A stretch of DNA of 64,000 bases, from contig NC_092567.1 in the NCBI RefSeq assembly GCF_037975245.1, forward strand, positions 18,854,876 through 18,918,875, read 5' to 3'. Below the pieces are notes generated by a model, which searched no databases, was not told the origin of the DNA, and saw only the letters and a program-made list of their open reading frames with translations. The position numbers and the translations under genes were made by a program. Shown here piece by piece: positions 1 through 64,000 of the stretch (its first letter is position 1; the number at the start of each line of letters is the position of its first letter). Origin of the DNA: Apostichopus japonicus (lineage: Eukaryota; Echinodermata; Holothuroidea; Aspidochirotida; Stichopodidae).

Positions 1-856
1 ACGCCACAAATTATGATGCAATTGCATATTGCATTTCCGACATATTGACGTACACGACTACGTCACATCCGCTTGGAGTAAAAAGACGGGAAAATCGGGA
101 TTTAATTTACAAAACGTACCTTTGCAATTAGCTCTCAAGGTAATTATAAGTTTCAAGTTCACAGATCTTTCCAGTGCTGTGGGGTTTGCCTTAGAAAGTA
201 TTCTTATGAAGCGCCCTCACATGGAGAGCAACTTACTCTGAGCTAATACATGGATATCACGTGAAAGCATCGATCTGCCATAATATGCATTCGGAGGTTC
301 AGCTTCCTATAGACCTCTTCATTTAGACACCATAATTAATCAGGCTAACCATAATGGTAAACCTATAGGGTGAGGGTTAACGCCATAATTGTTTGGAAAT
401 TCTTTTCGAAGTCGAAAACCTTTCCACTTAATGCCGCACATATAAATTTTAGTTCCAACCAAGATTTTGACTTTCTTAAGACTTTTATATTTTGGACATG
501 CCATTCTCCAGTGATTCTGTGACGTTATCACACTCGTTTGGAAGGTGGTGAAGTTTTCCATAGAAACTATTAGTTCTGCAAGTTTCTTTCGATTTTTAGC
601 CTCAGTTTGAAAATATGGCCAGTTTAGCATTTTAACCATTTTTAACTTCTAAACCAGAAATGGTATGAGCATCCGTCTCGAATATGTTTGGGAACTAGTG
701 ACCCACTAAGCCATAAATTTAGAAGATCGGACCCCCCCCCCCCCCACTCTTACGGAATACCTTTGAGAAAACAGGTGTATTGGACTATATATGCTACAAA
801 ACATGAGCATTATTATGTATAGCTGATCATGTGAAGGTTTATATAGAAGCACTCCT
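1..856. other. Left flank, no recognised gene
   Basis: No gene or repeat family was recognised here. An open frame on the minus strand at 340-639 (99 codons) has a lysine-rich, otherwise plain translation without a familiar motif, and I do not call it a gene. A run of C sits near 731-746. The last bases, 852-856 (CTCCT), are the left copy of the target duplication of the gypsy element that follows. Confidence 0.5.
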
Positions 857-1384
857 TTAGACGCTAGGGTTATTAGGTGGTAAATTATATGAAATATAAA
901 AGTACGTCACTCACCTCAAACACTACAGTCCTATTTGCGCTAGGTCGCCGTCTCGTACGAATCCTACAGACAGAATCCAATTAAAAATCCAAACACAAAT
1001 TCCGCTATCAAAATCCTAATCCATAAAAACAATTCGCCCGGAAGCGGGGCAACACGTATCCGATTTGATATTGAATAAAAGTAGGGAAAAACAATTAAAG
1101 TTTTCCGTTTAAGCGTAATTTCGTCGTAAGTATAAGCGTTGTCGATCCGTTGAATATCGTAATCCAAGTCGTAGTCGTTAGTCGTAAAAAGCTCTATACT
1201 ATCTATCGTTGTGTGAAAGATTTCGCTTATCGTTCGTCGGAATAAAACCATCCATTGTTTTATCGAAACCAAATGTCTCTTGACCTAGTATTAGTCATGA
1301 CATTGATGAAGTGATTATTGATCGTAATTAATCTTCTAAAATTGAGGGCGCACTTTCGATTTGATAAAAGTGAAGTCCTCTACA
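857..1384 (-). repeat. 3' LTR of the gypsy element
   Basis: 528-bp direct repeat of 5574-6101. On the element's strand it starts TGTAGAGGACTTCAC and ends CGTCTAA. An open frame of 102 codons (964-1272, minus) lies inside both LTRs with the same translation; it is a by-product of LTR identity and no protein is claimed. Confidence 0.95.
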
Positions 1385-1396
1385 TAGCCCCCTTCC
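1385..1396 (-). other. Polypurine tract
   Basis: On the minus strand the sequence just before the 3' LTR reads GGAAGGGGGCTA. Its purine richness and position directly against the LTR start make it the plus-strand primer of the element. Confidence 0.8.
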
Positions 1397-1468
1397 AGAT
1401 CACTCGCGAAAAAGAGTGATCGATAAGAAAAACAAAACGTTATATAAAACATATATGTACACAGTTCT

Positions 1469-4000
1469 TCACCTATATCGCACTGGCCAATGAACCCGCC
1501 TACCTGATCGCGTAACGGTCTTTGGCTTGGGGTCAGGCTGTATGAGTCCGGTGGGCGTATCGTCAGAGTGGCGTGTCTTGGTTGAAACTTCGTCGTTCTC
1601 GAAAGAGGGCGTGGGCAAAGTAAGCGGTTCGGTCGGTTCCACAAGTTCATCGCCTTCAGCATACGCGACCTTTAACCTGTCAATCGACACTGTGTCGTGT
1701 TTGCAATTGATGTCCAATACAAATGTTTTGTCCCCCCTGGAAATGACACGGAAAGGCCCTCGGTACGGAGGTTGCAGTGGACGTTTCACTGAATCGACTC
1801 TAACCCAAACGTGTGTGCAGTGCTGAAGATCGTCGGACTGCTGCGCATGTCGTTGATTTGGCCTGGTGTCGGTCCGTTTTAAATCGGCCATCTGACGTTT
1901 CAGGCGGTCGACGAAAATTGTAGGGTCAAGTTCTTTCACGTCAGGAACAGGAGATACCAGTTGACATGGCACGCGAAGAGTAGTACCGAAAACTAATTCC
2001 GCTGCACTGCACCCGAGGTCGGCTTTTAGCGTTGTACGTATGCTTAACAAAACAAGTGGCAAAACCTCGGCCCACTTGGAAGGATCGCGTTGAGCTTTGA
2101 TGGATGATTTGAGATGCCTATGGAAGCGTTCCACAAGCCCATTGGATATCGGGTGATACGCAGTCGTACGTATTCGTTTGCTGCCGAGAAGAGCGGTCAG
2201 TTGTTTGAACAGAGCAGATTCGAATTGAGCGCCTCTATCCGTCGTTATAGTCGAGGGCACACCGAAAATGGAAATCCATCTGCTGACAAATGCTTCAGCT
2301 ACAGTCTGGGCAGTGATATCTGGAATACAGATTGCTTCCGGCCAACGAGTGAAGCGGTCGATAACGGTGAGGAGGTATTTGTATCCTCTTGACGGTGGGA
2401 GTGGGCCCACAATGTCCAAATGAATGTGTTCAAAACGAGCATCGGGGACAGCAAAAGTACCAAGTGGCGTCGTCGTGTGTCGGTGCACTTTGGCGCGTTG
2501 GCAGGACTCACAGGATTTAGCCCATGACCTGACGTCTTTGTTTATGTTGGGCCACACGAAACGGTCCGTGATAAGTTTCCGTGTTGCTCTGATTCCAGGA
2601 TGCGACATGGAGTGAAGTGAATTAAAAATGTCTTTCCGAAACACCTTTGGTATAAACGGTCGAGGTGAACCGGTTGACATATCACACCATATCGTGCCAG
2701 GTGATGATGGGAGCGGAATCTCCTGAAATTTCATGACAGTGGAGTCCTTCAATTCCTGAAGCTGAATGTCATGTTGTTGTTTTGCAGCGATTTGAGCAAA
2801 GTCGATCAGGGTAGATGAGGGCAAACCTTGACGGAATGCGTTAACGCCTAAACGAGACAGTGCGTCTGCGACGACATTGTCCTTTCCACTGACGTGGCGA
2901 ATATCCGCCGTGAACTGGGAAACGAAATCCAGATGCCGTATCTCTCTCGGTGAGTAGCGGTCGGTACTAGTTTTTAACGCGTACGTTAGTGGTTTGTGGT
3001 CGGTGAGAATGAAGAATTGTCGTCCCTCTAGTATATGACGGAAATGACGTATTGCCGAGTATATTGCTAGTAGTTCACGACCAAATGCACTGTATCGCGA
3101 TTCTGTCTCGCTTAGTTTTCGAGAGAAAAACGAGATTGGATGCCAAACTCCTTCAATATTTTGCTGTAACACGCCTCCTAAGGCTTTATCCGAGGCGTCC
3201 ACCATTAATGAAAGGGGTTTGGATGAGTCGGGATGCGTAAGGAGAGTTGCGTTGGCGAGCGCTCGTTTGCTCTCCTCGAATGATTCGGATGCTTCGTCAT
3301 TCCAGTCAATCGGTGCTGACTTGGGCTTCTTTCCCGCTAATAAGTCTGTTAACGGGTGTAAAATACTGGAACATCTCGGGATGAATCTCCTATAAAAGTT
3401 GATAAGTCCAAGATATTCTCGAAGTTTGCGTAACGAATTTGGTTTCGGAAATTCGGCTATGGCTTGCACTTTCTCCGGGAGAGGTGATATTCCTTTGGAG
3501 CTCAATTTGTGTCCAAGAAATTCGAGTTCTGGAACACCGAACTGACACTTAGTTGGATTGATCACCACTCCGTAATCTGCGAGTCTGGCAAACAGCTGTT
3601 TAAGGTGACGGGTATGTTCCTCTGGGGAATTGCTGGCCACGAGTACGTCATCAATGTAAGTGTAGCAAAATGGCAAACCGCGCGTTACCTCGTCCATGAA
3701 GCGTTGGAACGTCTGGGCGGCATTGCGGAGTCCAAACGGCATTCGTTTAAATTCGAAGAGGCCGAAAGGAGTTGTGATGGCCGTTTTGCAAATATCGGAG
3801 TCTTCCACCGGGATTTGATGGTAGGCTCGCACTAAATCAATTTGGAATAAATTGATGTTCCCGACAGTGAAGTTGAAAAATCGTGAATGTGTGGAATAGG
3901 GTAGCGGTCTGGAATGGTAACGTTGTTTAGGGCTCGATAATCGCCACATGGCCTCCAATCTCCGTTCTTTTTGGGCACCATGTGTAGAGGGGATGACCAA
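1469..4000 (-). pseudogene. Gypsy pol, 3' part: reverse transcriptase, RNase H, integrase
   Basis: An 843-codon open frame holding most of pol. Reading from its start, real pol sequence begins near the motif [11 protein letters not shown]; the roughly 50 codons before that are out of frame. Domains in order: reverse transcriptase with the catalytic YIDD box, RNase H ([18 protein letters not shown], then DALSRL), integrase with an HHCC zinc finger (H..H and CESCQ) and a DDE core ([21 protein letters not shown]), and a C-terminal tail. The frame is one base off relative to the upstream pol frame ending at 3832, so the protein is split. All catalytic residues I looked for are present, which fits a very recent break. 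Confidence 0.92.
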
Positions 4001-4683
4001 TTGCTGTTAGATTGTCGGACGATCCCAAGTTGCAGCATGTGGTCAAATTCTTGTCGAGCGATAGTTAGCTTGTTGGGCGGTAGACGACGTGTGCGAGAAA
4101 AAACGGGTGCTCCGATCGTGTTAATATAGTGCGTTACCGAATGTTTCACCTGTGTTTCTTCAAAAGTTACCCGCAAAATTTCTGGGAATTCCTTTAATAG
4201 AGCATGATAAGGTGAATCATTAGGTGTTGTGGCAAACATCGGACAAAGGGACGTTTCTTCAGTTGAAATGCCTTCAATAGTCAGATTGGTTAACCTGTCG
4301 ATAAGTGTATTATTTCGAATATCGACAAGTAATCCAAAATATCGTAAGAAATCACAACCGAGAATAGCAGTTTCCACGTCGGCGATCACAAAGACCCACG
4401 GAAAGTTCCTACGCAAACCAATATTGAGTGTTAGTGACTTGTGCCCGAAAGTGTCTATTTTGGTCCGATTTGCCGCTTGAAGATATGGCCCCTTTCCGCG
4501 ATTATATAGGTCACAACGTACGGGGGGTACCACACTGACCGCTGCCCCTGTATCAATGAGAAAACGTTTCGTGGTGGTTCTGTCACGAATGTAAAACAGG
4601 CGGCTTCGATTTTGGCCAACGCTCGCCACCGTTACACGCTGGCCTGTTCGTTTTCCGGCTTTAAATTGCTTGGATACTTGCAT
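3832..4683 (-). pseudogene. Gypsy pol, 5' part: protease and start of reverse transcriptase
   Basis: The upstream pol frame. It carries the aspartic protease with the active-site motif LIDTGA (Asp at about residue 44) and the distal ILGCDFL motif, then the start of the reverse transcriptase ([18 protein letters not shown]). It overlaps the end of gag by about 50 nt and lies in the -1 frame relative to gag, so pol was probably made by -1 ribosomal frameshifting; the slip site was not identified. The frame stops at 3832 because one base is missing around 3832-3842, inside the conserved reverse transcriptase block; the continuation is in the frame of 1469-4000. Confidence 0.9.
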
Positions 4684-5459
4684 GGCGCTCTACATTTCCT
4701 GGCCTTATCACCAAATGATTGATGATACCAACAAATATCACTGTCGACGTTACTGGGATTATTTGACTGGGAACTGAATCTTTGTCGGCTTCGAGATCGG
4801 CTTCGACTGCGCTCCCTGACCTCTGACTTTAGTGAAGCAATTTGGGCAGTGAGTTCACGGACTTGTTCACTTAGTTGTTGCACTTCTGATTTTTGTGCCT
4901 GGGCCTGGGGTGTTTGTATGGCAGCGATGGGAGGATATGCAGGAGTAACTTCCATGATTTTATCCGCTAACTCGGCTACGGTTTCTATCGGTGTGGTGTC
5001 GCTCATCGACGCCAGAATTAGTTGGGCGCTCGATGGAAGTCGCTGAACAAAAAGTTGTTTCAAAATGTTCGCATGAAGGGTGTTTGTACCTAGCAGCTGA
5101 CGCATTTTGCGCAACAGTTGCGTGGGTTTTCGATCCCCCAATTCTTCAGAAATTAACAACTGGTGGAGCCGTTTTTGCTCCGAAGCCGTTGTTCGCTTAA
5201 TCAACTCCTCCTTTAGTTTTTTATAGGGTTGGTCGCTTGGCTTACTTATGAGCAAGTCGCGTACTTCCTGGGCTATTTCCGGTTGTAGGGACGATATCAC
5301 GTAGGAATATTTTGTATCCTCGTTAGTAACTCTCCTCGTTACGAATTGCGCCTCAACCTGTGCGAACCAGATAATTGGGTCATTGGGCCAGTACGGAGGT
5401 AATTTAATACTAACTGCGGATAGCGATTGTTGTGTTTCGTGTGAATTTTCTGGATCCAT
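4632..5459 (-). CDS. Gypsy gag polyprotein
   Basis: Encodes 275 aa if the first methionine of [11 protein letters not shown] is used; this start suits the family better than the longer open frame that reaches up to 5558, because the extra residues are hydrophobic and atypical. The capsid-like part has the usual [10 protein letters not shown] segment. A predicted coiled coil ([18 protein letters not shown]) is followed by an SR-rich stretch and one zinc knuckle, [18 protein letters not shown], of the CHCC type seen in CsRn1-clade elements rather than the usual CCHC. The frame is intact. Gag would form the particle shell and bind the element RNA. Confidence 0.92.
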
Positions 5460-5553
5460 GATGTACAGTATTATATTATTCCAATGCGAAAAACAGTAGT
5501 AAAAAATTATGCGATTTTTAGTACATGGGAAGTATTCAAGGCAACCTAGCTGA

Positions 5554-5571
5554 ATCACGTCGGGGTCACCA
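5554..5571 (-). other. Primer binding site, tRNA-Trp
   Basis: The plus strand reads ATCACGTCGGGGTCACCA, the 3' end of animal tRNA-Trp with its CCA tail, two bases inside the 5' LTR. The coding strand therefore pairs with tRNA-Trp over 18 nt. tRNA-Trp priming is known for the CsRn1 clade. Confidence 0.88.
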
Positions 5572-5573
5572 CT

Positions 5574-6101
5574 TTAGACGCTAGGGTTATTAGGTGGTAA
5601 ATTATATGAAATATAAAAGTACGTCACTCACCTCAAACACTACAGTCCTATTTGCGCTAGGTCGCCGTCTCGTACGAATCCTACAGACAGAATCCAATTA
5701 AAAATCCAAACACAAATTCCGCTATCAAAATCCTAATCCATAAAAACAATTCGCCCGGAAGCGGGGCAACACGTATCCGATTTGATATTGAATAAAAGTA
5801 GGGAAAAACAATTAAAGTTTTCCGTTTAAGCGTAATTTCGTCGTAAGTATAAGCGTTGTCGATCCGTTGAATATCGTAATCCAAGTCGTAGTCGTTAGTC
5901 GTAAAAAGCTCTATACTATCTATCGTTGTGTGAAAGATTTCGCTTATCGTTCGTCGGAATAAAACCATCCATTGTTTTATCGAAACCAAATGTCTCTTGA
6001 CCTAGTATTAGTCATGACATTGATGAAGTGATTATTGATCGTAATTAATCTTCTAAAATTGAGGGCGCACTTTCGATTTGATAAAAGTGAAGTCCTCTAC
6101 A
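5574..6101 (-). repeat. 5' LTR of the gypsy element
   Basis: 528 bp, same length as the LTR at 857-1384 and no difference found on reading both. It is followed at 6102-6106 by CTCCT, the right copy of the target duplication. Confidence 0.95.
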
Positions 6102-6424
6102 CTCCTTCCTTCCACAAATTGTTCTCATCTGTTATTGGTATATTTCGAATCAGCCTGCTGAACTTTGGTCCGGTAGTTAGCTATTCACACATCTTACATC
6201 ACTGCTCATTTATTAGCCGTGCTGCTGGGGTATTTTTCTTTATTATTCACTTTTCTTAAAGGATGAGTACATCATTTACAAAAGGGCAATGAGCAGCCTA
6301 GTAATGAGCAAATAAGAAACCAGAAAGTCAAAGATTTAGTGATTCCTTGCCCATAGGAGAAATTTTGCTAGGGCTTTGATTTCAACTTGAGAGATTTGGA
6401 TATATCATGTTTGTAGGTTATTCA

Positions 6425-7210
6425 CAGTTTGGGCTGTATTGACCTTCACCAAAACAATAGGGTTCTTTAATTAATATGGATCATCGACATACCAAGTACA
6501 TATCGAAATCTTATTGCTTACTAAAAAGATACTGGCCAGAGAGAACCTACAGGAACTCAGCAACTTACGAGAAATGCAGCGCGTACACCGGTTTCGTTGC
6601 GACAGTTTTGTACGGATGCCTGATCCGGACGAAGAAATGATATATAGCTTGTGCATCATGATCGTAGGGCAGAAACATGTATGTGATGACTGTATGGTCG
6701 ATGTTGGGTACCGTAGAATGGGTTTTCTGAAAACTACTTCTCTTGACCTCAAAGGAAATTTGACACGCATGAAATTCCACAGCGGTTTTGTTCTCACCAA
6801 AGGCAATCTACGTGCTTTGTTTGTACATTAACGCAATTTCACTTTTAGAGTAATTTTTTTTACAAGATTTTCAGACTTTCACCTCTGCTGGCCTCAAAGA
6901 CTGTTGACCCGCATCCAATATAATGGGGATCTTCTACACAATATGGGCCATCTACATACTAAGTATGAAATCCTTCCAAGTTACCCCTTCCTATAAGATA
7001 TTGTGTTTACAAGCAGTTTAAGAGGTTTTTAGTTGACCTCTGGTGACCTCAAATGACCCTTGACCTCCGCCAAAAACAATAGTAGTCTTTTTCCTAATAT
7101 GGGTTACCCACATGTAGAGTATGAGTTAAATACAAGCTTCAATTATTGAGATAACGTGTTTACAAGAAAGTGTCACATACACACACACGCACACCCACGC
7201 GAACCCACAC
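6425..7210. repeat. TGACC-rich interspersed repeat
   Basis: Shows the hallmark strings of the window's commonest repeat: a ttgaccttcaccaaaacaat segment near 6440, a second related segment near 7060, many TGACCT half sites and a closing CA-rich tail with ACACACAC at 7170-7205. An open frame on plus at 6514-6831 (105 codons, with an equally open antisense frame) lies between the two segments; its translation (MPDPDEEMIYSLC, CDDCMVDVGYRRMG) is not recognised and I leave it unassigned. Confidence 0.55.
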
Positions 7211-10200
7211 AATCACCATCGCATTGATTTCTTCAGCCTTTGGCAAGGAATCAAGAAGAGACCTGTTTCTGGATATAATGCCCCAGAGAACTACAGCAAC
7301 TGAAATACAATGACTCAGACTTTCCTAATTTATTCTTTTTATTTCAAACCAAAAATATAGTATAAATGTAAAAATACACGAGGTACACAAAATATGAATA
7401 TATAGGGTAAGAGAAAAGATGTGATAAGGAGCTTGAAATAAACTTGATTGAAATGTACTGTAAATGTCATTACAATCCCAGCTACCTATACCACTCCACC
7501 CCCTCCAAAGTAATACTAGTAAAAAAACAACAACAATAATAATAACAACAATAAGAATGACGATGAATAATAATCATAATAAAAGGCATTTACATTAAGT
7601 TGCCCATGGATTGGTTACCTGAAACTCTCGACCCGCCCACCCTCCCCCACCTCACCCCTCCGCTTTTCTTAATGGATGTGTGCAAGTTATCATGGTTCAC
7701 TATTTCACTCAACAAATACTGCAACATGCTTGGACCACATAAACACTGAATGCTCCAAACCACCGTACTTCAGATGTTGTCAGCAACTGTTTCCATCGTT
7801 GAGGCAATTCAAGTAACACACTTTGCATTGAATTGGTGCCTTCATGAATAAAATGTAGTAAAATAAACGAATAGTTAGGAAGCAGTACAATATATTTCGT
7901 AGATTTCAAGAAGTTAAAAAAAAAAAAAAAATCAACAACTGTTCATAACTTTCTGCAGATCATTTCTCATGTTTTTGCTATGTTGTGGCTCCTGCTTCAA
8001 GGTGTCCTGGGTATTACAGGGTATAACACAAAGTCATTGCCCACTAAACCATGAGTATGAAGCATTGAATTCAATGAATTTTAATTATTTCTAGAAGTTT
8101 ATGCTCTTACTCATACAGTATGCTATGATGATGCTATGATGGATGGCTAGTTGTCAATTAAAAAAGAACAAATTAAAACCATGAGATAAACACAATCACT
8201 TCACATACTGAGAGGTGCCTGGTACTTACTGCATTGGTCAGGAGAGAAAACCCATATGTTACCTTCATGTTTATAGTTAAGTCTCTATTTTTCCATTTCT
8301 TCTTTGTTTTAAATGATTTGCTTGTAATCCTATCAAGAATATTGTTTCCCAGAAGACATACTGTGTTTATGCTTCTAATTGGCAACACCTCTCAGTTTTA
8401 GTCAGATACCCCCAGCCCCTCAACCTCCACCCTAAAGTATTACAAAGTGCTGACTGACAGGTGGTGGTTCCCAGTGTCAGCCACTATAGAACAACAATAC
8501 TTGTCCATACTTTTGGGGGTATTTTGGCACAGAGATTAGTCAAACTTTTGGCTTTAAAGGTAGTCAGTATAGGCCCCAAATTATAGCATGCTATAACTGC
8601 TAGAAGTTTTCAAAAAGTACTTTCCTGGAGGTCTTTACTATAGATACAAACTGTTCTCAGAAATTGTTAAGGAACACACAAGATGACTAAATGTCCCAGT
8701 TAGGAAATTTCCTCGAAGTTTGTAATAAAAAAAAGTTTAAGAATTTTGACCAAAGGTGACCATATTTGAATATCTAGCATAGTTGAAGCCACTATAGTAT
8801 ACCTTTAAGAGGAACCCCACCTGGAATTAGTGATTTACTTGAAACACTCAATGCATATCTACTTTCTTTACCGGGCCTCTATATTGCACAAAACATTTTA
8901 CTCATTAACTTTTTCCTTGCAAGAATATAAAGAAATTCCAAGAGACCTTTACATAGCAATAGGAACAGTGACACCAATTTATGTGTTCGTTATGCTGTCC
9001 CCAATTCCCACCCCACTCACTTACTCACATATTGTCATTTTGTAATATATTATCAAGAGATAATTGCTATTGCAGTTGAAGTCTCATTTTTACTGGACAC
9101 TGCCTTGATATACCATTCTATGTGAGATCAACCTCACCTTCTAGTTTACAGACACACTCACTATGCACAACATTAACTATACAGTATGTGGATATGAATC
9201 TAATTATTCATAAAGTACCTGCACTTTTTGAGGTAATGTTCCTCCATAGGCTTATGTGTGCTGTGTCCACCACTTTCCATTTACCAGTTCCAGTATTAAA
9301 CACTTCTGGGGTGGTACAGTGCCCTAAAATGGACAAAACTTAGACAGATAATATATGTGATTCAGTGACTAATGCATGTCCTTAATGGAAAACTGGGGAA
9401 CACAGAATAGCAAATACTAAGGGAGAAATTATGGAGAACATTATACAAGATGAACATTGTTCATGATAACTATATCTGGGGCAGTGAGTTGCAAAGGTAA
9501 GCACAAATGGATTACAGGTGAAAATATGGGTTTATTTCCAGTCATCAAATGGTGCTTATGAACACATTGGCTTTACAAGAGGTGCTCAAAATCATCCATT
9601 GTTAGCTCAGCCATGCCAACATGCTGTAATATTTGCATAGTTCAACAATTTGTTTCTGATGAGAAATGTATGCCTATGTGTGTAATAAAAATTTCTTGTT
9701 TAAACATATGGGCCTACAGAGCATCCGGGTGGGAACCTTCAGGTCCACTAACTACAGACATTTCCATACACATGGCTTATAGTGGATAACCAGTTTGCTG
9801 AAAGCTGTTCTTCTCTTTATAGATTAGTTATCTGTTCCAGTAGTTCCAAAGTATGAGATGGCAACATCCAAACATGTTTCCTTTTAACAGTTTTTGTTGC
9901 TGTTTAATCTGAAGTTAGCTGCCGAGCTAACAACTCATTTTGAGTCTTTCATTTGAACACCAGTGGATGGTCTATAATGAAGTCATGATTACTTTAAAAT
10001 TACCCCTACCATTCACATTTGTTGTGTACAGTGATGGACACTAGAAAGCAAGATTATCACAGAGAAAATTCCTATGTAGACAATGTGAGGAAATTCAACG
10101 AGAGCTTTGCCACTGAAAACTCCTGTAATTCCTTTTGTTACAAGTATCATGATGGTGCCGAATACTTGACCTTCTTTTTGGAAACTGTTTGGCTGTATGA

Positions 10201-10775
10201 TATCTGTTGATGGAATTGAACCACCTGCTGAATGAATTCTGCATCACCAGAACAGATTATATAATGGCCTAACAAGTTCCAAAAAGAAAGAAATCAATTT
10301 GGTCTATGTTTCTAGCACCTAGAACATTAAAACTGAAGTCTAATTTTGGAGTTGAATGTCAAAAAACAAATCATCCCTCAATACAATTGCTACACATACT
10401 GTAGGGAATGAAACTTTGGAGAACCACCAGCAGGGGGATGAATGTATGAATATGATGAAACAGTCATGGATGTGGAGTAAATCTCCACTATATGGAAAGT
10501 ACATTGCATTCCACACAGCCCACAGATTTTGAGAAGACTTCATCAGGGGAAGAATAATCTTGTGCAACCTGTAAAAATGTTTTTTTGCTGACAATGTTAT
10601 TAATGGCCAATCACAATTTACAACGAATATCATAGCATGTACAGGCCTATTGAAGTTCGATGAGTTTACACAGTTGGAGACCATTGCATTTCAATATCTC
10701 AATCAGACCATTGTTTGTCTTCAAATCTATCATATTTCTGAAATATCATGAGGAAATAGGAATAATTAATAGGCC
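7211..10775. other. Intergenic stretch, nothing recognised
   Basis: About 3.5 kb of AT-rich DNA with short open frames only, no splice-bounded coding segment and no repeat I know. A CAA/AAT-rich simple stretch lies near 7525-7590 and poly-A near 7917-7930. Confidence 0.4.
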
Positions 10776-11046
10776 GTGGCTATTCTTACGACTAGTCGTA
10801 ACAATTATTTATAAACTTTTCTTACGAAAAAGGCGAATTCAAGCGCAGTAAAGTAAATAAAGCAACTGCGCATGTAGTAGGGGTAACCCTAACCCTACCC
10901 TAACTTTAATCCTAAACCCCAATCCTAACCCTAACCGGAAATTATTGTTACTCCTGGTCGTAAAAAATAGTACTCCTGTCATAAAAATAGCAACTGCGCA
11001 TGCGTAATCGGAAATTATTCTTACGAACAGTCGTAAGAATAGCCAC
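10776..11046. mobile_element. Short TIR element with degenerate telomere-like core
   Basis: A 271-bp element bounded by imperfect inverted repeats that start GTGGCTATTCTTACGACT (left) and, on the other strand, GTGGCTATTCTTACGACTG (right). Sub-terminal copies of CGTAA/TTACG motifs recur inside. Its middle (about 10880-10935) is a run of CCCTAA-type hexamers with errors. No coding capacity; it is a MITE-like non-autonomous element. No clear target duplication was found. Confidence 0.7.
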
Positions 11047-12369
11047 TTTGTAATTAATATCCTCTTGTTTGAACAAACGTAGGACTGGAGAAGAAACATT
11101 ATATAGCCTAGACCTACCTGCCTGGAAGATCCACACGAATCTTCAACACGTCCTTCATCATGAGTTTCGTTTTCAGATAATTAGGTGCAGGTGCCATACG
11201 AGCTATAAACGTTAACATTAAATGTACTGTTACTGTTAGGCCTTTGCCTATTTAATTATTAGGGCCTAGCCTACTCCAGTCTCACGTCTCAGTGTGTAAC
11301 TTGAAGTCATATGGACGAATTGTCAAGTAACGCAATAACGTTGTTCTGTGAAAATCCGACCACTTTTACTTGGTAGTCCTCAGCACAGTTACCGGGCACA
11401 AATGCATTGCGTTCATATCAAAAATAGGAACTGAAGGCTTCACTTGGTTGTTCAGCGTAATAAAGTGACTGTAAGTATTGGCCTTGGCTATTACTAACGT
11501 AAGTCCATGTACACCACTGAAACCGGGGTCGGCATAAGTTTACACAAGGGCGCAGACATGTTGTTTATCCAGGAAATGCCTGCGATTGGCTGAAACCCTA
11601 AATCTTTTCTGAGATCTATTTTGATTGGTGCTAACATTCTGTGACAACGTCGTAGTGCAAATGCTGAGCACATGAAAGGTCAAATGTCGGTCAAATTGAT
11701 TAGACCAATTAAAAACTAGAGCACCAATGGTGCAGAAGCTCATACCTTTTCAAGCTTAAAAATGTAGGGCCCAAAAAACTTTATGGCCCACCAAATTTCA
11801 GGCCATTTTTCAGATTCCACCAATTTTGGGCCCATGAGGGATAACCCCCCCCCCCTCCTTTAGCAGAATCCTGGCCACACCACTGGCTATAATTCCTATT
11901 TTCCCCCTTTAAATCCTATTTTACCCACTCTCTCAAACAATACCACTGACCTACCCTATTAAACTTTCTCCCCTCTACCTGAGCAGACCTGAAGCACTCC
12001 TTGCCAAAATTTTGGCTGGCTGTCTACAATACCTCAGGCTCAAAGACTTCTAAGAATCGGCAAGTGCTGATTGGCTATAGGGCTCTCATGCTTACAGTTC
12101 GACAGTTAATAACAACTCCCAGTCCTGCTTTAATTCCACTAACAGCCTCTGCAGAGCTTAACCACAAATGTAAACAAACACTGCAGAGACTGGGAGACAA
12201 ATTAAAGGAGCTTTGGCAAAAGGTGAAGGCTCAGATTTTTTTAAACAATGGGGATTAATTGTAATTAATTAACTTTTGACCAAAAATTATTAGGCATCAC
12301 CTTATTCATACACAATCCAACAATCTTCAGTTCAACTTTGAATATGATCCATCAAATTCTTGAGGAGAT
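11047..12369. other. Intergenic stretch with repeat fragments
   Basis: No gene recognised. A C-run followed by agaatcctggccacaccac (11847-11882) resembles the end of a hAT-type MITE seen elsewhere in the window. The open frame at 12001-12258 has no known motif. Confidence 0.4.
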
Positions 12370-12915
12370 TGAGATATTTGAAAATATTACAAAGAATGAC
12401 CCCCGATGACCCCCTAAATGACATTTGACCTCCATTTTCCGAACACCCCTCGTAACTCTCATCCCAAGGAACGTTGTGACCAAGTTTCATTATAACTGGC
12501 CATACACTGTACGAACAGGAGCAATTTGAAAATATAGGACCGCGGCCCGGGCCACAAAAGACCCCTAGTTGATCTTTGATCTCAAATTCATGAACACCCT
12601 GAAGGTAAAACTTCCATAGTACTATCGTGACAAACCCTCAACATTGTACCATGGAATCTGTAGGAGAAGAAGCATTTTGCGTATTTCCACAAAATGGCCC
12701 ATTACGGCCCACATGTGACCTTTGACCCCAAATTTCGGACCATCTCTGATGGCCCTATACCCAATGGTCCTTGTGTCCAAGTTTCATGAAATTCCATCAA
12801 ACACTGTGCGAGTGGGAGCGGTTTTACCAATTGTTGACGGATAGAGTGATAGAATGATAGAGTGATAGACGCCGCACTGTAACAATAGCTCACACCAGCA
12901 TGCTGGTATGAGCTA
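12370..12915. repeat. TGACC-type repeat ending in a palindrome
   Basis: Holds several TGACCTTTGACC / GACCCC segments, tandem GATAGAGTGATAGA near 12839-12870, and ends with an inverted repeat TTAGCTCATACCAGCATGC / its mirror at 12886-12917. The layout resembles non-coding interspersed repeats with a palindromic terminus. No coding sequence. Confidence 0.55.
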
Positions 12916-13312
12916 AAAAAAACTGGGCCTAGCGAAGGATGTTACTACTTTCCAAATTAGTTATTCCTGTTTGTCTATGAGTATGAGTTGCCTGTTCCCT
13001 TTCGAAGTTACGGAAAACTTCTTCGACATTTTCGACCCCAAACGTGTGGATTATTTCTTCCATCTTATTTCTTTTGGATTCTTGAAACTTTCATTGCATG
13101 TGGTCTTTCGGTGTACCGAGACGAAATTACTCTTCTGAAAAAGGGAGGGGCACCGCAGGGCCGACTTGAATGAGGCGGGAACAACAGCGTTCTACTGTAA
13201 CAGCTCGGTGTACGTTACTGGGCGGGAGCACAGCCGATAAATAGTCCGCGCCCACGTTGCATACGTATATAGCAATTGTAAAGGGAGGACGAATTCTAAG
13301 TAGGCGCGGCTC

Positions 13313-14720
13313 TATGGCAAGCCATTTTATTTTTTATTCAGTATTTAATGATATCAACAATTATTTAATGATATCAACAATTATTTAATGATATCATGAA
13401 TTATTTCATGATATCTGAAATTGTTTTAATGATATGTACGTCATATTTGATGATATCAATAATTGGTGCAAGGAAATTATTGATATCATTATTTTATTTG
13501 ATGATATCATAATTAAACTTTCTGATATCAAGAATTGAATTTGTGATATCTTAAAATAGATGAACTATTATAGATATCAATAATTCAGTTGAAGATATCA
13601 TAAATTCAATTTCAGATATCTGTATTTAAATTAGTGATATCAAAAAGTATGACGTACATATCACGAATTCGGCCATGTTTAATGATATCATAAATTCCAA
13701 TTATTGATATCATCAAATATGGCGTACATATCACGAATTCGGCCATATTTATTGATATCATTATTTCGAATTTTTGATATCATAAATTCCAATTAATGAT
13801 ATCATCAAATATGACGTACATATCACGAATTCGGCCATATTTAATGATATCATCAATTATGCCCTCAGTTTGAGCGCCTGGGATTATGTGGCGGGAAGTA
13901 CAGTGCAGTACGGTTAGTGCATTATATTCAGTCTAGAACTGGTTGAGCTTCAATCCCCGCCATATTAAGAGCAGTTTTACGTATTGAGCCTACCGTATAA
14001 CTAATGTAATGTATACTACACTGCACTAGACCCATACCAACTACCACCAGCTTAGTTCCATAAGGCCTGTGTACGGATGAGTTACTGAGACTACGCCGTA
14101 TGACCAGACATATCGCAGCCATATTTAATGATATCATTAAATATGGCCGAATTCTTGATATGTACGTCATAATTGTTGATATCATTAATTCGAATTAGTG
14201 ATATGTACATATCATTAATTCGAATTAGTGATATCAGTAAATATGACGTCATATTTGATGATATCACTAATTCGAATTAATGATATGTACATATCACTAA
14301 TTCGAATTAGTGATATCAGTAAATATGACGTCATATTTCATGATATCAGTAATTCGAATTAGTGATATGTACATATCACTAATTCGAATTAGTGATATCA
14401 GTAAATATGACGTCATATTTGTTGATATCATTAAATCGAATTAGTGATATGTACATATCATCAATTCGAATTAGTGATATGTACATATCACAAATACATT
14501 TAAAGATATCTTTAAATCATTTCTTGATATCACTAATTCATTTAATGATATCATTAAATGAATTATTGATATCAAGAAATGAACTGAATTAATGATATCA
14601 TTAATTGATTTAATGATATCAACAATTCGAATTCTTGATATCAACAATTGATTTAAGGATATCATCAAATAATTAAAGATATCATTAAATATTGAATAAA
14701 AAGTAAAACGGCTTGCCATA
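13313..14720. mobile_element. Palindrome-array TIR element (GATATC element)
   Basis: A 1,408-bp element. Ends are inverted repeats of about 60 bp starting TATGGCAAGCC, and CGGCTC is duplicated directly outside (13307-13312 and 14721-14726). Both arms (about 13345-13860 and 14120-14695) are chains of short palindromes: GATATC, TTCGAA, GACGTC and GATATGTACATATC. The left arm starts with 20-bp units; the right arm holds an 82-bp unit at 14229, 14311 and 14393. A unique core of about 250 bp lies between. No open frame of weight. Superfamily not assigned; a 6-bp duplication is unusual (known for Dada-type transposons, among others). Confidence 0.85.
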
Positions 14721-14726
14721 CGGCTC

Positions 14727-15115
14727 AGCATCGACCGGCGATTTGTAAGTGGACGATATCTGAGTCAACGACCATTTCTGAATGAACGGTTTCTGTACTT
14801 CAACGACGATTTCAAAATGGGCGGCTGTCGCACTTGAGCAACGATCTCTGGGTGAACGGTCTCTGAGTGAACGACCATCTCTGAGTGGACAGCGCCTCAC
14901 GTTAAACGGCAATTACTAAGTGAGCGGCTGCTTGCATTTGAGCGGCGATCTCTAAGTGAACGGTTTTTGGGTGAACGACCATTTCTAAGTGGACGGCGCC
15001 TCACGTTGACCCTTTCCGCGTTCCATACGCGAGTCTTTAATGCCTTTAAACAGCCGCAGTTTCGATAAGTTCTGTAAACAAAATAACTCAGTGTAAACAA
15101 GTCAACACCTTGAAT
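14727..15115. repeat. Degenerate tandem minisatellite
   Basis: Units of about 20 bp of the type TGAACGACCATCTCTGAGTG run from about 14750 to 15010, with a higher-order period near 105 bp (GCGCCTCACGTT at about 14890 and 14997). Two minus-strand open frames rich in RDRSLRDRR are translations of the repeat and not genes. Confidence 0.7.
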
Positions 15116-15315
15116 TATGTTTGCAACAAATGTACGGAGAGAAAATGGTCGAAATTGAATTACATTATAAGGTCTTCAGACAATTTTTGAAAATTGCCGG
15201 GAAGCTAGAAAGTTCAAATATTAGAGTCGAAAAAGTCAAAAATACTGGTTCAACACCAACTTCTTAAAAGCTTGTTCTGTAGCTGAAATGCAAAAAAGAA
15301 AATGACATTTGTTCC

Positions 15316-15967
15316 ATATTATGGGACAAACTAAAACGAATGACAGCGAATGACCGAATGACAATTGACTTTGTACAGGGTTAATTATCATTTGCGAATG
15401 ACAGCGAATGACAGCGAATGACAGCGAATGACAACGAATGACAACGAAGGACAGTGTTGAGAAGAGATGGAATGATTAACGGAGTGGAGTAAATGCGGGT
15501 TATTGGTTTTCTGCGCAAAAATGATTTGAGGAAAATCGCATGTTACGTGGTTGCAGGGTTTGGTGTAATTTACGGATAGAAACCACAGGGAAAGTTTTTG
15601 TGTGAGAATGCGCTTGAGTGCTGTGCTTTTTACCTTTGTAGATTTATGTAGAAAGATAACTGAAGCCGTTTCAAGATTATAGTATTGTTAGTTTCTAACA
15701 ATTAATTTCGGAAAAATGACGTTAAATTTACTTTTTAAAATCAGACTTTCAATTTCGCTTACTATAAGGTGCGTATTTATCTTGTCCGTACTTTACTAGA
15801 TCTAGATACCCACGAAGTCTGAACTGTGATATCCAGTTGAAGCAAATGTCTGTGCTGTCATTACTGTCATTCGTTTTAGTCAACGCAATTTTTTAGTGTG
15901 TACAACATATTGTCATTCGTTATGTGTAACGCAATTGTCATTCGTTTTAGTAACATCCCATATTATA
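15316..15967. mobile_element. TIR element with GAATGACAGC minisatellite
   Basis: Inverted ends of about 30 bp: left ATATTATGGGACAAACTAAA, right (other strand) ATAATATGGGATGTTACTAA, both continuing ACGAATGACA. Next to the left end, the 10-bp unit GCGAATGACA repeats in tandem (15392-15450); inverted copies TGTCATTCG lie near the right end. No coding sequence. MITE-like. Confidence 0.7.
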
Positions 15968-17485
15968 GTTGGACTGATAAGTATACTTAGTCTTAGAATA
16001 GCCTCCATTGTGCAATATATTGTGATACTTCCTATGAAAAACGCAACAAGCTATGTTTATTTTTATAAAATATTTCAGTGATATTTTTCGGACCTTTCCA
16101 TATAACTTTTCAACCATTATATTTATAGTCAAATATCAGGAAACGTCATTGCCTTTAATTGGTTAAAAAAGTTTAGTAAGACAGTAGACGGCTAGGTAAG
16201 GCGAGGTTACATTTAGAATATTGCCCAGCCTTTATTCTGGGTACTGAAGGTTACAGTCAAAGCAGAGAGAAAATTTAAGGACAAAAACCTTCCAATATTG
16301 TCATGATATCAGCTCGAGCAAAGGTAAATCGCATAGAAATATTGAAAGTAAAATCTAAAACTTTAGGTAGTGCGGGATCGCCTTTGCTTCAGCCAAGTCC
16401 TGGCTCATATGACATCAATTCACAGTGGCTCACGACGTACCACTGCGCATTGGCATTTGTATGTAACGAAATCCGGTTGAAGCCTAAACCTACGTTCAAT
16501 GCAAGTAGTGTACTGTATATTACCTACAGATTACTAGTTTCACGAAAATAATAGTATCTAAACAATTCACTCAAGTTATAGTTGGTAACGTTAACAAATT
16601 GAAAAAAAAAAACAGTTCATATTTCTTCGAATTGTCAGTTGTGAAGCTTGAATGAAACTTATCACTGTAGCAGCAATAAATTGCGTGACCGTAGACGAAA
16701 TAATACGAGCAACTAGGCCTAGGTAATGTTGTTACTGGCCTATAGGCTGAACCCACTCAGACTACTGTAGTCTAGATCTACCTTAGTGGGCCTTACATAT
16801 ATTGTATATGTCAGGATAGCCTATCCTAAGTTATGCTTTAAATTCCTAATGTTAGTTAGGCCTACAGTAGCAATTACCAATTCCAAAGGCCCTAGTTATA
16901 GAAACTAGGCGTATTGATCAATCCCTTTTCAAAATTTCAGCAAATTTGGGAGAAATACCAAGTTTGTTGCCCTTGTGATGGAGCCCCCCAAAAGTATGAT
17001 GCATTGTTGGATGGAAAACAACATAATAATTTGGGGTAATATATTTGACCTGAAGGAGGAAAACTTGTGATAGAGGGGTCCCTCCCAAATGGTACCAGAC
17101 TGGAAGCTAAAAAGGGCCATTCTAATTGTAAGATCAGAACATTTTAATAACTGTTACTATTGGCAATATTTCCTTCTGCTGTTAAATTTGAGTAGCTAGC
17201 TAGATAATCACCATTACAGAAGCTTTACCAACTGGTGTAGGCCTTATTAGTTACTTACAACTTTCTTTGCAACTACATAAAAACATTGCAGATGTAACAC
17301 AGATGTCTGGGGAAGTTCAGATGTATGGTAAGTAGGTAACCGTAATTGTTCTTTACTTACAAGAATGTTCATACCTGACATATATATAGATATCATACTC
17401 TCTCCTCCATTATACTCATTATCCAGTATTATTTTTTTGTATTTGAATATATGCCATATTTGCTGCTTTTCTTTTTCTAATACAG
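15968..17485. other. Unique stretch upstream of a possible exon
   Basis: No coding region I can support. A possible short exon at about 17291-17330 is bounded by TTGCAG and GTAAGT, but none of its three frames joins openly to the candidate exon at 17486, so at best it would be untranslated leader. Confidence 0.3.
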
Positions 17486-17572
17486 GAAGTTGCTTCTGGT
17501 CATAATATGAGTGGCCATCACCATCATCATAAACATCGGAGGGAGGAAACTACCTTCGACGGCAGTAACTAT
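17486..17572 (+). CDS. Possible small coding exon, unknown gene
   Basis: An 87-nt segment with a good acceptor (TTTTTCTAATACAG) and a consensus donor (GTAAGT). Only one frame is open throughout; it would give 29 residues with a His run (MSGHHHHHKHRREE, then TTFDGSNY) and is phase 0 on both sides. The internal ATG could be the start codon if earlier exons are untranslated. I do not recognise the protein. It lies on the plus strand in otherwise repeat-free DNA between 16 and 17.6 kb, which is mild support. Transcript data would be needed to accept it. Confidence 0.3.
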
Positions 17573-17629
17573 GTAAGTTATTCACGATCATTTTGCTACT
17601 GTAGAGATTAATTTGGCGTTCACATTTTG

Positions 17630-18126
17630 CAGGCGCGGATCCAGAGGGGGGTCCGGCCCCCCTGCTCTTGGCCCAAAAAAAAAGGAAAAAAAAAAAGAGA
17701 GAAAAAATAATTAAATTAAACGCCAATTTTAAACATGTAGGACGTCAGAAGGGCGGTTATCCTTACAAGTCAGCCAGGTGTGTCTTTTCCGTCAAATGAA
17801 CTATAGTGTGCACGCGTGCTACACGTGCCAAAAATGCCTAAAATCTCAATTTTCAGACTGAAAAGTTTCAAAATTGAGGTGGTGTTCGAATTTTTTTGGG
17901 CGGTGAGGTGGCAGAGCGGTAGGCTGCATAGGAACTCGTACTGATGCAGATACATTTCGAGTGAGTTTTTGTAGGTGCTTTGCATGGCTAAATTGAAGGG
18001 GGTTCCCTGTTGTACTTAAATATCCAAGAATTTCACAATGGATAGAGGGAAACCCACTCCCCTTAGACCCTAGGATCACTGGAGGCCAAACCCCTCACCC
18101 TTCCAGAATCCTGGATCCGGCCCTGC
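17630..18126. mobile_element. hAT-type MITE (GCAGG...GGATCCAG ends)
   Basis: Ends are inverted: TGCAGGCGCGGATCCAG at the left and, on the other strand, TGCAGGGCCGGATCCAG at the right. Such CAGG...GGATCC ends are common in hAT-derived MITEs. Inside, near 17900-17945, lies a tRNA-like strand (GTGGCAGAGCGGTAGGCTGC) resembling the head of the SINE at 44231. No clear target duplication and no coding sequence. Confidence 0.6.
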
Positions 18127-18387
18127 ATCAAACAGTGGTGACGGAACGGGAGGGGGATTGGGGGCTATAGTCAGGTGGCTTAGCAACAATTTTCAGGCTT
18201 AATGTTACTGGCCGGACAAAAGTACCAAATTTGGCATGGAGTTTCTTTTCGACCTATCTATTGATTTTATCCGTGGAACCCACTTGATCGGCTCTGATTT
18301 TCCAAGATGGCGGCCAAAATCCAAGATGGCCGCCAGAAAAAAAGGAAATGTCATATATCTGGCTGTATATATCTGAGATGAACAAAT

Positions 18388-19386
18388 TTATTTAGGTCGT
18401 TCTTTTCGAACCTGTACTCCAGGGCTGCTGTTAGCGAGGATCTCCAGGAAGACTTGTTGTCTGGTATAGACAAGCCCCCCCCCCCCCCCCCTTCAGAGTA
18501 AAACGATAGCTTGGGTTCGCTGCACCGAATTAAGCCTTGGTGCGATTGGAGAGGATCATTTTTTGTTTCATTTGGGGAAAGTGCAAACCAAACCTTGTCA
18601 AAAGGACCGTTCTGTAAAAGACCCCCTTGAGCGGGTGGGCATGGTTTGGTCCACCTACCATCGTAACTGCGCTTTCTCCTTTTGATAGGTTTTTTTGTTG
18701 CATTTGAGAATCCCTCGTTTGCCTTTTTTGTTAGGTTCTGGTGTTGGTTTCTTTTTCGCCACCGCTGGCCCGGATCCTTTTCCAATAACCGGCCAAAGGC
18801 GACACGCCCTTCGGGGTGTTTACTCAGATTGGTGACTCACTTTGTAGAATCAAAGAGGAGGGTGGGCCAGATGTTCTGCTGAACGTGGCCACCTCTGTGT
18901 TATGTTCAATGCTCGCGCCTGTGTGCCCGTCGGCTTGCCAAACCGCCATCTCTCCAGATGTGTGACGGTCTGTGTGTTGTAAGTCACTAGATAGCCGTCT
19001 CCGGGACTTGGCGAGGAGGATTGCACATGGGGTCCTCATCACTAACCATTTTCGCCTAGTCAGGTGGCGATTAGGTTATGGGATTTGTCCCTGTGTGGGC
19101 TGTAAAACCATCGAAACTATGCAACACCTTTTGCTGGCGTGTCCCTTTGTCTGGTTGGTGTGGGAATGATGGTTTCACGCCTTCGTTATAGGTGTTATTG
19201 GTTGTTATTGTTATTGGTTGACCTCAGATGACTAGTGACCTAACTTAGCGTGTGTTGTTCGCAGAATTGACGTTGTGTTTATGAAGGGGGGGGGGGAGGC
19301 CTTGTCTATACCAGACAACAAGTCTTCCTAGAGATCCTCGCTAACAGCAGCCCTGGAGTACAGGTTCGAAAAGAACGACCTAAATA
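18388..19386. mobile_element. Nested TIR element carrying a LINE fragment
   Basis: Inverted ends of about 95 bp (TATTTAGGTCGTTCTTTTCG ... and its mirror), each flanked inward by a run of C or G. Outside and inside the right end lies a direct repeat of about 70 bp (about 19213-19290 and 19386-19455), a sign of complex insertion. Confidence 0.7.
18972..19169 (+). pseudogene. LINE C-terminal zinc-binding fragment
   Basis: A plus-strand frame reading LGYGICPCVGCKTIETMQHL followed by LLACPFVWLVWE. The C-x2-C ... H-x4-C pattern ending in a VWE motif is typical of the zinc-binding domain behind the reverse transcriptase of many LINEs. It is a short remnant captured inside the nested TIR element; no reverse transcriptase core is present. 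Confidence 0.5.
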
Positions 19387-20719
19387 CCTCAGATGCCTAG
19401 TGACCTGACTTAGCGTATGTTGTTCGCACAATTGACATTGTGTTTATGAAGGGTGCACAATCGTACAAACTCTCCCAATGAGTCGGTATTCACATCCGGT
19501 CAGTTTTCCCTCAAGTTACCCTATTATATAGTTGACTCAATGTAATCAGTCTTACATGACACTCGTAACTCCCATATAATAACGGGCTTTGCGACAGTGT
19601 CTATCCACGGTCGATCACACCTCAAAGTTCCCCAATAAGTCCTAAGTGGCTTCCTGAGCCAAAGTGACACAATTAGAATACCAGCCATAACATATAGTCA
19701 TGGTGCTAGCCCGGTTTCATTTACACGTTTGAGGACGGACGGTTTGATGGTCCCGATCAGTAAAGGGCAGAGGGGGTCTGGGGAATGAATATATATATGA
19801 AATTTCCTTTTTTTCCAGGGGGCCATCTTGGATTCTGGCCGCCATCTTGGAAATGGATGGCCCAAGCAACATGCCATGACCATCATCTGTTTCAGTGAAC
19901 CCCGGAAACACCTGAATTGACCACTCATTTGTTCATTTATGACATTTACAGCCATATATATGACATTTCCTTTTTTCTGGCGGCCATCTTGGATTTTGGC
20001 CGCCATCTTGGAAATGGGTGGCTCAAGCAACATGCCATGACCATCATCTGTTTCAGTGAACCCCGGAAACACCTGAATTGACCACTCATTTGTTCATTTC
20101 TGATTTTTACAGCCAGACATATGACATTTCCTTTTTTTCTGGCGGCCGTCTTGGATTTTGGCCGCCATCTTGGAAATGGGTAGCTCAAGCAGCATGCCAT
20201 GACCATCATCTGTTTCAGTGACCCCGGAAACACCTGAATTGACCCCCATTTTTTTATCTCCGATTTTTACAGCCAGATATATGACATTTCCTTTTTTCTG
20301 GCGGCCATCTTGGATTTTGGCCGCCATCTTGGAAATGGGTGGCTCAAGCAACATGCCATGACCATCATCTGTTTCAGTGAACCCTGGAAACACCTGAAAT
20401 GACCACTCATTTGTTCATTTCTGATTTTTACAGCCAGACATACGACATTTCCTTTTTTTCTGGCGGCCGTCTTGAATTTTGGCCGCCATCTTGAAAATCG
20501 GCACCGATAAAGTGTGTTCCACGGATAAAATCGATAGATAGGTAGAAAAGAAACTCCATGCCAAATTTGGTAGTTTTGTCCGGCCGGTAACGTTAAATTT
20601 GCTAAGCCACCTGACTACAAAGGCATTATGATTTTTGTATCATCTCAACGCATCTGATATGTATTACCATATTTCATAGATTGTTTTTTTCTCATCAATT
20701 GAGAAATTGCAGACATGAG

Positions 20720-20935
20720 ATCCATATTTTCAGGCTAGGTACATGCAGCTTAGAATACTCGGGAAGTGCCGTTTCCGGCCATCTGGGGAGTTTGTAAAGC
20801 CAAAAATTTTATGGTACGCTCCGCGCCAACTGATGGTGGCACTCCGCTTAGATAGTCTTACATTCAGGCGCGACTGGACCAGTCGGACCCCCCCTGTCAC
20901 AAATCCTGCATCCGCCCCTGCATGCTCATTAACCT
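20720..20935. repeat. Partial hAT-type MITE, same family as 53675
   Basis: Shares a core with the element at 53675-53978 (GGGAAGTGCC, CCGGC.ATCTGG, GTACGCTCCGCGCCA, CGCTTAGATAGT) and ends AATCCTGCATCCGCCCCTGCA. The left terminus is not clear. Confidence 0.6.
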
Positions 20936-21226
20936 GTCTGTATTATGTGTGTGTTATTTGTTCCTTCTGTTACTGTTACTTGTCATTTAGCCTTTGAAGA
21001 AGATCCTGTTAGGATCGAAACGTCAGTCCAACTTACTTTCACACATTTTCCTACACAGTGGATAAGCAGTTTGCTAACAGTTTTATTTTATTTTGAACTC
21101 AAGTATTGAAGAACGTTAGGCCAGCAGCAAGTGGTTTCGTCAAATAAAAGTACATAAGCAGCACATATTCGGTCACATGTTTGTAGAGAATTACACGACG
21201 AAACTATTTGCTTTTTATTCCTTCAG

Positions 21227-21293
21227 CAATTTCTCCAACAAAACCGGCAGCACGAGATCATACGGTCCATATGACTCCTACGAGCTGGTATAG
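21227..21293 (+). CDS. Possible terminal coding exon, unknown gene
   Basis: Behind a pyrimidine-rich acceptor (TTTTTATTCCTTCAG) one frame gives 21 residues, NFSNKTGSTRSYGPYDSYEL plus V, then TAG. Its composition is protein-like and the C-terminus could be a PDZ ligand, but that is a guess. It would need a preceding exon ending in phase 2; the candidate at 17486-17572 ends in phase 0, so another exon must lie between if both belong together. A different open frame across 21208-21492 also exists. Weak support. Confidence 0.2.
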
Positions 21294-21300
21294 CGTTTTC

Positions 21301-22980
21301 CCAGTAGTACTATATGCACTGTTCCATATAGCCAATCGAAAAATTGCGTACATTACAAGTGTTCGCATAGCACACAGTACAATTACACAGTATGCCTATA
21401 GGTTACGCAACACTGTGAGAGGCGGATTAGAATCTCGGAAACCTGATACCTCGCGGTACAGGTACCCAGATCCGTATGCTGTTTATAGCTAAGGATGAGA
21501 ATGAAATGAATATGCTGCCGCTGTGAGAAGAGGGCAGCATTGTTTTTATCTCAATACATTACATGTATAGAGATATTGTAACAGTAAGTGGGACTCTCTC
21601 TTCTCTTAAAAATTTTTCAGCGTCTTCAAACAAAGTTCTTTTTCTCTGGAATTTCCAGAGCAAGAATATATCATATAGACCAACAAAAGTTACTATTTTT
21701 TATTCCAGTATTGTATCTCATTCTGTGACTTTTTCACCGATTTATGTCCAAATCGGGCCAAATTGGGCTGAAAACACACTTTGGCAGACCTGTTTTGCAC
21801 ACGCTCCAAAATTTATGTTTTATGAAAGAGAATAGAATAGAATAGAATTGTCTTTCAACAGTGGTATCGTCTAAGATAGGGTCCTATGTATTATATATTT
21901 TATTAACATTTTAAACTTTCATTTGTTGTTTACAGGTAGGTATTAATAAAAATTTTACTAGCTGTATATGACATTTTATTGCTTTTATTTGCTTTATTTG
22001 ATGTTTAAATGATTTTTCTTTCTTAAAACAACACTGAGCTGTCGCCCCTACTTTTAGTAAAAAGGTCCGTTTTTGATGATTAAGCCCCGCCCCCAAGTCT
22101 GTTTTGTAGCAGATTGGCTAAGACTCATGACAGCTACATGTTATATACGAAAATGGCTACCCTCGCGACCAATTTTCTGTACTGTAGTTAGGTACGCGAG
22201 GTGTGTATTGCATGCTAATTACATATACACAGCCTGTACTGCTGAATTCTACTTAGTTTATATTAGGCCTTCGTTTTTGTAGCATCCATTTAAGGATAGT
22301 ACTGGTGTTCAGGTAGCTTTTCAGAGCAAGGGCCATGATAAGTTTGTTTGATTGCCCATCATGTATTTTGTATAATTACGTATACACATTCTTGTATTTC
22401 TGAAGGCTACTTACTGTAGGCCTAGTGCATTTAAAAAATATATATATAGGCCTAGGCCCCCTAGGCCTATTAGGCTTTCAGTGATAGCCACATTAGCATT
22501 GTACTGGTGTTCAGACAGCTTTTCCTAGGAAGGACCAGGGTAAGTTTGTTTGATGGGTACGTATAAAACAGGAGCCGGCCATAGCATCACAACTTTTATA
22601 AGACTATAAAAATTGTATAAGGTTATGTTTTATTTATAAGGATATAAGATGTATAAGGTTATAAGAAGTATGTTTAGCATTCTTTTGAACCTGTAATGTT
22701 TGACATCAATTGTACAAAGAATTAAAATAAAATAACAAAATGGAGAGGAACTGAGGTGGCTATTAGGGGAGGAGGAGGCCACCCATCACTTGCATATAAA
22801 AACTTGTAATCTTCTTTTACATTATTTTTTCCAAGTCATAAATCCATGAAATCTTCATGTCAGAAAAATTGAGATGGAAAAACGTGGGTTGTTATATCTA
22901 GAAGTGGACACAGTTTTGATGGTAGTCACCACTACAGTCTACAGTAACATACAGTAGGTCAATAGGCCTACTGTAGCTCT
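21301..22980. other. Intergenic stretch with a local duplication
   Basis: No gene recognised. GAATA repeats lie at about 21828-21850. Two related segments, tactggtgttcaggtagctt (about 22302) and tactggtgttcagacagctt (about 22503), suggest a tandem duplication about 200 bp apart. A GGCCTAGG-rich palindrome sits near 22449-22475. Confidence 0.45.
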
Positions 22981-22988
22981 CAAAGCAG

Positions 22989-23176
22989 GCATCAAGAATA
23001 TGGTCGAGTTGTTCGCCTCTTCTAATTTGGCCGTTGTGATTGACGTCAAACTATATGACCAAAAAGTCCAACAGAGACTGACCCAAGATGAAGGATACCA
23101 CATAAAAACAAGTTCTGAAATATTCTATGACATTACTAAACCTTGCAACGTCGTTCTTTCGACTAACAGGCAATGA
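22989..23176 (+). CDS. Unrecognised short coding-like segment
   Basis: Behind an AG at 22987-22988 one frame stays open to a TGA at 23174-23176. From the ATG at 23000 it gives 58 residues, including MVELFASSNLAVVIDVKLYD and KTSSEIFYDITKPCNVVLST. The composition (hydrophobic core, charged surface, no low complexity) looks more protein-like than its neighbours. I do not recognise it. It could be a last exon, a retrogene piece or part of a decayed transposon; downstream (23400-23980) the DNA has an LTR-like look without proof. Confidence 0.3.
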
Positions 23177-24278
23177 GCGCTAAAGGCAAGACTAGCAGGA
23201 TAAAGTGTAACCTGCAGAGACTATTAGTGGCAAAGTAGCAAAAATGCAAGTTATATATTTGTTGTACCATGATTGATATTGATAATTGTAGAGACAGAGC
23301 AAAGATTTGAAATTAGGAATCAAAATTAAAACTTCCAGTATTGAGATACTGCGTCATTGATGCTCTTGTTATTTTTTAATCGGGGAATGCGTTGAGACAA
23401 GATTAGCAATTTCCTAGCTGAGAGAGTGCCTTTAATTATCGAGGGGACGGACGGAGGAACCAGTGGACTGTTTGTTTATCAGATTGGTGCGTCGTTTAAC
23501 CAGGACAGGCGTGACTTCGGCAGAGTTTTTCGGAGTTCACCCAGGAGGAAGCCATCCTTGGGATACAAATGTTGAGTCAAATGGGACCAGCGGGGAACGG
23601 ATTTGCTCCTGACCAAGTCACGGGATACCAGCCTACGAGGGATACTCCCGAGTCCCGACATCGTTGTTGGTGACGCAAGGAGGTCAGCACAGTTACGAAC
23701 GGAACCGAGAGCCAGCACGCGCCGCGTAAGATAAGTTAAGTAATCTTTTAATAATTTAACGACCGTATAATGTTGTAAAATCTGTCTGTGGGAGTCCAAA
23801 TTTCTAGTACCAAGAATCCTTGTACAAATCAGTAGAGATTGTATCATTGTTAATACATCGTTTTGTTTTAACTTTCAGAAACCTCTCAGTAGTCTTTTGG
23901 TCCCTTGAGTTTATTTCCCTGAATCTATCTAATATTGTATTTTATAGGCTTTGAATTAAGGCAAAGGGAAAACCCGGGGTCGCAACAGAGGGGCGCTAGA
24001 GGGTGCCATTTTGTTTTATCCCACGGAAGTTGTGGCAAACATAGTGTATGTACACACATGAGACTACCCCCCCGGCACCTCCCGCCCCCCGCACCCCCTC
24101 GCGAACGAATTGTCTTAGCTATGATGAAAGAGTTTGCATAAAAGAATCGTGATGTATATACATATTGCGCAATGTTTAATGCGACAAGCTACCCAAAATG
24201 TTTCCATATGATGCTCCCTTTGACGTCTAAATTTTAATTATTTGCTGGGATGTCGCTTCAGTGACCACACCCCTTTTT
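23177..24278. other. Possible LTR remnant, otherwise unassigned
   Basis: Between about 23440 and 23990 the sequence is richer in GC than its surroundings and ends AACCCGGGGTCGCAACAGAG, reminiscent of an LTR end and primer site, but no second copy and no target duplication were found. The minus-strand open frame at 23479-23847 has no known motif. C-rich simple sequence at 24065-24100. Confidence 0.3.
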
Positions 24279-27200
24279 GGTTCCTTGCTTTAGCAAAAGG
24301 AACCTATGTAGTCAGGTTGGCGTGTGTGTATGTGTGTGTGTGTGTGCGTCTGTGACACTTGCTTGGGTACGCTCTATCTCAATGAGGGAATGTTGGATTG
24401 AGGCCAAACTTGGACTATAGATCCGCCATATGGAGAACGTGTGCCCTATTGTTTTTGGTGCCCACAAAGGTCACCAAAGGTCAGTTATGGTCCAAAAACA
24501 GAAAATATTAAAACTGCAATAACTACCAGTGCCAATGTGCGACAAGGTTGATATTTTGGGAAAAGTTGTGAACTGGTTAGAGGAACATTTTCAAATTTAA
24601 TGGTCATGTGATCCGAGGTCACCAAAGGTCAATTAATGATAAAAAACTAGTATTTTTGCGATAACTTGAGAACGAAATGTCCGTTAGGGTTGGGAGTTGC
24701 TTCAGTGTTTTCCAATTGTCGACCGGCATTTGGATGACCCTTGACCTCAATTTGACCTCTGGTGACCTTTACATGTTTTTGGGGAATTTTACAGTTTTGA
24801 TGCTATTTTCAGATGTCAAAGGTACCTTCTGATCATAAATGTCAATAGGTTGACCCCCGTGTGAACTTTATGTGCGAAGTTATATGGGGTCAAAGTTTTT
24901 CGGTCGGAGTTAGGATGGTTGTACAGACTTGTCGTTTTGATTTTTGGAATCAGGAGATTAAACTCCATCTGAAAACAAGGTCAAAAGGTCAAAGGTCACA
25001 TAAGAAAAAATGTGCTTATTTTGGGAGGAAACGAGCAAAAAGAAAATGTTTGGTTTTGATGCTAGATTTGGATATCAAAGGTACCTTCTGATCATAAATG
25101 TCAATTGGTTGACACCCGTGTGACCTTCGTGTGCGAAGTTATACGAGGTCAAAGTTAATTTTCAGACATTTAATGCAACAACTCCCAATTCCAAGGTGTG
25201 ACATGGTTTATATTTTTGGACAAGTTGCAAATGATAGGGGAATATTTTCAAACTTAACGGTCATGTGATCCGAGGTCACCAAAGGTCAATTAATGTTAAA
25301 AAACTAGTATTTGGGGGTAGAAAATGGGCAAAGAATAAAATGTTTGAATTTGTATAGTTTGATGCTCTAATTTAGGTCTCATCAATCAAAAATGTCAATA
25401 AGTTGACCCATGGTGACCTTAGTATGTTAAGTTATATGAGGTCAAAGTTAATTTTCAGACATTTAGTGTAATAACTCCCAGTGCCAAGGTTTTACACAGT
25501 TGATATTTTGAGACAAGTTGCAAATGGTATAGGGGAATATTTTCAAACTTAACGGTCATGTGATCCGAGGTCACCAAAGGTCAATTAATGATAAAAAACT
25601 AGTATTTTTGCGATAACTTGAAACAAATTGTCCGTTAGGGTTGGGAGTTGCTTCAATGTAATCCAATTGTCGACCCGCATCTGGGTGACCCTTGACCTCA
25701 ATTTGACCTCTGGTGACCTTTTTCGTGTTTTGTGGATTTTTACAGTTTCGATGCTATTTTCAGATGTTAAAGGTACCTTCTGATCATAAATGTCAATAGG
25801 TTGACCCCCGTGTGACCTTCGTGTGCAAAGCTATATGAGGTCAAACTTTATTTTCAGACATTTAATGCAATAACTCCCAGTTCCAGGGTGTGACAAGGTT
25901 GATATTTTTGGAGTAGTTGGAAATGGTATAGGCGAATATTTTCAAACTTAACAGTCATGTGATACAAGGTCACCAAAGGTCAATTAATGATAAAAACTAG
26001 TATTTTTGCGATAACTTGAGAACAAATTGTCCGTTAGGGTTGGGAGTTGCTTCAATGTAATCCAATTATCGACCCGCATCTGGGTGACCCTTGACCTCAA
26101 TTTGACCTCTGGTGACCTTTTCGTGTTTTGTGGATTTTTACAGTTTCGATGCTATTTTCAGATGTAAAAGGTACCTTCTGATCATAAATGTCAATGGGTT
26201 GACCCCTGTGTGACCTTCGTGTGGGAAGTTATATTAGGTCAAAGTTAATTTTCAGACATTTAATGCAATAACTCCCAGTTCCAAGGTGTGACAAGGTTGA
26301 TATTTTTGGAGTAGTTGCAAATATTTTCAAACTTAACGGTCATGTGATCCAAGGTCACCAAAGGTCAATTAATGATAAAAACTAGTATTTTTGCGATAAC
26401 TTGAGAACAAATTGCCCGTTAGGGTTGGGAGTTGCTTCAATGTAATCCAATTGTCGACCCCCATCTGGGTGACCCTTGACCTCAATTTGACCTCTGGTGA
26501 CCTTTTCGTGTTTTGTGGATTTTTACAGTTTCGATGCTATTTTCAAATGTTACAGGTACCTTCTGATCATAAATGTCAATGGCTTGACCCCCGTGTGACC
26601 TTCGTGTGCGAAGTTATGTGAGGTCAAAGTTAATTTGCACACATTTAATGCAATAACTCCCAGTGCCAAGGTGTGACAAGGTTGATATTTTTGGACAAGT
26701 TGCAAATGGTATAGGGGAATATTTTCAAACATAACGGTAATGTGATCCAACGTCACCAAAGGTCAGCTAATGTTAAAAAAAGTAGTATTTTGGGGGGAGA
26801 AAATGGGCAAAGAAAAAATGTGTGAATTTTTACAGTCATGCTCTATTTAGGTCTCACCGATCAAAAATGTCAATTGGTTGACCTCCGGGTGACCTTTGTG
26901 TGTGAAGTTATGTATACAATTCAAAGTTAATTTTTAGACATTTAATGCAATTAAATCTCAATGCCAAGGTGTGACATGGTTGATATTTTGGGACAAGTTG
27001 TGAATGGGGTGGTGGAACATTTTGAAACTTAAAGGTCATGTCATCTGAGGTCACCAATGTTGTCATATCTGTTGACACGCTTGTAGGTCTCTTATATTTC
27101 TTACATTTTCGACGCCATATTTAGATCTCAAAAATGCCTTTTGATCAAAAATCCGATCACATTTTGTGATCACAAAAGTGTTGGCTTATAGTGTTGGTTA

Positions 27201-27330
27201 CTTTATGGGAACATGTAGGACCACAATTACTTGGACTATTTGAGCCCAATCTTGCTTGATAATATTATGTGTATTGTATATACCCCAAGCAAGGAACCAC
27301 AGTGCCCTTGGACTCTTGTTTTACAAACTT
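24274..27330. repeat. AGGTCA/TGACCT-rich repeat array, copy 1
   Basis: Starts TTTTTGGTTCCTTGCTTTAG, ends near AAGCAAGGAACCACAGTGCC. Inside, a unit of roughly 300-400 bp recurs: the mark GAGGTCACCAAAGGTCAATT or close variants sits at about 24616, 25272, 25568, 25966, 26351 and 26750. Each unit holds several TGACCT and AGGTCA hexamers. No gene; short open frames are shadows of the repeat. The start and end strings are mirror images (GGTTCCTTGC / GCAAGGAACC). Confidence 0.8.
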
Positions 27331-27500
27331 CTCTGGGCCGCCTATAATGTATCGTCATGTTGGTATCTACCTTATCTTATATCAATATATATTTTTTCAT
27401 CGACAAGATTATTTTTTTTAGAGCAATTAGGTCTATACCACGTTAACAGGTACGAAGTTCACAATGCCACTGTACTTAATATATATCTCGAAATGTAACA

Positions 27501-28186
27501 TTTTTGGTTCCTTGCTTTTTGCAAAGCAAGGAACCTATGCATTCAACTTGGCGTGTGTGTGTGTATGTGTGTGTGTATGCGACGCTTGGCTTGTGTACAC
27601 GATATCTCAATAAGGAAAAGATGTATCATGATCAAATTTGGTGGGTGGATAGCACATAGTAAGAGGAAGATCCCTATTGTTTTTGGTGCCCACAAAGGTC
27701 ACCAAAGGTCAGTTATGGTCCAAAAACCCAAAATATTAAAACTGCAATAACTCCCGGTGCCAATGTGCCACAAGGTTGGTATTTTGGGAAAAGTTGTGAA
27801 CTGATTAGAGGAACATTTTCAAATTTAACGGTAATGTGATCGAAGGTCAACAAAGGTCAATTAATGATAAAAAACTAGTATTTTTGCGATAACTTGAGAA
27901 CGAAATGTCCGTTAGGGTTGGGAGTTGCTTCAGTGTAATCCAATTGTCGACCCGCATCTGGGTGACCCTTGAACTCAATTTGACCTCTGGTGACCTTTAC
28001 GTGTTTTAGGGATTTTTACAGTTTTGATGCTATTTTCAGATGTCAAAGGTACCTTCTGATCATAAATGTCAATAGGTTGACCCCGTGTGACCTTTATGTG
28101 CGAAGTTATATGGGGTCAAAGTTTTTCGGTTGGAGTTGGTTTCTTGTTATCATAACCACAGTGGAACCACAGTGCCCTTGGGTTCT
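27501..28186. repeat. AGGTCA/TGACCT-rich repeat, short copy
   Basis: Same family as 24274-27330, with one core unit. Comparison with the paralogous DNA downstream of lysozyme B (55705-55745) shows it as an insertion: the flanks ATATCTCGAAATGTAACA and ATAAAA...GTTT join directly there. This fixes its borders near 27501 and 28186 and shows that the family is, or was, mobile. Confidence 0.75.
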
Positions 28187-28472
28187 TGTTATCATAAAAT
28201 TGTTTTCCATCCCATCTGTGGCATTATTCCATTAAAACTACGACTTTATATATCACAAATCGTTCGATGTTTTGCTTCGAATTAGGCTTAACACATCAGA
28301 TTGAAGTACAAATTGTCTAATTAACCGGAATAAAACATAGCAACATAAGAAAATAGTGATAATAAAAATAAATTACAGAATACGAATAATATTCAATGCT
28401 AAATTATATTTTCGATAAGCTAAGGGTTGGATATTTTAATTAAAAAATGAAATATTCTTTTTTAGTTTTATA

Positions 28473-29526
28473 AAAGCAGCATTTTGCGTCCTTTTTCTAT
28501 GGTTTTTCTCAACCTCACGGATTACACGATGCCATAACGACATACATAACTAGCTTATCTATTCAAATCTTACTTCAAAAGGTGGCATAAATGTCGAAAA
28601 TATACAACCTTCAAGTTTGCTTTCTCGAAGATATTTTCCGTTGGGATCCAAATAAACCTCGCCCATAATATGAATATTTAAAAGCTACGAACGTCATCGG
28701 TCAATACGTAATACAACACCATGCTTGATTTGTGTAGATTGTCTATGGCAGTTGTCACCCAAGCCAAAAAGGTGTGAGCTTATATTTGTTCTTAACGTGT
28801 AGCATATCATGCATTTATATGCCAGGGTGTTATAACACACTAACACGTGTTATGTTTTGGGAGCATGCGAGAGCTAGATATGTTAAAGATACAATACAGT
28901 AAATCGTAGTGGTATTATATTTTTATTTATTTATTTATTTATTTTGATTTTTGATTTTTTTTATATAATATAAAATATTTTTATATTTTATATATTTTAT
29001 ATTTTTATATTATTACATTTTTTTTTAACACTGGCCGCAATAAAATGTGCCTCTAGCATAACACGTGTTATCATGTTATAAGACGAATGCATGTAAATGC
29101 GTAATATATTCAAGTCGAAAACACTATTATAAGCAACTGTACAATTCGGTTCGGGTGCAGTTGTACCATGGAGGTAAAACAGACTGTTTTACGTCCATAG
29201 TTGTACCAGGGAGCTGTTAGAGTTCAGCTCGCTGGTTGTACCAAGTTACCAACTCGACGTTTTGAATCTATTTTCAGCAACGGCTCATAACTAAACCTGC
29301 ATCTCTGATTGGTTGAATTCAAACTAGTGGGTTGAGGGAACTATGCGATTAATGTAATTTGTCGGTGGACACTTTTCTCATTATCTGCAAATATCCTTAA
29401 TTACTCGCCAATTAATGCTTTTGGTAGGGAAAATCATCTTAGTTTTGTGATTGATGATATATGTAAAAAACTCGATGGACTTGTCAAAAAAGTTGAAAAC
29501 GGCGACAAAAAGCAAAATGCTGCTTT
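28473..29526. mobile_element. TIR element AAAGCAGCATTTTGC, copy 1
   Basis: 1,054 bp, ends AAAGCAGCATTTTGC and its mirror. It is absent from the matching place near lysozyme B (around 56030), which proves insertion. TTAA is found at the better kept ends of this family (29524-29528 and 38524-38527), so a TTAA target is possible. A T-rich simple stretch lies at 28915-29025. No transposase frame. Confidence 0.8.
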
Positions 29527-29562
29527 AAGAAAATGTATTAATTTGGAGTGATTTTCTTATGC

Positions 29563-29568
29563 TTTATA
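29563..29568 (-). promoter_or_regulatory. Degenerate poly(A) signal of lysozyme A
   Basis: Minus strand reads AGTTATAAAGC where lysozyme B has AGTAATAAAGC. The hexamer is therefore TATAAA instead of AATAAA, a weaker variant. Position is about 80 nt past the stop codon. Confidence 0.5.
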
Positions 29569-29648
29569 ACTGGGGATTTGTAACCTTAACGTTAAGTTTT
29601 TTTTTTTATTTCTTTTAAGCTCATCGATAATGGATAATGTCTCCAAAT

Positions 29649-29848
29649 CTATCTCAGACAAGCGGAGACCCTGTTCCAATAGCCAATGGTCGACGAGTAG
29701 CGGTACCCGTTTGGTCCCCCGTTGTGAATACGGGCAAAGTCTTCGCAAGTAGGAGTGTGCCGAAGCCTAGAGTATGTTGCGTAGCGGGTCATGTATGCTT
29801 GTACTGTCCTCTCAGCGCACGCCTTATTCGTGGTACAAGATACCCAGC
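29649..29848 (-). CDS. Lysozyme A, last coding exon
   Basis: 200 nt, acceptor CTTCTCCAG, stop TAG. Encodes WVSCTTNKACAERTVQAYMT, later FARIHNGGPNGYRYSS and ends VSACLR. One residue longer than the same exon in lysozyme B because the B stop TGA aligns with AGA here. Confidence 0.92.
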
Positions 29849-32800
29849 CTGGAGAAGTTCACAAAAGCAAAATATTTCTTAGGCTATGTTGACACTTTAG
29901 TAAATGTGTAAAAGCGAGTTTTGTTTAATTCTCAAATTCCTATAACAGATTAAACTTTGTAAGTTTGGATAATCCCTTTTTGTATCACCAGTTGGGCCAA
30001 TGTCGGTCCTCCAGGACAATTATGTCACCTTGTCCCCTTTTATGCACTCTTCATTTTCCTTAAACTACGGTATATAATGTAATAATAAGAAAACAATATT
30101 ATTTATCCTATTTTGACTCGTGCCCGGTGCTTTGTCTCCTATACCCCTCTTCCTCCCCTTTTCGCTTCTCATCGGGCCTATACTCTACTCACCTGAACCC
30201 AAGTTGCTACTCCTCGTCAGAGCATCAGTGTAGTAGGGCTGTTTGATTTGGAAAGGACCACAAGAGTAGGAACCACGATCCACATTGCATCCAATGTTTG
30301 AGTTGCAATTACTTTCAACCGCACAGATGCAGGCCATGCAATCGCTCGGTACTGGACCTGTGTCACAATGTGAGACAGTATTTTGTTAAGTAACTGATAT
30401 AGGGCCCGTGTGCATGGTGCGATAGGTGAAACCGCCTAACAAACATGACTAACATTAAAAAATATATATGCAATTATATATTACCCTTAACTATATATAT
30501 CAGGGGTCTTTTGGTCAATGAAACGGCGTCATACGACGTTGAATGAAAATACGTTGTGGCTAAAACATTTAGGTAGTTGAATGAAGTTACGTTCTTGATA
30601 ATTGTTGTGAACTGCAATATCGAAAACATTTCAAGCCTATAGTTAACAGAACTAGGATTAGTTCAGGTGTCGTACATGTTTATCTTATATGAAAGAAGAC
30701 AATGAAAGAAACACAATGATGAAAAAACGGTTGAAATATCTTATTCCGCTATGGGAATATTCAAGTTTAAATTTCTATCTGATTGTGTAGAAACTGCTGA
30801 AATCAGACTAGTTGTGATCAGGGACGTCTCTAGAGGGGGGTGTTGTGTTGGGGGGTGTCTCACCCCCCCCCCCAATCTTTGTAAAAATGACGATAGTTGG
30901 AAAATTTGAGTGCGACAGTCGGAATTTCCGACTGTCGGAATTTCCGACTGTCGCCAGCTTCAATTCGGAATTTCCGACTGTCGCACTCTAATTTTTCTGA
31001 CTGTCGCACTCTGATTTTCATATGTTCTTGTACTTTGTGAGTGACATAAAATTTTCGATCAAAATTGACCTTTAATCAGTCATATTTACCGCGTTTTCCT
31101 CGTCACATTGAGAAATTGTATCTCTCGAATCTTATACTCCACCATACAAAACTTCGTATGATTTTGAATACTCTAAAAAAAATATAAAGGGTTGGCCAGC
31201 CTCAATTCGGATAATTTATGTATTAATTTTGCTATTGGGTGGGTCGACCCTGTTCGCTAGCTTCAAGTAAGTTCAGGATATACCAGGGATGTAGCCAGGG
31301 AAGCGACTGCTCCCCCCTTTGAGTGTCGATAAAATGTTTAAAAACTGTTGTTTTTTTTAGCATGGTATTTTGTCAGTGCTTTTTTGATCTTGGATACTCG
31401 TCAGCTCCGTTAACTCGATTAAAATCGTAATAACATTCAGGCCTACTGATTCAACTACTAACTTAGTTTGGCAGATGCAACTAGCGAAATTTAGCCTATA
31501 GCCTATTTAAAACCTACAGTTGGCCATTGCGTAATAAAATATATATTGCCTACCTAACCTCACTCGATTGAATGTCACGAACCGTATGCACAACGACGAC
31601 GACAACGTGCGTTCTCATCCTTTTGGTTCCTTGCTTTAGCAAAAGGAACCTATGTAGTCAGGTTGGCGTGTGTGTGTGTGTATGTATGTGTGCGTTTGTT
31701 TTGCTATCTGACCGAGGACTTGAACAAAAGAATTTCAGGTCCTCGGTTGTGATTTCTAAAGAATCACCACGTCCTCGGAAGAATTCTATTGTATGGGGTA
31801 TTGTTAATGTTACGGTACGTGGATTTGAACATTGGAAAATACAATAGGGTCCTCGGTCTGAATGTAATGCAAACATGTGTGTGTGCGTTTGTTTTGCTAT
31901 CTGACCAAGGACTTGAACAAAAGAATTTCAGGTCATCGGTTGTGATTTCTAAAGAATCACCACGTCCTCGGAAGAATTCTATTGTATGGGGTATTGTTAA
32001 AGTTAGGGTACGTGGATTTGAACAATGGAAAATACAATGGGGTCCTCGGTCTGAATGAAACTCAAACATGTGTGTGTGTGCGTCTGTGACACTTGCTTGG
32101 GTACGCTTTATCTCAATAAGCGAATGTTGGATTGAGGCCAAACTTGGACTATAGATCCGCCATATGGAGAAGGTGTGCCCTATTGTTTTTGGTGCCCACA
32201 AAGGTCACCAAAGGTCAGTTATGGTCCAAAAACGGAAAATATTAAAACTGCAATAACTCCCAGTGCCAATGTGCCACAAGGTTGGTATTTTGGGAAAAGT
32301 TGTGAACTGATTAGAGGAACATTTTCAAATTTAATGGTCATGTGATCCGAGGTCACCAAATGTCAATTAATGATAAAAAACTAGTATTTTTGCGATAACT
32401 TGAGAACAAATATCCGTTAGGGTTGGGAGTTGCTTCAATGTAATCCAATTGTCGACCCGCATCGGGGTGACCCTTGACCTCTGGTGACCTTTTCGTGTTT
32501 TGTAGATTTTTACAGTTTTGATGCTATTTTCAGATGTCAAAGGTACATTCTGATCATAAATGTCAATAGGTTGACCCTGTGTGACCTTTATATGCGAAGT
32601 TATATGGGGTCAAAGTTTTTCGGTCGGAGTTAGGATGGTTGAACAGACTTGTCGTTTTGTTTTTTTGGAATCAGGATATTAAACTACATCTGAAACCAAG
32701 GTCAAAAGGTCAAAGGTCACATTAGACAAAATGTGCTTATTTTGGGAGGAAACGAGCAAAAAAGAAATTGTTTAGTTTTGATGCTAGATTTGGATATCAA

Positions 32801-35800
32801 AGGTACCTTCCGATCAAAAATGTCAATTGGTTGACACCCGTGTGACCTTCGTGTGCGAAGTTATACGAGGTCAAAGTTAATTTTCAGACATTTAATGCAA
32901 CAACTCCCAGTTCCAAGGTGTGACATGGTTGATATTTTTGGACAAGTTGCAAATGGTATAGGGGAATATTTTCAAACTTAACGGTCATGTGATCCGAGGT
33001 CACCAAAGGTCAATTAATGTTAAAAAACTAGTATTTTGGGGGTAGAAAATGGGCAAAGAAAAAATGTTTGAATTTGTATAGTTTGATGCTCTAATTTAGG
33101 TCTCATCAATCAAAAATGTCAATAAGTTGACCCAAGGTGACCTTTGTATGTTAAGTTACAGGGCATATTTTAACCGGGTTCGCATCGCAGTTTGCGAGTC
33201 GAAATAGCCTGTTTGCGAATCATTTCCCTAGTTGATTCGCAAGTTCTGCGAATCATGAATCGCTACGTTTTTCCATCACCAATATAGCCTAACTGGAAAT
33301 CGCAATCAAGTTGCTAATGCATGTTTTACACAGGGCCGTAGTATGTACTATATCTATGACAGTCGTAGTCCGCGAACGGGCGCTAGATATGTGCGGGCAG
33401 TATAAATTACTAGAAGCATGGTCATTGATATATCCGTACTGTACCACTATGATACGGACCATCGCGTAACTGATATTGCTTATATTTTTTTCAAGACGAT
33501 ATTTTTTGAGGATTGAACAAATGACGATAATTTCTTGTGAAAGAAATTTGAAATAAATGTGGAAAAAATGCGATTATCCTTTTTCCGTTTTAAGTGTAAA
33601 TGTTATTCTAGCATTCCATGGTTAAGAAAGTTGAAAAGAAATAAAGTTTATCAACTTTACTGACGTTTGAACTTCGTGAAAAACCCGTCCTTTACAACAT
33701 TGACTGTATAGAGAAAAAACTCTGAAAATCAGTAGAGACATTACCAATTGTGTACGAACAGTAAGTTGGTACACCTTTCAAATTTTACGAAAGGTCGAGC
33801 AAAATACTTTCGAAAAATTCACGCGAAACTGGCATATCGTGCTAAATGCAACTAATGTCATGTAAACAAGGCTCTAGTACACCCATTTCTGAATAAACCA
33901 TAAGACCACATCTAGTGTTAAGCGGGGGAAAAGAAAGTATTTTCTAGAATTTCCACAAAAAAAAAATAATAATAATAATATCCTACCATAGTTAAGTGTA
34001 TAGTAAATAGCCTAACCACTTCGTCGGTTACGGATCTCACGTAACAACAAAAACACAACTAATTGTATTTTGCGAAGTTGACATTTTCTACAAGGACATG
34101 GAAACAATATTAAGCATTTAGTTAATCATGCCAAGTGGCCTAAAACATGGGATTACAAGATTCTTACTTTCATAAAGATGGCCATACTGTAGCATATTGG
34201 GGCCTTGATATCGTGCTATAACTGTATGGTATAGACTGCCTCGTGTATCATGGGGAATAGATTGTTTTGTTCATAATATCGACAGTTTTGTAAGTTAAAC
34301 TTTTTAAAGATTGTAAGACAGATTAAATCTCTTTTCATTTTATCACATAATATAGCTACTCTAACTTGTCATTTTAAAATTTTCATCAGTTTCGTGACAA
34401 TTTAAATTCAAAAAGTTGTCAGTATTTTGAATCCTCAACTGCGAATTTTTTATCGCCAGACACGCAAAAATACTAAAAATTTCCGGGGGCCTTCGCCCCC
34501 TGGAACCCCACACAAGGGGTTCCACCCCTTGACACCACCGGGCGCTAAGGCGGGCCCCTGGACCCCACGACACTATGCTTGCACGCAACAGGGGTTGGTG
34601 TGCATGTTCGCTGCGCGAAACCACCGGTGGGAAATCGGCAGTTGTTTTTAGTGTGTTCGCGAACACACTAAACACAACAAGGAAAAATTATCGTAATTAT
34701 CGAATTATCGCGATAATTTTTGATCTATTTATCGTGACGTTAAAAAGCAAATATCGCCCAACCCTAATTGCAATACCACGTTGTGGGCTACTGGTGCTGG
34801 CTATAGGCTAACATTACAATAATAATATTGCACTGTGTAGTACTGTAGTTTCAGAATGTAATCGGATTATCGGATTTATCGCCATCGGTTGAACAGAAAT
34901 TACATTGTTACAGAATCAGGAGTTCAGGATTCGTGATCGCGCAGTTTCCGTTTTGTAATTTACTTCCGAATACTTCGTCATGGCAGTTTAAGGTTTAAAG
35001 GAGGAAACGGCTAAGAAATGGATTTCGGAGAACAATTGGTCGTGGCTGGAATATGACTTGACTCCCGGCGCGAGTAGGTTAGTTGAGCGAAATGAGAAAC
35101 GGATACCACCTGCATTTTCACACAAGAAATGTATTTATATGTCCTCCTTTTGATGCATACTTTGTGGAATGATAGCGTCAGGCGTATCTAGGCTACAGTA
35201 CATACATTTATACATAAATGAGAAATGAAGATTACTATATTCACAAATTTCTCAATGCTAATCGATTTTTATGCAGTGCTAATCAAAATGGCAGTTGGTT
35301 AGCAAAACGTACTAATCAATTAATTTCGTTTAAAATATGCCCTGTTAAGTTATATGAGGTCAAAGTTAATTTTCAGACATTCAGTGTAATAACTCCCAGT
35401 GCCAAGGTGTTACACAGTTGATATTTTGAGACAAGTTGCAAATGGTATAGGGGAATATTTTCAAACTTAACGGTCATGTGATCCGAGGTCACCAAAGGTC
35501 AATTAATGATAAAAAACTAGTATTTTTGCGATAACTTGAGAACAAATTGCCCGTTAGGGTTGGGAGTTGCTTCAATGTAATCCAATTGTCGACCCACATC
35601 TGGGTGACCCTTGACCTCAATTTGACCTCTGGTGACCTTTTCGTGTTTTGTAGATTTTTACAGTTTCAATGCTATTTTCAGATGTTAAAGGTACCTTCTG
35701 ATCATAAATGTCAATGGGTTGACCCCCGTTTGCCCTTCATGTGCGAAGTTATGTGAGGTCAAAGTTAATTTTCAGACATTTAATGCAATAACTCCCAGTG

Positions 35801-38800
35801 CCAAGGTGTGACAAGGTTGATTTTTTTGGACAAGTTGCAAATGGTATAGGGAAATATTTCAAACTTAACAGTCATGTGATCCAACGTCACCAAAGGTCAG
35901 CTAATGTTAAAAAAGTAGTATTTTAGGGGGAGAAAATGGGCAAAGAAAAAATGTGTGAATTTTTACAGTCATGCTCTATTTAGGTCTCACCGATCAAAAA
36001 TGTCAATTGGTTGACCTCCGGGTGACCTTTGTATGTGAAGTTATGTATACAAGTTCAAAGTTAATTTTTTGACATTTAATGCAATTAAATCTCAATGCCA
36101 AGGTGTGACATGGTTAATATTTTGGGACAAGTTGTGAATGGGGTGGTGGAACATTTTGAAACTTTAAGGTCATGTCATCTGAGGTCACCAATGTTATCAT
36201 ATCTGTTGACACGCTTGTAGGTCTCTTATATTTCTTACATTTTCGACGCCATATTTAGATCTCAAAAGTGCCTTTTGATCAAATATCCGATCACATTTTG
36301 TGATCACAAAATCGTTGGCTATAGTGTTGGTTACTTTATGGGAACATGTAGGACCACAATTACTTGGACTATTTGAGCCCAATCTTGCTTGATAATATTA
36401 TGTGTATTGTCATATACCCCAAGAAAGGAACCCCAGTGCCCTTGGGCTCTTGTTATGATTCTTCCTAGGTTGTTGCACGAACAGCCTGTTATGAAGCTAA
36501 GTTAGCAATCGTATGTGATATGCACTTCCTATAAATAATTATTACACTGCTAATACACGGCGATAACGATATTTTTTTAGGCCACTGCAAATCTGGCTGT
36601 CTTACAAAATATGCAAGTTTATATTGTCCATCAGTTAAGTTCGTCAAATGTATTAAAGTCCAGACATTGGACAATAAACAAGAATCATCCTTCTGGAAAA
36701 ATTGTAAAAGAGCACTATGTTTGTCTTTCTGATATATTATGTAAAAGAACATGTAAAAGAATTCAAACAGGAAACAAAATCTGCTGATAATATGATATCA
36801 TATGTTAATGATGAAAATTGCAACAAGTTGCACCAGATCGCATCTAAGAACCTTCAATTGTTCAAAAATATCTCAAAGGGGAGGGGACACGCCCTCCCCT
36901 TAGACCCCTCCCCCATTTCAATCGCAAAAAGTGCTCCCCTTCCAAATTCCTGGCTACGTCGTTGGGATATACATTGTCTCTATGGTATACAATTAAAACA
37001 CTCAATGCTAAGCTACGGAAGTTTAAAAGTGCCATCAACATAAGCAAAATCTTTGCCCCATAAGGTACAAATGTATCGAAAAAAGTTCTGAACGAAAGTG
37101 CAGTCGCGAAAGATGAGGTGTCTGACTGACACTGACCGTATCGTTGACGATTAGTGCGGGGGGGAGGGTACAAGGCAGCAGTCGGAATGTTCTGGCTCCA
37201 AGACCCATCCAGTTGGATTTTCAGCCACTACACCCCCCCCCCCCCCAATCATCAGGCCTTAGCTACGTCCCTGGCTGTGATGTCACATCCTCACATTTCT
37301 GAAAAGTCTGTTATTTTATTAACATGTTTTGTGAGATTTTATGACTTAAAACCAAAAGATATGTCATGTGGATCTCATATTTGTCAAGGGAAGTATCAGA
37401 GATTTAACATCTGAAGAATTTTTGATTATATTTTTTTAGGTTTGTGAAAAAATGTTATTAATTTTTATTGAAATATATTCACACATGTTAAGATGTGTGA
37501 TGTCACATCCTTACAGTTAGTCTTTCTACATCAGTCATTTTCAAAGAAATGTTTATATCTTCAAAGCGTGATATCTCCTAAACAGAGCATGCTATCATGG
37601 TAGTTTATTCAATGCTCTGTTTGCCCTTTTTAGCTCTTTCATACAACTTAGATAGACATGTCAGACACCTGAACCAATCCTTTAACAGTTAACTGTATAT
37701 ATTATTAACTGTATATATTATTCATTACAAGATGTACGTTAATTAAGAAAATAAACGTAAAAATTCTAGGAAGCACAATATCTCTTTAAATTTTGCTTTC
37801 TGTTCAAGAATATAAATTGTAAATATTTGTTAACATTTTAAAACATTTCATGCTGTGTATAAACGGCATGGAAATCAGTAACTATGGATTTTCAATTTAG
37901 AGATGAAGGTTTACGCGGTTGAAGCCATTTCTCTTTAGTTAATTATGACTGCTCAAATGTTATCTTTTTCAAGAAGTGTATTGTAATTAATTTCATGTAA
38001 CTGTCTTGAGCGCCTTTGAACAACTTTTGTTGATTTTGGCGCTATATAAATATTTTCTGATTGATTGATTGACTCAAAAACGGTTACATCTCTATGTTAC
38101 GACCCGGTTCCGACGTTTCTATGTTCCGACGAAAAGAAATATTTCGGGGAAAAAAAATTGTTTCCAAGACACCGTTTGTACCAAGAAAACAAGTTTTCTT
38201 ACCCCAATATTTTTGTGACCAAATTTTTAGTGACCCCAAATTTTAGGAAAAATTTCGGGTCACAAGCAATTCTCGGTCACCAGCACTGTTTGGGTCATAA
38301 CCAACTTTTGGTCTCATTTCTTTTTCTGTGAAAAAAATTTTGGTCCGAAAATATGTTGGTTCAAAAAGTGTTGAGTTCCTAAAAAAAAATCTTGGTACAA
38401 ACAAATTTAGGGGGAAAAAATTGCTCCGAATTGTTTCTTTTTGTAGGAACATAGAGACGTCGGAACATAGGGATGTCACCCTCAACAACGACTAACTTAT
38501 AAAGATACTATATTCACAAATACTTAAAGCAGCATTTTGCGTCCTTTTCTATGATTTTTCTCAACCTCACTGACTCCACGATGTCATAACGACATACATA
38601 ACTAGATTATCTATTTAAATCTTACTTCAAATGGTGGCATAACAGTCTAACAATTTACAACTCTCAAGTTTGTTTTTCTCCAAGATATTTTCCGTTGGGA
38701 TCCCAATAAATCTCGCCCATAATATGAATATTTAAACACTACGAACGTCATTGACCAATACGTAATATTATTTAAATTATTATTTAAACATTTCTAAAGC

Positions 38801-39972
38801 GCACATACATAAGCTATGGCGCTGTACAAACTTAAAAGAGTAAAGGTAAAAAACTTAAAGAAACTTAAGAAACCAAGTTAATCATAAGAAAGAGGTAAAA
38901 ATCTTAAAAACAGATAACCCTAAAAGACTAAACAAAACCAATAACGATGGAGAATAAGAAGTCAGCATATACCATGCCACAAAATCAGAAAATAGGATAA
39001 AACAATAGTAAGAGATATATACAAAAAGAATGAGATAATAAGTAAAACTAGATTAATTATATACACGTTTGAAAATGAAAGTCTTAAGACTGGATTTAAA
39101 TGAACTTACAGTACTAGAATTGCGAATAGAAAATGGGAGTGCATTCCACAATTTGGGGGCACAGACACAAAAAGATCGGTCACCAAGGGACTTGCAGCGA
39201 GTACGGGGGGTAGTTAAAATCAAACTGTCATGAGATCGTATGGAGTAGCTCACTGATCGTGGTTTAAGAAGGTCCTTCAGATAAGATGGTGCAGATCCGT
39301 GAAGCGCCTTATAAGTGAGTAATAAAATTTTAAAATCGATACGATCCTTTATCGGAAGCCAGTGGAGAAGTTTAAAAGCAGAAGATATACTGTCATATTT
39401 GTTCAAATTTAGGATGATACGAGCAGCCATATTTTGTACACGCTGTAACTTATTAAGGGAAGAAGTGGGAAGACCATAAAACAAAGAGTTACAATAATCA
39501 AAGTGAGATGTGACAAGTGCCTGAACTAAAGTGCGAGTAGAATCAGTTGAAAGATGCTTACGTAATTTTCTAATACTATACAGGTTAAAACTAGCGATTT
39601 TACAACACCATGCTTGATTTGTGTACAGTCTATATGGCAGTTGTACCAGGGAGTTCCATATAACTCCCTGGTTGTACCAACGCAAAGTTTTGAATCTATT
39701 TTTAGCAACGGCTCATAACTAAACCTGCATCTCTGATTGGTTGAATTCAAACTAGTGGGTTTTGGGAAACTATATGGGAATAAGTTTAAATGTGGAATTT
39801 GTCGGTGGACACTTTTCTCATTATTTGCAAATATCCTTAATAAATCGCCAATTAACGTTGACAATTAACATATTTATGGTGTCAAACTTGCCTTATTAAG
39901 TAAAATGTAGGGACTTGTCTTACCTGCTTCCACAACAGCGATCACCACAATCAAAGTCAAGAGAACCTTCAT
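29649..39972 (-). CDS. i-type (destabilase-type) lysozyme A, gene span
   Basis: Three coding exons, 39972-39924, 30357-30193 and 29848-29649, join to 137 aa; both introns are phase 1 with GT-AG ends. The protein has a signal peptide (MKVLLTLIVVIAVVEA), then an i-type lysozyme domain: CMACICAVESNC with the catalytic Glu at residue 31, GCNVDRGSYSCGPFQIK with the catalytic Asp at 43, and CEDFARIHNGGPNG with the conserved His at 113. It should be secreted and cleave peptidoglycan of bacteria; many family members also have isopeptidase activity. The first intron is about 9.6 kb because of inserted repeats. An in-frame ATG 15 nt upstream (39987) could also start translation; I chose 39972 by match with lysozyme B. 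Length is normal for the family. Confidence 0.9.
30193..30357 (-). CDS. Lysozyme A, catalytic exon
   Basis: 165 nt, phase 1 on both sides, acceptor ACACAG, donor GTGAGT. Encodes PVPSDCMACICAVESNC, the segment with both catalytic acids, and CGPFQIKQPYYTDAL. Same length as exon 4 of lysozyme B. Confidence 0.95.
30495..30505. other. Junction where lysozyme A lacks the module block
   Basis: Left of this point the intron aligns to lysozyme B up to about 57195 (ACCCTTAACTATAT); right of it the intron aligns to B from about 59385 (TCAGGGGT, later AATGAAAATACGTTGTG). The 2.2 kb between, with B exons 2 and 3 and a SINE, has no counterpart here. Confidence 0.8.
31620..36452. repeat. AGGTCA/TGACCT-rich repeat array, copy 2 (split)
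   Basis: Starts TTTTGGTTCCTTGCTTTAGC and ends near AGGAACCCCAGTGCCCTTGG. Same internal units as 24274-27330. It is interrupted at 33159-35344 by a hAT-like element; both sides join perfectly once that and one duplication copy are taken out. Near the start a unit of about 185 bp (TTTGTTTTGCTATCTGACC ... GGTCCTCGGTCTGAATG) is present twice in tandem, 31690-31862 and 31887-32056. Confidence 0.8.
33159..35344. mobile_element. hAT-like element with perfect 8-bp target duplication
   Basis: 2,186 bp with TIRs CAGGGCATATTTTAA / TTAAAATATGCCCTG and TTAAGTTA duplicated at 33151-33158 and 35345-35352. The CAGGG end and 8-bp duplication are the marks of hAT. No transposase frame is visible. A GC-rich island (about 34480-34640: GGGGGCCTTCGCCCCCTGG, CCTGGACCCC) stands out from the AT-rich rest. 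Confidence 0.85.
37940..38075 (+). repeat. LINE or SINE 3' tail
   Basis: The string TTGAGCGCCTTTGAACAAC, then GGCGCTATATAAATATTTTC and a (TGAT)n tail, is the usual form of 3' ends of CR1/L2-type retroposons. Only the tail is present. Confidence 0.5.
38085..38478. mobile_element. Small TIR element (CTATGTTCCGAC ends)
   Basis: About 390 bp with inverted ends of about 40 bp: TACATCTCTATGTTACGAC, GACGTTTCTATGTTCCGAC at the left and the mirror of GACATCCCTATGTTCCGACG at the right. Absent from lysozyme B's intron. No coding sequence. Confidence 0.65.
38767..39600 (-). mobile_element. 5'-truncated LINE, Jockey/CR1-like
   Basis: Inserted into the TIR element between CGTAAT and ACAACACC, which are adjacent in copy 1 (28729-28742). 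The 3' part (38767-39052) is untranslated and AT-rich with GCGCTTTAGAAATG near its end. 5' truncation at 39600 is typical of LINE integration. Confidence 0.8.
39053..39600 (-). pseudogene. LINE reverse transcriptase C-terminal part
   Basis: A single frame of about 180 residues reading LVTSHFDYCNSLFYGLPTS, KLQRVQNMAARIIL, LHWLPIKDRIDFKILLLTYK and LWNALPFSIRNSSTVSSFK. This is the well-known region behind the reverse transcriptase catalytic core of Jockey-superfamily (CR1/Rex-like) LINEs. The catalytic core itself is missing through 5' truncation. The frame is intact, so the insertion is fairly recent. The open frame continues artificially to 39685 into the host element. Confidence 0.88.
39924..39972 (-). 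CDS. Lysozyme A, signal peptide exon
   Basis: 49 nt, MKVLLTLIVVIAVVEA plus one base, donor GTAAGA. Same length and phase as the first coding exon of lysozyme B. Confidence 0.88.
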
Positions 39973-40064
39973 TGTGAAAACCTGCATATTGAGAAAGTGA
40001 ACAGAAAGGAGTTGATCAGTATCCTTCAAAGGCTAAAAATGTTGTGAGAAAACAAAGTGAAAGT

Positions 40065-40144
40065 GTCTCTATAAAAATCTATTTCATGAGAGCTTCATGT
40101 AACTTTTTCAAGGTTATGACCGGCGCATATGTGACGCATATGCT
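40065..40144 (-). promoter_or_regulatory. Lysozyme A core promoter
   Basis: Minus strand has TTTTTATAGAGACAC (TATA-like, about 95 nt before the ATG) and, further up at 40132-40144, AGCATATGCGTCA, with a CRE/ATF-like TGACGCA. Both are kept at lysozyme B (60147-60150 and 60184-60196) while spacing differs. Role inferred from conservation. Confidence 0.5.
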
Positions 40145-40161
40145 GATATTTAAGTATAAAT

Positions 40162-40315
40162 AGTTTTTTTCTCTCGGAATCTCATGTGACTTTAGTGTCT
40201 GCAACTGCCAAATTTTAGTGAACCCCAAATGGAAGTTCAACAGAAGTTCATTTGGGGTTCACTAAAATTTGGCAGTTGCAGACACTAAAGTCACATGCGA
40301 TTCCGAGAGAAAAAA

Positions 40316-40317
<2 letters not shown>
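40162..40317. repeat. Near-perfect hairpin upstream of lysozyme A
   Basis: Two arms of about 69 bp (40162-40230 and 40250-40317) around a 19-bp loop that itself repeats GAAGTTC. The left arm is homologous to the upstream DNA of lysozyme B (about 60225-60290), so the right arm is an inverted copy gained at A. A (TA)n run follows at 40318-40350. Confidence 0.85.
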
Positions 40318-40350
<33 letters not shown>

Positions 40351-40354
<4 letters not shown>

Positions 40355-41129
40355 GAGTTGGCTAGCACCATGGGTGATATAAAGGTCATAACAGTACATT
40401 ATTACTTCCATTGTATTATCTGATGAACCGGGGTGTCCGTTATCCAATTTCTCGAAATTTCGTGATTGTTTTCTGTTTCTAGGTTTCGGTTCTCGCAGGG
40501 GAATACCCATTTCTAATCGAATTCCTTTTTATTTGAAGAGTCTTTCGAGTTCATTTTATGCCAAGAGGAAATAGTTAATGTATTGATAGGTGTCTGTAAA
40601 GCCGTTTAACGATTATGTTTACGGAAACGCAGGAATTACTACTACAAGGAGTAGTAAAGAAGTTTAGCCCCTGATCGACTTCCCGAGAGGTCGATCAGGG
40701 TTTAATAGATTTGTTTGCGAAGAATAGACAGCGTTGTTTTTTTTGGGGGGGGCGGGGTGGGGAGTTGTCTTTGTTGAGCCAGGGAATGGTTGATAAGTGG
40801 TACCATGGAGGTGAAAAACAGAGCCAGTCAGGGAGAGATTTCTATTGAATGAAAGGAATGAGAAAACAGATAGGTTTCGTTTAGTCGGAAAGTGTGTAGT
40901 TACGACTTGGTATCTCAGGAGGAGATCTTTAATTTATGGGTCTTCTTCGAGGTTGCTTTTGCATGTATAGGTTACTGTGACATTCTTCTAGAAGTTTAAC
41001 CAGAATGCAAAATGCATTGAGGTTTCGATGACTTCAGTGCACTAGACTTCTGCTTGTTAGTATAACCAGAACTAGCTGTTACAATAACACTATGGCATGC
41101 TAACACAGGCCAGTCTACTCTACGTGGTT
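40351..41129. other. Intergenic stretch
   Basis: No gene recognised. A 28-bp palindrome, CCTGATCGAC TTCCCGAGAG GTCGATCAGG, lies at about 40671-40700; a G run at 40745-40762. Confidence 0.4.
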
Positions 41130-42612
41130 AAACACACCTCCATCAAAAGCAATAGGGTTCTTGTACTCAATGTTATGAATCCACGCACCAAGTATTACAA
41201 AACAAAACCAAATCTCTAATAACTTCGCACATTAGGGTTGCAGAGAAGTCCACTTATGGACAAGTTAGATTGGAATATGCCCAAGAAACTTCAAAGAATC
41301 AACTTGAAAGAAGCTAATACAGGTCACTGGAGGTCAACCTGAGGTCAAAGGTCACCCAAAATGCAGTTCGACTATTGTATTACAATAGCGTAACTCTCAA
41401 CCCTGTCAGTGGTAGTTTCACAAGTTATCAGGAAAAAACAAATTTTGACCCATAAATGACCTTTGGTGACCTTGGATCGCATCACGGTTATTTTTGAAAA
41501 TGTGTCCCTACTCCATTCACAACTCGTCCTAATATACCAGCCATGTCAGACTTCGTGACTAGAAGTTGTTGCAAAAATTAGTATAAGCGGGCAGTTGTTT
41601 GCACATAATCAACCTTGAATGACCTTGGATGACCTGATGGTTTTTATCAAAAATGTTCCTCTTGATGAGGTGCACTCTATCCTAAAATTTGTTTGGCCTA
41701 CAATGTACACACATAATGTTATGGCTAGAAATGTGTCAAAACCAACCTTTGGCCCCTCATAACTTGAGAACTGGGTGTCCGATTGATGCGGGAGTTAGTT
41801 TCCTATATTCAGCACAAAAAGCTCTATCATATGTCACCAAATTTTTAAACTTATCTTTGTTCTGTTTTGTTTTGCCCAGTATCTCCTAAAATGAGCATAT
41901 TTTTTAAGATTTGACCTTTGACCTTTTGACCTCGCGGTCAGATGTAGTTTGACACGCCGATTCCAAAAAGCAACATGACAAGTCTGTGCGACCATCCTAA
42001 CTGTACTTATTAAAAAACAAAAACATTGACCTCTGATAACTTCGCACACGAAGGTCGCACAGGGGTCAACTATGGACCATTTTGATCGGAAGGTACCTTT
42101 GAGATCCGATTATGGCCACGAAAATTCAAATAACCCAAAAAACTGCTAGAGGTCACCGGAGGTCAACCTGAGGTCAAAGGTCACCTAGATGCGGGTCGAC
42201 TCCCTGATTACAATAGCGTTACTCCCAACCTTCACGGACATTTGGTTCTCAAGTTATTGCAAAAGTACTAGTTTTTTACCCCTGATTGACCTTTGTTGAC
42301 CTTGGATCACATGACCGTTATGTTTTGATATGATCCCTTACCCCATTCACAACTGGTCCCAAAATATCAACCATGTCGGATCCTGTCAATGGGAGTTATT
42401 GCTTGTTTTAATATTTTGGTTTTTGGCCTCTAACTGACCTTTGGTGACCTTCACAGGCACCACAAAAATAGGGCACATCTACTCAATGTGGTACTCATAT
42501 CCACCAAATATTAGATTGGTCCAAGCTTCCCTACTTGAGATACCGTGTTTACAAGCCAGGCGTCACACACACACACACACACATACACGCATACATACAT
42601 ACATACACACAC
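41130..42612. repeat. AGGTCA/TGACCT-rich repeat, reverse orientation
   Basis: Same hexamer-rich family as 24274-27330, turned around, with AGGTCAAAGGTCA direct repeats (41342-41354 and about 42171). It closes with a (CA)n and (ACAT)n stretch at 42565-42612. Confidence 0.7.
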
Positions 42613-42983
42613 TCTCCGCCTGCATGAATGCATAGGTTACGATTTCATCGAAACCAAAAATAGGACTTGTGTTGCCCGCATGAAGAATATGCGAGGTTCC
42701 GATATACGAAGGGATTTTAAGTGCAAAGCGATAGGCTGTTGTATGGATTCTGTTTAAAGAGGTTATGAAATGAAAAATTGTCATGTCTTGGAATGGTTTA
42801 TCTACATTACTACAACACCACCCATGCACAACTTTCCGTAAATACGGCTTCAAACGCCAGAAATTCGCTGTCAAAGTATTCCCTAGAGACCTCTCGAGCT
42901 GCCACTCGTAAAAAAAAAAGCTGCCACCGCAGTTCATCTGACGTCATCAAAGGAACCATTTCAGCCAAAGCCGACTCCCCGCT

Positions 42984-45894
42984 CCCAGCAAAAAATGTAC
43001 CCTAATTTTACCGCGGTAAACTATGGTAAATGTGTGGTAAATGAGGTAAATGTGTGGTAAAATTGTGGTAAAATAAACTGCGGTACATTTACCGCAGTTT
43101 TACCATGGTATTACCGCGGTAAAAGTATGGTAAAAGTGCGGTACATTTACTGCGGTAAATTTACTGCGGTAAAAGTAGGGTAAAAGTGCGGTACATTTAC
43201 TGCGGTAAATTTACCACAGTTTTACCATGGTATTACCGCGGTAAAAGTGTGGTACATTTACTACGGTAAATTTACCACAGTTTTACCATGGTATTACCGC
43301 GTTAAAAGTGCGGTGCATTTACTACGGTAAATTTACCACAGTTTTACCATGGTATTACCGCGGTGAAAGTAGGGTAAAAGTGTGGTACATTTATACCACA
43401 GTTAATTACCATGGTATTACCGCGGTAAAAGTATGGTAAAAGTGTGGTACATTTACTACGGTAAATTTACCGCAGTTTTACCATGGTAGTATACCGCGGT
43501 AAAAGTAGGGTAAAAGTGTGGTACATTTACTACAGTAAATTTACCATAGCTTTACCATGATATTACTGGAGTAATTAAGTAGGGTAAATTTATATGGTAC
43601 ATAAACTACATAGGTGAAATTCCTACAATTGTGCCATGATTAACCACTGTAAAATTAGGGTAAAACTATACAGTGCAATTATACTATGGTAAATTTACCA
43701 TAATTGTACCATGATTTTACCACAGTAGAACATATATGGGTCACACTATGAAACATGATGGTACATTTACAGCAATTTTTGCATGATTTTGTCCCATATT
43801 TTTGCAATACTGATAAGACAAACCTTTTGCCAGCTTATGTTCTACTCATATCTTAATGTTGGCAATATAAATTACCTGTGGATATGAGTTGAATTAAGAA
43901 GAGATACCAACTGCTATTCTTATATGTTATAGTATCCATCTCTTTTCCTAAAAAAAAACAGTAGATATATACATAGAGAATTCCTTCATGTAATCCCTGA
44001 TAAATTTGAGAGGAGACAACATTTAATTCTTTTTTCATCATGAGGGAGAACCTAAAAGCCTTTAAAATGAAAAAAAAAACAACTATATAAACTAGCACAC
44101 ATAAGGCATAGCTTCTGTGCCTCAACACTGAACACACAAAAATTGACCAATCAGTGTCCTCAGATTTGGGTATTCTCTGTCAGGTCCATTAAACGACATG
44201 ACAAGTCTATGTATTTCTTCATATCAACCAGAGCGGTGAGGTGGCAGAACGGGAGAGTGCACGTCTGCAGTACCCGAGGTCCCTGGTTCAAACCTCGGTG
44301 TCGACACTGACACCAATTTTCACCCCGCTCCTTTCTCGTGGTAGGAAAGTGGCTACACGTGGAAAGCGGTACTCACGTCCTTCGGAGGGGACGTTAAATT
44401 GCGGTCCCGGGAGCAGGACTACACACCCCTGCCTCGTTACTTCAGGGCACTATTCGAAAAGAGAAGGCGAGTTTCGCCGGTGTCCTTCCACGCACAAAAA
44501 CTTGGAACCTCAATAATTTCCGACTAAGGATTTCCTTAGTCTGCTGAAGCACCTTCGGGTGGAAGCGTAATACGAGGTGTATCATATCATATCTTCATAT
44601 CAACCAACCCAACCCCCAAACTCCAGGTGTACTTATACACTAAGTACAACTCCAATACTCCCACTAAGTAGCAACCACTTCCGACCCAAACAATAGAAAC
44701 CGCTCTGTCTTCTAATTCCCATTTAAATAGAAATTCCTCCCCCTTTAGTGATCCATTCCTAATTGGCTCCTCAGCTCCGACCTCCTGTGTACTTATGGCT
44801 TCTTAACAATGTTAATCGAACAATACTTCACTTCTCAGCATCTCCCTGTTTGAATAATAGACAACTTTCCCTAGAAAGAAAAAAAAAAAAAAAAAAAGTG
44901 TCTATTCTACAAAACTTAAATATTACCCCTCGTAGGACCTCTTGCGAGGTCGAACAGGGGTAAATTCCTTTATTGTATTGTATATCAACCAAGTTTTTGA
45001 AGACAATTGGAGATCAAAAGTCCAATCTGGACTACTAGTTACCAGATAGTCAGGAATCATACCAGCTAGGGATATTGAAATTCAACAAAGCTTTCTCATG
45101 TGTGAAACCTCCATGGATTTTATGAATTAAATGTCATGGCATGTCAGGCATACACCCATTACAATAAGGGTAAAGGCATATAGCCAAATTATGATACAAT
45201 ACACTGATGGGTGAAATTCAAAGAAATTTATGGTGTACATGCTGATTGAAATTAGGACAAAATTATGCTCAATGTGAGGTAAAACTGTCCTACAATTAGT
45301 GTAAAATCCTGGTAAACTGAGGTAAAACTAAGGTAAAAGCGTAGTAAATCTACGGTGAAACCATGGTAAAATTGGGGTAAAAGAACGGTAAAGCGTGGTA
45401 AAAGTATGGTAAATTGAGGTAAAACTAAGGAAAAAGCGTGGTAAATATACTGTAAAATTGGGGTAAAATAACGGTAAAACTGGTAAATTTAGGGTAAAAG
45501 TGTGGTAAATCTACGGTAAAACCATGGTAACCTTGGGGTAAAACCATGGTACACTGTGGTAAAAGTATGGTAAATTGATGTAAAACTATGGAAGAGCGTG
45601 GTAAATATGCGGTAAAATTGGGGTAAAAGAACGGTAAAACTGTGGTATATTCGGGGTAAAAGCGTGGTAAAAGTGTAGTAAAAGTGCGGTGAAAGTATGG
45701 TAACAGCGTGGTAAATTGCGGTAAAAGTGAAGTAAAACTATGGTTAATTTGTAGTAATTTACTGGGGTAAACCGCGGTTTACCGCGTCCATAGGGCCAAA
45801 ACACCGCGGTAATGTACAACAAATTTACCGCGGTTTACCGTGGTAAAATTGTGGTATGTTACCGCGGTAAATTTGAGGTAAATTTTTTCCTGGG
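42984..45894. mobile_element. GGTAAA/TACCGCGGTA-array TIR element
   Basis: About 2.9 kb with ends CCCAGCAAAAAATGTACC (left) and, on the other strand, CCCAGGAAAAAATTTACC (right), each continuing into TTTACCGCGGTA palindromes. Arms 43005-43760 and 45270-45890 are long runs of GGTAAA-type hexamers alternating with TACCGCGGTA and ACCATGGT palindromes. The middle is AT-rich with a SINE inserted at 44231. Minus-strand frames such as the one with repeated FTALLLHFYHAF at 45586-45822 are shadows. Target duplication unclear. Confidence 0.75.
44231..44591 (+). mobile_element. tRNA-derived SINE with 15-bp target duplication
   Basis: Head resembles a tRNA: GTGGCAGAACGGGAGAGTGC (A box region) and GGTTCAAACC (B box). 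The body has CTTCGGAGGGGACGTTAAAT, a string I recall from other invertebrate SINEs. A short tail of ATCAT units ends it. TCTTCATATCAACCA is duplicated at 44216-44230 and 44592-44606, so it was placed by LINE machinery and is young. Confidence 0.88.
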
Positions 45895-47821
45895 CTGTTT
45901 ACCGATACGGCGTTACACAGTTTACTACATGTAACCACAACACTCTTCTCATCAATTGAAAATGTCTTCTCCCGAATCTTCCGATTCCGAGGAAATAGGA
46001 CTTCACCTCTCAGGCCTTTCGTAAGCTTTGACGAAAATTATTTTCTTGAGGAAGAAGAGGAGGAAATAGTTTTCGAGGGTGATGAAGATAATATCGGTGT
46101 TTTCCCTATCTTTTGAGCCCCGTGCAGAAGAATTGTAAAACGATCCTGATGGCCGAGACGCGTCGCTGCCGATCGAAGTCCCCGAGCAGAACGGTTGGAC
46201 GACCCTGAACCGAAACTGGTCGGTTGAGCATAAACAAAACCACCGTTATCAAGACCATCATATGATTTAAATTATTTCGAATGTCGGTAATCCTGCTACT
46301 GAACTTTGTAGCGAAGCTTCTAGAATTTTGTGTCTTACAGTGCAAGGAAAATATGACATTCTGTACAGTGCAACCCTATAGTACTATAGAGTAGTGGTAA
46401 CATGGGGTCTAGACCTAACTTAAAGACGTTGTATAACAGGCTAGCCCGTGTAATTGTATCATCCAACTGTTACGTAAAATCACAACACAACGCCAGTTTT
46501 ACCACAAAAGAAACTTTCAGATCTAGTACTGATTGTTCTAAAACCGACTGGCTTTAAGTTTTGTGCAAAATATTAGGTAACCAAAAAAATCGTCATTTGC
46601 TGTATGAAGGAGGGCTAGGCTATGGTCATAACAAGTAATTTGGCAACAGTATAGTCAGGGAGTTGTTATGGAACAACTCCCTGGTATAGGCCTACAGGTA
46701 CTCGTTACGTTGTGTATGTGTAGTGTTTTGAGCGAGTCGTGTTCAAATTCTTCAATTTATGTCATCTTTTGGAAAAGCTTGCAGTAGAAATCCGTCTTTA
46801 CTTGTGGTGGAGCAACCTAATACCACATATCAGCTCGGCATATTTAACAGTTACGAGATAAATTTTCGTAAAAACAAAACACCAAATCTCAATTACTACG
46901 GAGCACTGTGTTCTCAGACGTTTAAGAATGTAAACATAGCATCTCGGGAGTGAGCTGCGTTCCTCGACTGACGTCACGCCGCATTACCGTAAAATCAAAA
47001 ATTTTTAGATAGTTTTTATTACCCTCTAATTTTTGATCGTTTATTCCTCAAGGATGCAAGCTTCGGTTGACACAAATTGGGTATCATTGGAAAGCTACGA
47101 GTGTACAGAATAAGATGATAAAGATTTTTTTTCCATTTCATAACCTCTTTAAAACTTGTTTGTTGGAATTCTAGATGGTAAGCAGGGATATGCTCCCGTA
47201 GCTGAGGATAGGCTTTATTTTGGTTTTATAGATACAAGGAGTAGCAGGAATTTGAAACTATTTAATAGAGAAGAGTGTCGGCATGGTTGTGAAGTCAAAG
47301 CAGCGACTTACTGATTTCTGCTGAATTGAACGGAAGTTTGAGAAAATCGGATTATTTTAATCCGTCTCGGATTATTTTAATCCGATTCCGTCGTAATTGC
47401 AAAGGAATTGTTTTGGTTTATATGGAACTGCAAATCGTTTCTGATGTTTAAACCGAATGGTGCCGTGGTCTTTAAGTTAAGTTCCCAGAAATTTTCCTTT
47501 CCTAGATTTATCTGTCCAAGAATCGTTTTGGTCAATGGCAATAACACACAAATTCTCAATAGAATGATTTTGGAGATTGAAGTGATTTAATTGCAACAGG
47601 TTGGTTGATCTTTTTTTGTTTTGATCGCCGATCTATGTTGTGTCATTCTCATTCTTAGAGTGTTTTTTTTTTAACTCTCCAACGTATTGCAAGTTGCAAA
47701 TTTTTGGATAGGCAGTTTATTTTATACGGAATTTGGAACGTGCGTTTGGTTTGGTTGCTCTGAAAGGCCCCAGTCGAATCGACAAGTAAGCACGTTTTGC
47801 AATTTTGTGTACATGGTGATG
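45895..47821. other. Intergenic stretch with a decayed start of an ORF
   Basis: Mostly unassigned. At 45962-46116 a frame starts MSSPESSDSEEIGLH and, after one frame change, reads an acidic stretch with a run of six Glu before a stop. It could be the decayed N-terminus of a transposase or gene; I do not recognise it. A hairpin AGGGAGTTGTTATGGAACAA is at about 46659, and a doubled TCGGATTATTTTAATCCG at about 47348-47387. Confidence 0.3.
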
Positions 47822-48287
47822 ATTTGTTGTGGTGGTAACGTTAGTAAGACAGAAAGGGATCGTGTTGACAACATCATCAAAAAAGCTGAAATATTAGTAG
47901 GGGGTCTCAGTCTGCTGTTGATTTTGTCTACCAGTGTCTCCTACAGTCCAAGCTCAACTCCGTTTGGACGACTATAGTCACCCATTTCATGTTCAACGAT
48001 CATGATAGATTAATAAACAGGGGCATTGGTAGACTAAGACTTCCTCAACTTAAGACTAACCGGCACCGCAATTCATTTATCCCTCGTGCAATAAAACTTT
48101 ACAACAGCAATTTGAGTCGTTAGGTGGTTGCCTAGTCCTTGGATGGGTACGCTCTGTTTTTAACTATTTAACTTGATCTTACCTTTTGCAGCTATAAGCT
48201 GTAATATGATTATAGTTTTATATATATTTTTGTATTTCTTATAATGTGCGAGTATCGAAATTTCCGATTTTATGGAGTAATATAGTT
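47822..48287 (+). pseudogene. LINE 3' end, frameshifted
   Basis: Plus-strand pieces in different frames: CGGNVSKTERDRVDNIIKKA, then SHPFHV, then LPQLKTNRHRNSFIPRAIKL followed by YNSNLSR and TAG at 48121-48123. This order is typical of the C-terminal end of many invertebrate LINE ORF2 proteins. At least two frameshifts. The 3' untranslated part runs to the (ACTC)n array at 48288, which was probably its tail. Confidence 0.75.
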
Positions 48288-48445
48288 TCACTCACTCACT
48301 CACTCACTCACTCACTCACTCACTCACTCACTCACTCACTCACTCACTCACTCACTCACTCACTCACTCACTCACTCACTCACTCACACACTCACTCACT
48401 CACTCACTCACTCACTCACTCACTCACTCACTCACTCACTCACTT
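48288..48445. repeat. (ACTC)n microsatellite
   Basis: About 158 bp of nearly perfect ACTC units with one variant (CACACT near 48386). It separates the LINE 3' end on its left from the Penelope-like element on its right. Confidence 0.95.
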
Positions 48446-48446
48446 A

Positions 48447-50463
48447 CTATCCTGTAGTTTCTGTTTTGTTTTCCCCTAATGGGGTGTCATCCTGAAAGGA
48501 TGCCCGAACTAAAGTATCCCGAAGGTCTTTAAATAGCGATGACAGATAGTTCTGAGAAACTGATTTCAGGCGTTCGGTGCCTTGAAGTAGGTGAACATTC
48601 TTCTGACAGATATCAGCCAGTGGTGGGAGACCAGGGTGGAATTCAGTAACCAATTGTTCCCTTTTGGAACTGGTTTTACGAGTTTTGTACGTCAATGTTT
48701 CGGTACGGGGTTTGTTTTTAGCCTTTTTTGATGGTATTTTCAATAGTACCCCGAAAGTACTGTCTGTTTAGGAGGTGATGTGACAGTTCTTTATTGCAGG
48801 AATCAAAATCGACTTCAGAGGAGCAGATGCGTCGAATGCGCAAAGCTTGACTGTACGCAATATTTCTGGTACAGTGACGTGGATGGCAACTGCTTGGTAA
48901 AAGGTTGTGCTTGTTCGTGGGTTTATTGAACAAGTCTGTTTTGAGTGAATCATTTTGTAGGGTCACAGTGGTGTCCAGGAAGTGAACGCCATATCCAGAA
49001 AAATCTGCAGTAAATTTGATAGTGTGATGAAACAAGTTTGTGTCATCAATGAAGAGTTTTAGAGTTGCCTCACCATGGGTCCATATCATGATGATATCGT
49101 CAATGAAACGTAGCACGTGTGTGGTTTCAAGTTTTGTCGAGATAGAAATTCTTTCTCGAGGTTTCCCATAAAGATGTTTGGTACCCATTGCGGTGCCATG
49201 AATTTGGAGGTAGTGTTTGTTGCCAAATACCAGATTATTGCTGGTCAAGATTAGTTGCATCAATTCGGCCAATTCTTCTTCGTGTTGGTTTTGCCATGTT
49301 TCGGTTTGAATGCTTCTGTGCAGGCCAAAATGCCCTCTTCGTTAGGGATATTTATGTATAACGAAGACACATCCAAGGTAACTAACAGAGTAATTAGGGG
49401 AATACTTTTTATTTCCCCAATTTTCCGAATGAAATCCGTAGTGTCCTGCACATAGGACGGTAGGGCCGACACAAGAGGTTAGATGAGAAGGTCCACGAAT
49501 TTGTAAGTTTTTCAGTCGCTGTACCATTAACCGAAATTATGGGCCTCCCGGGATTGCCTTCTTTGTGAATTTTGGGCAGAAAATAAAAGCGACCAGGTTT
49601 TGGGTGGTTTTTCAAGGAGGATTTGGCCTAACTTGCGGTCAATGGACTCGTTAGAAACTATCTTTTGGATGACTCTTTTCACGTTTTGTGTGATTTCTTG
49701 AGTAGGATCAGAATCCAGGAGTTTGTAGTGTTGAGGGTTGCCGAGCAGTCTGTTGGCTTCCTTTCTATATAATTGTTTGCCCATAGTGACAATTGCAGAA
49801 CCTTTGTCGGCTGGCCTGATGACAATGTCGTCGCCCTTCCGGAGTTCATTGATAGCCTGTCTCTCGGTTTTGTTGAGATTGTCGCGAAAGTCTGGGAGGG
49901 AGGTCTGTGTTTATACATCCTCCTCAATTGCCGAAATAAATTATTCAAAAGGCGCACAAAGGGCCTTGGGCGGATTCCACCAGCTTTTTGGCTTAAAATT
50001 GGAATACGAGTCGTTGGTTTGTTGCATGGCAAAAATTTTACGGAGACGTAAGCGTCGATAGAACATATTCAGATCAAGAGAAATTTTCTGAGCGTTAACT
50101 TGCCGCGGTTTAGGTAAAAAAATTAGACCTTTGGAGAGTAGGTTTGTTTCTCCTACCGAAAGTTGGCACTCAATGGTAACACTGCACTTTTGGTGGTGCT
50201 GCATGCGGTCTGTATCTCTTTGCGACGGAATCTGCGAGACCTGTTTTTTTTTGAGGTTTCAAGTTGGGTTTCACCAGAAACTTAAATACCTCTCTTTGGG
50301 TGTCATTATCTCTCTTCAATTGTTAAATTGTCTTGAAGCTAGGGTACGTGAGAGGTCCAAGCATATTTTGGAGACGGAGTCAAGATTTCTTACGAACTCG
50401 TTTTTGGGGAGTTCTTTTTGCAGTTTTCTGGTTTTTGAATCAATTTGCTGGCTAAGTTCGTGA
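48447..50463 (-). pseudogene. Penelope-like retroelement, broken
   Basis: Minus-strand frames line up in the order of a Penelope-like reverse transcriptase: N-terminal helical part (50463 down: LSQQIDSKTRKLQKELPKN), LLSKGLIFLPKP and [70 protein letters not shown] with LDVSSLYINIP, QIHGTAMGTK, then the catalytic FIDDIIMIWTHG, FLDTTVTL, LLPSSCHPRHC and RIRRIC. At least four frame changes break it, one in an A run near 48720-48740; a deletion lies just before the FIDD box. The usual C-terminal GIY-YIG endonuclease is not seen; the copy ends at the microsatellite. Confidence 0.88.
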
Positions 50464-50503
50464 ATGGTTTTGCGACAAATACTTATTTGCACAGCCATTA
50501 ATT

Positions 50504-50978
50504 GTATGTATGTATGTATGTATGTATGTATGTATGTATGTATGTATGTATGTATGTATGTATGTATGTATGTATGTATGTATGTATGTATGTATGTATG
50601 TATGCATGTATGCGTGTATGCGTGTATGCGTGTATGCGTGTATGCATGTATGTATGTATGTATGTACGCGTGTATGTATGTATGTGTGTATGTATGTATG
50701 TGTGTGGGTGTATGTATGTGTGTATGTATGTATATATGTATGTATATGTGATCTTCCCGCAAGCAGGAACTCGCGAAAGAAGCCATGGAGGCTTGTAGAC
50801 TCGCAAGCTGACCGAAGCCAATCTCTCGGCACACATCCATTTAACGTCCATGTCAGGAAGTTGTTATTGAACAACACCCTTGCCAGACGAGACACATTGC
50901 TGTCGGCGGGGAATCGAACCGGGTATCTCATGACTGGAAGACGCCGGCGTTAACCACTAGGCTATACACTCCGCTCAA
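50504..50978 (-). mobile_element. tRNA-derived SINE, family 2, with (ATGT)n tail
   Basis: Minus strand: GCGGAGTGTATAGCCTAGTG GTTAACGCC (A box) at the head near 50975, GGTTCGATTCC (B box) near 50915, then body, then an (ACAT)n tail covering 50504-50750 (plus strand TATG). Long YIHT or MYVC frames over the tail are translations of the microsatellite. Same family as 57697-57960. Confidence 0.82.
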
Positions 50979-53640
50979 ATTGTACTTAAAGCCGACAAAA
51001 GAAAGCTGTGTCACGCTATACGGACTAAACAGGTGTTCCATTAACAAACTTTATCTCAAATTGTATGATAATATTGGGTCCTTAGCTTAAGAAAGAAAAC
51101 TCTGGAGGCAATTTGGTGATCTGTTGGTTTAATGCGCTCAACTTCGACAGCGTAGCGATTAACTGAAGAGAGTAAAAAATGAAGCAAAAGACATAGAAAA
51201 TAAATTGCTACTAATATCTCCATACACTACCCCTTTAACTCTAGAGGACTTCCAAACTCACTACCCCTTTAACTCTAGAGGACTTCCAAACTCCCAAGAA
51301 ACTGCATAGACTTAACATAATGTAATGACCGAAACACAGGTTCATGTTGCTATGGTATTTATTCAACAACAATAAGAAATGAAAAACCCTGCAAAGACAA
51401 AACAAATGGATCATAAATACAAGATTAAGGTAATTACTTATCATGGATAATTAATGTAAATTAAATGTGCAATGAGAACCAATACATGAGTGACGAGGAG
51501 TCATAAACATTGAGTATTGTTCTTACTTAATTGAATATTGTTTCATTATTCTCAGATGTTGGTCATAGCACTAAATGAATCCAACAATCTCAATTACTTC
51601 AACAAAAAGAATTAAAACAAATCACTTTAGGAAATAAAAAAGAATAATATCAGGTGACATGTCATGTGACCAACTTCATGTTAACAATTGGGTTGCTAAG
51701 GAGATTATGGAACTCTCAGGTCTGATGTTACATTTTAATACTAATTTACACCTTCACCCATCTCCAGGAAACATGGTTATTACAAAGTTTGATCATCCAT
51801 CACTGACTATGATAATGACGAAAGGGATAAGTATAAGCTTAATAGTATACAACTTAGCAAACACATAACGGTCGATGTAGTGCACATTGTTACAAAGATA
51901 TAACGTCAAGGCCAAGGCCCCACAACACACGTGCGTTAGGATAGCACGGTGTGAATGGCGATTTACGGTGACAGGCAAGTTACTTAGGTTACTTAATTGA
52001 CAGCAATTTCGAAATCAAATACACTCTTCATCACTCTGCAATTAAATCCTATCAAACAATCATGAATTAAAGCTTACCCTGAATATCACACGATCTTGTT
52101 AAGCATAAGAATGGCTCCGCAAAATGGAAAGAAGACCATTCACAAAAAGTTGTAATAGTAGTAGTAGTCGTAACAAATGATTCTCACAAAAAGTAGTAAA
52201 GTAAAATAGATGGCGCTCGTCGCCTTTTACCAAGTCCATCGGTAAGGGTTACCACTGTTACAATAATATAAACCACATAAAACAACATACCTGGAAAATA
52301 TGCATTGTGAAATAGATCACCATTGATATGAACACTAGCCAAGTCTAAACTACAAACTTGATAAACCTCCAATTTCCCCACTGAATACCACAGTACTGAA
52401 AAACACATTCACCCAGGCTTGCCCAGGGAAGCTAAACTAAACGAGAATCTTAAAATAAACCAAAGCCCAATAAAAGTACATAAACCCCTGCAACAAACGA
52501 TTGCGAAATATCATCTCACCGAAACAATTTCCCCACCTCCACGTAAGAACCGAAACGTAAGAACCTGACGTACTGTAGTTCACAACCGTAAACTGGAAAA
52601 ACAAAATACAATTATGAATAAAAACACTGTAACGTACACAATGTCAATCTCTAACAAAAACCTTGACACATCTTACAAAAACATAAAACTGCACTGCAAC
52701 CAAGTAATAAGGAAAAATGATAAGTAAGTCCTAACGTTACACTTTGACTACAACAAGACATATAAGCATTTAATATATAAAGTATAGGAATACACTGTCG
52801 TTACTATCTCAATGAAGAAATAGCAAAGTCACATGTACCAAAATGAAACCTAGCAACCTCACAGGAAAACCATATCCCAAGAAAGCTGTCAATAAACAAT
52901 AAAATAAACAAAGGAAACTATTCACCCACCTAAACCTTTAAATTGTATAACCAAGCTGCAGAACACCATCTGTAAAACAGCAACAGCCCAAACAAGATGG
53001 CTGAAGTAAATTTAAGGTAGCATACGCCCATTAAAAGCCCCCTTGACTTACACACTAAATCACAAAAGTAATGTGGTCTCTAAGTCTAGACTAAAGTTTT
53101 CACTAGCTAAACGCTACCCATCACCGGATAGCTGACAAGTTGGCCTTTCATGGCACACCATCAATTTTCCGTACCATGACTATGTAGATTTTTTGCTATC
53201 CGAGCCGGAAGTTTTCGTCACTTGTAAACAAACCTCTTCACTCAGTGGTAAACAAATTTCCTACGCTGCTCCCGGGAGGCCTAAAGGGGTCTAAAATTGC
53301 CTCAATTTACCCAATTTTCTCACCACATGTACTTCCATTCATGCTCTTCAACATGCAAGCCACAAAAAACTAGATTATGATTGATAACAGGTCACAAAAG
53401 ATGTTCTCCCGCTGCTTTTTGGCACTTTTCCTGAGATAGGAGAACAATCGAGCGGATTGATATAGACTCTAATAGGAGTATGCCACCCTAAGATTTCACT
53501 CACTAAAAACGAGGACGCTATAAAACAATTAAAGGAGCAAAGACTAAACTGGAAATCAAATTTGGTCACAACAGATAATATGATATGTTTATCAAATTCC
53601 AAAAATGCTTTTGGTTGCGTTGATAATCGTAACCTTTACT
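50979..53640. other. Intergenic stretch, nothing recognised
   Basis: AT-rich, no coding exon, no known repeat. Only a 34-bp unit (CACTACCCCTTTAACTCTAG...) doubled in tandem at 51225-51292 stands out. Confidence 0.45.
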
Positions 53641-54290
53641 TCGTGACACCTTGCTTGTAAACACGATATCTCAACAGGCGCGTAGCCAAGGGGGGGGGGG
53701 CGAAGGGGGGCAGCCGCCCCCCCCCCCCCCCTTGAGCATATTTTTTACAATTTTTTTTAAGGTTTTTATGATATTGCTAGTATTTTCAAAAGAGAAAATG
53801 CTAAGATGCAACTAACAAGGCATGGGAAGTGCCATTTCCGGCGATCTGGGAGGCAATTACAGCCAAAATTTTCTTGTACGCTCCGCGCCAGCTGGGGGGG
53901 GGGGGTTCGCTTAGATAGTTTGCAATGCAGAATCTACAGTTTCGCCCCTCCCTTGGCGAATTCCTGGCTACGCGCCTGTATCTCAAGAAGGGAAGCTTGC
54001 CCCAATCTCATATTTGGTGTGTAGGAGTACCACATTGAAAAGAAGGCGCCTATTGATTTTAGAGTTCAAGAGTCATTTGAGGCCACCTGATGGGGTCAAA
54101 TTAGAAAACATTATAAACACAATTTACCAAGAAGGGAAGCTCGGACCAAGCTCATAGTTTGTAGTTGTGACACGAGAGCCTATTGTTTGTTTGTTTCTTG
54201 CAAGACAAATGTCATTTGGAGTTACCAGGGGTCAATTTGTGCAAAACTTGCTTCATAATATACCGTACCTCCCACCGACCAGCCTATGAG
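53641..54290. repeat. TGACC-family repeat hosting a MITE
   Basis: Has the family's ACACCTTGCTTGTAAACACG ATATCTCAAG head, TCATTTGAGGCCACC and GGGGTCAA segments. Interrupted by the hAT-type MITE at 53675-53978; the two sides join cleanly without it. Confidence 0.65.
53675..53978. mobile_element. hAT-type MITE with 8-bp target duplication
   Basis: 304 bp, ends CAGGCGCGTAGCCA / TGGCTACGCGCCTG. TATCTCAA is duplicated at 53667-53674 and 53979-53986. Non-coding. Its core matches 20720-20935. Confidence 0.9.
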
Positions 54291-55385
54291 ATAACGTTTG
54301 CATTACGCTAGTGTAGTGAAGTGAAATTGTGTTGCTTGCACCCTATGAATATTTATATGTGTTATGTAATAGTCAGTTTGTAGAGTTAGTAAGTGCACAT
54401 AGCTTTTGCAAGTGTGTTTTGTTAGTTCTGTACACGCTATCATTATGTCTAGCAGCGTCCTTGCAGAGCTCCGGGGTTCGCCTCGTAAACCCCTTAGTAA
54501 TTACTATTTTGATTAATTTTTATTGCATTCGGGTCGTAAATTGCCCAGAGTTACTCATATCTAGAGTCAGTAAGGAGATGTCCACCTTCTTAGAGGCAGG
54601 ATGCCTGAGGTTTTGGATGGTTATAGGCTTCAGGCTCGAAACCACTGGTTTTCCAAGATGGCGGTTCTACCAACATGCAGCGAGCTGGCGAGAGGGTGAT
54701 GGAGTCTCGATGTATGTATTTTCGATGTCCACGACCTTACGCGCCGCGAGCTTATTTTCCGCGAACGAGCTGTACTCAGTTTAGTAAGAGTTTAAGTGAT
54801 AAATATTGTTTCATAATTGCTGTATGTGCCCTATTGTTAGTTAATTGAATTGTAGTTTTAAGTGTTGCCCTTAGGCTAGGCTGTACTTTACTGTACAAAG
54901 TACATATGTTAGGTTATATATTTGGACCTTGGATTTACGGGTTCGTAGCATGTATTGTTTATCGTTAAGCACGTGGGTGCTATTACGTACTATTATATTG
55001 TATTGTACTGATTATTAATTATTGTACCTTTCGAGTATTGTACTGCTCGCTGTTTGAAGAGTATATATGTATATAACGTAATTTGTAGTTTGAACATTAT
55101 TTGTTACTGTTGTTTATTTTATGGACACCCGATACTCATAGCTAGTACAGTAACTACTGTTCATGTACTACGCCCGTGCATCAGTAACTACTGCGCTGTG
55201 TTCGCAACACGGTAACATGTGTTACAGGTGGCACAGTAATTACTGCTGGGTAAGGTTATTCGTAAAAGGGAAATGGATTGGTAGGAATAATTCAGTGACC
55301 TATAGCCTAATTGCTCTCAAAACGTGAGGGTGAAAGCTCGTGGTGGAGTCGTTCTGCAGACGAATTTCATTTCTGTATAGATGCT
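54291..55385. other. Unassigned, LTR-like look
   Basis: A frame of 151 codons on plus (54329-54784) begins with GTG, not ATG, and has no known motif; no call. The region from about 54310 to 55225 (ending AACATGTGTTACA then GGTGGCAC) looks like an LTR with its primer site, but a partner and a target duplication are missing. Confidence 0.25.
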
Positions 55386-55725
55386 ACGGTGGCCCATCTT
55401 GAAATTTCTGTTTCATGTGGACATTTTGAAGTTTCATCTCGACGGTGACACGTTTCATATCTCAAAGTTTCCTTCCTTTCGTTTTAGCTCGAAATGATGA
55501 CTGTTTTTACTTGAAGAACTCGATGCTTTCTCTTCAAAGTTTGACATTTTATCTCATAGTTTTGACGTTTGATCTCAATTGTCATTTGGACAATTTATAT
55601 CAAAATTTGTAAATTGTATCTCTATGATTTTAAAAGTTTCATCTAGAATATGTGATGTTTCTCGTTACATTCCGACGTTTCATGTCGAAAATTGCTCCTA
55701 TATATCTCGAAATGTAACAGTTTTA
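55386..55725. repeat. Degenerate minisatellite TTTCATCTCGAA
   Basis: Loosely repeated units of about 22-25 bp of the type GACGTTTCATCTCGAAA. Its last unit (TATATATCTCGAAATGTAAC, 55702-55721) is also found downstream of lysozyme A (27479-27498), so the minisatellite is older than the gene duplication. Confidence 0.6.
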
Positions 55726-56077
55726 TCATAAAAATGTTTCTCATTCCATCTCGAACATGGGGCATAGTACCATTAAAAATGCGACTTCATGACAAAACGT
55801 TAGATATTTTGCTTCAAAATTAGGCGTAACACATCAGACTGAAATACGGTTTGTCTAAGGGGAATAACACTAGCAAAATATAAACAAAATATGATAATAA
55901 CAAACAATAATTACAGAACACGATAATTTTCAATACTAAACTATATTCTCAATTAGCTAAACGTTTGACATTTTTAACGATTTTTAATTACAACATGAAA
56001 TATATATACGTTTTAGTTTTATAACATATTTTAAGAATATGTATTAATTTTGGGTGATTTTCTTATGATCGATTTGC

Positions 56078-56083
56078 TTTATT
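56078..56083 (-). promoter_or_regulatory. Poly(A) signal of lysozyme B
   Basis: AATAAA on the minus strand, 67 nt after the stop codon, in sequence shared with lysozyme A. Confidence 0.7.
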
Positions 56084-56149
56084 ACTGGAGATTCGTGACC
56101 TTTACTTTAAGGGTTTTTCTTCCTTTAAAGCATAATTTCTTCACATCTA

Positions 56150-56346
56150 TCACAGACAAGCGGATACCTTGCTCCAATAGCCATCGGTTGACGAGTAGAG
56201 GTACCCGTTAGGTCCTCCGTTGTGAATACGGGCGAACTCTTCGCAACCAGGGGTGTACCCAATCCTAGAGGATGTTGCGTAACGGGACATGTATGCTTGT
56301 ACTGTCCTTTCAGCACACTCCTGCTCCGTGGTACAAGATACCCAAT
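56150..56346 (-). CDS. Lysozyme B, last coding exon
   Basis: 197 nt, acceptor TTCTCTAG, stop TGA. Encodes DWVSCTTEQECAERTVQAYM, CEEFARIHNGGPNGYLYSS and YWSKVSACL. Cysteine and His positions match lysozyme A. Confidence 0.94.
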
Positions 56347-59300
56347 CTAGAGAATTTCATGAAAACAAGAGGAAAACAAAATATTTCTTAGGCTTTCTTT
56401 ACACTTTAGTAAATGTGTAAAAGTGAGTTTTAATTCTCAAATGCCTATAGGAGATACTTATCATACTTGGTGTGTGGATGCATCACATTGAATACAAGAC
56501 GCCTATTGTTTTTGGTGGAGGTGTGTATTGGTATTGCCACGTACAGTAGACTGACCTGTGTTTATCATGCCATAGTGTAATATTGTACATCAAGAAAGTG
56601 GTTCGGCCCATTTATATTGTGACAGCTATTTCTATATACTAACAAGCAGAAATTTAGTACAATGAAGTCATCGAAACCTCAATGCATTCTGGTTTTACTC
56701 TTCATTTTCTTCTTAAACTATATTAAAAAATAAGAGAACATTCTTTTTTCCCATTTTGACTCGTGCCTGATGCTTTGTCTCCAATACCCCTCTTCCTCAC
56801 CCTTCCCCGTCTCGTCAGGCCTACACTCTACTCACCTGTACCCAAGTTGTTACTCATCAGTTTAGCATCACTGTAGTAGTCATTTTTGATTTGAAAAGGT
56901 CCACAAGAGTCGGAGTTAACATCCCATCTGCATCCAATATTTTCGTTACAATTACTTTCGACCTCACAGATGCAGGCCATGCAATCGCTTGGTACTGGAC
57001 CTAGTGTGTCACAACGTGAGACAACATATTATAACGTAACTGATAAATTGCCCAGGCAGGTTGCGATGGAACCGCCTAACAAACGTGAACTTACATTTAA
57101 AAAAAAAATTAAAAGAAAATTGAACTTTTAACGAAATTTTAATTCAAAAGTTGCGAAATGTCGCTCCACTTACGTATAAGGACCCTTAACTATATTCTAA
57201 GTACTCCTTCTTCAAGGGTCACTGAATATGACCATATTAAGCAGACAGGCGATCCTAGGCTTATTTAAAAGCAGCAATCAGTTATGGAACGCAGAAAGGG
57301 CAATATTCGTTAGCAACGGCGTCAATTTGTAGCAACAACCACGCATGCCGTTTTGTATAGTATATGGAAATAGCTTATTATTCCACCATAATCATCAGTA
57401 TACATGCATGCCAACACATTGTGTCAACATATTGTGCCGGCCACAGTTTACTCACCAGGTTGCGTTCCGACACCGCCTCCACTACCACAGGTACCAGTTG
57501 GTTTATCGAAACAACACTTGATACCGGCAGCTTTTGTTGGACACAACCCAGAGATGTAGTAACCATTGGGACAAGATGATGTATCAATACAATGACCAAC
57601 TGAACCAGCAGTGGGGTGGTTATAATTGGTGCACTCTGTGTCCGAATCAGCTAATAAAGAAAACAAATTACATTATGCTTGTTTTCATTATAAATGTTGT
57701 GGAGTGTTAAGCTCAGTGGTTAACGCCAGTGCGTTCCAATCATAAGATCCCCGGTTCGAGTCACTCCAAGATTAATGCATGTCTTCCAGTTACAGAGTTG
57801 TTGACAATTGACAATTCATAATCTTCATGGACGTTAAATATGAATGTATAAGAGACTGACTTCGATCAGCGTGCGGCTTTGATAAGCCAATGAGGCTTCT
57901 TCGCGACTTCCTGCTTACAGGAGGATGATGACGGTCTAAAATACATACATACATGTACATACATTATTCGGTAAAGATAAAAAACTTTTCTCTGACCGTT
58001 TCCTATATATGAATATTCACACGTTTGTTAGTGGTTAACAGCATGGAGCTATTAACGAAAGGACATATATCAGGAGCGCAGCTATAGACTTGTTGTGTAG
58101 ACGGGCAGTGCACTGAAAATCCTCGAAAATAACGTGTCCTCTTTTAGCGAGCATTCATGTTACAGTTTTGGTTCACATTGCGTACAATCCACCTCCTTCA
58201 CAAAAATGAGTCAATAAGCAATATAGGAGTATGTATTTTTTTGTTACTTATAGTATATATGCACTGACTTTATTTGGCCAGGGGTGGGGAGGAGGTGATT
58301 ACGTGGAGTGGATGGAAGTACATATATATGTATTGGGAAAATGAGGTCATTTCAGAACACTTTGTTGCCTTGAAAGGGAAGATTGGTGATATCCTTATTG
58401 GTGAATAAAATGTCCTGATTCATATATGTCTAAATTAAAGCTTGGGCTGCCGAAGCTATAAATCTACATGCATTCGGATAATGGTACGTGACTGTCCATT
58501 ATCCCACATATACATTAGCTGTCCATTGAGGATTAATATTTATTTTCCCAATAGAGAGCCGTAGTAGTATTTAGGGTGCTGGTCTCATGAATATTTATGA
58601 CTGAGACTGAATATGGCTTAACATGAGATTACAGTCAGGCCTGGTTAATAAGCTAAGTACCTGTAAAGCAGCATTTCACATGGTTTGCTTGCTGTGGGCA
58701 CAAACCACTGATGGTATTCCCTCCGGGGCAGGCGGTCGCACCATTGTCCATACATTGTCCAGTACAACCGTAGTCACTGTGTTCGTAGGAGGAGCACGCA
58801 TTCTCCTGATAGGCTAGAAGAAAAACGAGGAAAGTTCAACGTAGCCTATACTGCATAACTAATTATCTGTAACCCTTGAAGATTGATCAACTTTAAGTCA
58901 CTGGTTCCAGCCTTTACCTATAGAACGCGCATAGGGCAACCTTAATTAACGGCAGCAACGCATTAGTAGCAACGTCCTGGTATGAACCTGTTGCAAGGCA
59001 GTAGCAACGACGTTTTGGAAGTAGCAACGTCTTATATACTTAGTATAGTAGCCTGATCTAATTAACAATGGCATTATTTTAATTAGTACTAATCTTATAT
59101 TAACTAGTAAAGACAAGTAAAACGTCGGCGCTATGGCAGTTAACATCAATTTAAATCCAATCAGCATCACAAAAAACGATCGCAGTAAGTGTACTCTTGA
59201 TCAGCGATATGTGGCGCTGTTGCAGTTCAACAATTTAAATTCATTCAACGACGTAAGAAAATCTGACACTACACAAGGGTTATAGGCTTTGTAGCGTACT

Positions 59301-60068
59301 TTTGGGTTAGGCCATAATTAATTACTGAAGGGTTCAGTCATAAGTAATTTCAATTGGTCGAATGTTTTATGACACGTTACGTGTCAGGGGTGAGTTGGTT
59401 AATGAAAATACGTTGTGACTAAACAATTTAGGTAGTTGAATGAATTTACGTTTTGAACATTGTTGTGAATCGAACTGCAATAGCGGAAAATATTTCAAGC
59501 TACATTGTTAACACTACTTGTTAGCAGTTGACTGTATATATTATTATTTATTTCAAGATCTCTGATTTACGTTAATCAAGAAAATAAATGAAAAAAGCTA
59601 GGAAACACGATATCTCTTTAATCATTTGTTTCTTTCTGTTCAATAATATAAATTATAAATATTGGTTAACATTTTGATACATGTTACGAAGTGTATAAAC
59701 GGCATAAAAATGATGAAAATCAATGACTATTGATTTTCAATTTAAACGTAAGGGTTTACGTAGTACAAATGCAACAACGACGTCACCCCCCCCCTTCCCT
59801 GCACCCCTATCCTCTATTTTGTTAACAGTGACTCAACTGAATAACTCAGATAATATGTTCACGCATATGCTCAAACCAGAATGTCATGTTTGAGGATAAG
59901 AACGTTGCAGTGCTAGTGGAATATGATTGTCTAAATGTCAGCAATAAAAGGAACGGACTTTCTTTCATATTTCTGGTTTCTAACTTGCCTTCTCTAGTAA
60001 AACGTAGGACTAAACTTACCTGCTTCCACAGCGACGACTACCACAAGAAACGTTTGAAGAACCTTCAT
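56150..60068 (-). CDS. i-type lysozyme B with two Cys-rich modules, gene span
   Basis: Five coding exons, 60068-60020, 58813-58661, 57650-57456, 57000-56836 and 56346-56150, join to 252 aa; all four introns are phase 1 with GT-AG ends. Order: signal peptide MKVLQTFLVVVVAVEA, Cys-rich module 1 (residues 17-67), Cys-rich module 2 (68-132, ending in a Gly-rich linker), i-type lysozyme domain with Glu 147 (CMACICEVESNC), Asp 159 (CRWDVNSDSCG) and His 229 (RIHNGGPNG). It should be secreted and act on bacterial peptidoglycan; the modules may bind the wall or aid targeting, which is a guess. The plain i-type lysozymes of molluscs and echinoderms are about 120-150 aa, so this form is unusually long. 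Confidence 0.9.
56836..57000 (-). CDS. Lysozyme B, catalytic exon
   Basis: 165 nt, phase 1 on both sides. Encodes PVPSDCMACICEVESNC and CGPFQIKNDYYSDAKLMSNN. Catalytic Glu and Asp are kept; the usual Gly after Asp-x is Asn here (DVNSDSCG against DRGSYSCG in A). Confidence 0.95.
57456..57650 (-). CDS. Lysozyme B, Cys-rich module 2 exon
   Basis: 195 nt, phase 1 on both sides. Reads TECTNYNHPTAGSVGHCIDT, CPNGYYISGLCPTKAAGIKC, CFDKPTGTCGSGGG. The pattern GHCxD...C...GLCP...KCC recurs in module 1 and, as I recall, in small Cys-rich domains next to peptidoglycan-cleaving enzymes of other phyla. No counterpart in lysozyme A. Confidence 0.88.
57697..57965 (+). mobile_element. tRNA-derived SINE, family 2, in lysozyme B intron 2
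   Basis: Head GTTAAGCTCAGTGGTTAACG (A box), CCGGTTCGAGTCAC (B box), body with TCATGGACGTTAAATATGAA and GCTTCTTCGCGACTTCCTGC, tail (ACAT)n. Second copy of the family at 50504-50978. Lies within the block missing from lysozyme A. Confidence 0.82.
58661..58813 (-). CDS. Lysozyme B, Cys-rich module 1 exon
   Basis: 153 nt, phase 1 on both sides, acceptor TTCTTCTAG, donor GTACTT. Reads YQENACSSYEHSDYGCTGQC, MDNGATACPGGNTISGLCPQ and HVKCCF. Seven cysteines; same GLCP...KCC ending as module 2, so the two modules are likely tandem duplicates. Confidence 0.88.
60020..60068 (-). CDS. Lysozyme B, signal peptide exon
   Basis: 49 nt, MKVLQTFLVVVVAVEA plus one base, donor GTAAGT. Start chosen at the only ATG, preceded by AAA on the minus strand. 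Confidence 0.9.
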
Positions 60069-60146
60069 TTTGAGAAAGTGAAAAGTAAGGAGCTGATCAG
60101 TATCCTTCAAAGACTAAAATTGTTGTGGGAAAACAAAGTGTGTCTC

Positions 60147-60196
60147 TATATTCTGACAGCTGCATGCAACTGTTACAAGTTGATGACGCATATGCT
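60147..60196 (-). promoter_or_regulatory. Lysozyme B core promoter
   Basis: TATAGAGACACAC about 80 nt before the ATG, and AGCATATGCGTCA at 60184-60196. Both are shared with lysozyme A. Confidence 0.5.
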
Positions 60197-60534
60197 AATA
60201 AGTAAATGTAAATAATTTTATCGGTTTCGCGTGTGACTTCAACGTCTGCAACTGTAAGTGACCTCCACAAATATATGAACTTCTGTTTGGATTAGGATTT
60301 TACTGATATATCATACCTTTATTAGAGCTAATTAATTCATTTCAGCGGAAGGGTTTGTCGAAATAACACAAAATCGTAAAGATTAAAAGAGACACAACCC
60401 ACCCCTCCCCTACATATACGGACAGGAGACACAGACGCAATCATCATCAATGGTCTATGTGATAGTGATAACTGTCATAAACAACTCCCCCCTGTGGGGG
60501 GGGGATTTTTTTGAGACTAGACTAGAGATTAGAG

Positions 60535-60586
<52 letters not shown>

Positions 60587-60587
60587 A

Positions 60588-60683
<96 letters not shown>

Positions 60684-60684
60684 A
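60535..60684. repeat. (ATC)n microsatellite
   Basis: About 150 bp of ATC units with one AAC variant near 60585. Non-coding. Confidence 0.95.
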
Positions 60685-61391
60685 CATTTATATAACCATC
60701 ATCATAATACATACATACATACACAGAGTTGGCAGGTATGCATTATGCTGGGCTATAATGAGTATTATAACGAGTTGAAATCCAGTACACATATATGTGT
60801 GTAGACAGTCCCGGTCAAAGGCACATCCCTCCAAAAATCCCAGAAAATCTTCTGGAATCTTAATTGAATTTGGGACATAGCATGACCTACACTATAGACT
60901 TCATTTTAAATACCAGCGTACCACAATATGTCAAATACACAAATAGATTTGTAATCTTTTGCCTGGGACGGTGAAACTTTTTCCTGCTGTAACCTGGGAA
61001 CAATTTACTTTTAATTATTTCTAGGTATGATTTACACAGTAATTGCACATCCTTCTGGGACATAATCTTTATCACAGACAGGCTATAGCATGTTTAACAA
61101 ATGCTAGTGGCATTAACCGGATGCAGGCAACATGCCTTAAAGACAGGAAAATGCAGAGACGGAAATATTTTTTATATAATGTACAGATGCTACTATAGCC
61201 TCTTTTTAAAATAGCAATAATAGTGAATAAAGGTCACTGAAGTACTCATCCTTCTGACAAAGCAATAATATAGAGATAATAAAACAAATATGCTTTGTGG
61301 GATGATTATGCTCAATATCATTGCAGTTATATCTATAACAACAAACCCAATTGAAAGAACAATACCAGCTGTATATGTAGATACAGTAAGC

Positions 61392-61393
<2 letters not shown>

Positions 61394-61473
<80 letters not shown>
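61394..61473. repeat. (TA)n microsatellite
   Basis: About 80 bp of TA dinucleotides. Non-coding. Confidence 0.95.
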
Positions 61474-61477
<4 letters not shown>

Positions 61478-63502
61478 CTTGACTGCTAGTGCTACGACCA
61501 AGAAGTCAATACATTTATTACATAGTGCACGTGACACAGTAACATAAGAAGCCACATAGATCTGTGTTCGTCTTGTGACGTCACTGCCGAAGCTTTCCGT
61601 AAAAGAACGAAAATTCGAACAAATTTAGTATATCACAACAATCATGAAAATTACAAAACTTTGGTCAAATGAGACAAAATATGTTAACTTCTTCATTTTT
61701 AATGCTATATTAATGCAATCATTCATCAAATTAAGACGAGTTACGCGAGCATTTTATACTTGCGACACCCATATAGCTACGGTGATTCCCACATCTTCCT
61801 CAAACTACAGCCTTTTCCTAAACTGCTCTCAACATATCTATATTTGTGTCAATGTGCCGTCTCTCTTTACTGCAGTTACTTCAATCCTATGGATCTTTAC
61901 ATCTACATACATGCCAAATATATTTTCTTTTATAAAGATTACAATCAATAGCTAATAACAACAAGTTTGTGTGGATTTTTGTTTTTTCAATGATAAATAT
62001 CAAGAAGCATTCAGACATTCAGAAGTATTAAATTAAATACTTGTAATTAAATATTTCAGTGAGAAAAAATACTTCGGCTACTACTACTGACAGCAACTTT
62101 CCAAGCTCCCCAACTACCCCCATCCCCCCCATCCCCATAAAAGCTATACCGAGACTGGTGTTCTGAACTTCACATACTTTATCTCAAATTGTATTGATTT
62201 GTAACTGATAATATGATGTTCATGCCGTACGGTGGTCAGTGGTCACTGAAGGTAACCATTTCGGTTGCTTGAAGTTGAAGTCACAATATTGTATCGAGCT
62301 AATTCACAGCAATAGACAAGCGACAATGTAGTCTACGCCTTTGTATAGTGAAAGTGGTTTTGTAGGATATGCCAGTTGCATGGGTGGCGGCGCCGTGCGG
62401 GGCCGGGGGGGGGCGGGGAATGTTGAAGATATTTCGGTTGCAGATTTCAGGACCCGCACCCACCCCATCTTTGCTGAATTCGTTTTCAGTACATATATAG
62501 GCAATTCTCTTTCTCAATGAATTCTTGGAAATGTGTTTATTCTTTTATTTTAAAAGGATAATCTTAAATTGCGTGTCCAAGTTTGGGTAAAACTATTGCG
62601 AAACAGCATGATGTGTCACAGTCAGACTATATGTGAACACAACATCGTTATAACATTCGGATTGATGTTATTCATCACAATAGTGGAAATCAAAATACAA
62701 GATTAGCACGATGAGACACGGGCTTTATGTTAGTTTGTTCGTAAACGTGAACTCGATTGCATTGGTAGGTTTAACTATATTCTGTTCACGCCGAATGTGT
62801 GGCTGGAATTTGAGGTTGAATGTGTTACGTTTCTTGTCAGAGAAAGAGACGACGCATTGATTCCAGGACAAGTGTATTTAGCGGATGTAGTGTTTTCGTG
62901 AGTGGGGTGCCATGTTATTATTGTCAAATTTGTTTAGTACATTTTGTTTTTCTTTCTTATTTTGTTCTGTTCTGTTATGTTCTTTCTTTTCTTAAGGGTT
63001 ACTAGCTTTGATAAACATTTTATGTTTTTTTCTAGTATACCATTACTGCACTGTTTTGTATTTCTATGTATATGCGAAATATATTGACTGAACTGAACTG
63101 AACTGTTGTATCTACTGCGCATACTCGAGAGTCAGCAGCTTACTACAAAATTATGTAAACATGATACACTTGTCACATAATATGCGGTTGGAATATGAGA
63201 CTGAATGTTCAAGTGAATGTGTGCAGCTAGGTTCAGATCTTTGTAAGTTTCAAACTGGGTTGTAAGTGTAGGTCGATGCTATCAATTTCCATTCTTTCCT
63301 TGACAAGAAGTAAAATGTATCAAATTTGTTTGTAATCATTTCTAAACTTAGAGTTAGAAGGGAACTTAACTAACTTTTGCGAGGTAACAGACTCAATTAA
63401 GCCGCAGAATTTAGCTGAACGTGTTGGTACTGAAAACGATGTGTTCGAGTCACGATATTGTTGAGGACTCACATTGCTTCCAGAACTACCTTGAAATTGA
63501 CC

Positions 63503-63657
63503 ATGCCTCCAATTGAATTAGAATGTATTGTGAAATTTGGTGGCAGTTCAATTACCAAGAAGGATGAATTTGAAACCATCAATGCAGATGCATGGTCTTT
63601 TGCAATTGAAATCATCAGAAAGGTCGAGGGAAAATGCATCATTGTTCACGGAGCTGG
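63503..63657 (+). CDS. Isopentenyl phosphate kinase-like, first coding exon (partial gene)
   Basis: Starts at an ATG with A at -3 and reads MPPIELECIVKFGGSSITKK, then a helix, then KVEGKCIIVHGAG up to a GTGAGA donor in phase 2. The KFGGSSITKK loop (the phosphate-binding, Lys-Gly-Gly motif of the amino-acid kinase fold) and the IIVHGAG strand, which in the family continues into SFGH, fit isopentenyl phosphate kinase, which turns isopentenyl phosphate into the diphosphate. Upstream in-frame codons lack another ATG. The remaining exons lie beyond the window. A glutamate-5-kinase-like relative is the main alternative. Confidence 0.75.
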
Positions 63658-64000
63658 GTGAGATCTTTGGCTACTCCACTTAAAAGTTTAGTACCATTGT
63701 ACATTGTAGGTCCGGCCCTCGAGGGATCCCCACCTCACATGAACAAGAACCTAAATTTCAACCTCTGCACACATTGGAAGGTCAATAGTAAGGATGTATT
63801 CATTTCAGTTGTATCCTTATCAAATGTTTCTCTCACTAATTATGGGTTCAAACTCACAGTTTCTTCCTTAGGAGCTCATTGAATTCATAGGATATCAAAC
63901 TGACAGCAGCCTACTTTAAAGTATTAGTTCAATAGTTGAGCAAAATTTTCAAGACCATTTTGTTTGCCCCAGAATATCCATTATTTACATATCTCTAGCC

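Follow-up and report, generated by a model that had tools for sequence, protein, structure and literature searches.

The window analysed here is a stretch of 64,000 nucleotides from Apostichopus japonicus (assembly GCF_037975245.1, contig NC_092567.1, positions 18,854,876-18,918,875 of the forward strand). It contains two i-type lysozyme genes, both on the minus strand, which we call A (137 amino acids) and B (252 amino acids). Their exons, in window positions, are:

A exon 1: 39972-39924, minus strand; 49 nt; signal peptide MKVLLTLIVVIAVVEA; ends in phase 1; aligns with B exon 1
A exon 2: 30357-30193, minus strand; 165 nt; phase 1-1; first half of the i-type lysozyme domain; Glu31/Asp43
A exon 3: 29848-29649, minus strand; 200 nt; second half of the lysozyme domain and stop
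B exon 1: 60068-60020, minus strand; 49 nt; signal peptide MKVLQTFLVVVVAVEA; ends in phase 1
B exon 2: 58813-58661, minus strand; 153 nt; CRR-type module 1; 51 codons; phase 1-1; seven Cys, with an extra Cys in DYGCTGQC
B exon 3: 57650-57456, minus strand; 195 nt; CRR-type module 2 and a linker with one Cys; 65 codons; phase 1-1
B exon 4: 57000-56836, minus strand; 165 nt; phase 1-1; first half of the lysozyme domain; Glu147/Asp159
B exon 5: 56346-56150, minus strand; 197 nt; second half of the lysozyme domain and stop

The two lysozyme genes

Gene models and alignments agree with the first-pass annotation that A and B are paralogs with shared exons, introns and flanks, and that B alone has two additional cysteine-rich exons. 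All six introns, two in A (9566 and 344 nt) and four in B (1206, 1010, 455 and 489 nt), have GT-AG borders and lie in phase 1. Equal lengths had been claimed for the shared exons; this holds for exon 1 and the catalytic exon but not for the last exon, which has 200 nt in A and 197 nt in B, with an extra terminal Arg codon in A. The module exons are symmetric in phase 1, as had also been claimed, although this is not distinctive of them, the first catalytic exon being 1-1 as well. An in-frame ATG lies 15 nt upstream of the A start (39987), and an alternative product of 142 amino acids is possible. In all three B copies of the genome this set of five exons reads open, with 759 nt per copy, and in the predicted protein a Gly-rich linker (GTCGSGGGVGTQPG) lies between the module pair and the lysozyme.

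The lysozyme parts of A and B are 74% identical as protein (E 2e-66) and both match Pfam PF05497 Destabilase (GH22i), at 107.6 bits in A and 98.2 bits in B against a curated cut-off of 26.2. The catalytic dyad of destabilase is Glu34/Asp46 (PMC10126035); its counterparts are Glu147/Asp159 in B, from alignment to destabilase 8bbu, and Glu31/Asp43 in A, by way of the A-B alignment. On this sequence evidence A and B are i-type lysozymes that keep the dyad, with a predicted muramidase activity. The solved i-type lysozymes 8bbu, 2dqa and 3ab6 have the whole lysozyme domain and the dyad in common with A and B; unlike B with its modules, their chains of 122-124 residues consist of the lysozyme domain alone. 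According to the available text of PMC3020801, a unique N-terminal domain is common to some oyster i-type lysozymes.

A relative of the CRR pair on an i-type lysozyme

The two module exons of B can be recognised as products of a duplication, with 42-45% identity to one another (tblastn E about 5e-8). Both modules have six conserved cysteines with a terminal CC pair, spaced by x13, then x7 in module 1 or x5 in module 2, then x9 and x8. The published CRR spacing, Cx6Cx6-7Cx8Cx7CC in rusticalin (available part of PMC6339383), differs from that of both modules (Cx13Cx5Cx9Cx8CC in module 2), their first loop being 7 residues longer (13 versus 6), and for this reason we call them a CRR-type variant and not strict members. 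Module 2 is closer to CRR1 of PLys, the g-type (GH23) lysozyme of Trichoplax sp. H2: the PLys spacing of x6, x5, x9, x8, in a repeat that its authors class as a CRR, equals that of module 2 after the first loop (x5, x9, x8, CC), and 13 of 29 residues are identical, a score reached by 43 of 100000 shuffles with fixed cysteines (BLASTP E 3e-5 as a single comparison).

The genome itself holds a related pair. At two loci, designated C12, it precedes M15-peptidase-like exons; B module 1 is 52% identical to CRR1 and module 2 is 67% identical to CRR2 of these loci, the two copies (L011 and L013) being read from the same start point. The C12 pair and the B pair also agree in the additional Cys within CRR1 and in the one within the KP(T/S)GTC linker, and with B module 2 as query the C12 modules are the nearest CRRs outside B in the genome by protein. 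In L013 the CRR2 exon has its acceptor AG; in L011 this AG is altered, and the splicing of L011 is uncertain.

The architecture of B is familiar from other enzymes. PLys has the same order of signal peptide, two CRRs, Ser/Gly linker and lysozyme (available text of PMC12855814), but its catalytic domain is GH23, not GH22i, and its first loop has 6 residues where B has 13. Rusticalin, as far as PMC6339383 is available, has a pair of CRRs at its N-terminus, followed by a peptidase of the peptidoglycan type, and introns in the CRR region; this is the kind of architecture seen at the C12 loci, and it differs from B in a catalytic domain that resembles L-alanyl-D-glutamate peptidase. Daugavet et al. 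2020 (accessible text of PMC7379824) describe CRRs, usually in several copies, before cell-wall hydrolases; their Results name phage lysozyme, amidase, M15 and others as partners, unlike that of B, and in the main text the words 'destabilase' and 'echinoderm' are absent. The idea that the modules are a novel pair must therefore be given up, since modules of CRR type were already known before an M15-type peptidase (rusticalin), before GH23 (PLys), and with phage lysozyme and amidase; nor is the pair without relatives, given the one before an M15-like domain in the same genome. The CRR module is known, and its combination with an i-type lysozyme was not found in the literature searched. Judged by sequence, the modules of B are a CRR-type variant, in tandem, N-terminal to a predicted bacterial cell-wall hydrolase.

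A profile search of the 252-residue protein, as proposed in the first-pass annotation, found the Destabilase domain and no Pfam match to the modules; the CRR pair of PLys likewise has none above cut-off. The head domain of P2X was considered as a relative of the modules and rejected, its phmmer E values of 0.03-0.23 being chance-like among cysteine-rich proteins. The predicted fold of B is uninformative (mean pLDDT 38.4). The module exons are near-identical across the three B copies, with one changed residue in B2.

An intron-bounded block in a young gene family

Relatives were sought in the 671.6 Mb of the same assembly. There are at least 14 i-type lysozyme loci, counted as exon-pair loci from 28 profile matches (27 above cut-off), which are predicted and not proven genes and form a lower bound if the family is large. 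CRRs were detected in the three near-identical B copies only, among these loci, with B module 2 as the single query, which diverged CRRs may escape. Phage and plasmid sequences gave no tblastn match, and neither the 15 pattern matches in viral contigs nor the 42 in genome contigs were confirmed.

The assembly has a third paralog, C, which is without the modules. A, B and C are 68-91% identical in pairwise comparisons of non-coding segments, and their synonymous divergence is 0.18-0.27; they are types of one locally expanded family of secreted i-type lysozyme paralogs. Between A and B the likeness runs well beyond the coding sequence: 71% over 339 bp from the promoter through exon 1 to the start of intron 1, 77% over 247 bp and 83% over 114 bp in two collinear blocks of intron 1, 79% over 424 bp across the catalytic exon and its flanks, and 78% over 447 bp across the last exon and the 3' flank. 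Outside this collinear series there is also a match of 231 bp (71%) in opposite orientation, between 41195-41008 on the A side and intron 4 of B, and the comparison returns many simple-repeat matches.

The modules differ between B and A/C as one intron-bounded block:

Module block, in B only and not in A or C: 57196..59383, minus strand; ~2.2 kb; both module exons; ends in introns 1 and 3, the 3' limit being +/- ~90 bp
'Empty' junction in A intron 1: 30440..30520, minus strand; matches the block site; collinear with C

Where B has the block, A and C run collinear with each other. Both ends of the block lie inside introns, and the reading frame is therefore kept; because all introns of A and B are in phase 1, a 1-1 block can be inserted into intron 1 or removed from it with signal peptide and enzyme untouched. 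Symmetric phase-1 module exons and a phase-1 host intron 1 (in A and B; the splice sites of C fit phase 1, as do those of one gene of the C9 outgroup) are features of class 1-1 exon shuffling. The earlier proposal is borne out in so far as the modules differ between the genes as a single frame-keeping block, with the same empty intron in C.

Hidden module exons in the first intron of A or C were rejected: tblastn found no module-like exon in the 9.6 kb first intron of A and no relic of module exons in the introns of C. A target-site duplication or microhomology at the block ends (near-repeat ACCCCTGA/ACCCTTGA) was rejected as proof of the mechanism, being equalled by 24% of random pairs. Matches to the block elsewhere (38 of 41 places) come from a dispersed repeat, ~260 bp long and located in B at ~57964-57697 of intron 2, and are not donors, and the C12 loci are too diverged to be a recent donor: for like compared with like, dN between the CRR exons of B and C12 is 0.30 and 0.44, and dS was returned as -1, as at saturation.

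Origin and role of the module pair

We give an even chance to a gain, with the block entering intron 1 of B once its lineage had separated from that of A and C. The empty intron is continuous in both A and C, these two genes group together against B from the promoter to intron 2 (exon 4 excepted), and one event is enough, the more distant C9 lysozyme cluster (seven loci) having no CRR match with B module 2 as query. However, the synonymous divergence among A, B and C is low, yet dS between the CRR exons of B and those of C12 came back without a value, as at saturation, and a search with 1393 bp of DNA around module exon 1 found (all 11 candidates scored) the three B loci and eight matches that miss the exon. 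The whole block has no copy outside the B loci among the 40 of 1828 candidates scored, and its end near-repeat is no better than chance. A recent donor would have had to disappear, be absent from the assembly, or have been moved instead of copied. The lack of a close donor, and the age of the divergence between the B modules and the other CRRs found, are accounted for if the ancestor of A, B and C carried the CRR exons and a single deletion removed them in the ancestor of A and C, a history to which we give a little under an even chance; the one clean junction common to A and C agrees with it, but it requires two events, an older gain and then the loss, and tblastn finds no relic of the exons in the introns of A or C. 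It is very improbable that the difference is an artefact of assembly or gene models, with the B copies being haplotype duplicates or the modules belonging to a separate gene. The array units, of ~110 kb, closely resemble one another in the three pairs of stretches compared (99.4% over 53.6 kb, 97.5% over 43.5 kb and 98.9% over 9.1 kb) and could be haplotypes placed in tandem, but A, B and C stay distinct even with copies collapsed, and in all three B copies the module exons lie in frame and on the same strand between the signal and catalytic exons.

The pair might instead bind or inhibit, by targeting the substrate or acting on a protease, and not stabilise, which we regard as unlikely. CRRs accompany bacterial cell-wall hydrolases in 63 of 124 proteins with known domains (accessible text of PMC7379824), and HHpred likened the rusticalin pair to the tick carboxypeptidase inhibitor (available part of PMC6339383), both of which would suit such a role; the PLys experiment in the available text of PMC12855814 points to stabilisation and removal, not binding, and a profile of six module sequences matched no PDB chain. 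A defensin-like cationic action on membranes is at odds with the acidity of the pair (net -5, pI 5.0).

The explanation that we consider probable overall is that A and B are paralogs that differ by the ~2.2 kb CRR block and that the pair stabilises secreted B. The predicted product of B begins with the signal peptide, followed by the CRR pair, the Gly-rich linker and the lysozyme; by homology with PLys the pair would be an N-terminal domain, rich in disulfides, that lends stability to the secreted enzyme, and it may be cut off at the linker upon maturation. The reason offered for PLys, whose lysozyme domain has one disulfide against the two typical of g-types according to its authors (available text of PMC12855814), does not carry over, because the lysozyme domain of B has 10 cysteines like that of A and there is no lost disulfide to compensate. 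In bivalve i-type lysozymes a contrast in acidity and in trypsin sites separates digestive from defensive forms (available text of PMC3020801). A similar contrast is seen here, with a lysozyme-domain pI of 4.5 in B, 4.7 in C and 8.7 in A, and 8, 7 and 11 trypsin sites, respectively; we therefore read B, with less confidence, as probably a stabilised, digestive lysozyme and A as a defensive type. Acidity and modules are not coupled, since C is acidic too, yet without modules.

We think it slightly better than an even bet that animals have reused the CRR pair as an N-terminal pro-domain cassette, encoded by 1-1 exons, and joined it to peptidoglycan-cutting enzymes that are unrelated to one another (M15 peptidase, GH23, GH22i). 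In the young family described here the cassette would have been acquired or removed as a single block with intron borders, giving allele-like lysozymes with and without it. The exchange of modules is visible at intron breakpoints, at a synonymous divergence of only about 0.2-0.3, and a junction still visible in a young family is in our judgement rare for exon shuffling. A, B and C form a natural set for testing what the CRR pair does, as one young lysozyme that occurs both with it and without it.

Gene models of A and B and the extent of the extra block

The exons, GT-AG splice sites and phases of the i-type lysozyme genes A and B were rebuilt from the sequence, and the first-pass models of both genes were borne out. 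All six introns are GT-AG and all are phase 1. The protein of A has 137 aa, or 142 aa with a start at an ATG lying 15 nt upstream, and that of B has 252 aa.

Rebuilt gene models (window positions)
39972-39924, 30357-30193, 29848-29649; minus strand; gene A, three exons
60068-60020, 58813-58661, 57650-57456, 57000-56836, 56346-56150; minus strand; gene B, five exons

Each protein has one whole Destabilase/i-type lysozyme domain scoring above the Pfam cut-off, and among PDB chains B is closest to leech destabilase 8bbu (E 6e-27) and the lysozymes 2dqa and 3ab6. The PDB-search alignment places the counterparts of the destabilase muramidase dyad, given as Glu34/Asp46 in PMC10126035, at Glu147/Asp159 in B and Glu31/Asp43 in A.

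A and B align in order over the promoter, exon 1 and the start of intron 1, over two more stretches of intron 1, and again over the catalytic exon, its intron, the last exon and the 3' flank. Homology to A ends near 59384 in intron 1 of B and restarts by 57120-57100, perhaps from 57195, in its third intron; the two sides adjoin in A at about 30500. Thus the 2.2 kb that is extra in B begins and ends in intron sequence, and it contains both module exons (B exons 2 and 3), in keeping with the earlier proposal that the modules differ between the genes as one block. A short near-repeat at the block ends is not significant, being equalled by 24% of random pairs.

Several other elements were noted in the window. 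An inverted repeat at 40165-40315 (arms 40165-40231 and 40249-40315, 67 nt, 99% complementary) lies directly upstream of the A promoter region, and a 219-aa open frame within A intron 1 (39053-39712, minus strand) resembles by eye the terminal part of a LINE reverse transcriptase. Broken, Penelope-like (by eye) reverse-transcriptase frames lie between A and B (48718-50068, minus strand), and three long open frames of 845, 285 and 313 aa (1469-5573, minus strand) resemble by eye LTR retrotransposon gag, protease, reverse transcriptase and integrase.

Identity of the modules

The module pair has no Pfam match. Module 2 matches the first cysteine-rich repeat (CRR) of PLys, a Trichoplax g-type lysozyme, at 13 of 29 positions, a score equalled by 43 of 100000 shuffles with cysteines fixed. 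Its first cysteine loop has 13 residues, not the 6 of the CRR, so we call it a CRR-type variant. The CRR was defined in rusticalin (PMC6339383), and a survey counts 382 CRR proteins, 69 of them metazoan; among the 124 with known domains it lists phage lysozyme (26), amidase (17) and M15 peptidase (6) (PMC7379824).

The window occupies C7:18854876-18918875 in a genome of 671.6 Mb and 35 contigs. A search of this genome with B module 2 found ten places: both modules in each of the three B genes, plus two module pairs on contig C12.

CRR pairs on C12
C12 27187159-27190919; L011, rusticalin-like locus, CRR and M15-like
C12 27341890-27345390; L013, rusticalin-like locus, CRR and M15-like

The CRR exons at these loci sit 5' of exons for an M15-like zinc peptidase (Pfam PF08291 at E 0.018, below cut-off; PDB 1lbu at E 6.5e-4), the order of domains in rusticalin. 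The CRR protein sequences of the two loci are identical as read. The CRR exons of L013 are clean 1-1 exons; the CRR2-exon acceptor of L011 is altered, making its splicing uncertain, and this copy may be defective or spliced in a different way. B module 1 is 52% identical to C12 module 1, with an extra cysteine common to both; B module 2 is 67% identical to C12 module 2 and nearly as close (65%) to C12 module 1. The linker Cys of KP(T/S)GTC is also common to B and C12, where it lies on the next exon. From these sequence likenesses we take the B and C12 pairs to be homologous as a unit. A small CRR tree, having few sites, was not relied on, and outside the exons the comparison of the block with the C12 loci showed no DNA similarity except one 20-bp match.

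Neither the modules nor their occurrence in pairs is new, and lysozymes that carry them have been described before. The first-pass view that an i-type lysozyme with this pair is undescribed stands in a narrower form: no CRR joined to an i-type lysozyme was found in the open-licence PMC literature (for PMC7379824, its main text). B combines domains of known kinds in a new way, and its breakpoints are unusually clear.

The lysozyme family and the history of the block

In the genome 14 i-type exon-pair loci were found, drawn from 28 matches, 27 of them above cut-off. On contig C7, B and A genes alternate (B, A, B, A, B) and are followed by the third paralog C. The five B exons form an uninterrupted reading frame of 759 nt in all three copies, with two variable positions in total among the proteins. 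An extra A-like copy at C7:17.65 Mb is 97.3% identical to A across 1407 bp that include the empty junction. Tandem units of about 110 kb at C7:18.69-18.92 Mb, 97.5-99.4% identical in the stretches compared, would be either recent tandem duplications or haplotypes placed in tandem. Seven diverged loci lie on contig C9 (cluster at C9:12264353-12594763), where CRRs were not detected; three first-catalytic-exon matches there cross a stop, perhaps beyond the exon end.

C (C7:18675000-18684999) comprises the first exon and the two lysozyme exons, and no module exon was found between them. It is collinear with A over the empty junction (679 bp, 85.7%), and its promoter, intron 1 and intron 2 are closer to A than to B. 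Counts of shared sites (AC/BC/AB) group A with C from promoter to intron 2 (34/17/6, 13/5/4, 11/7/5, 49/10/14), exon 4 being the exception (11/17/0). In the last exon and 3' flank, C goes with B (6/41/6; 95.9% of 317 bp). This mosaic looks like gene conversion.

Gain of the block in B has about an even chance of being the correct history and is favoured by the lack of detectable CRRs in A, C or the C9 outgroup. Loss in an ancestor of A and C, to which we give a little less than an even chance, draws on divergence: dS among the lysozyme paralogs is 0.18-0.27, and the value for the CRR exons of B against those of C12 was not computable (-1, as at saturation). No copy of the block beyond the three B loci emerged from a whole-block DNA query, crowded by a dispersed repeat (40 of 1828 candidates scored), or from a 1393 bp query without that repeat (11 of 11 scored). 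The repeat itself (57697-57964, B intron 2; about 260 bp) recurs at 84-92% at 37 other scored places and at 71% at one more.

A possible function for the CRR pair

The lysozyme domain of A is basic (pI 8.7, 11 trypsin sites) and those of B (pI 4.5, 8 sites) and C (pI 4.7, 7 sites) are acidic, as is the B CRR pair (pI 5.0, net -5). Among the i-type lysozymes of bivalves, a low pI and a small number of trypsin sites are described as accompanying digestion, with exceptions (PMC3020801). A link between acidity and the modules is weakened by C, which is acidic yet has none. PLys offers another comparison: it carries two N-terminal CRRs, its predicted model shows six disulfides, and its abundant mature form begins at Ser100. 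Melting occurs at 50-60 deg C for the precursor as against 25-35 for the truncated form (PMC12855814). The CRR pair of B is likewise N-terminal, disulfide-rich and set on a Gly-rich linker. By this precedent, which is experimental, the pair in B may serve as a stabilising, possibly removable, pro-domain of the lysozyme.
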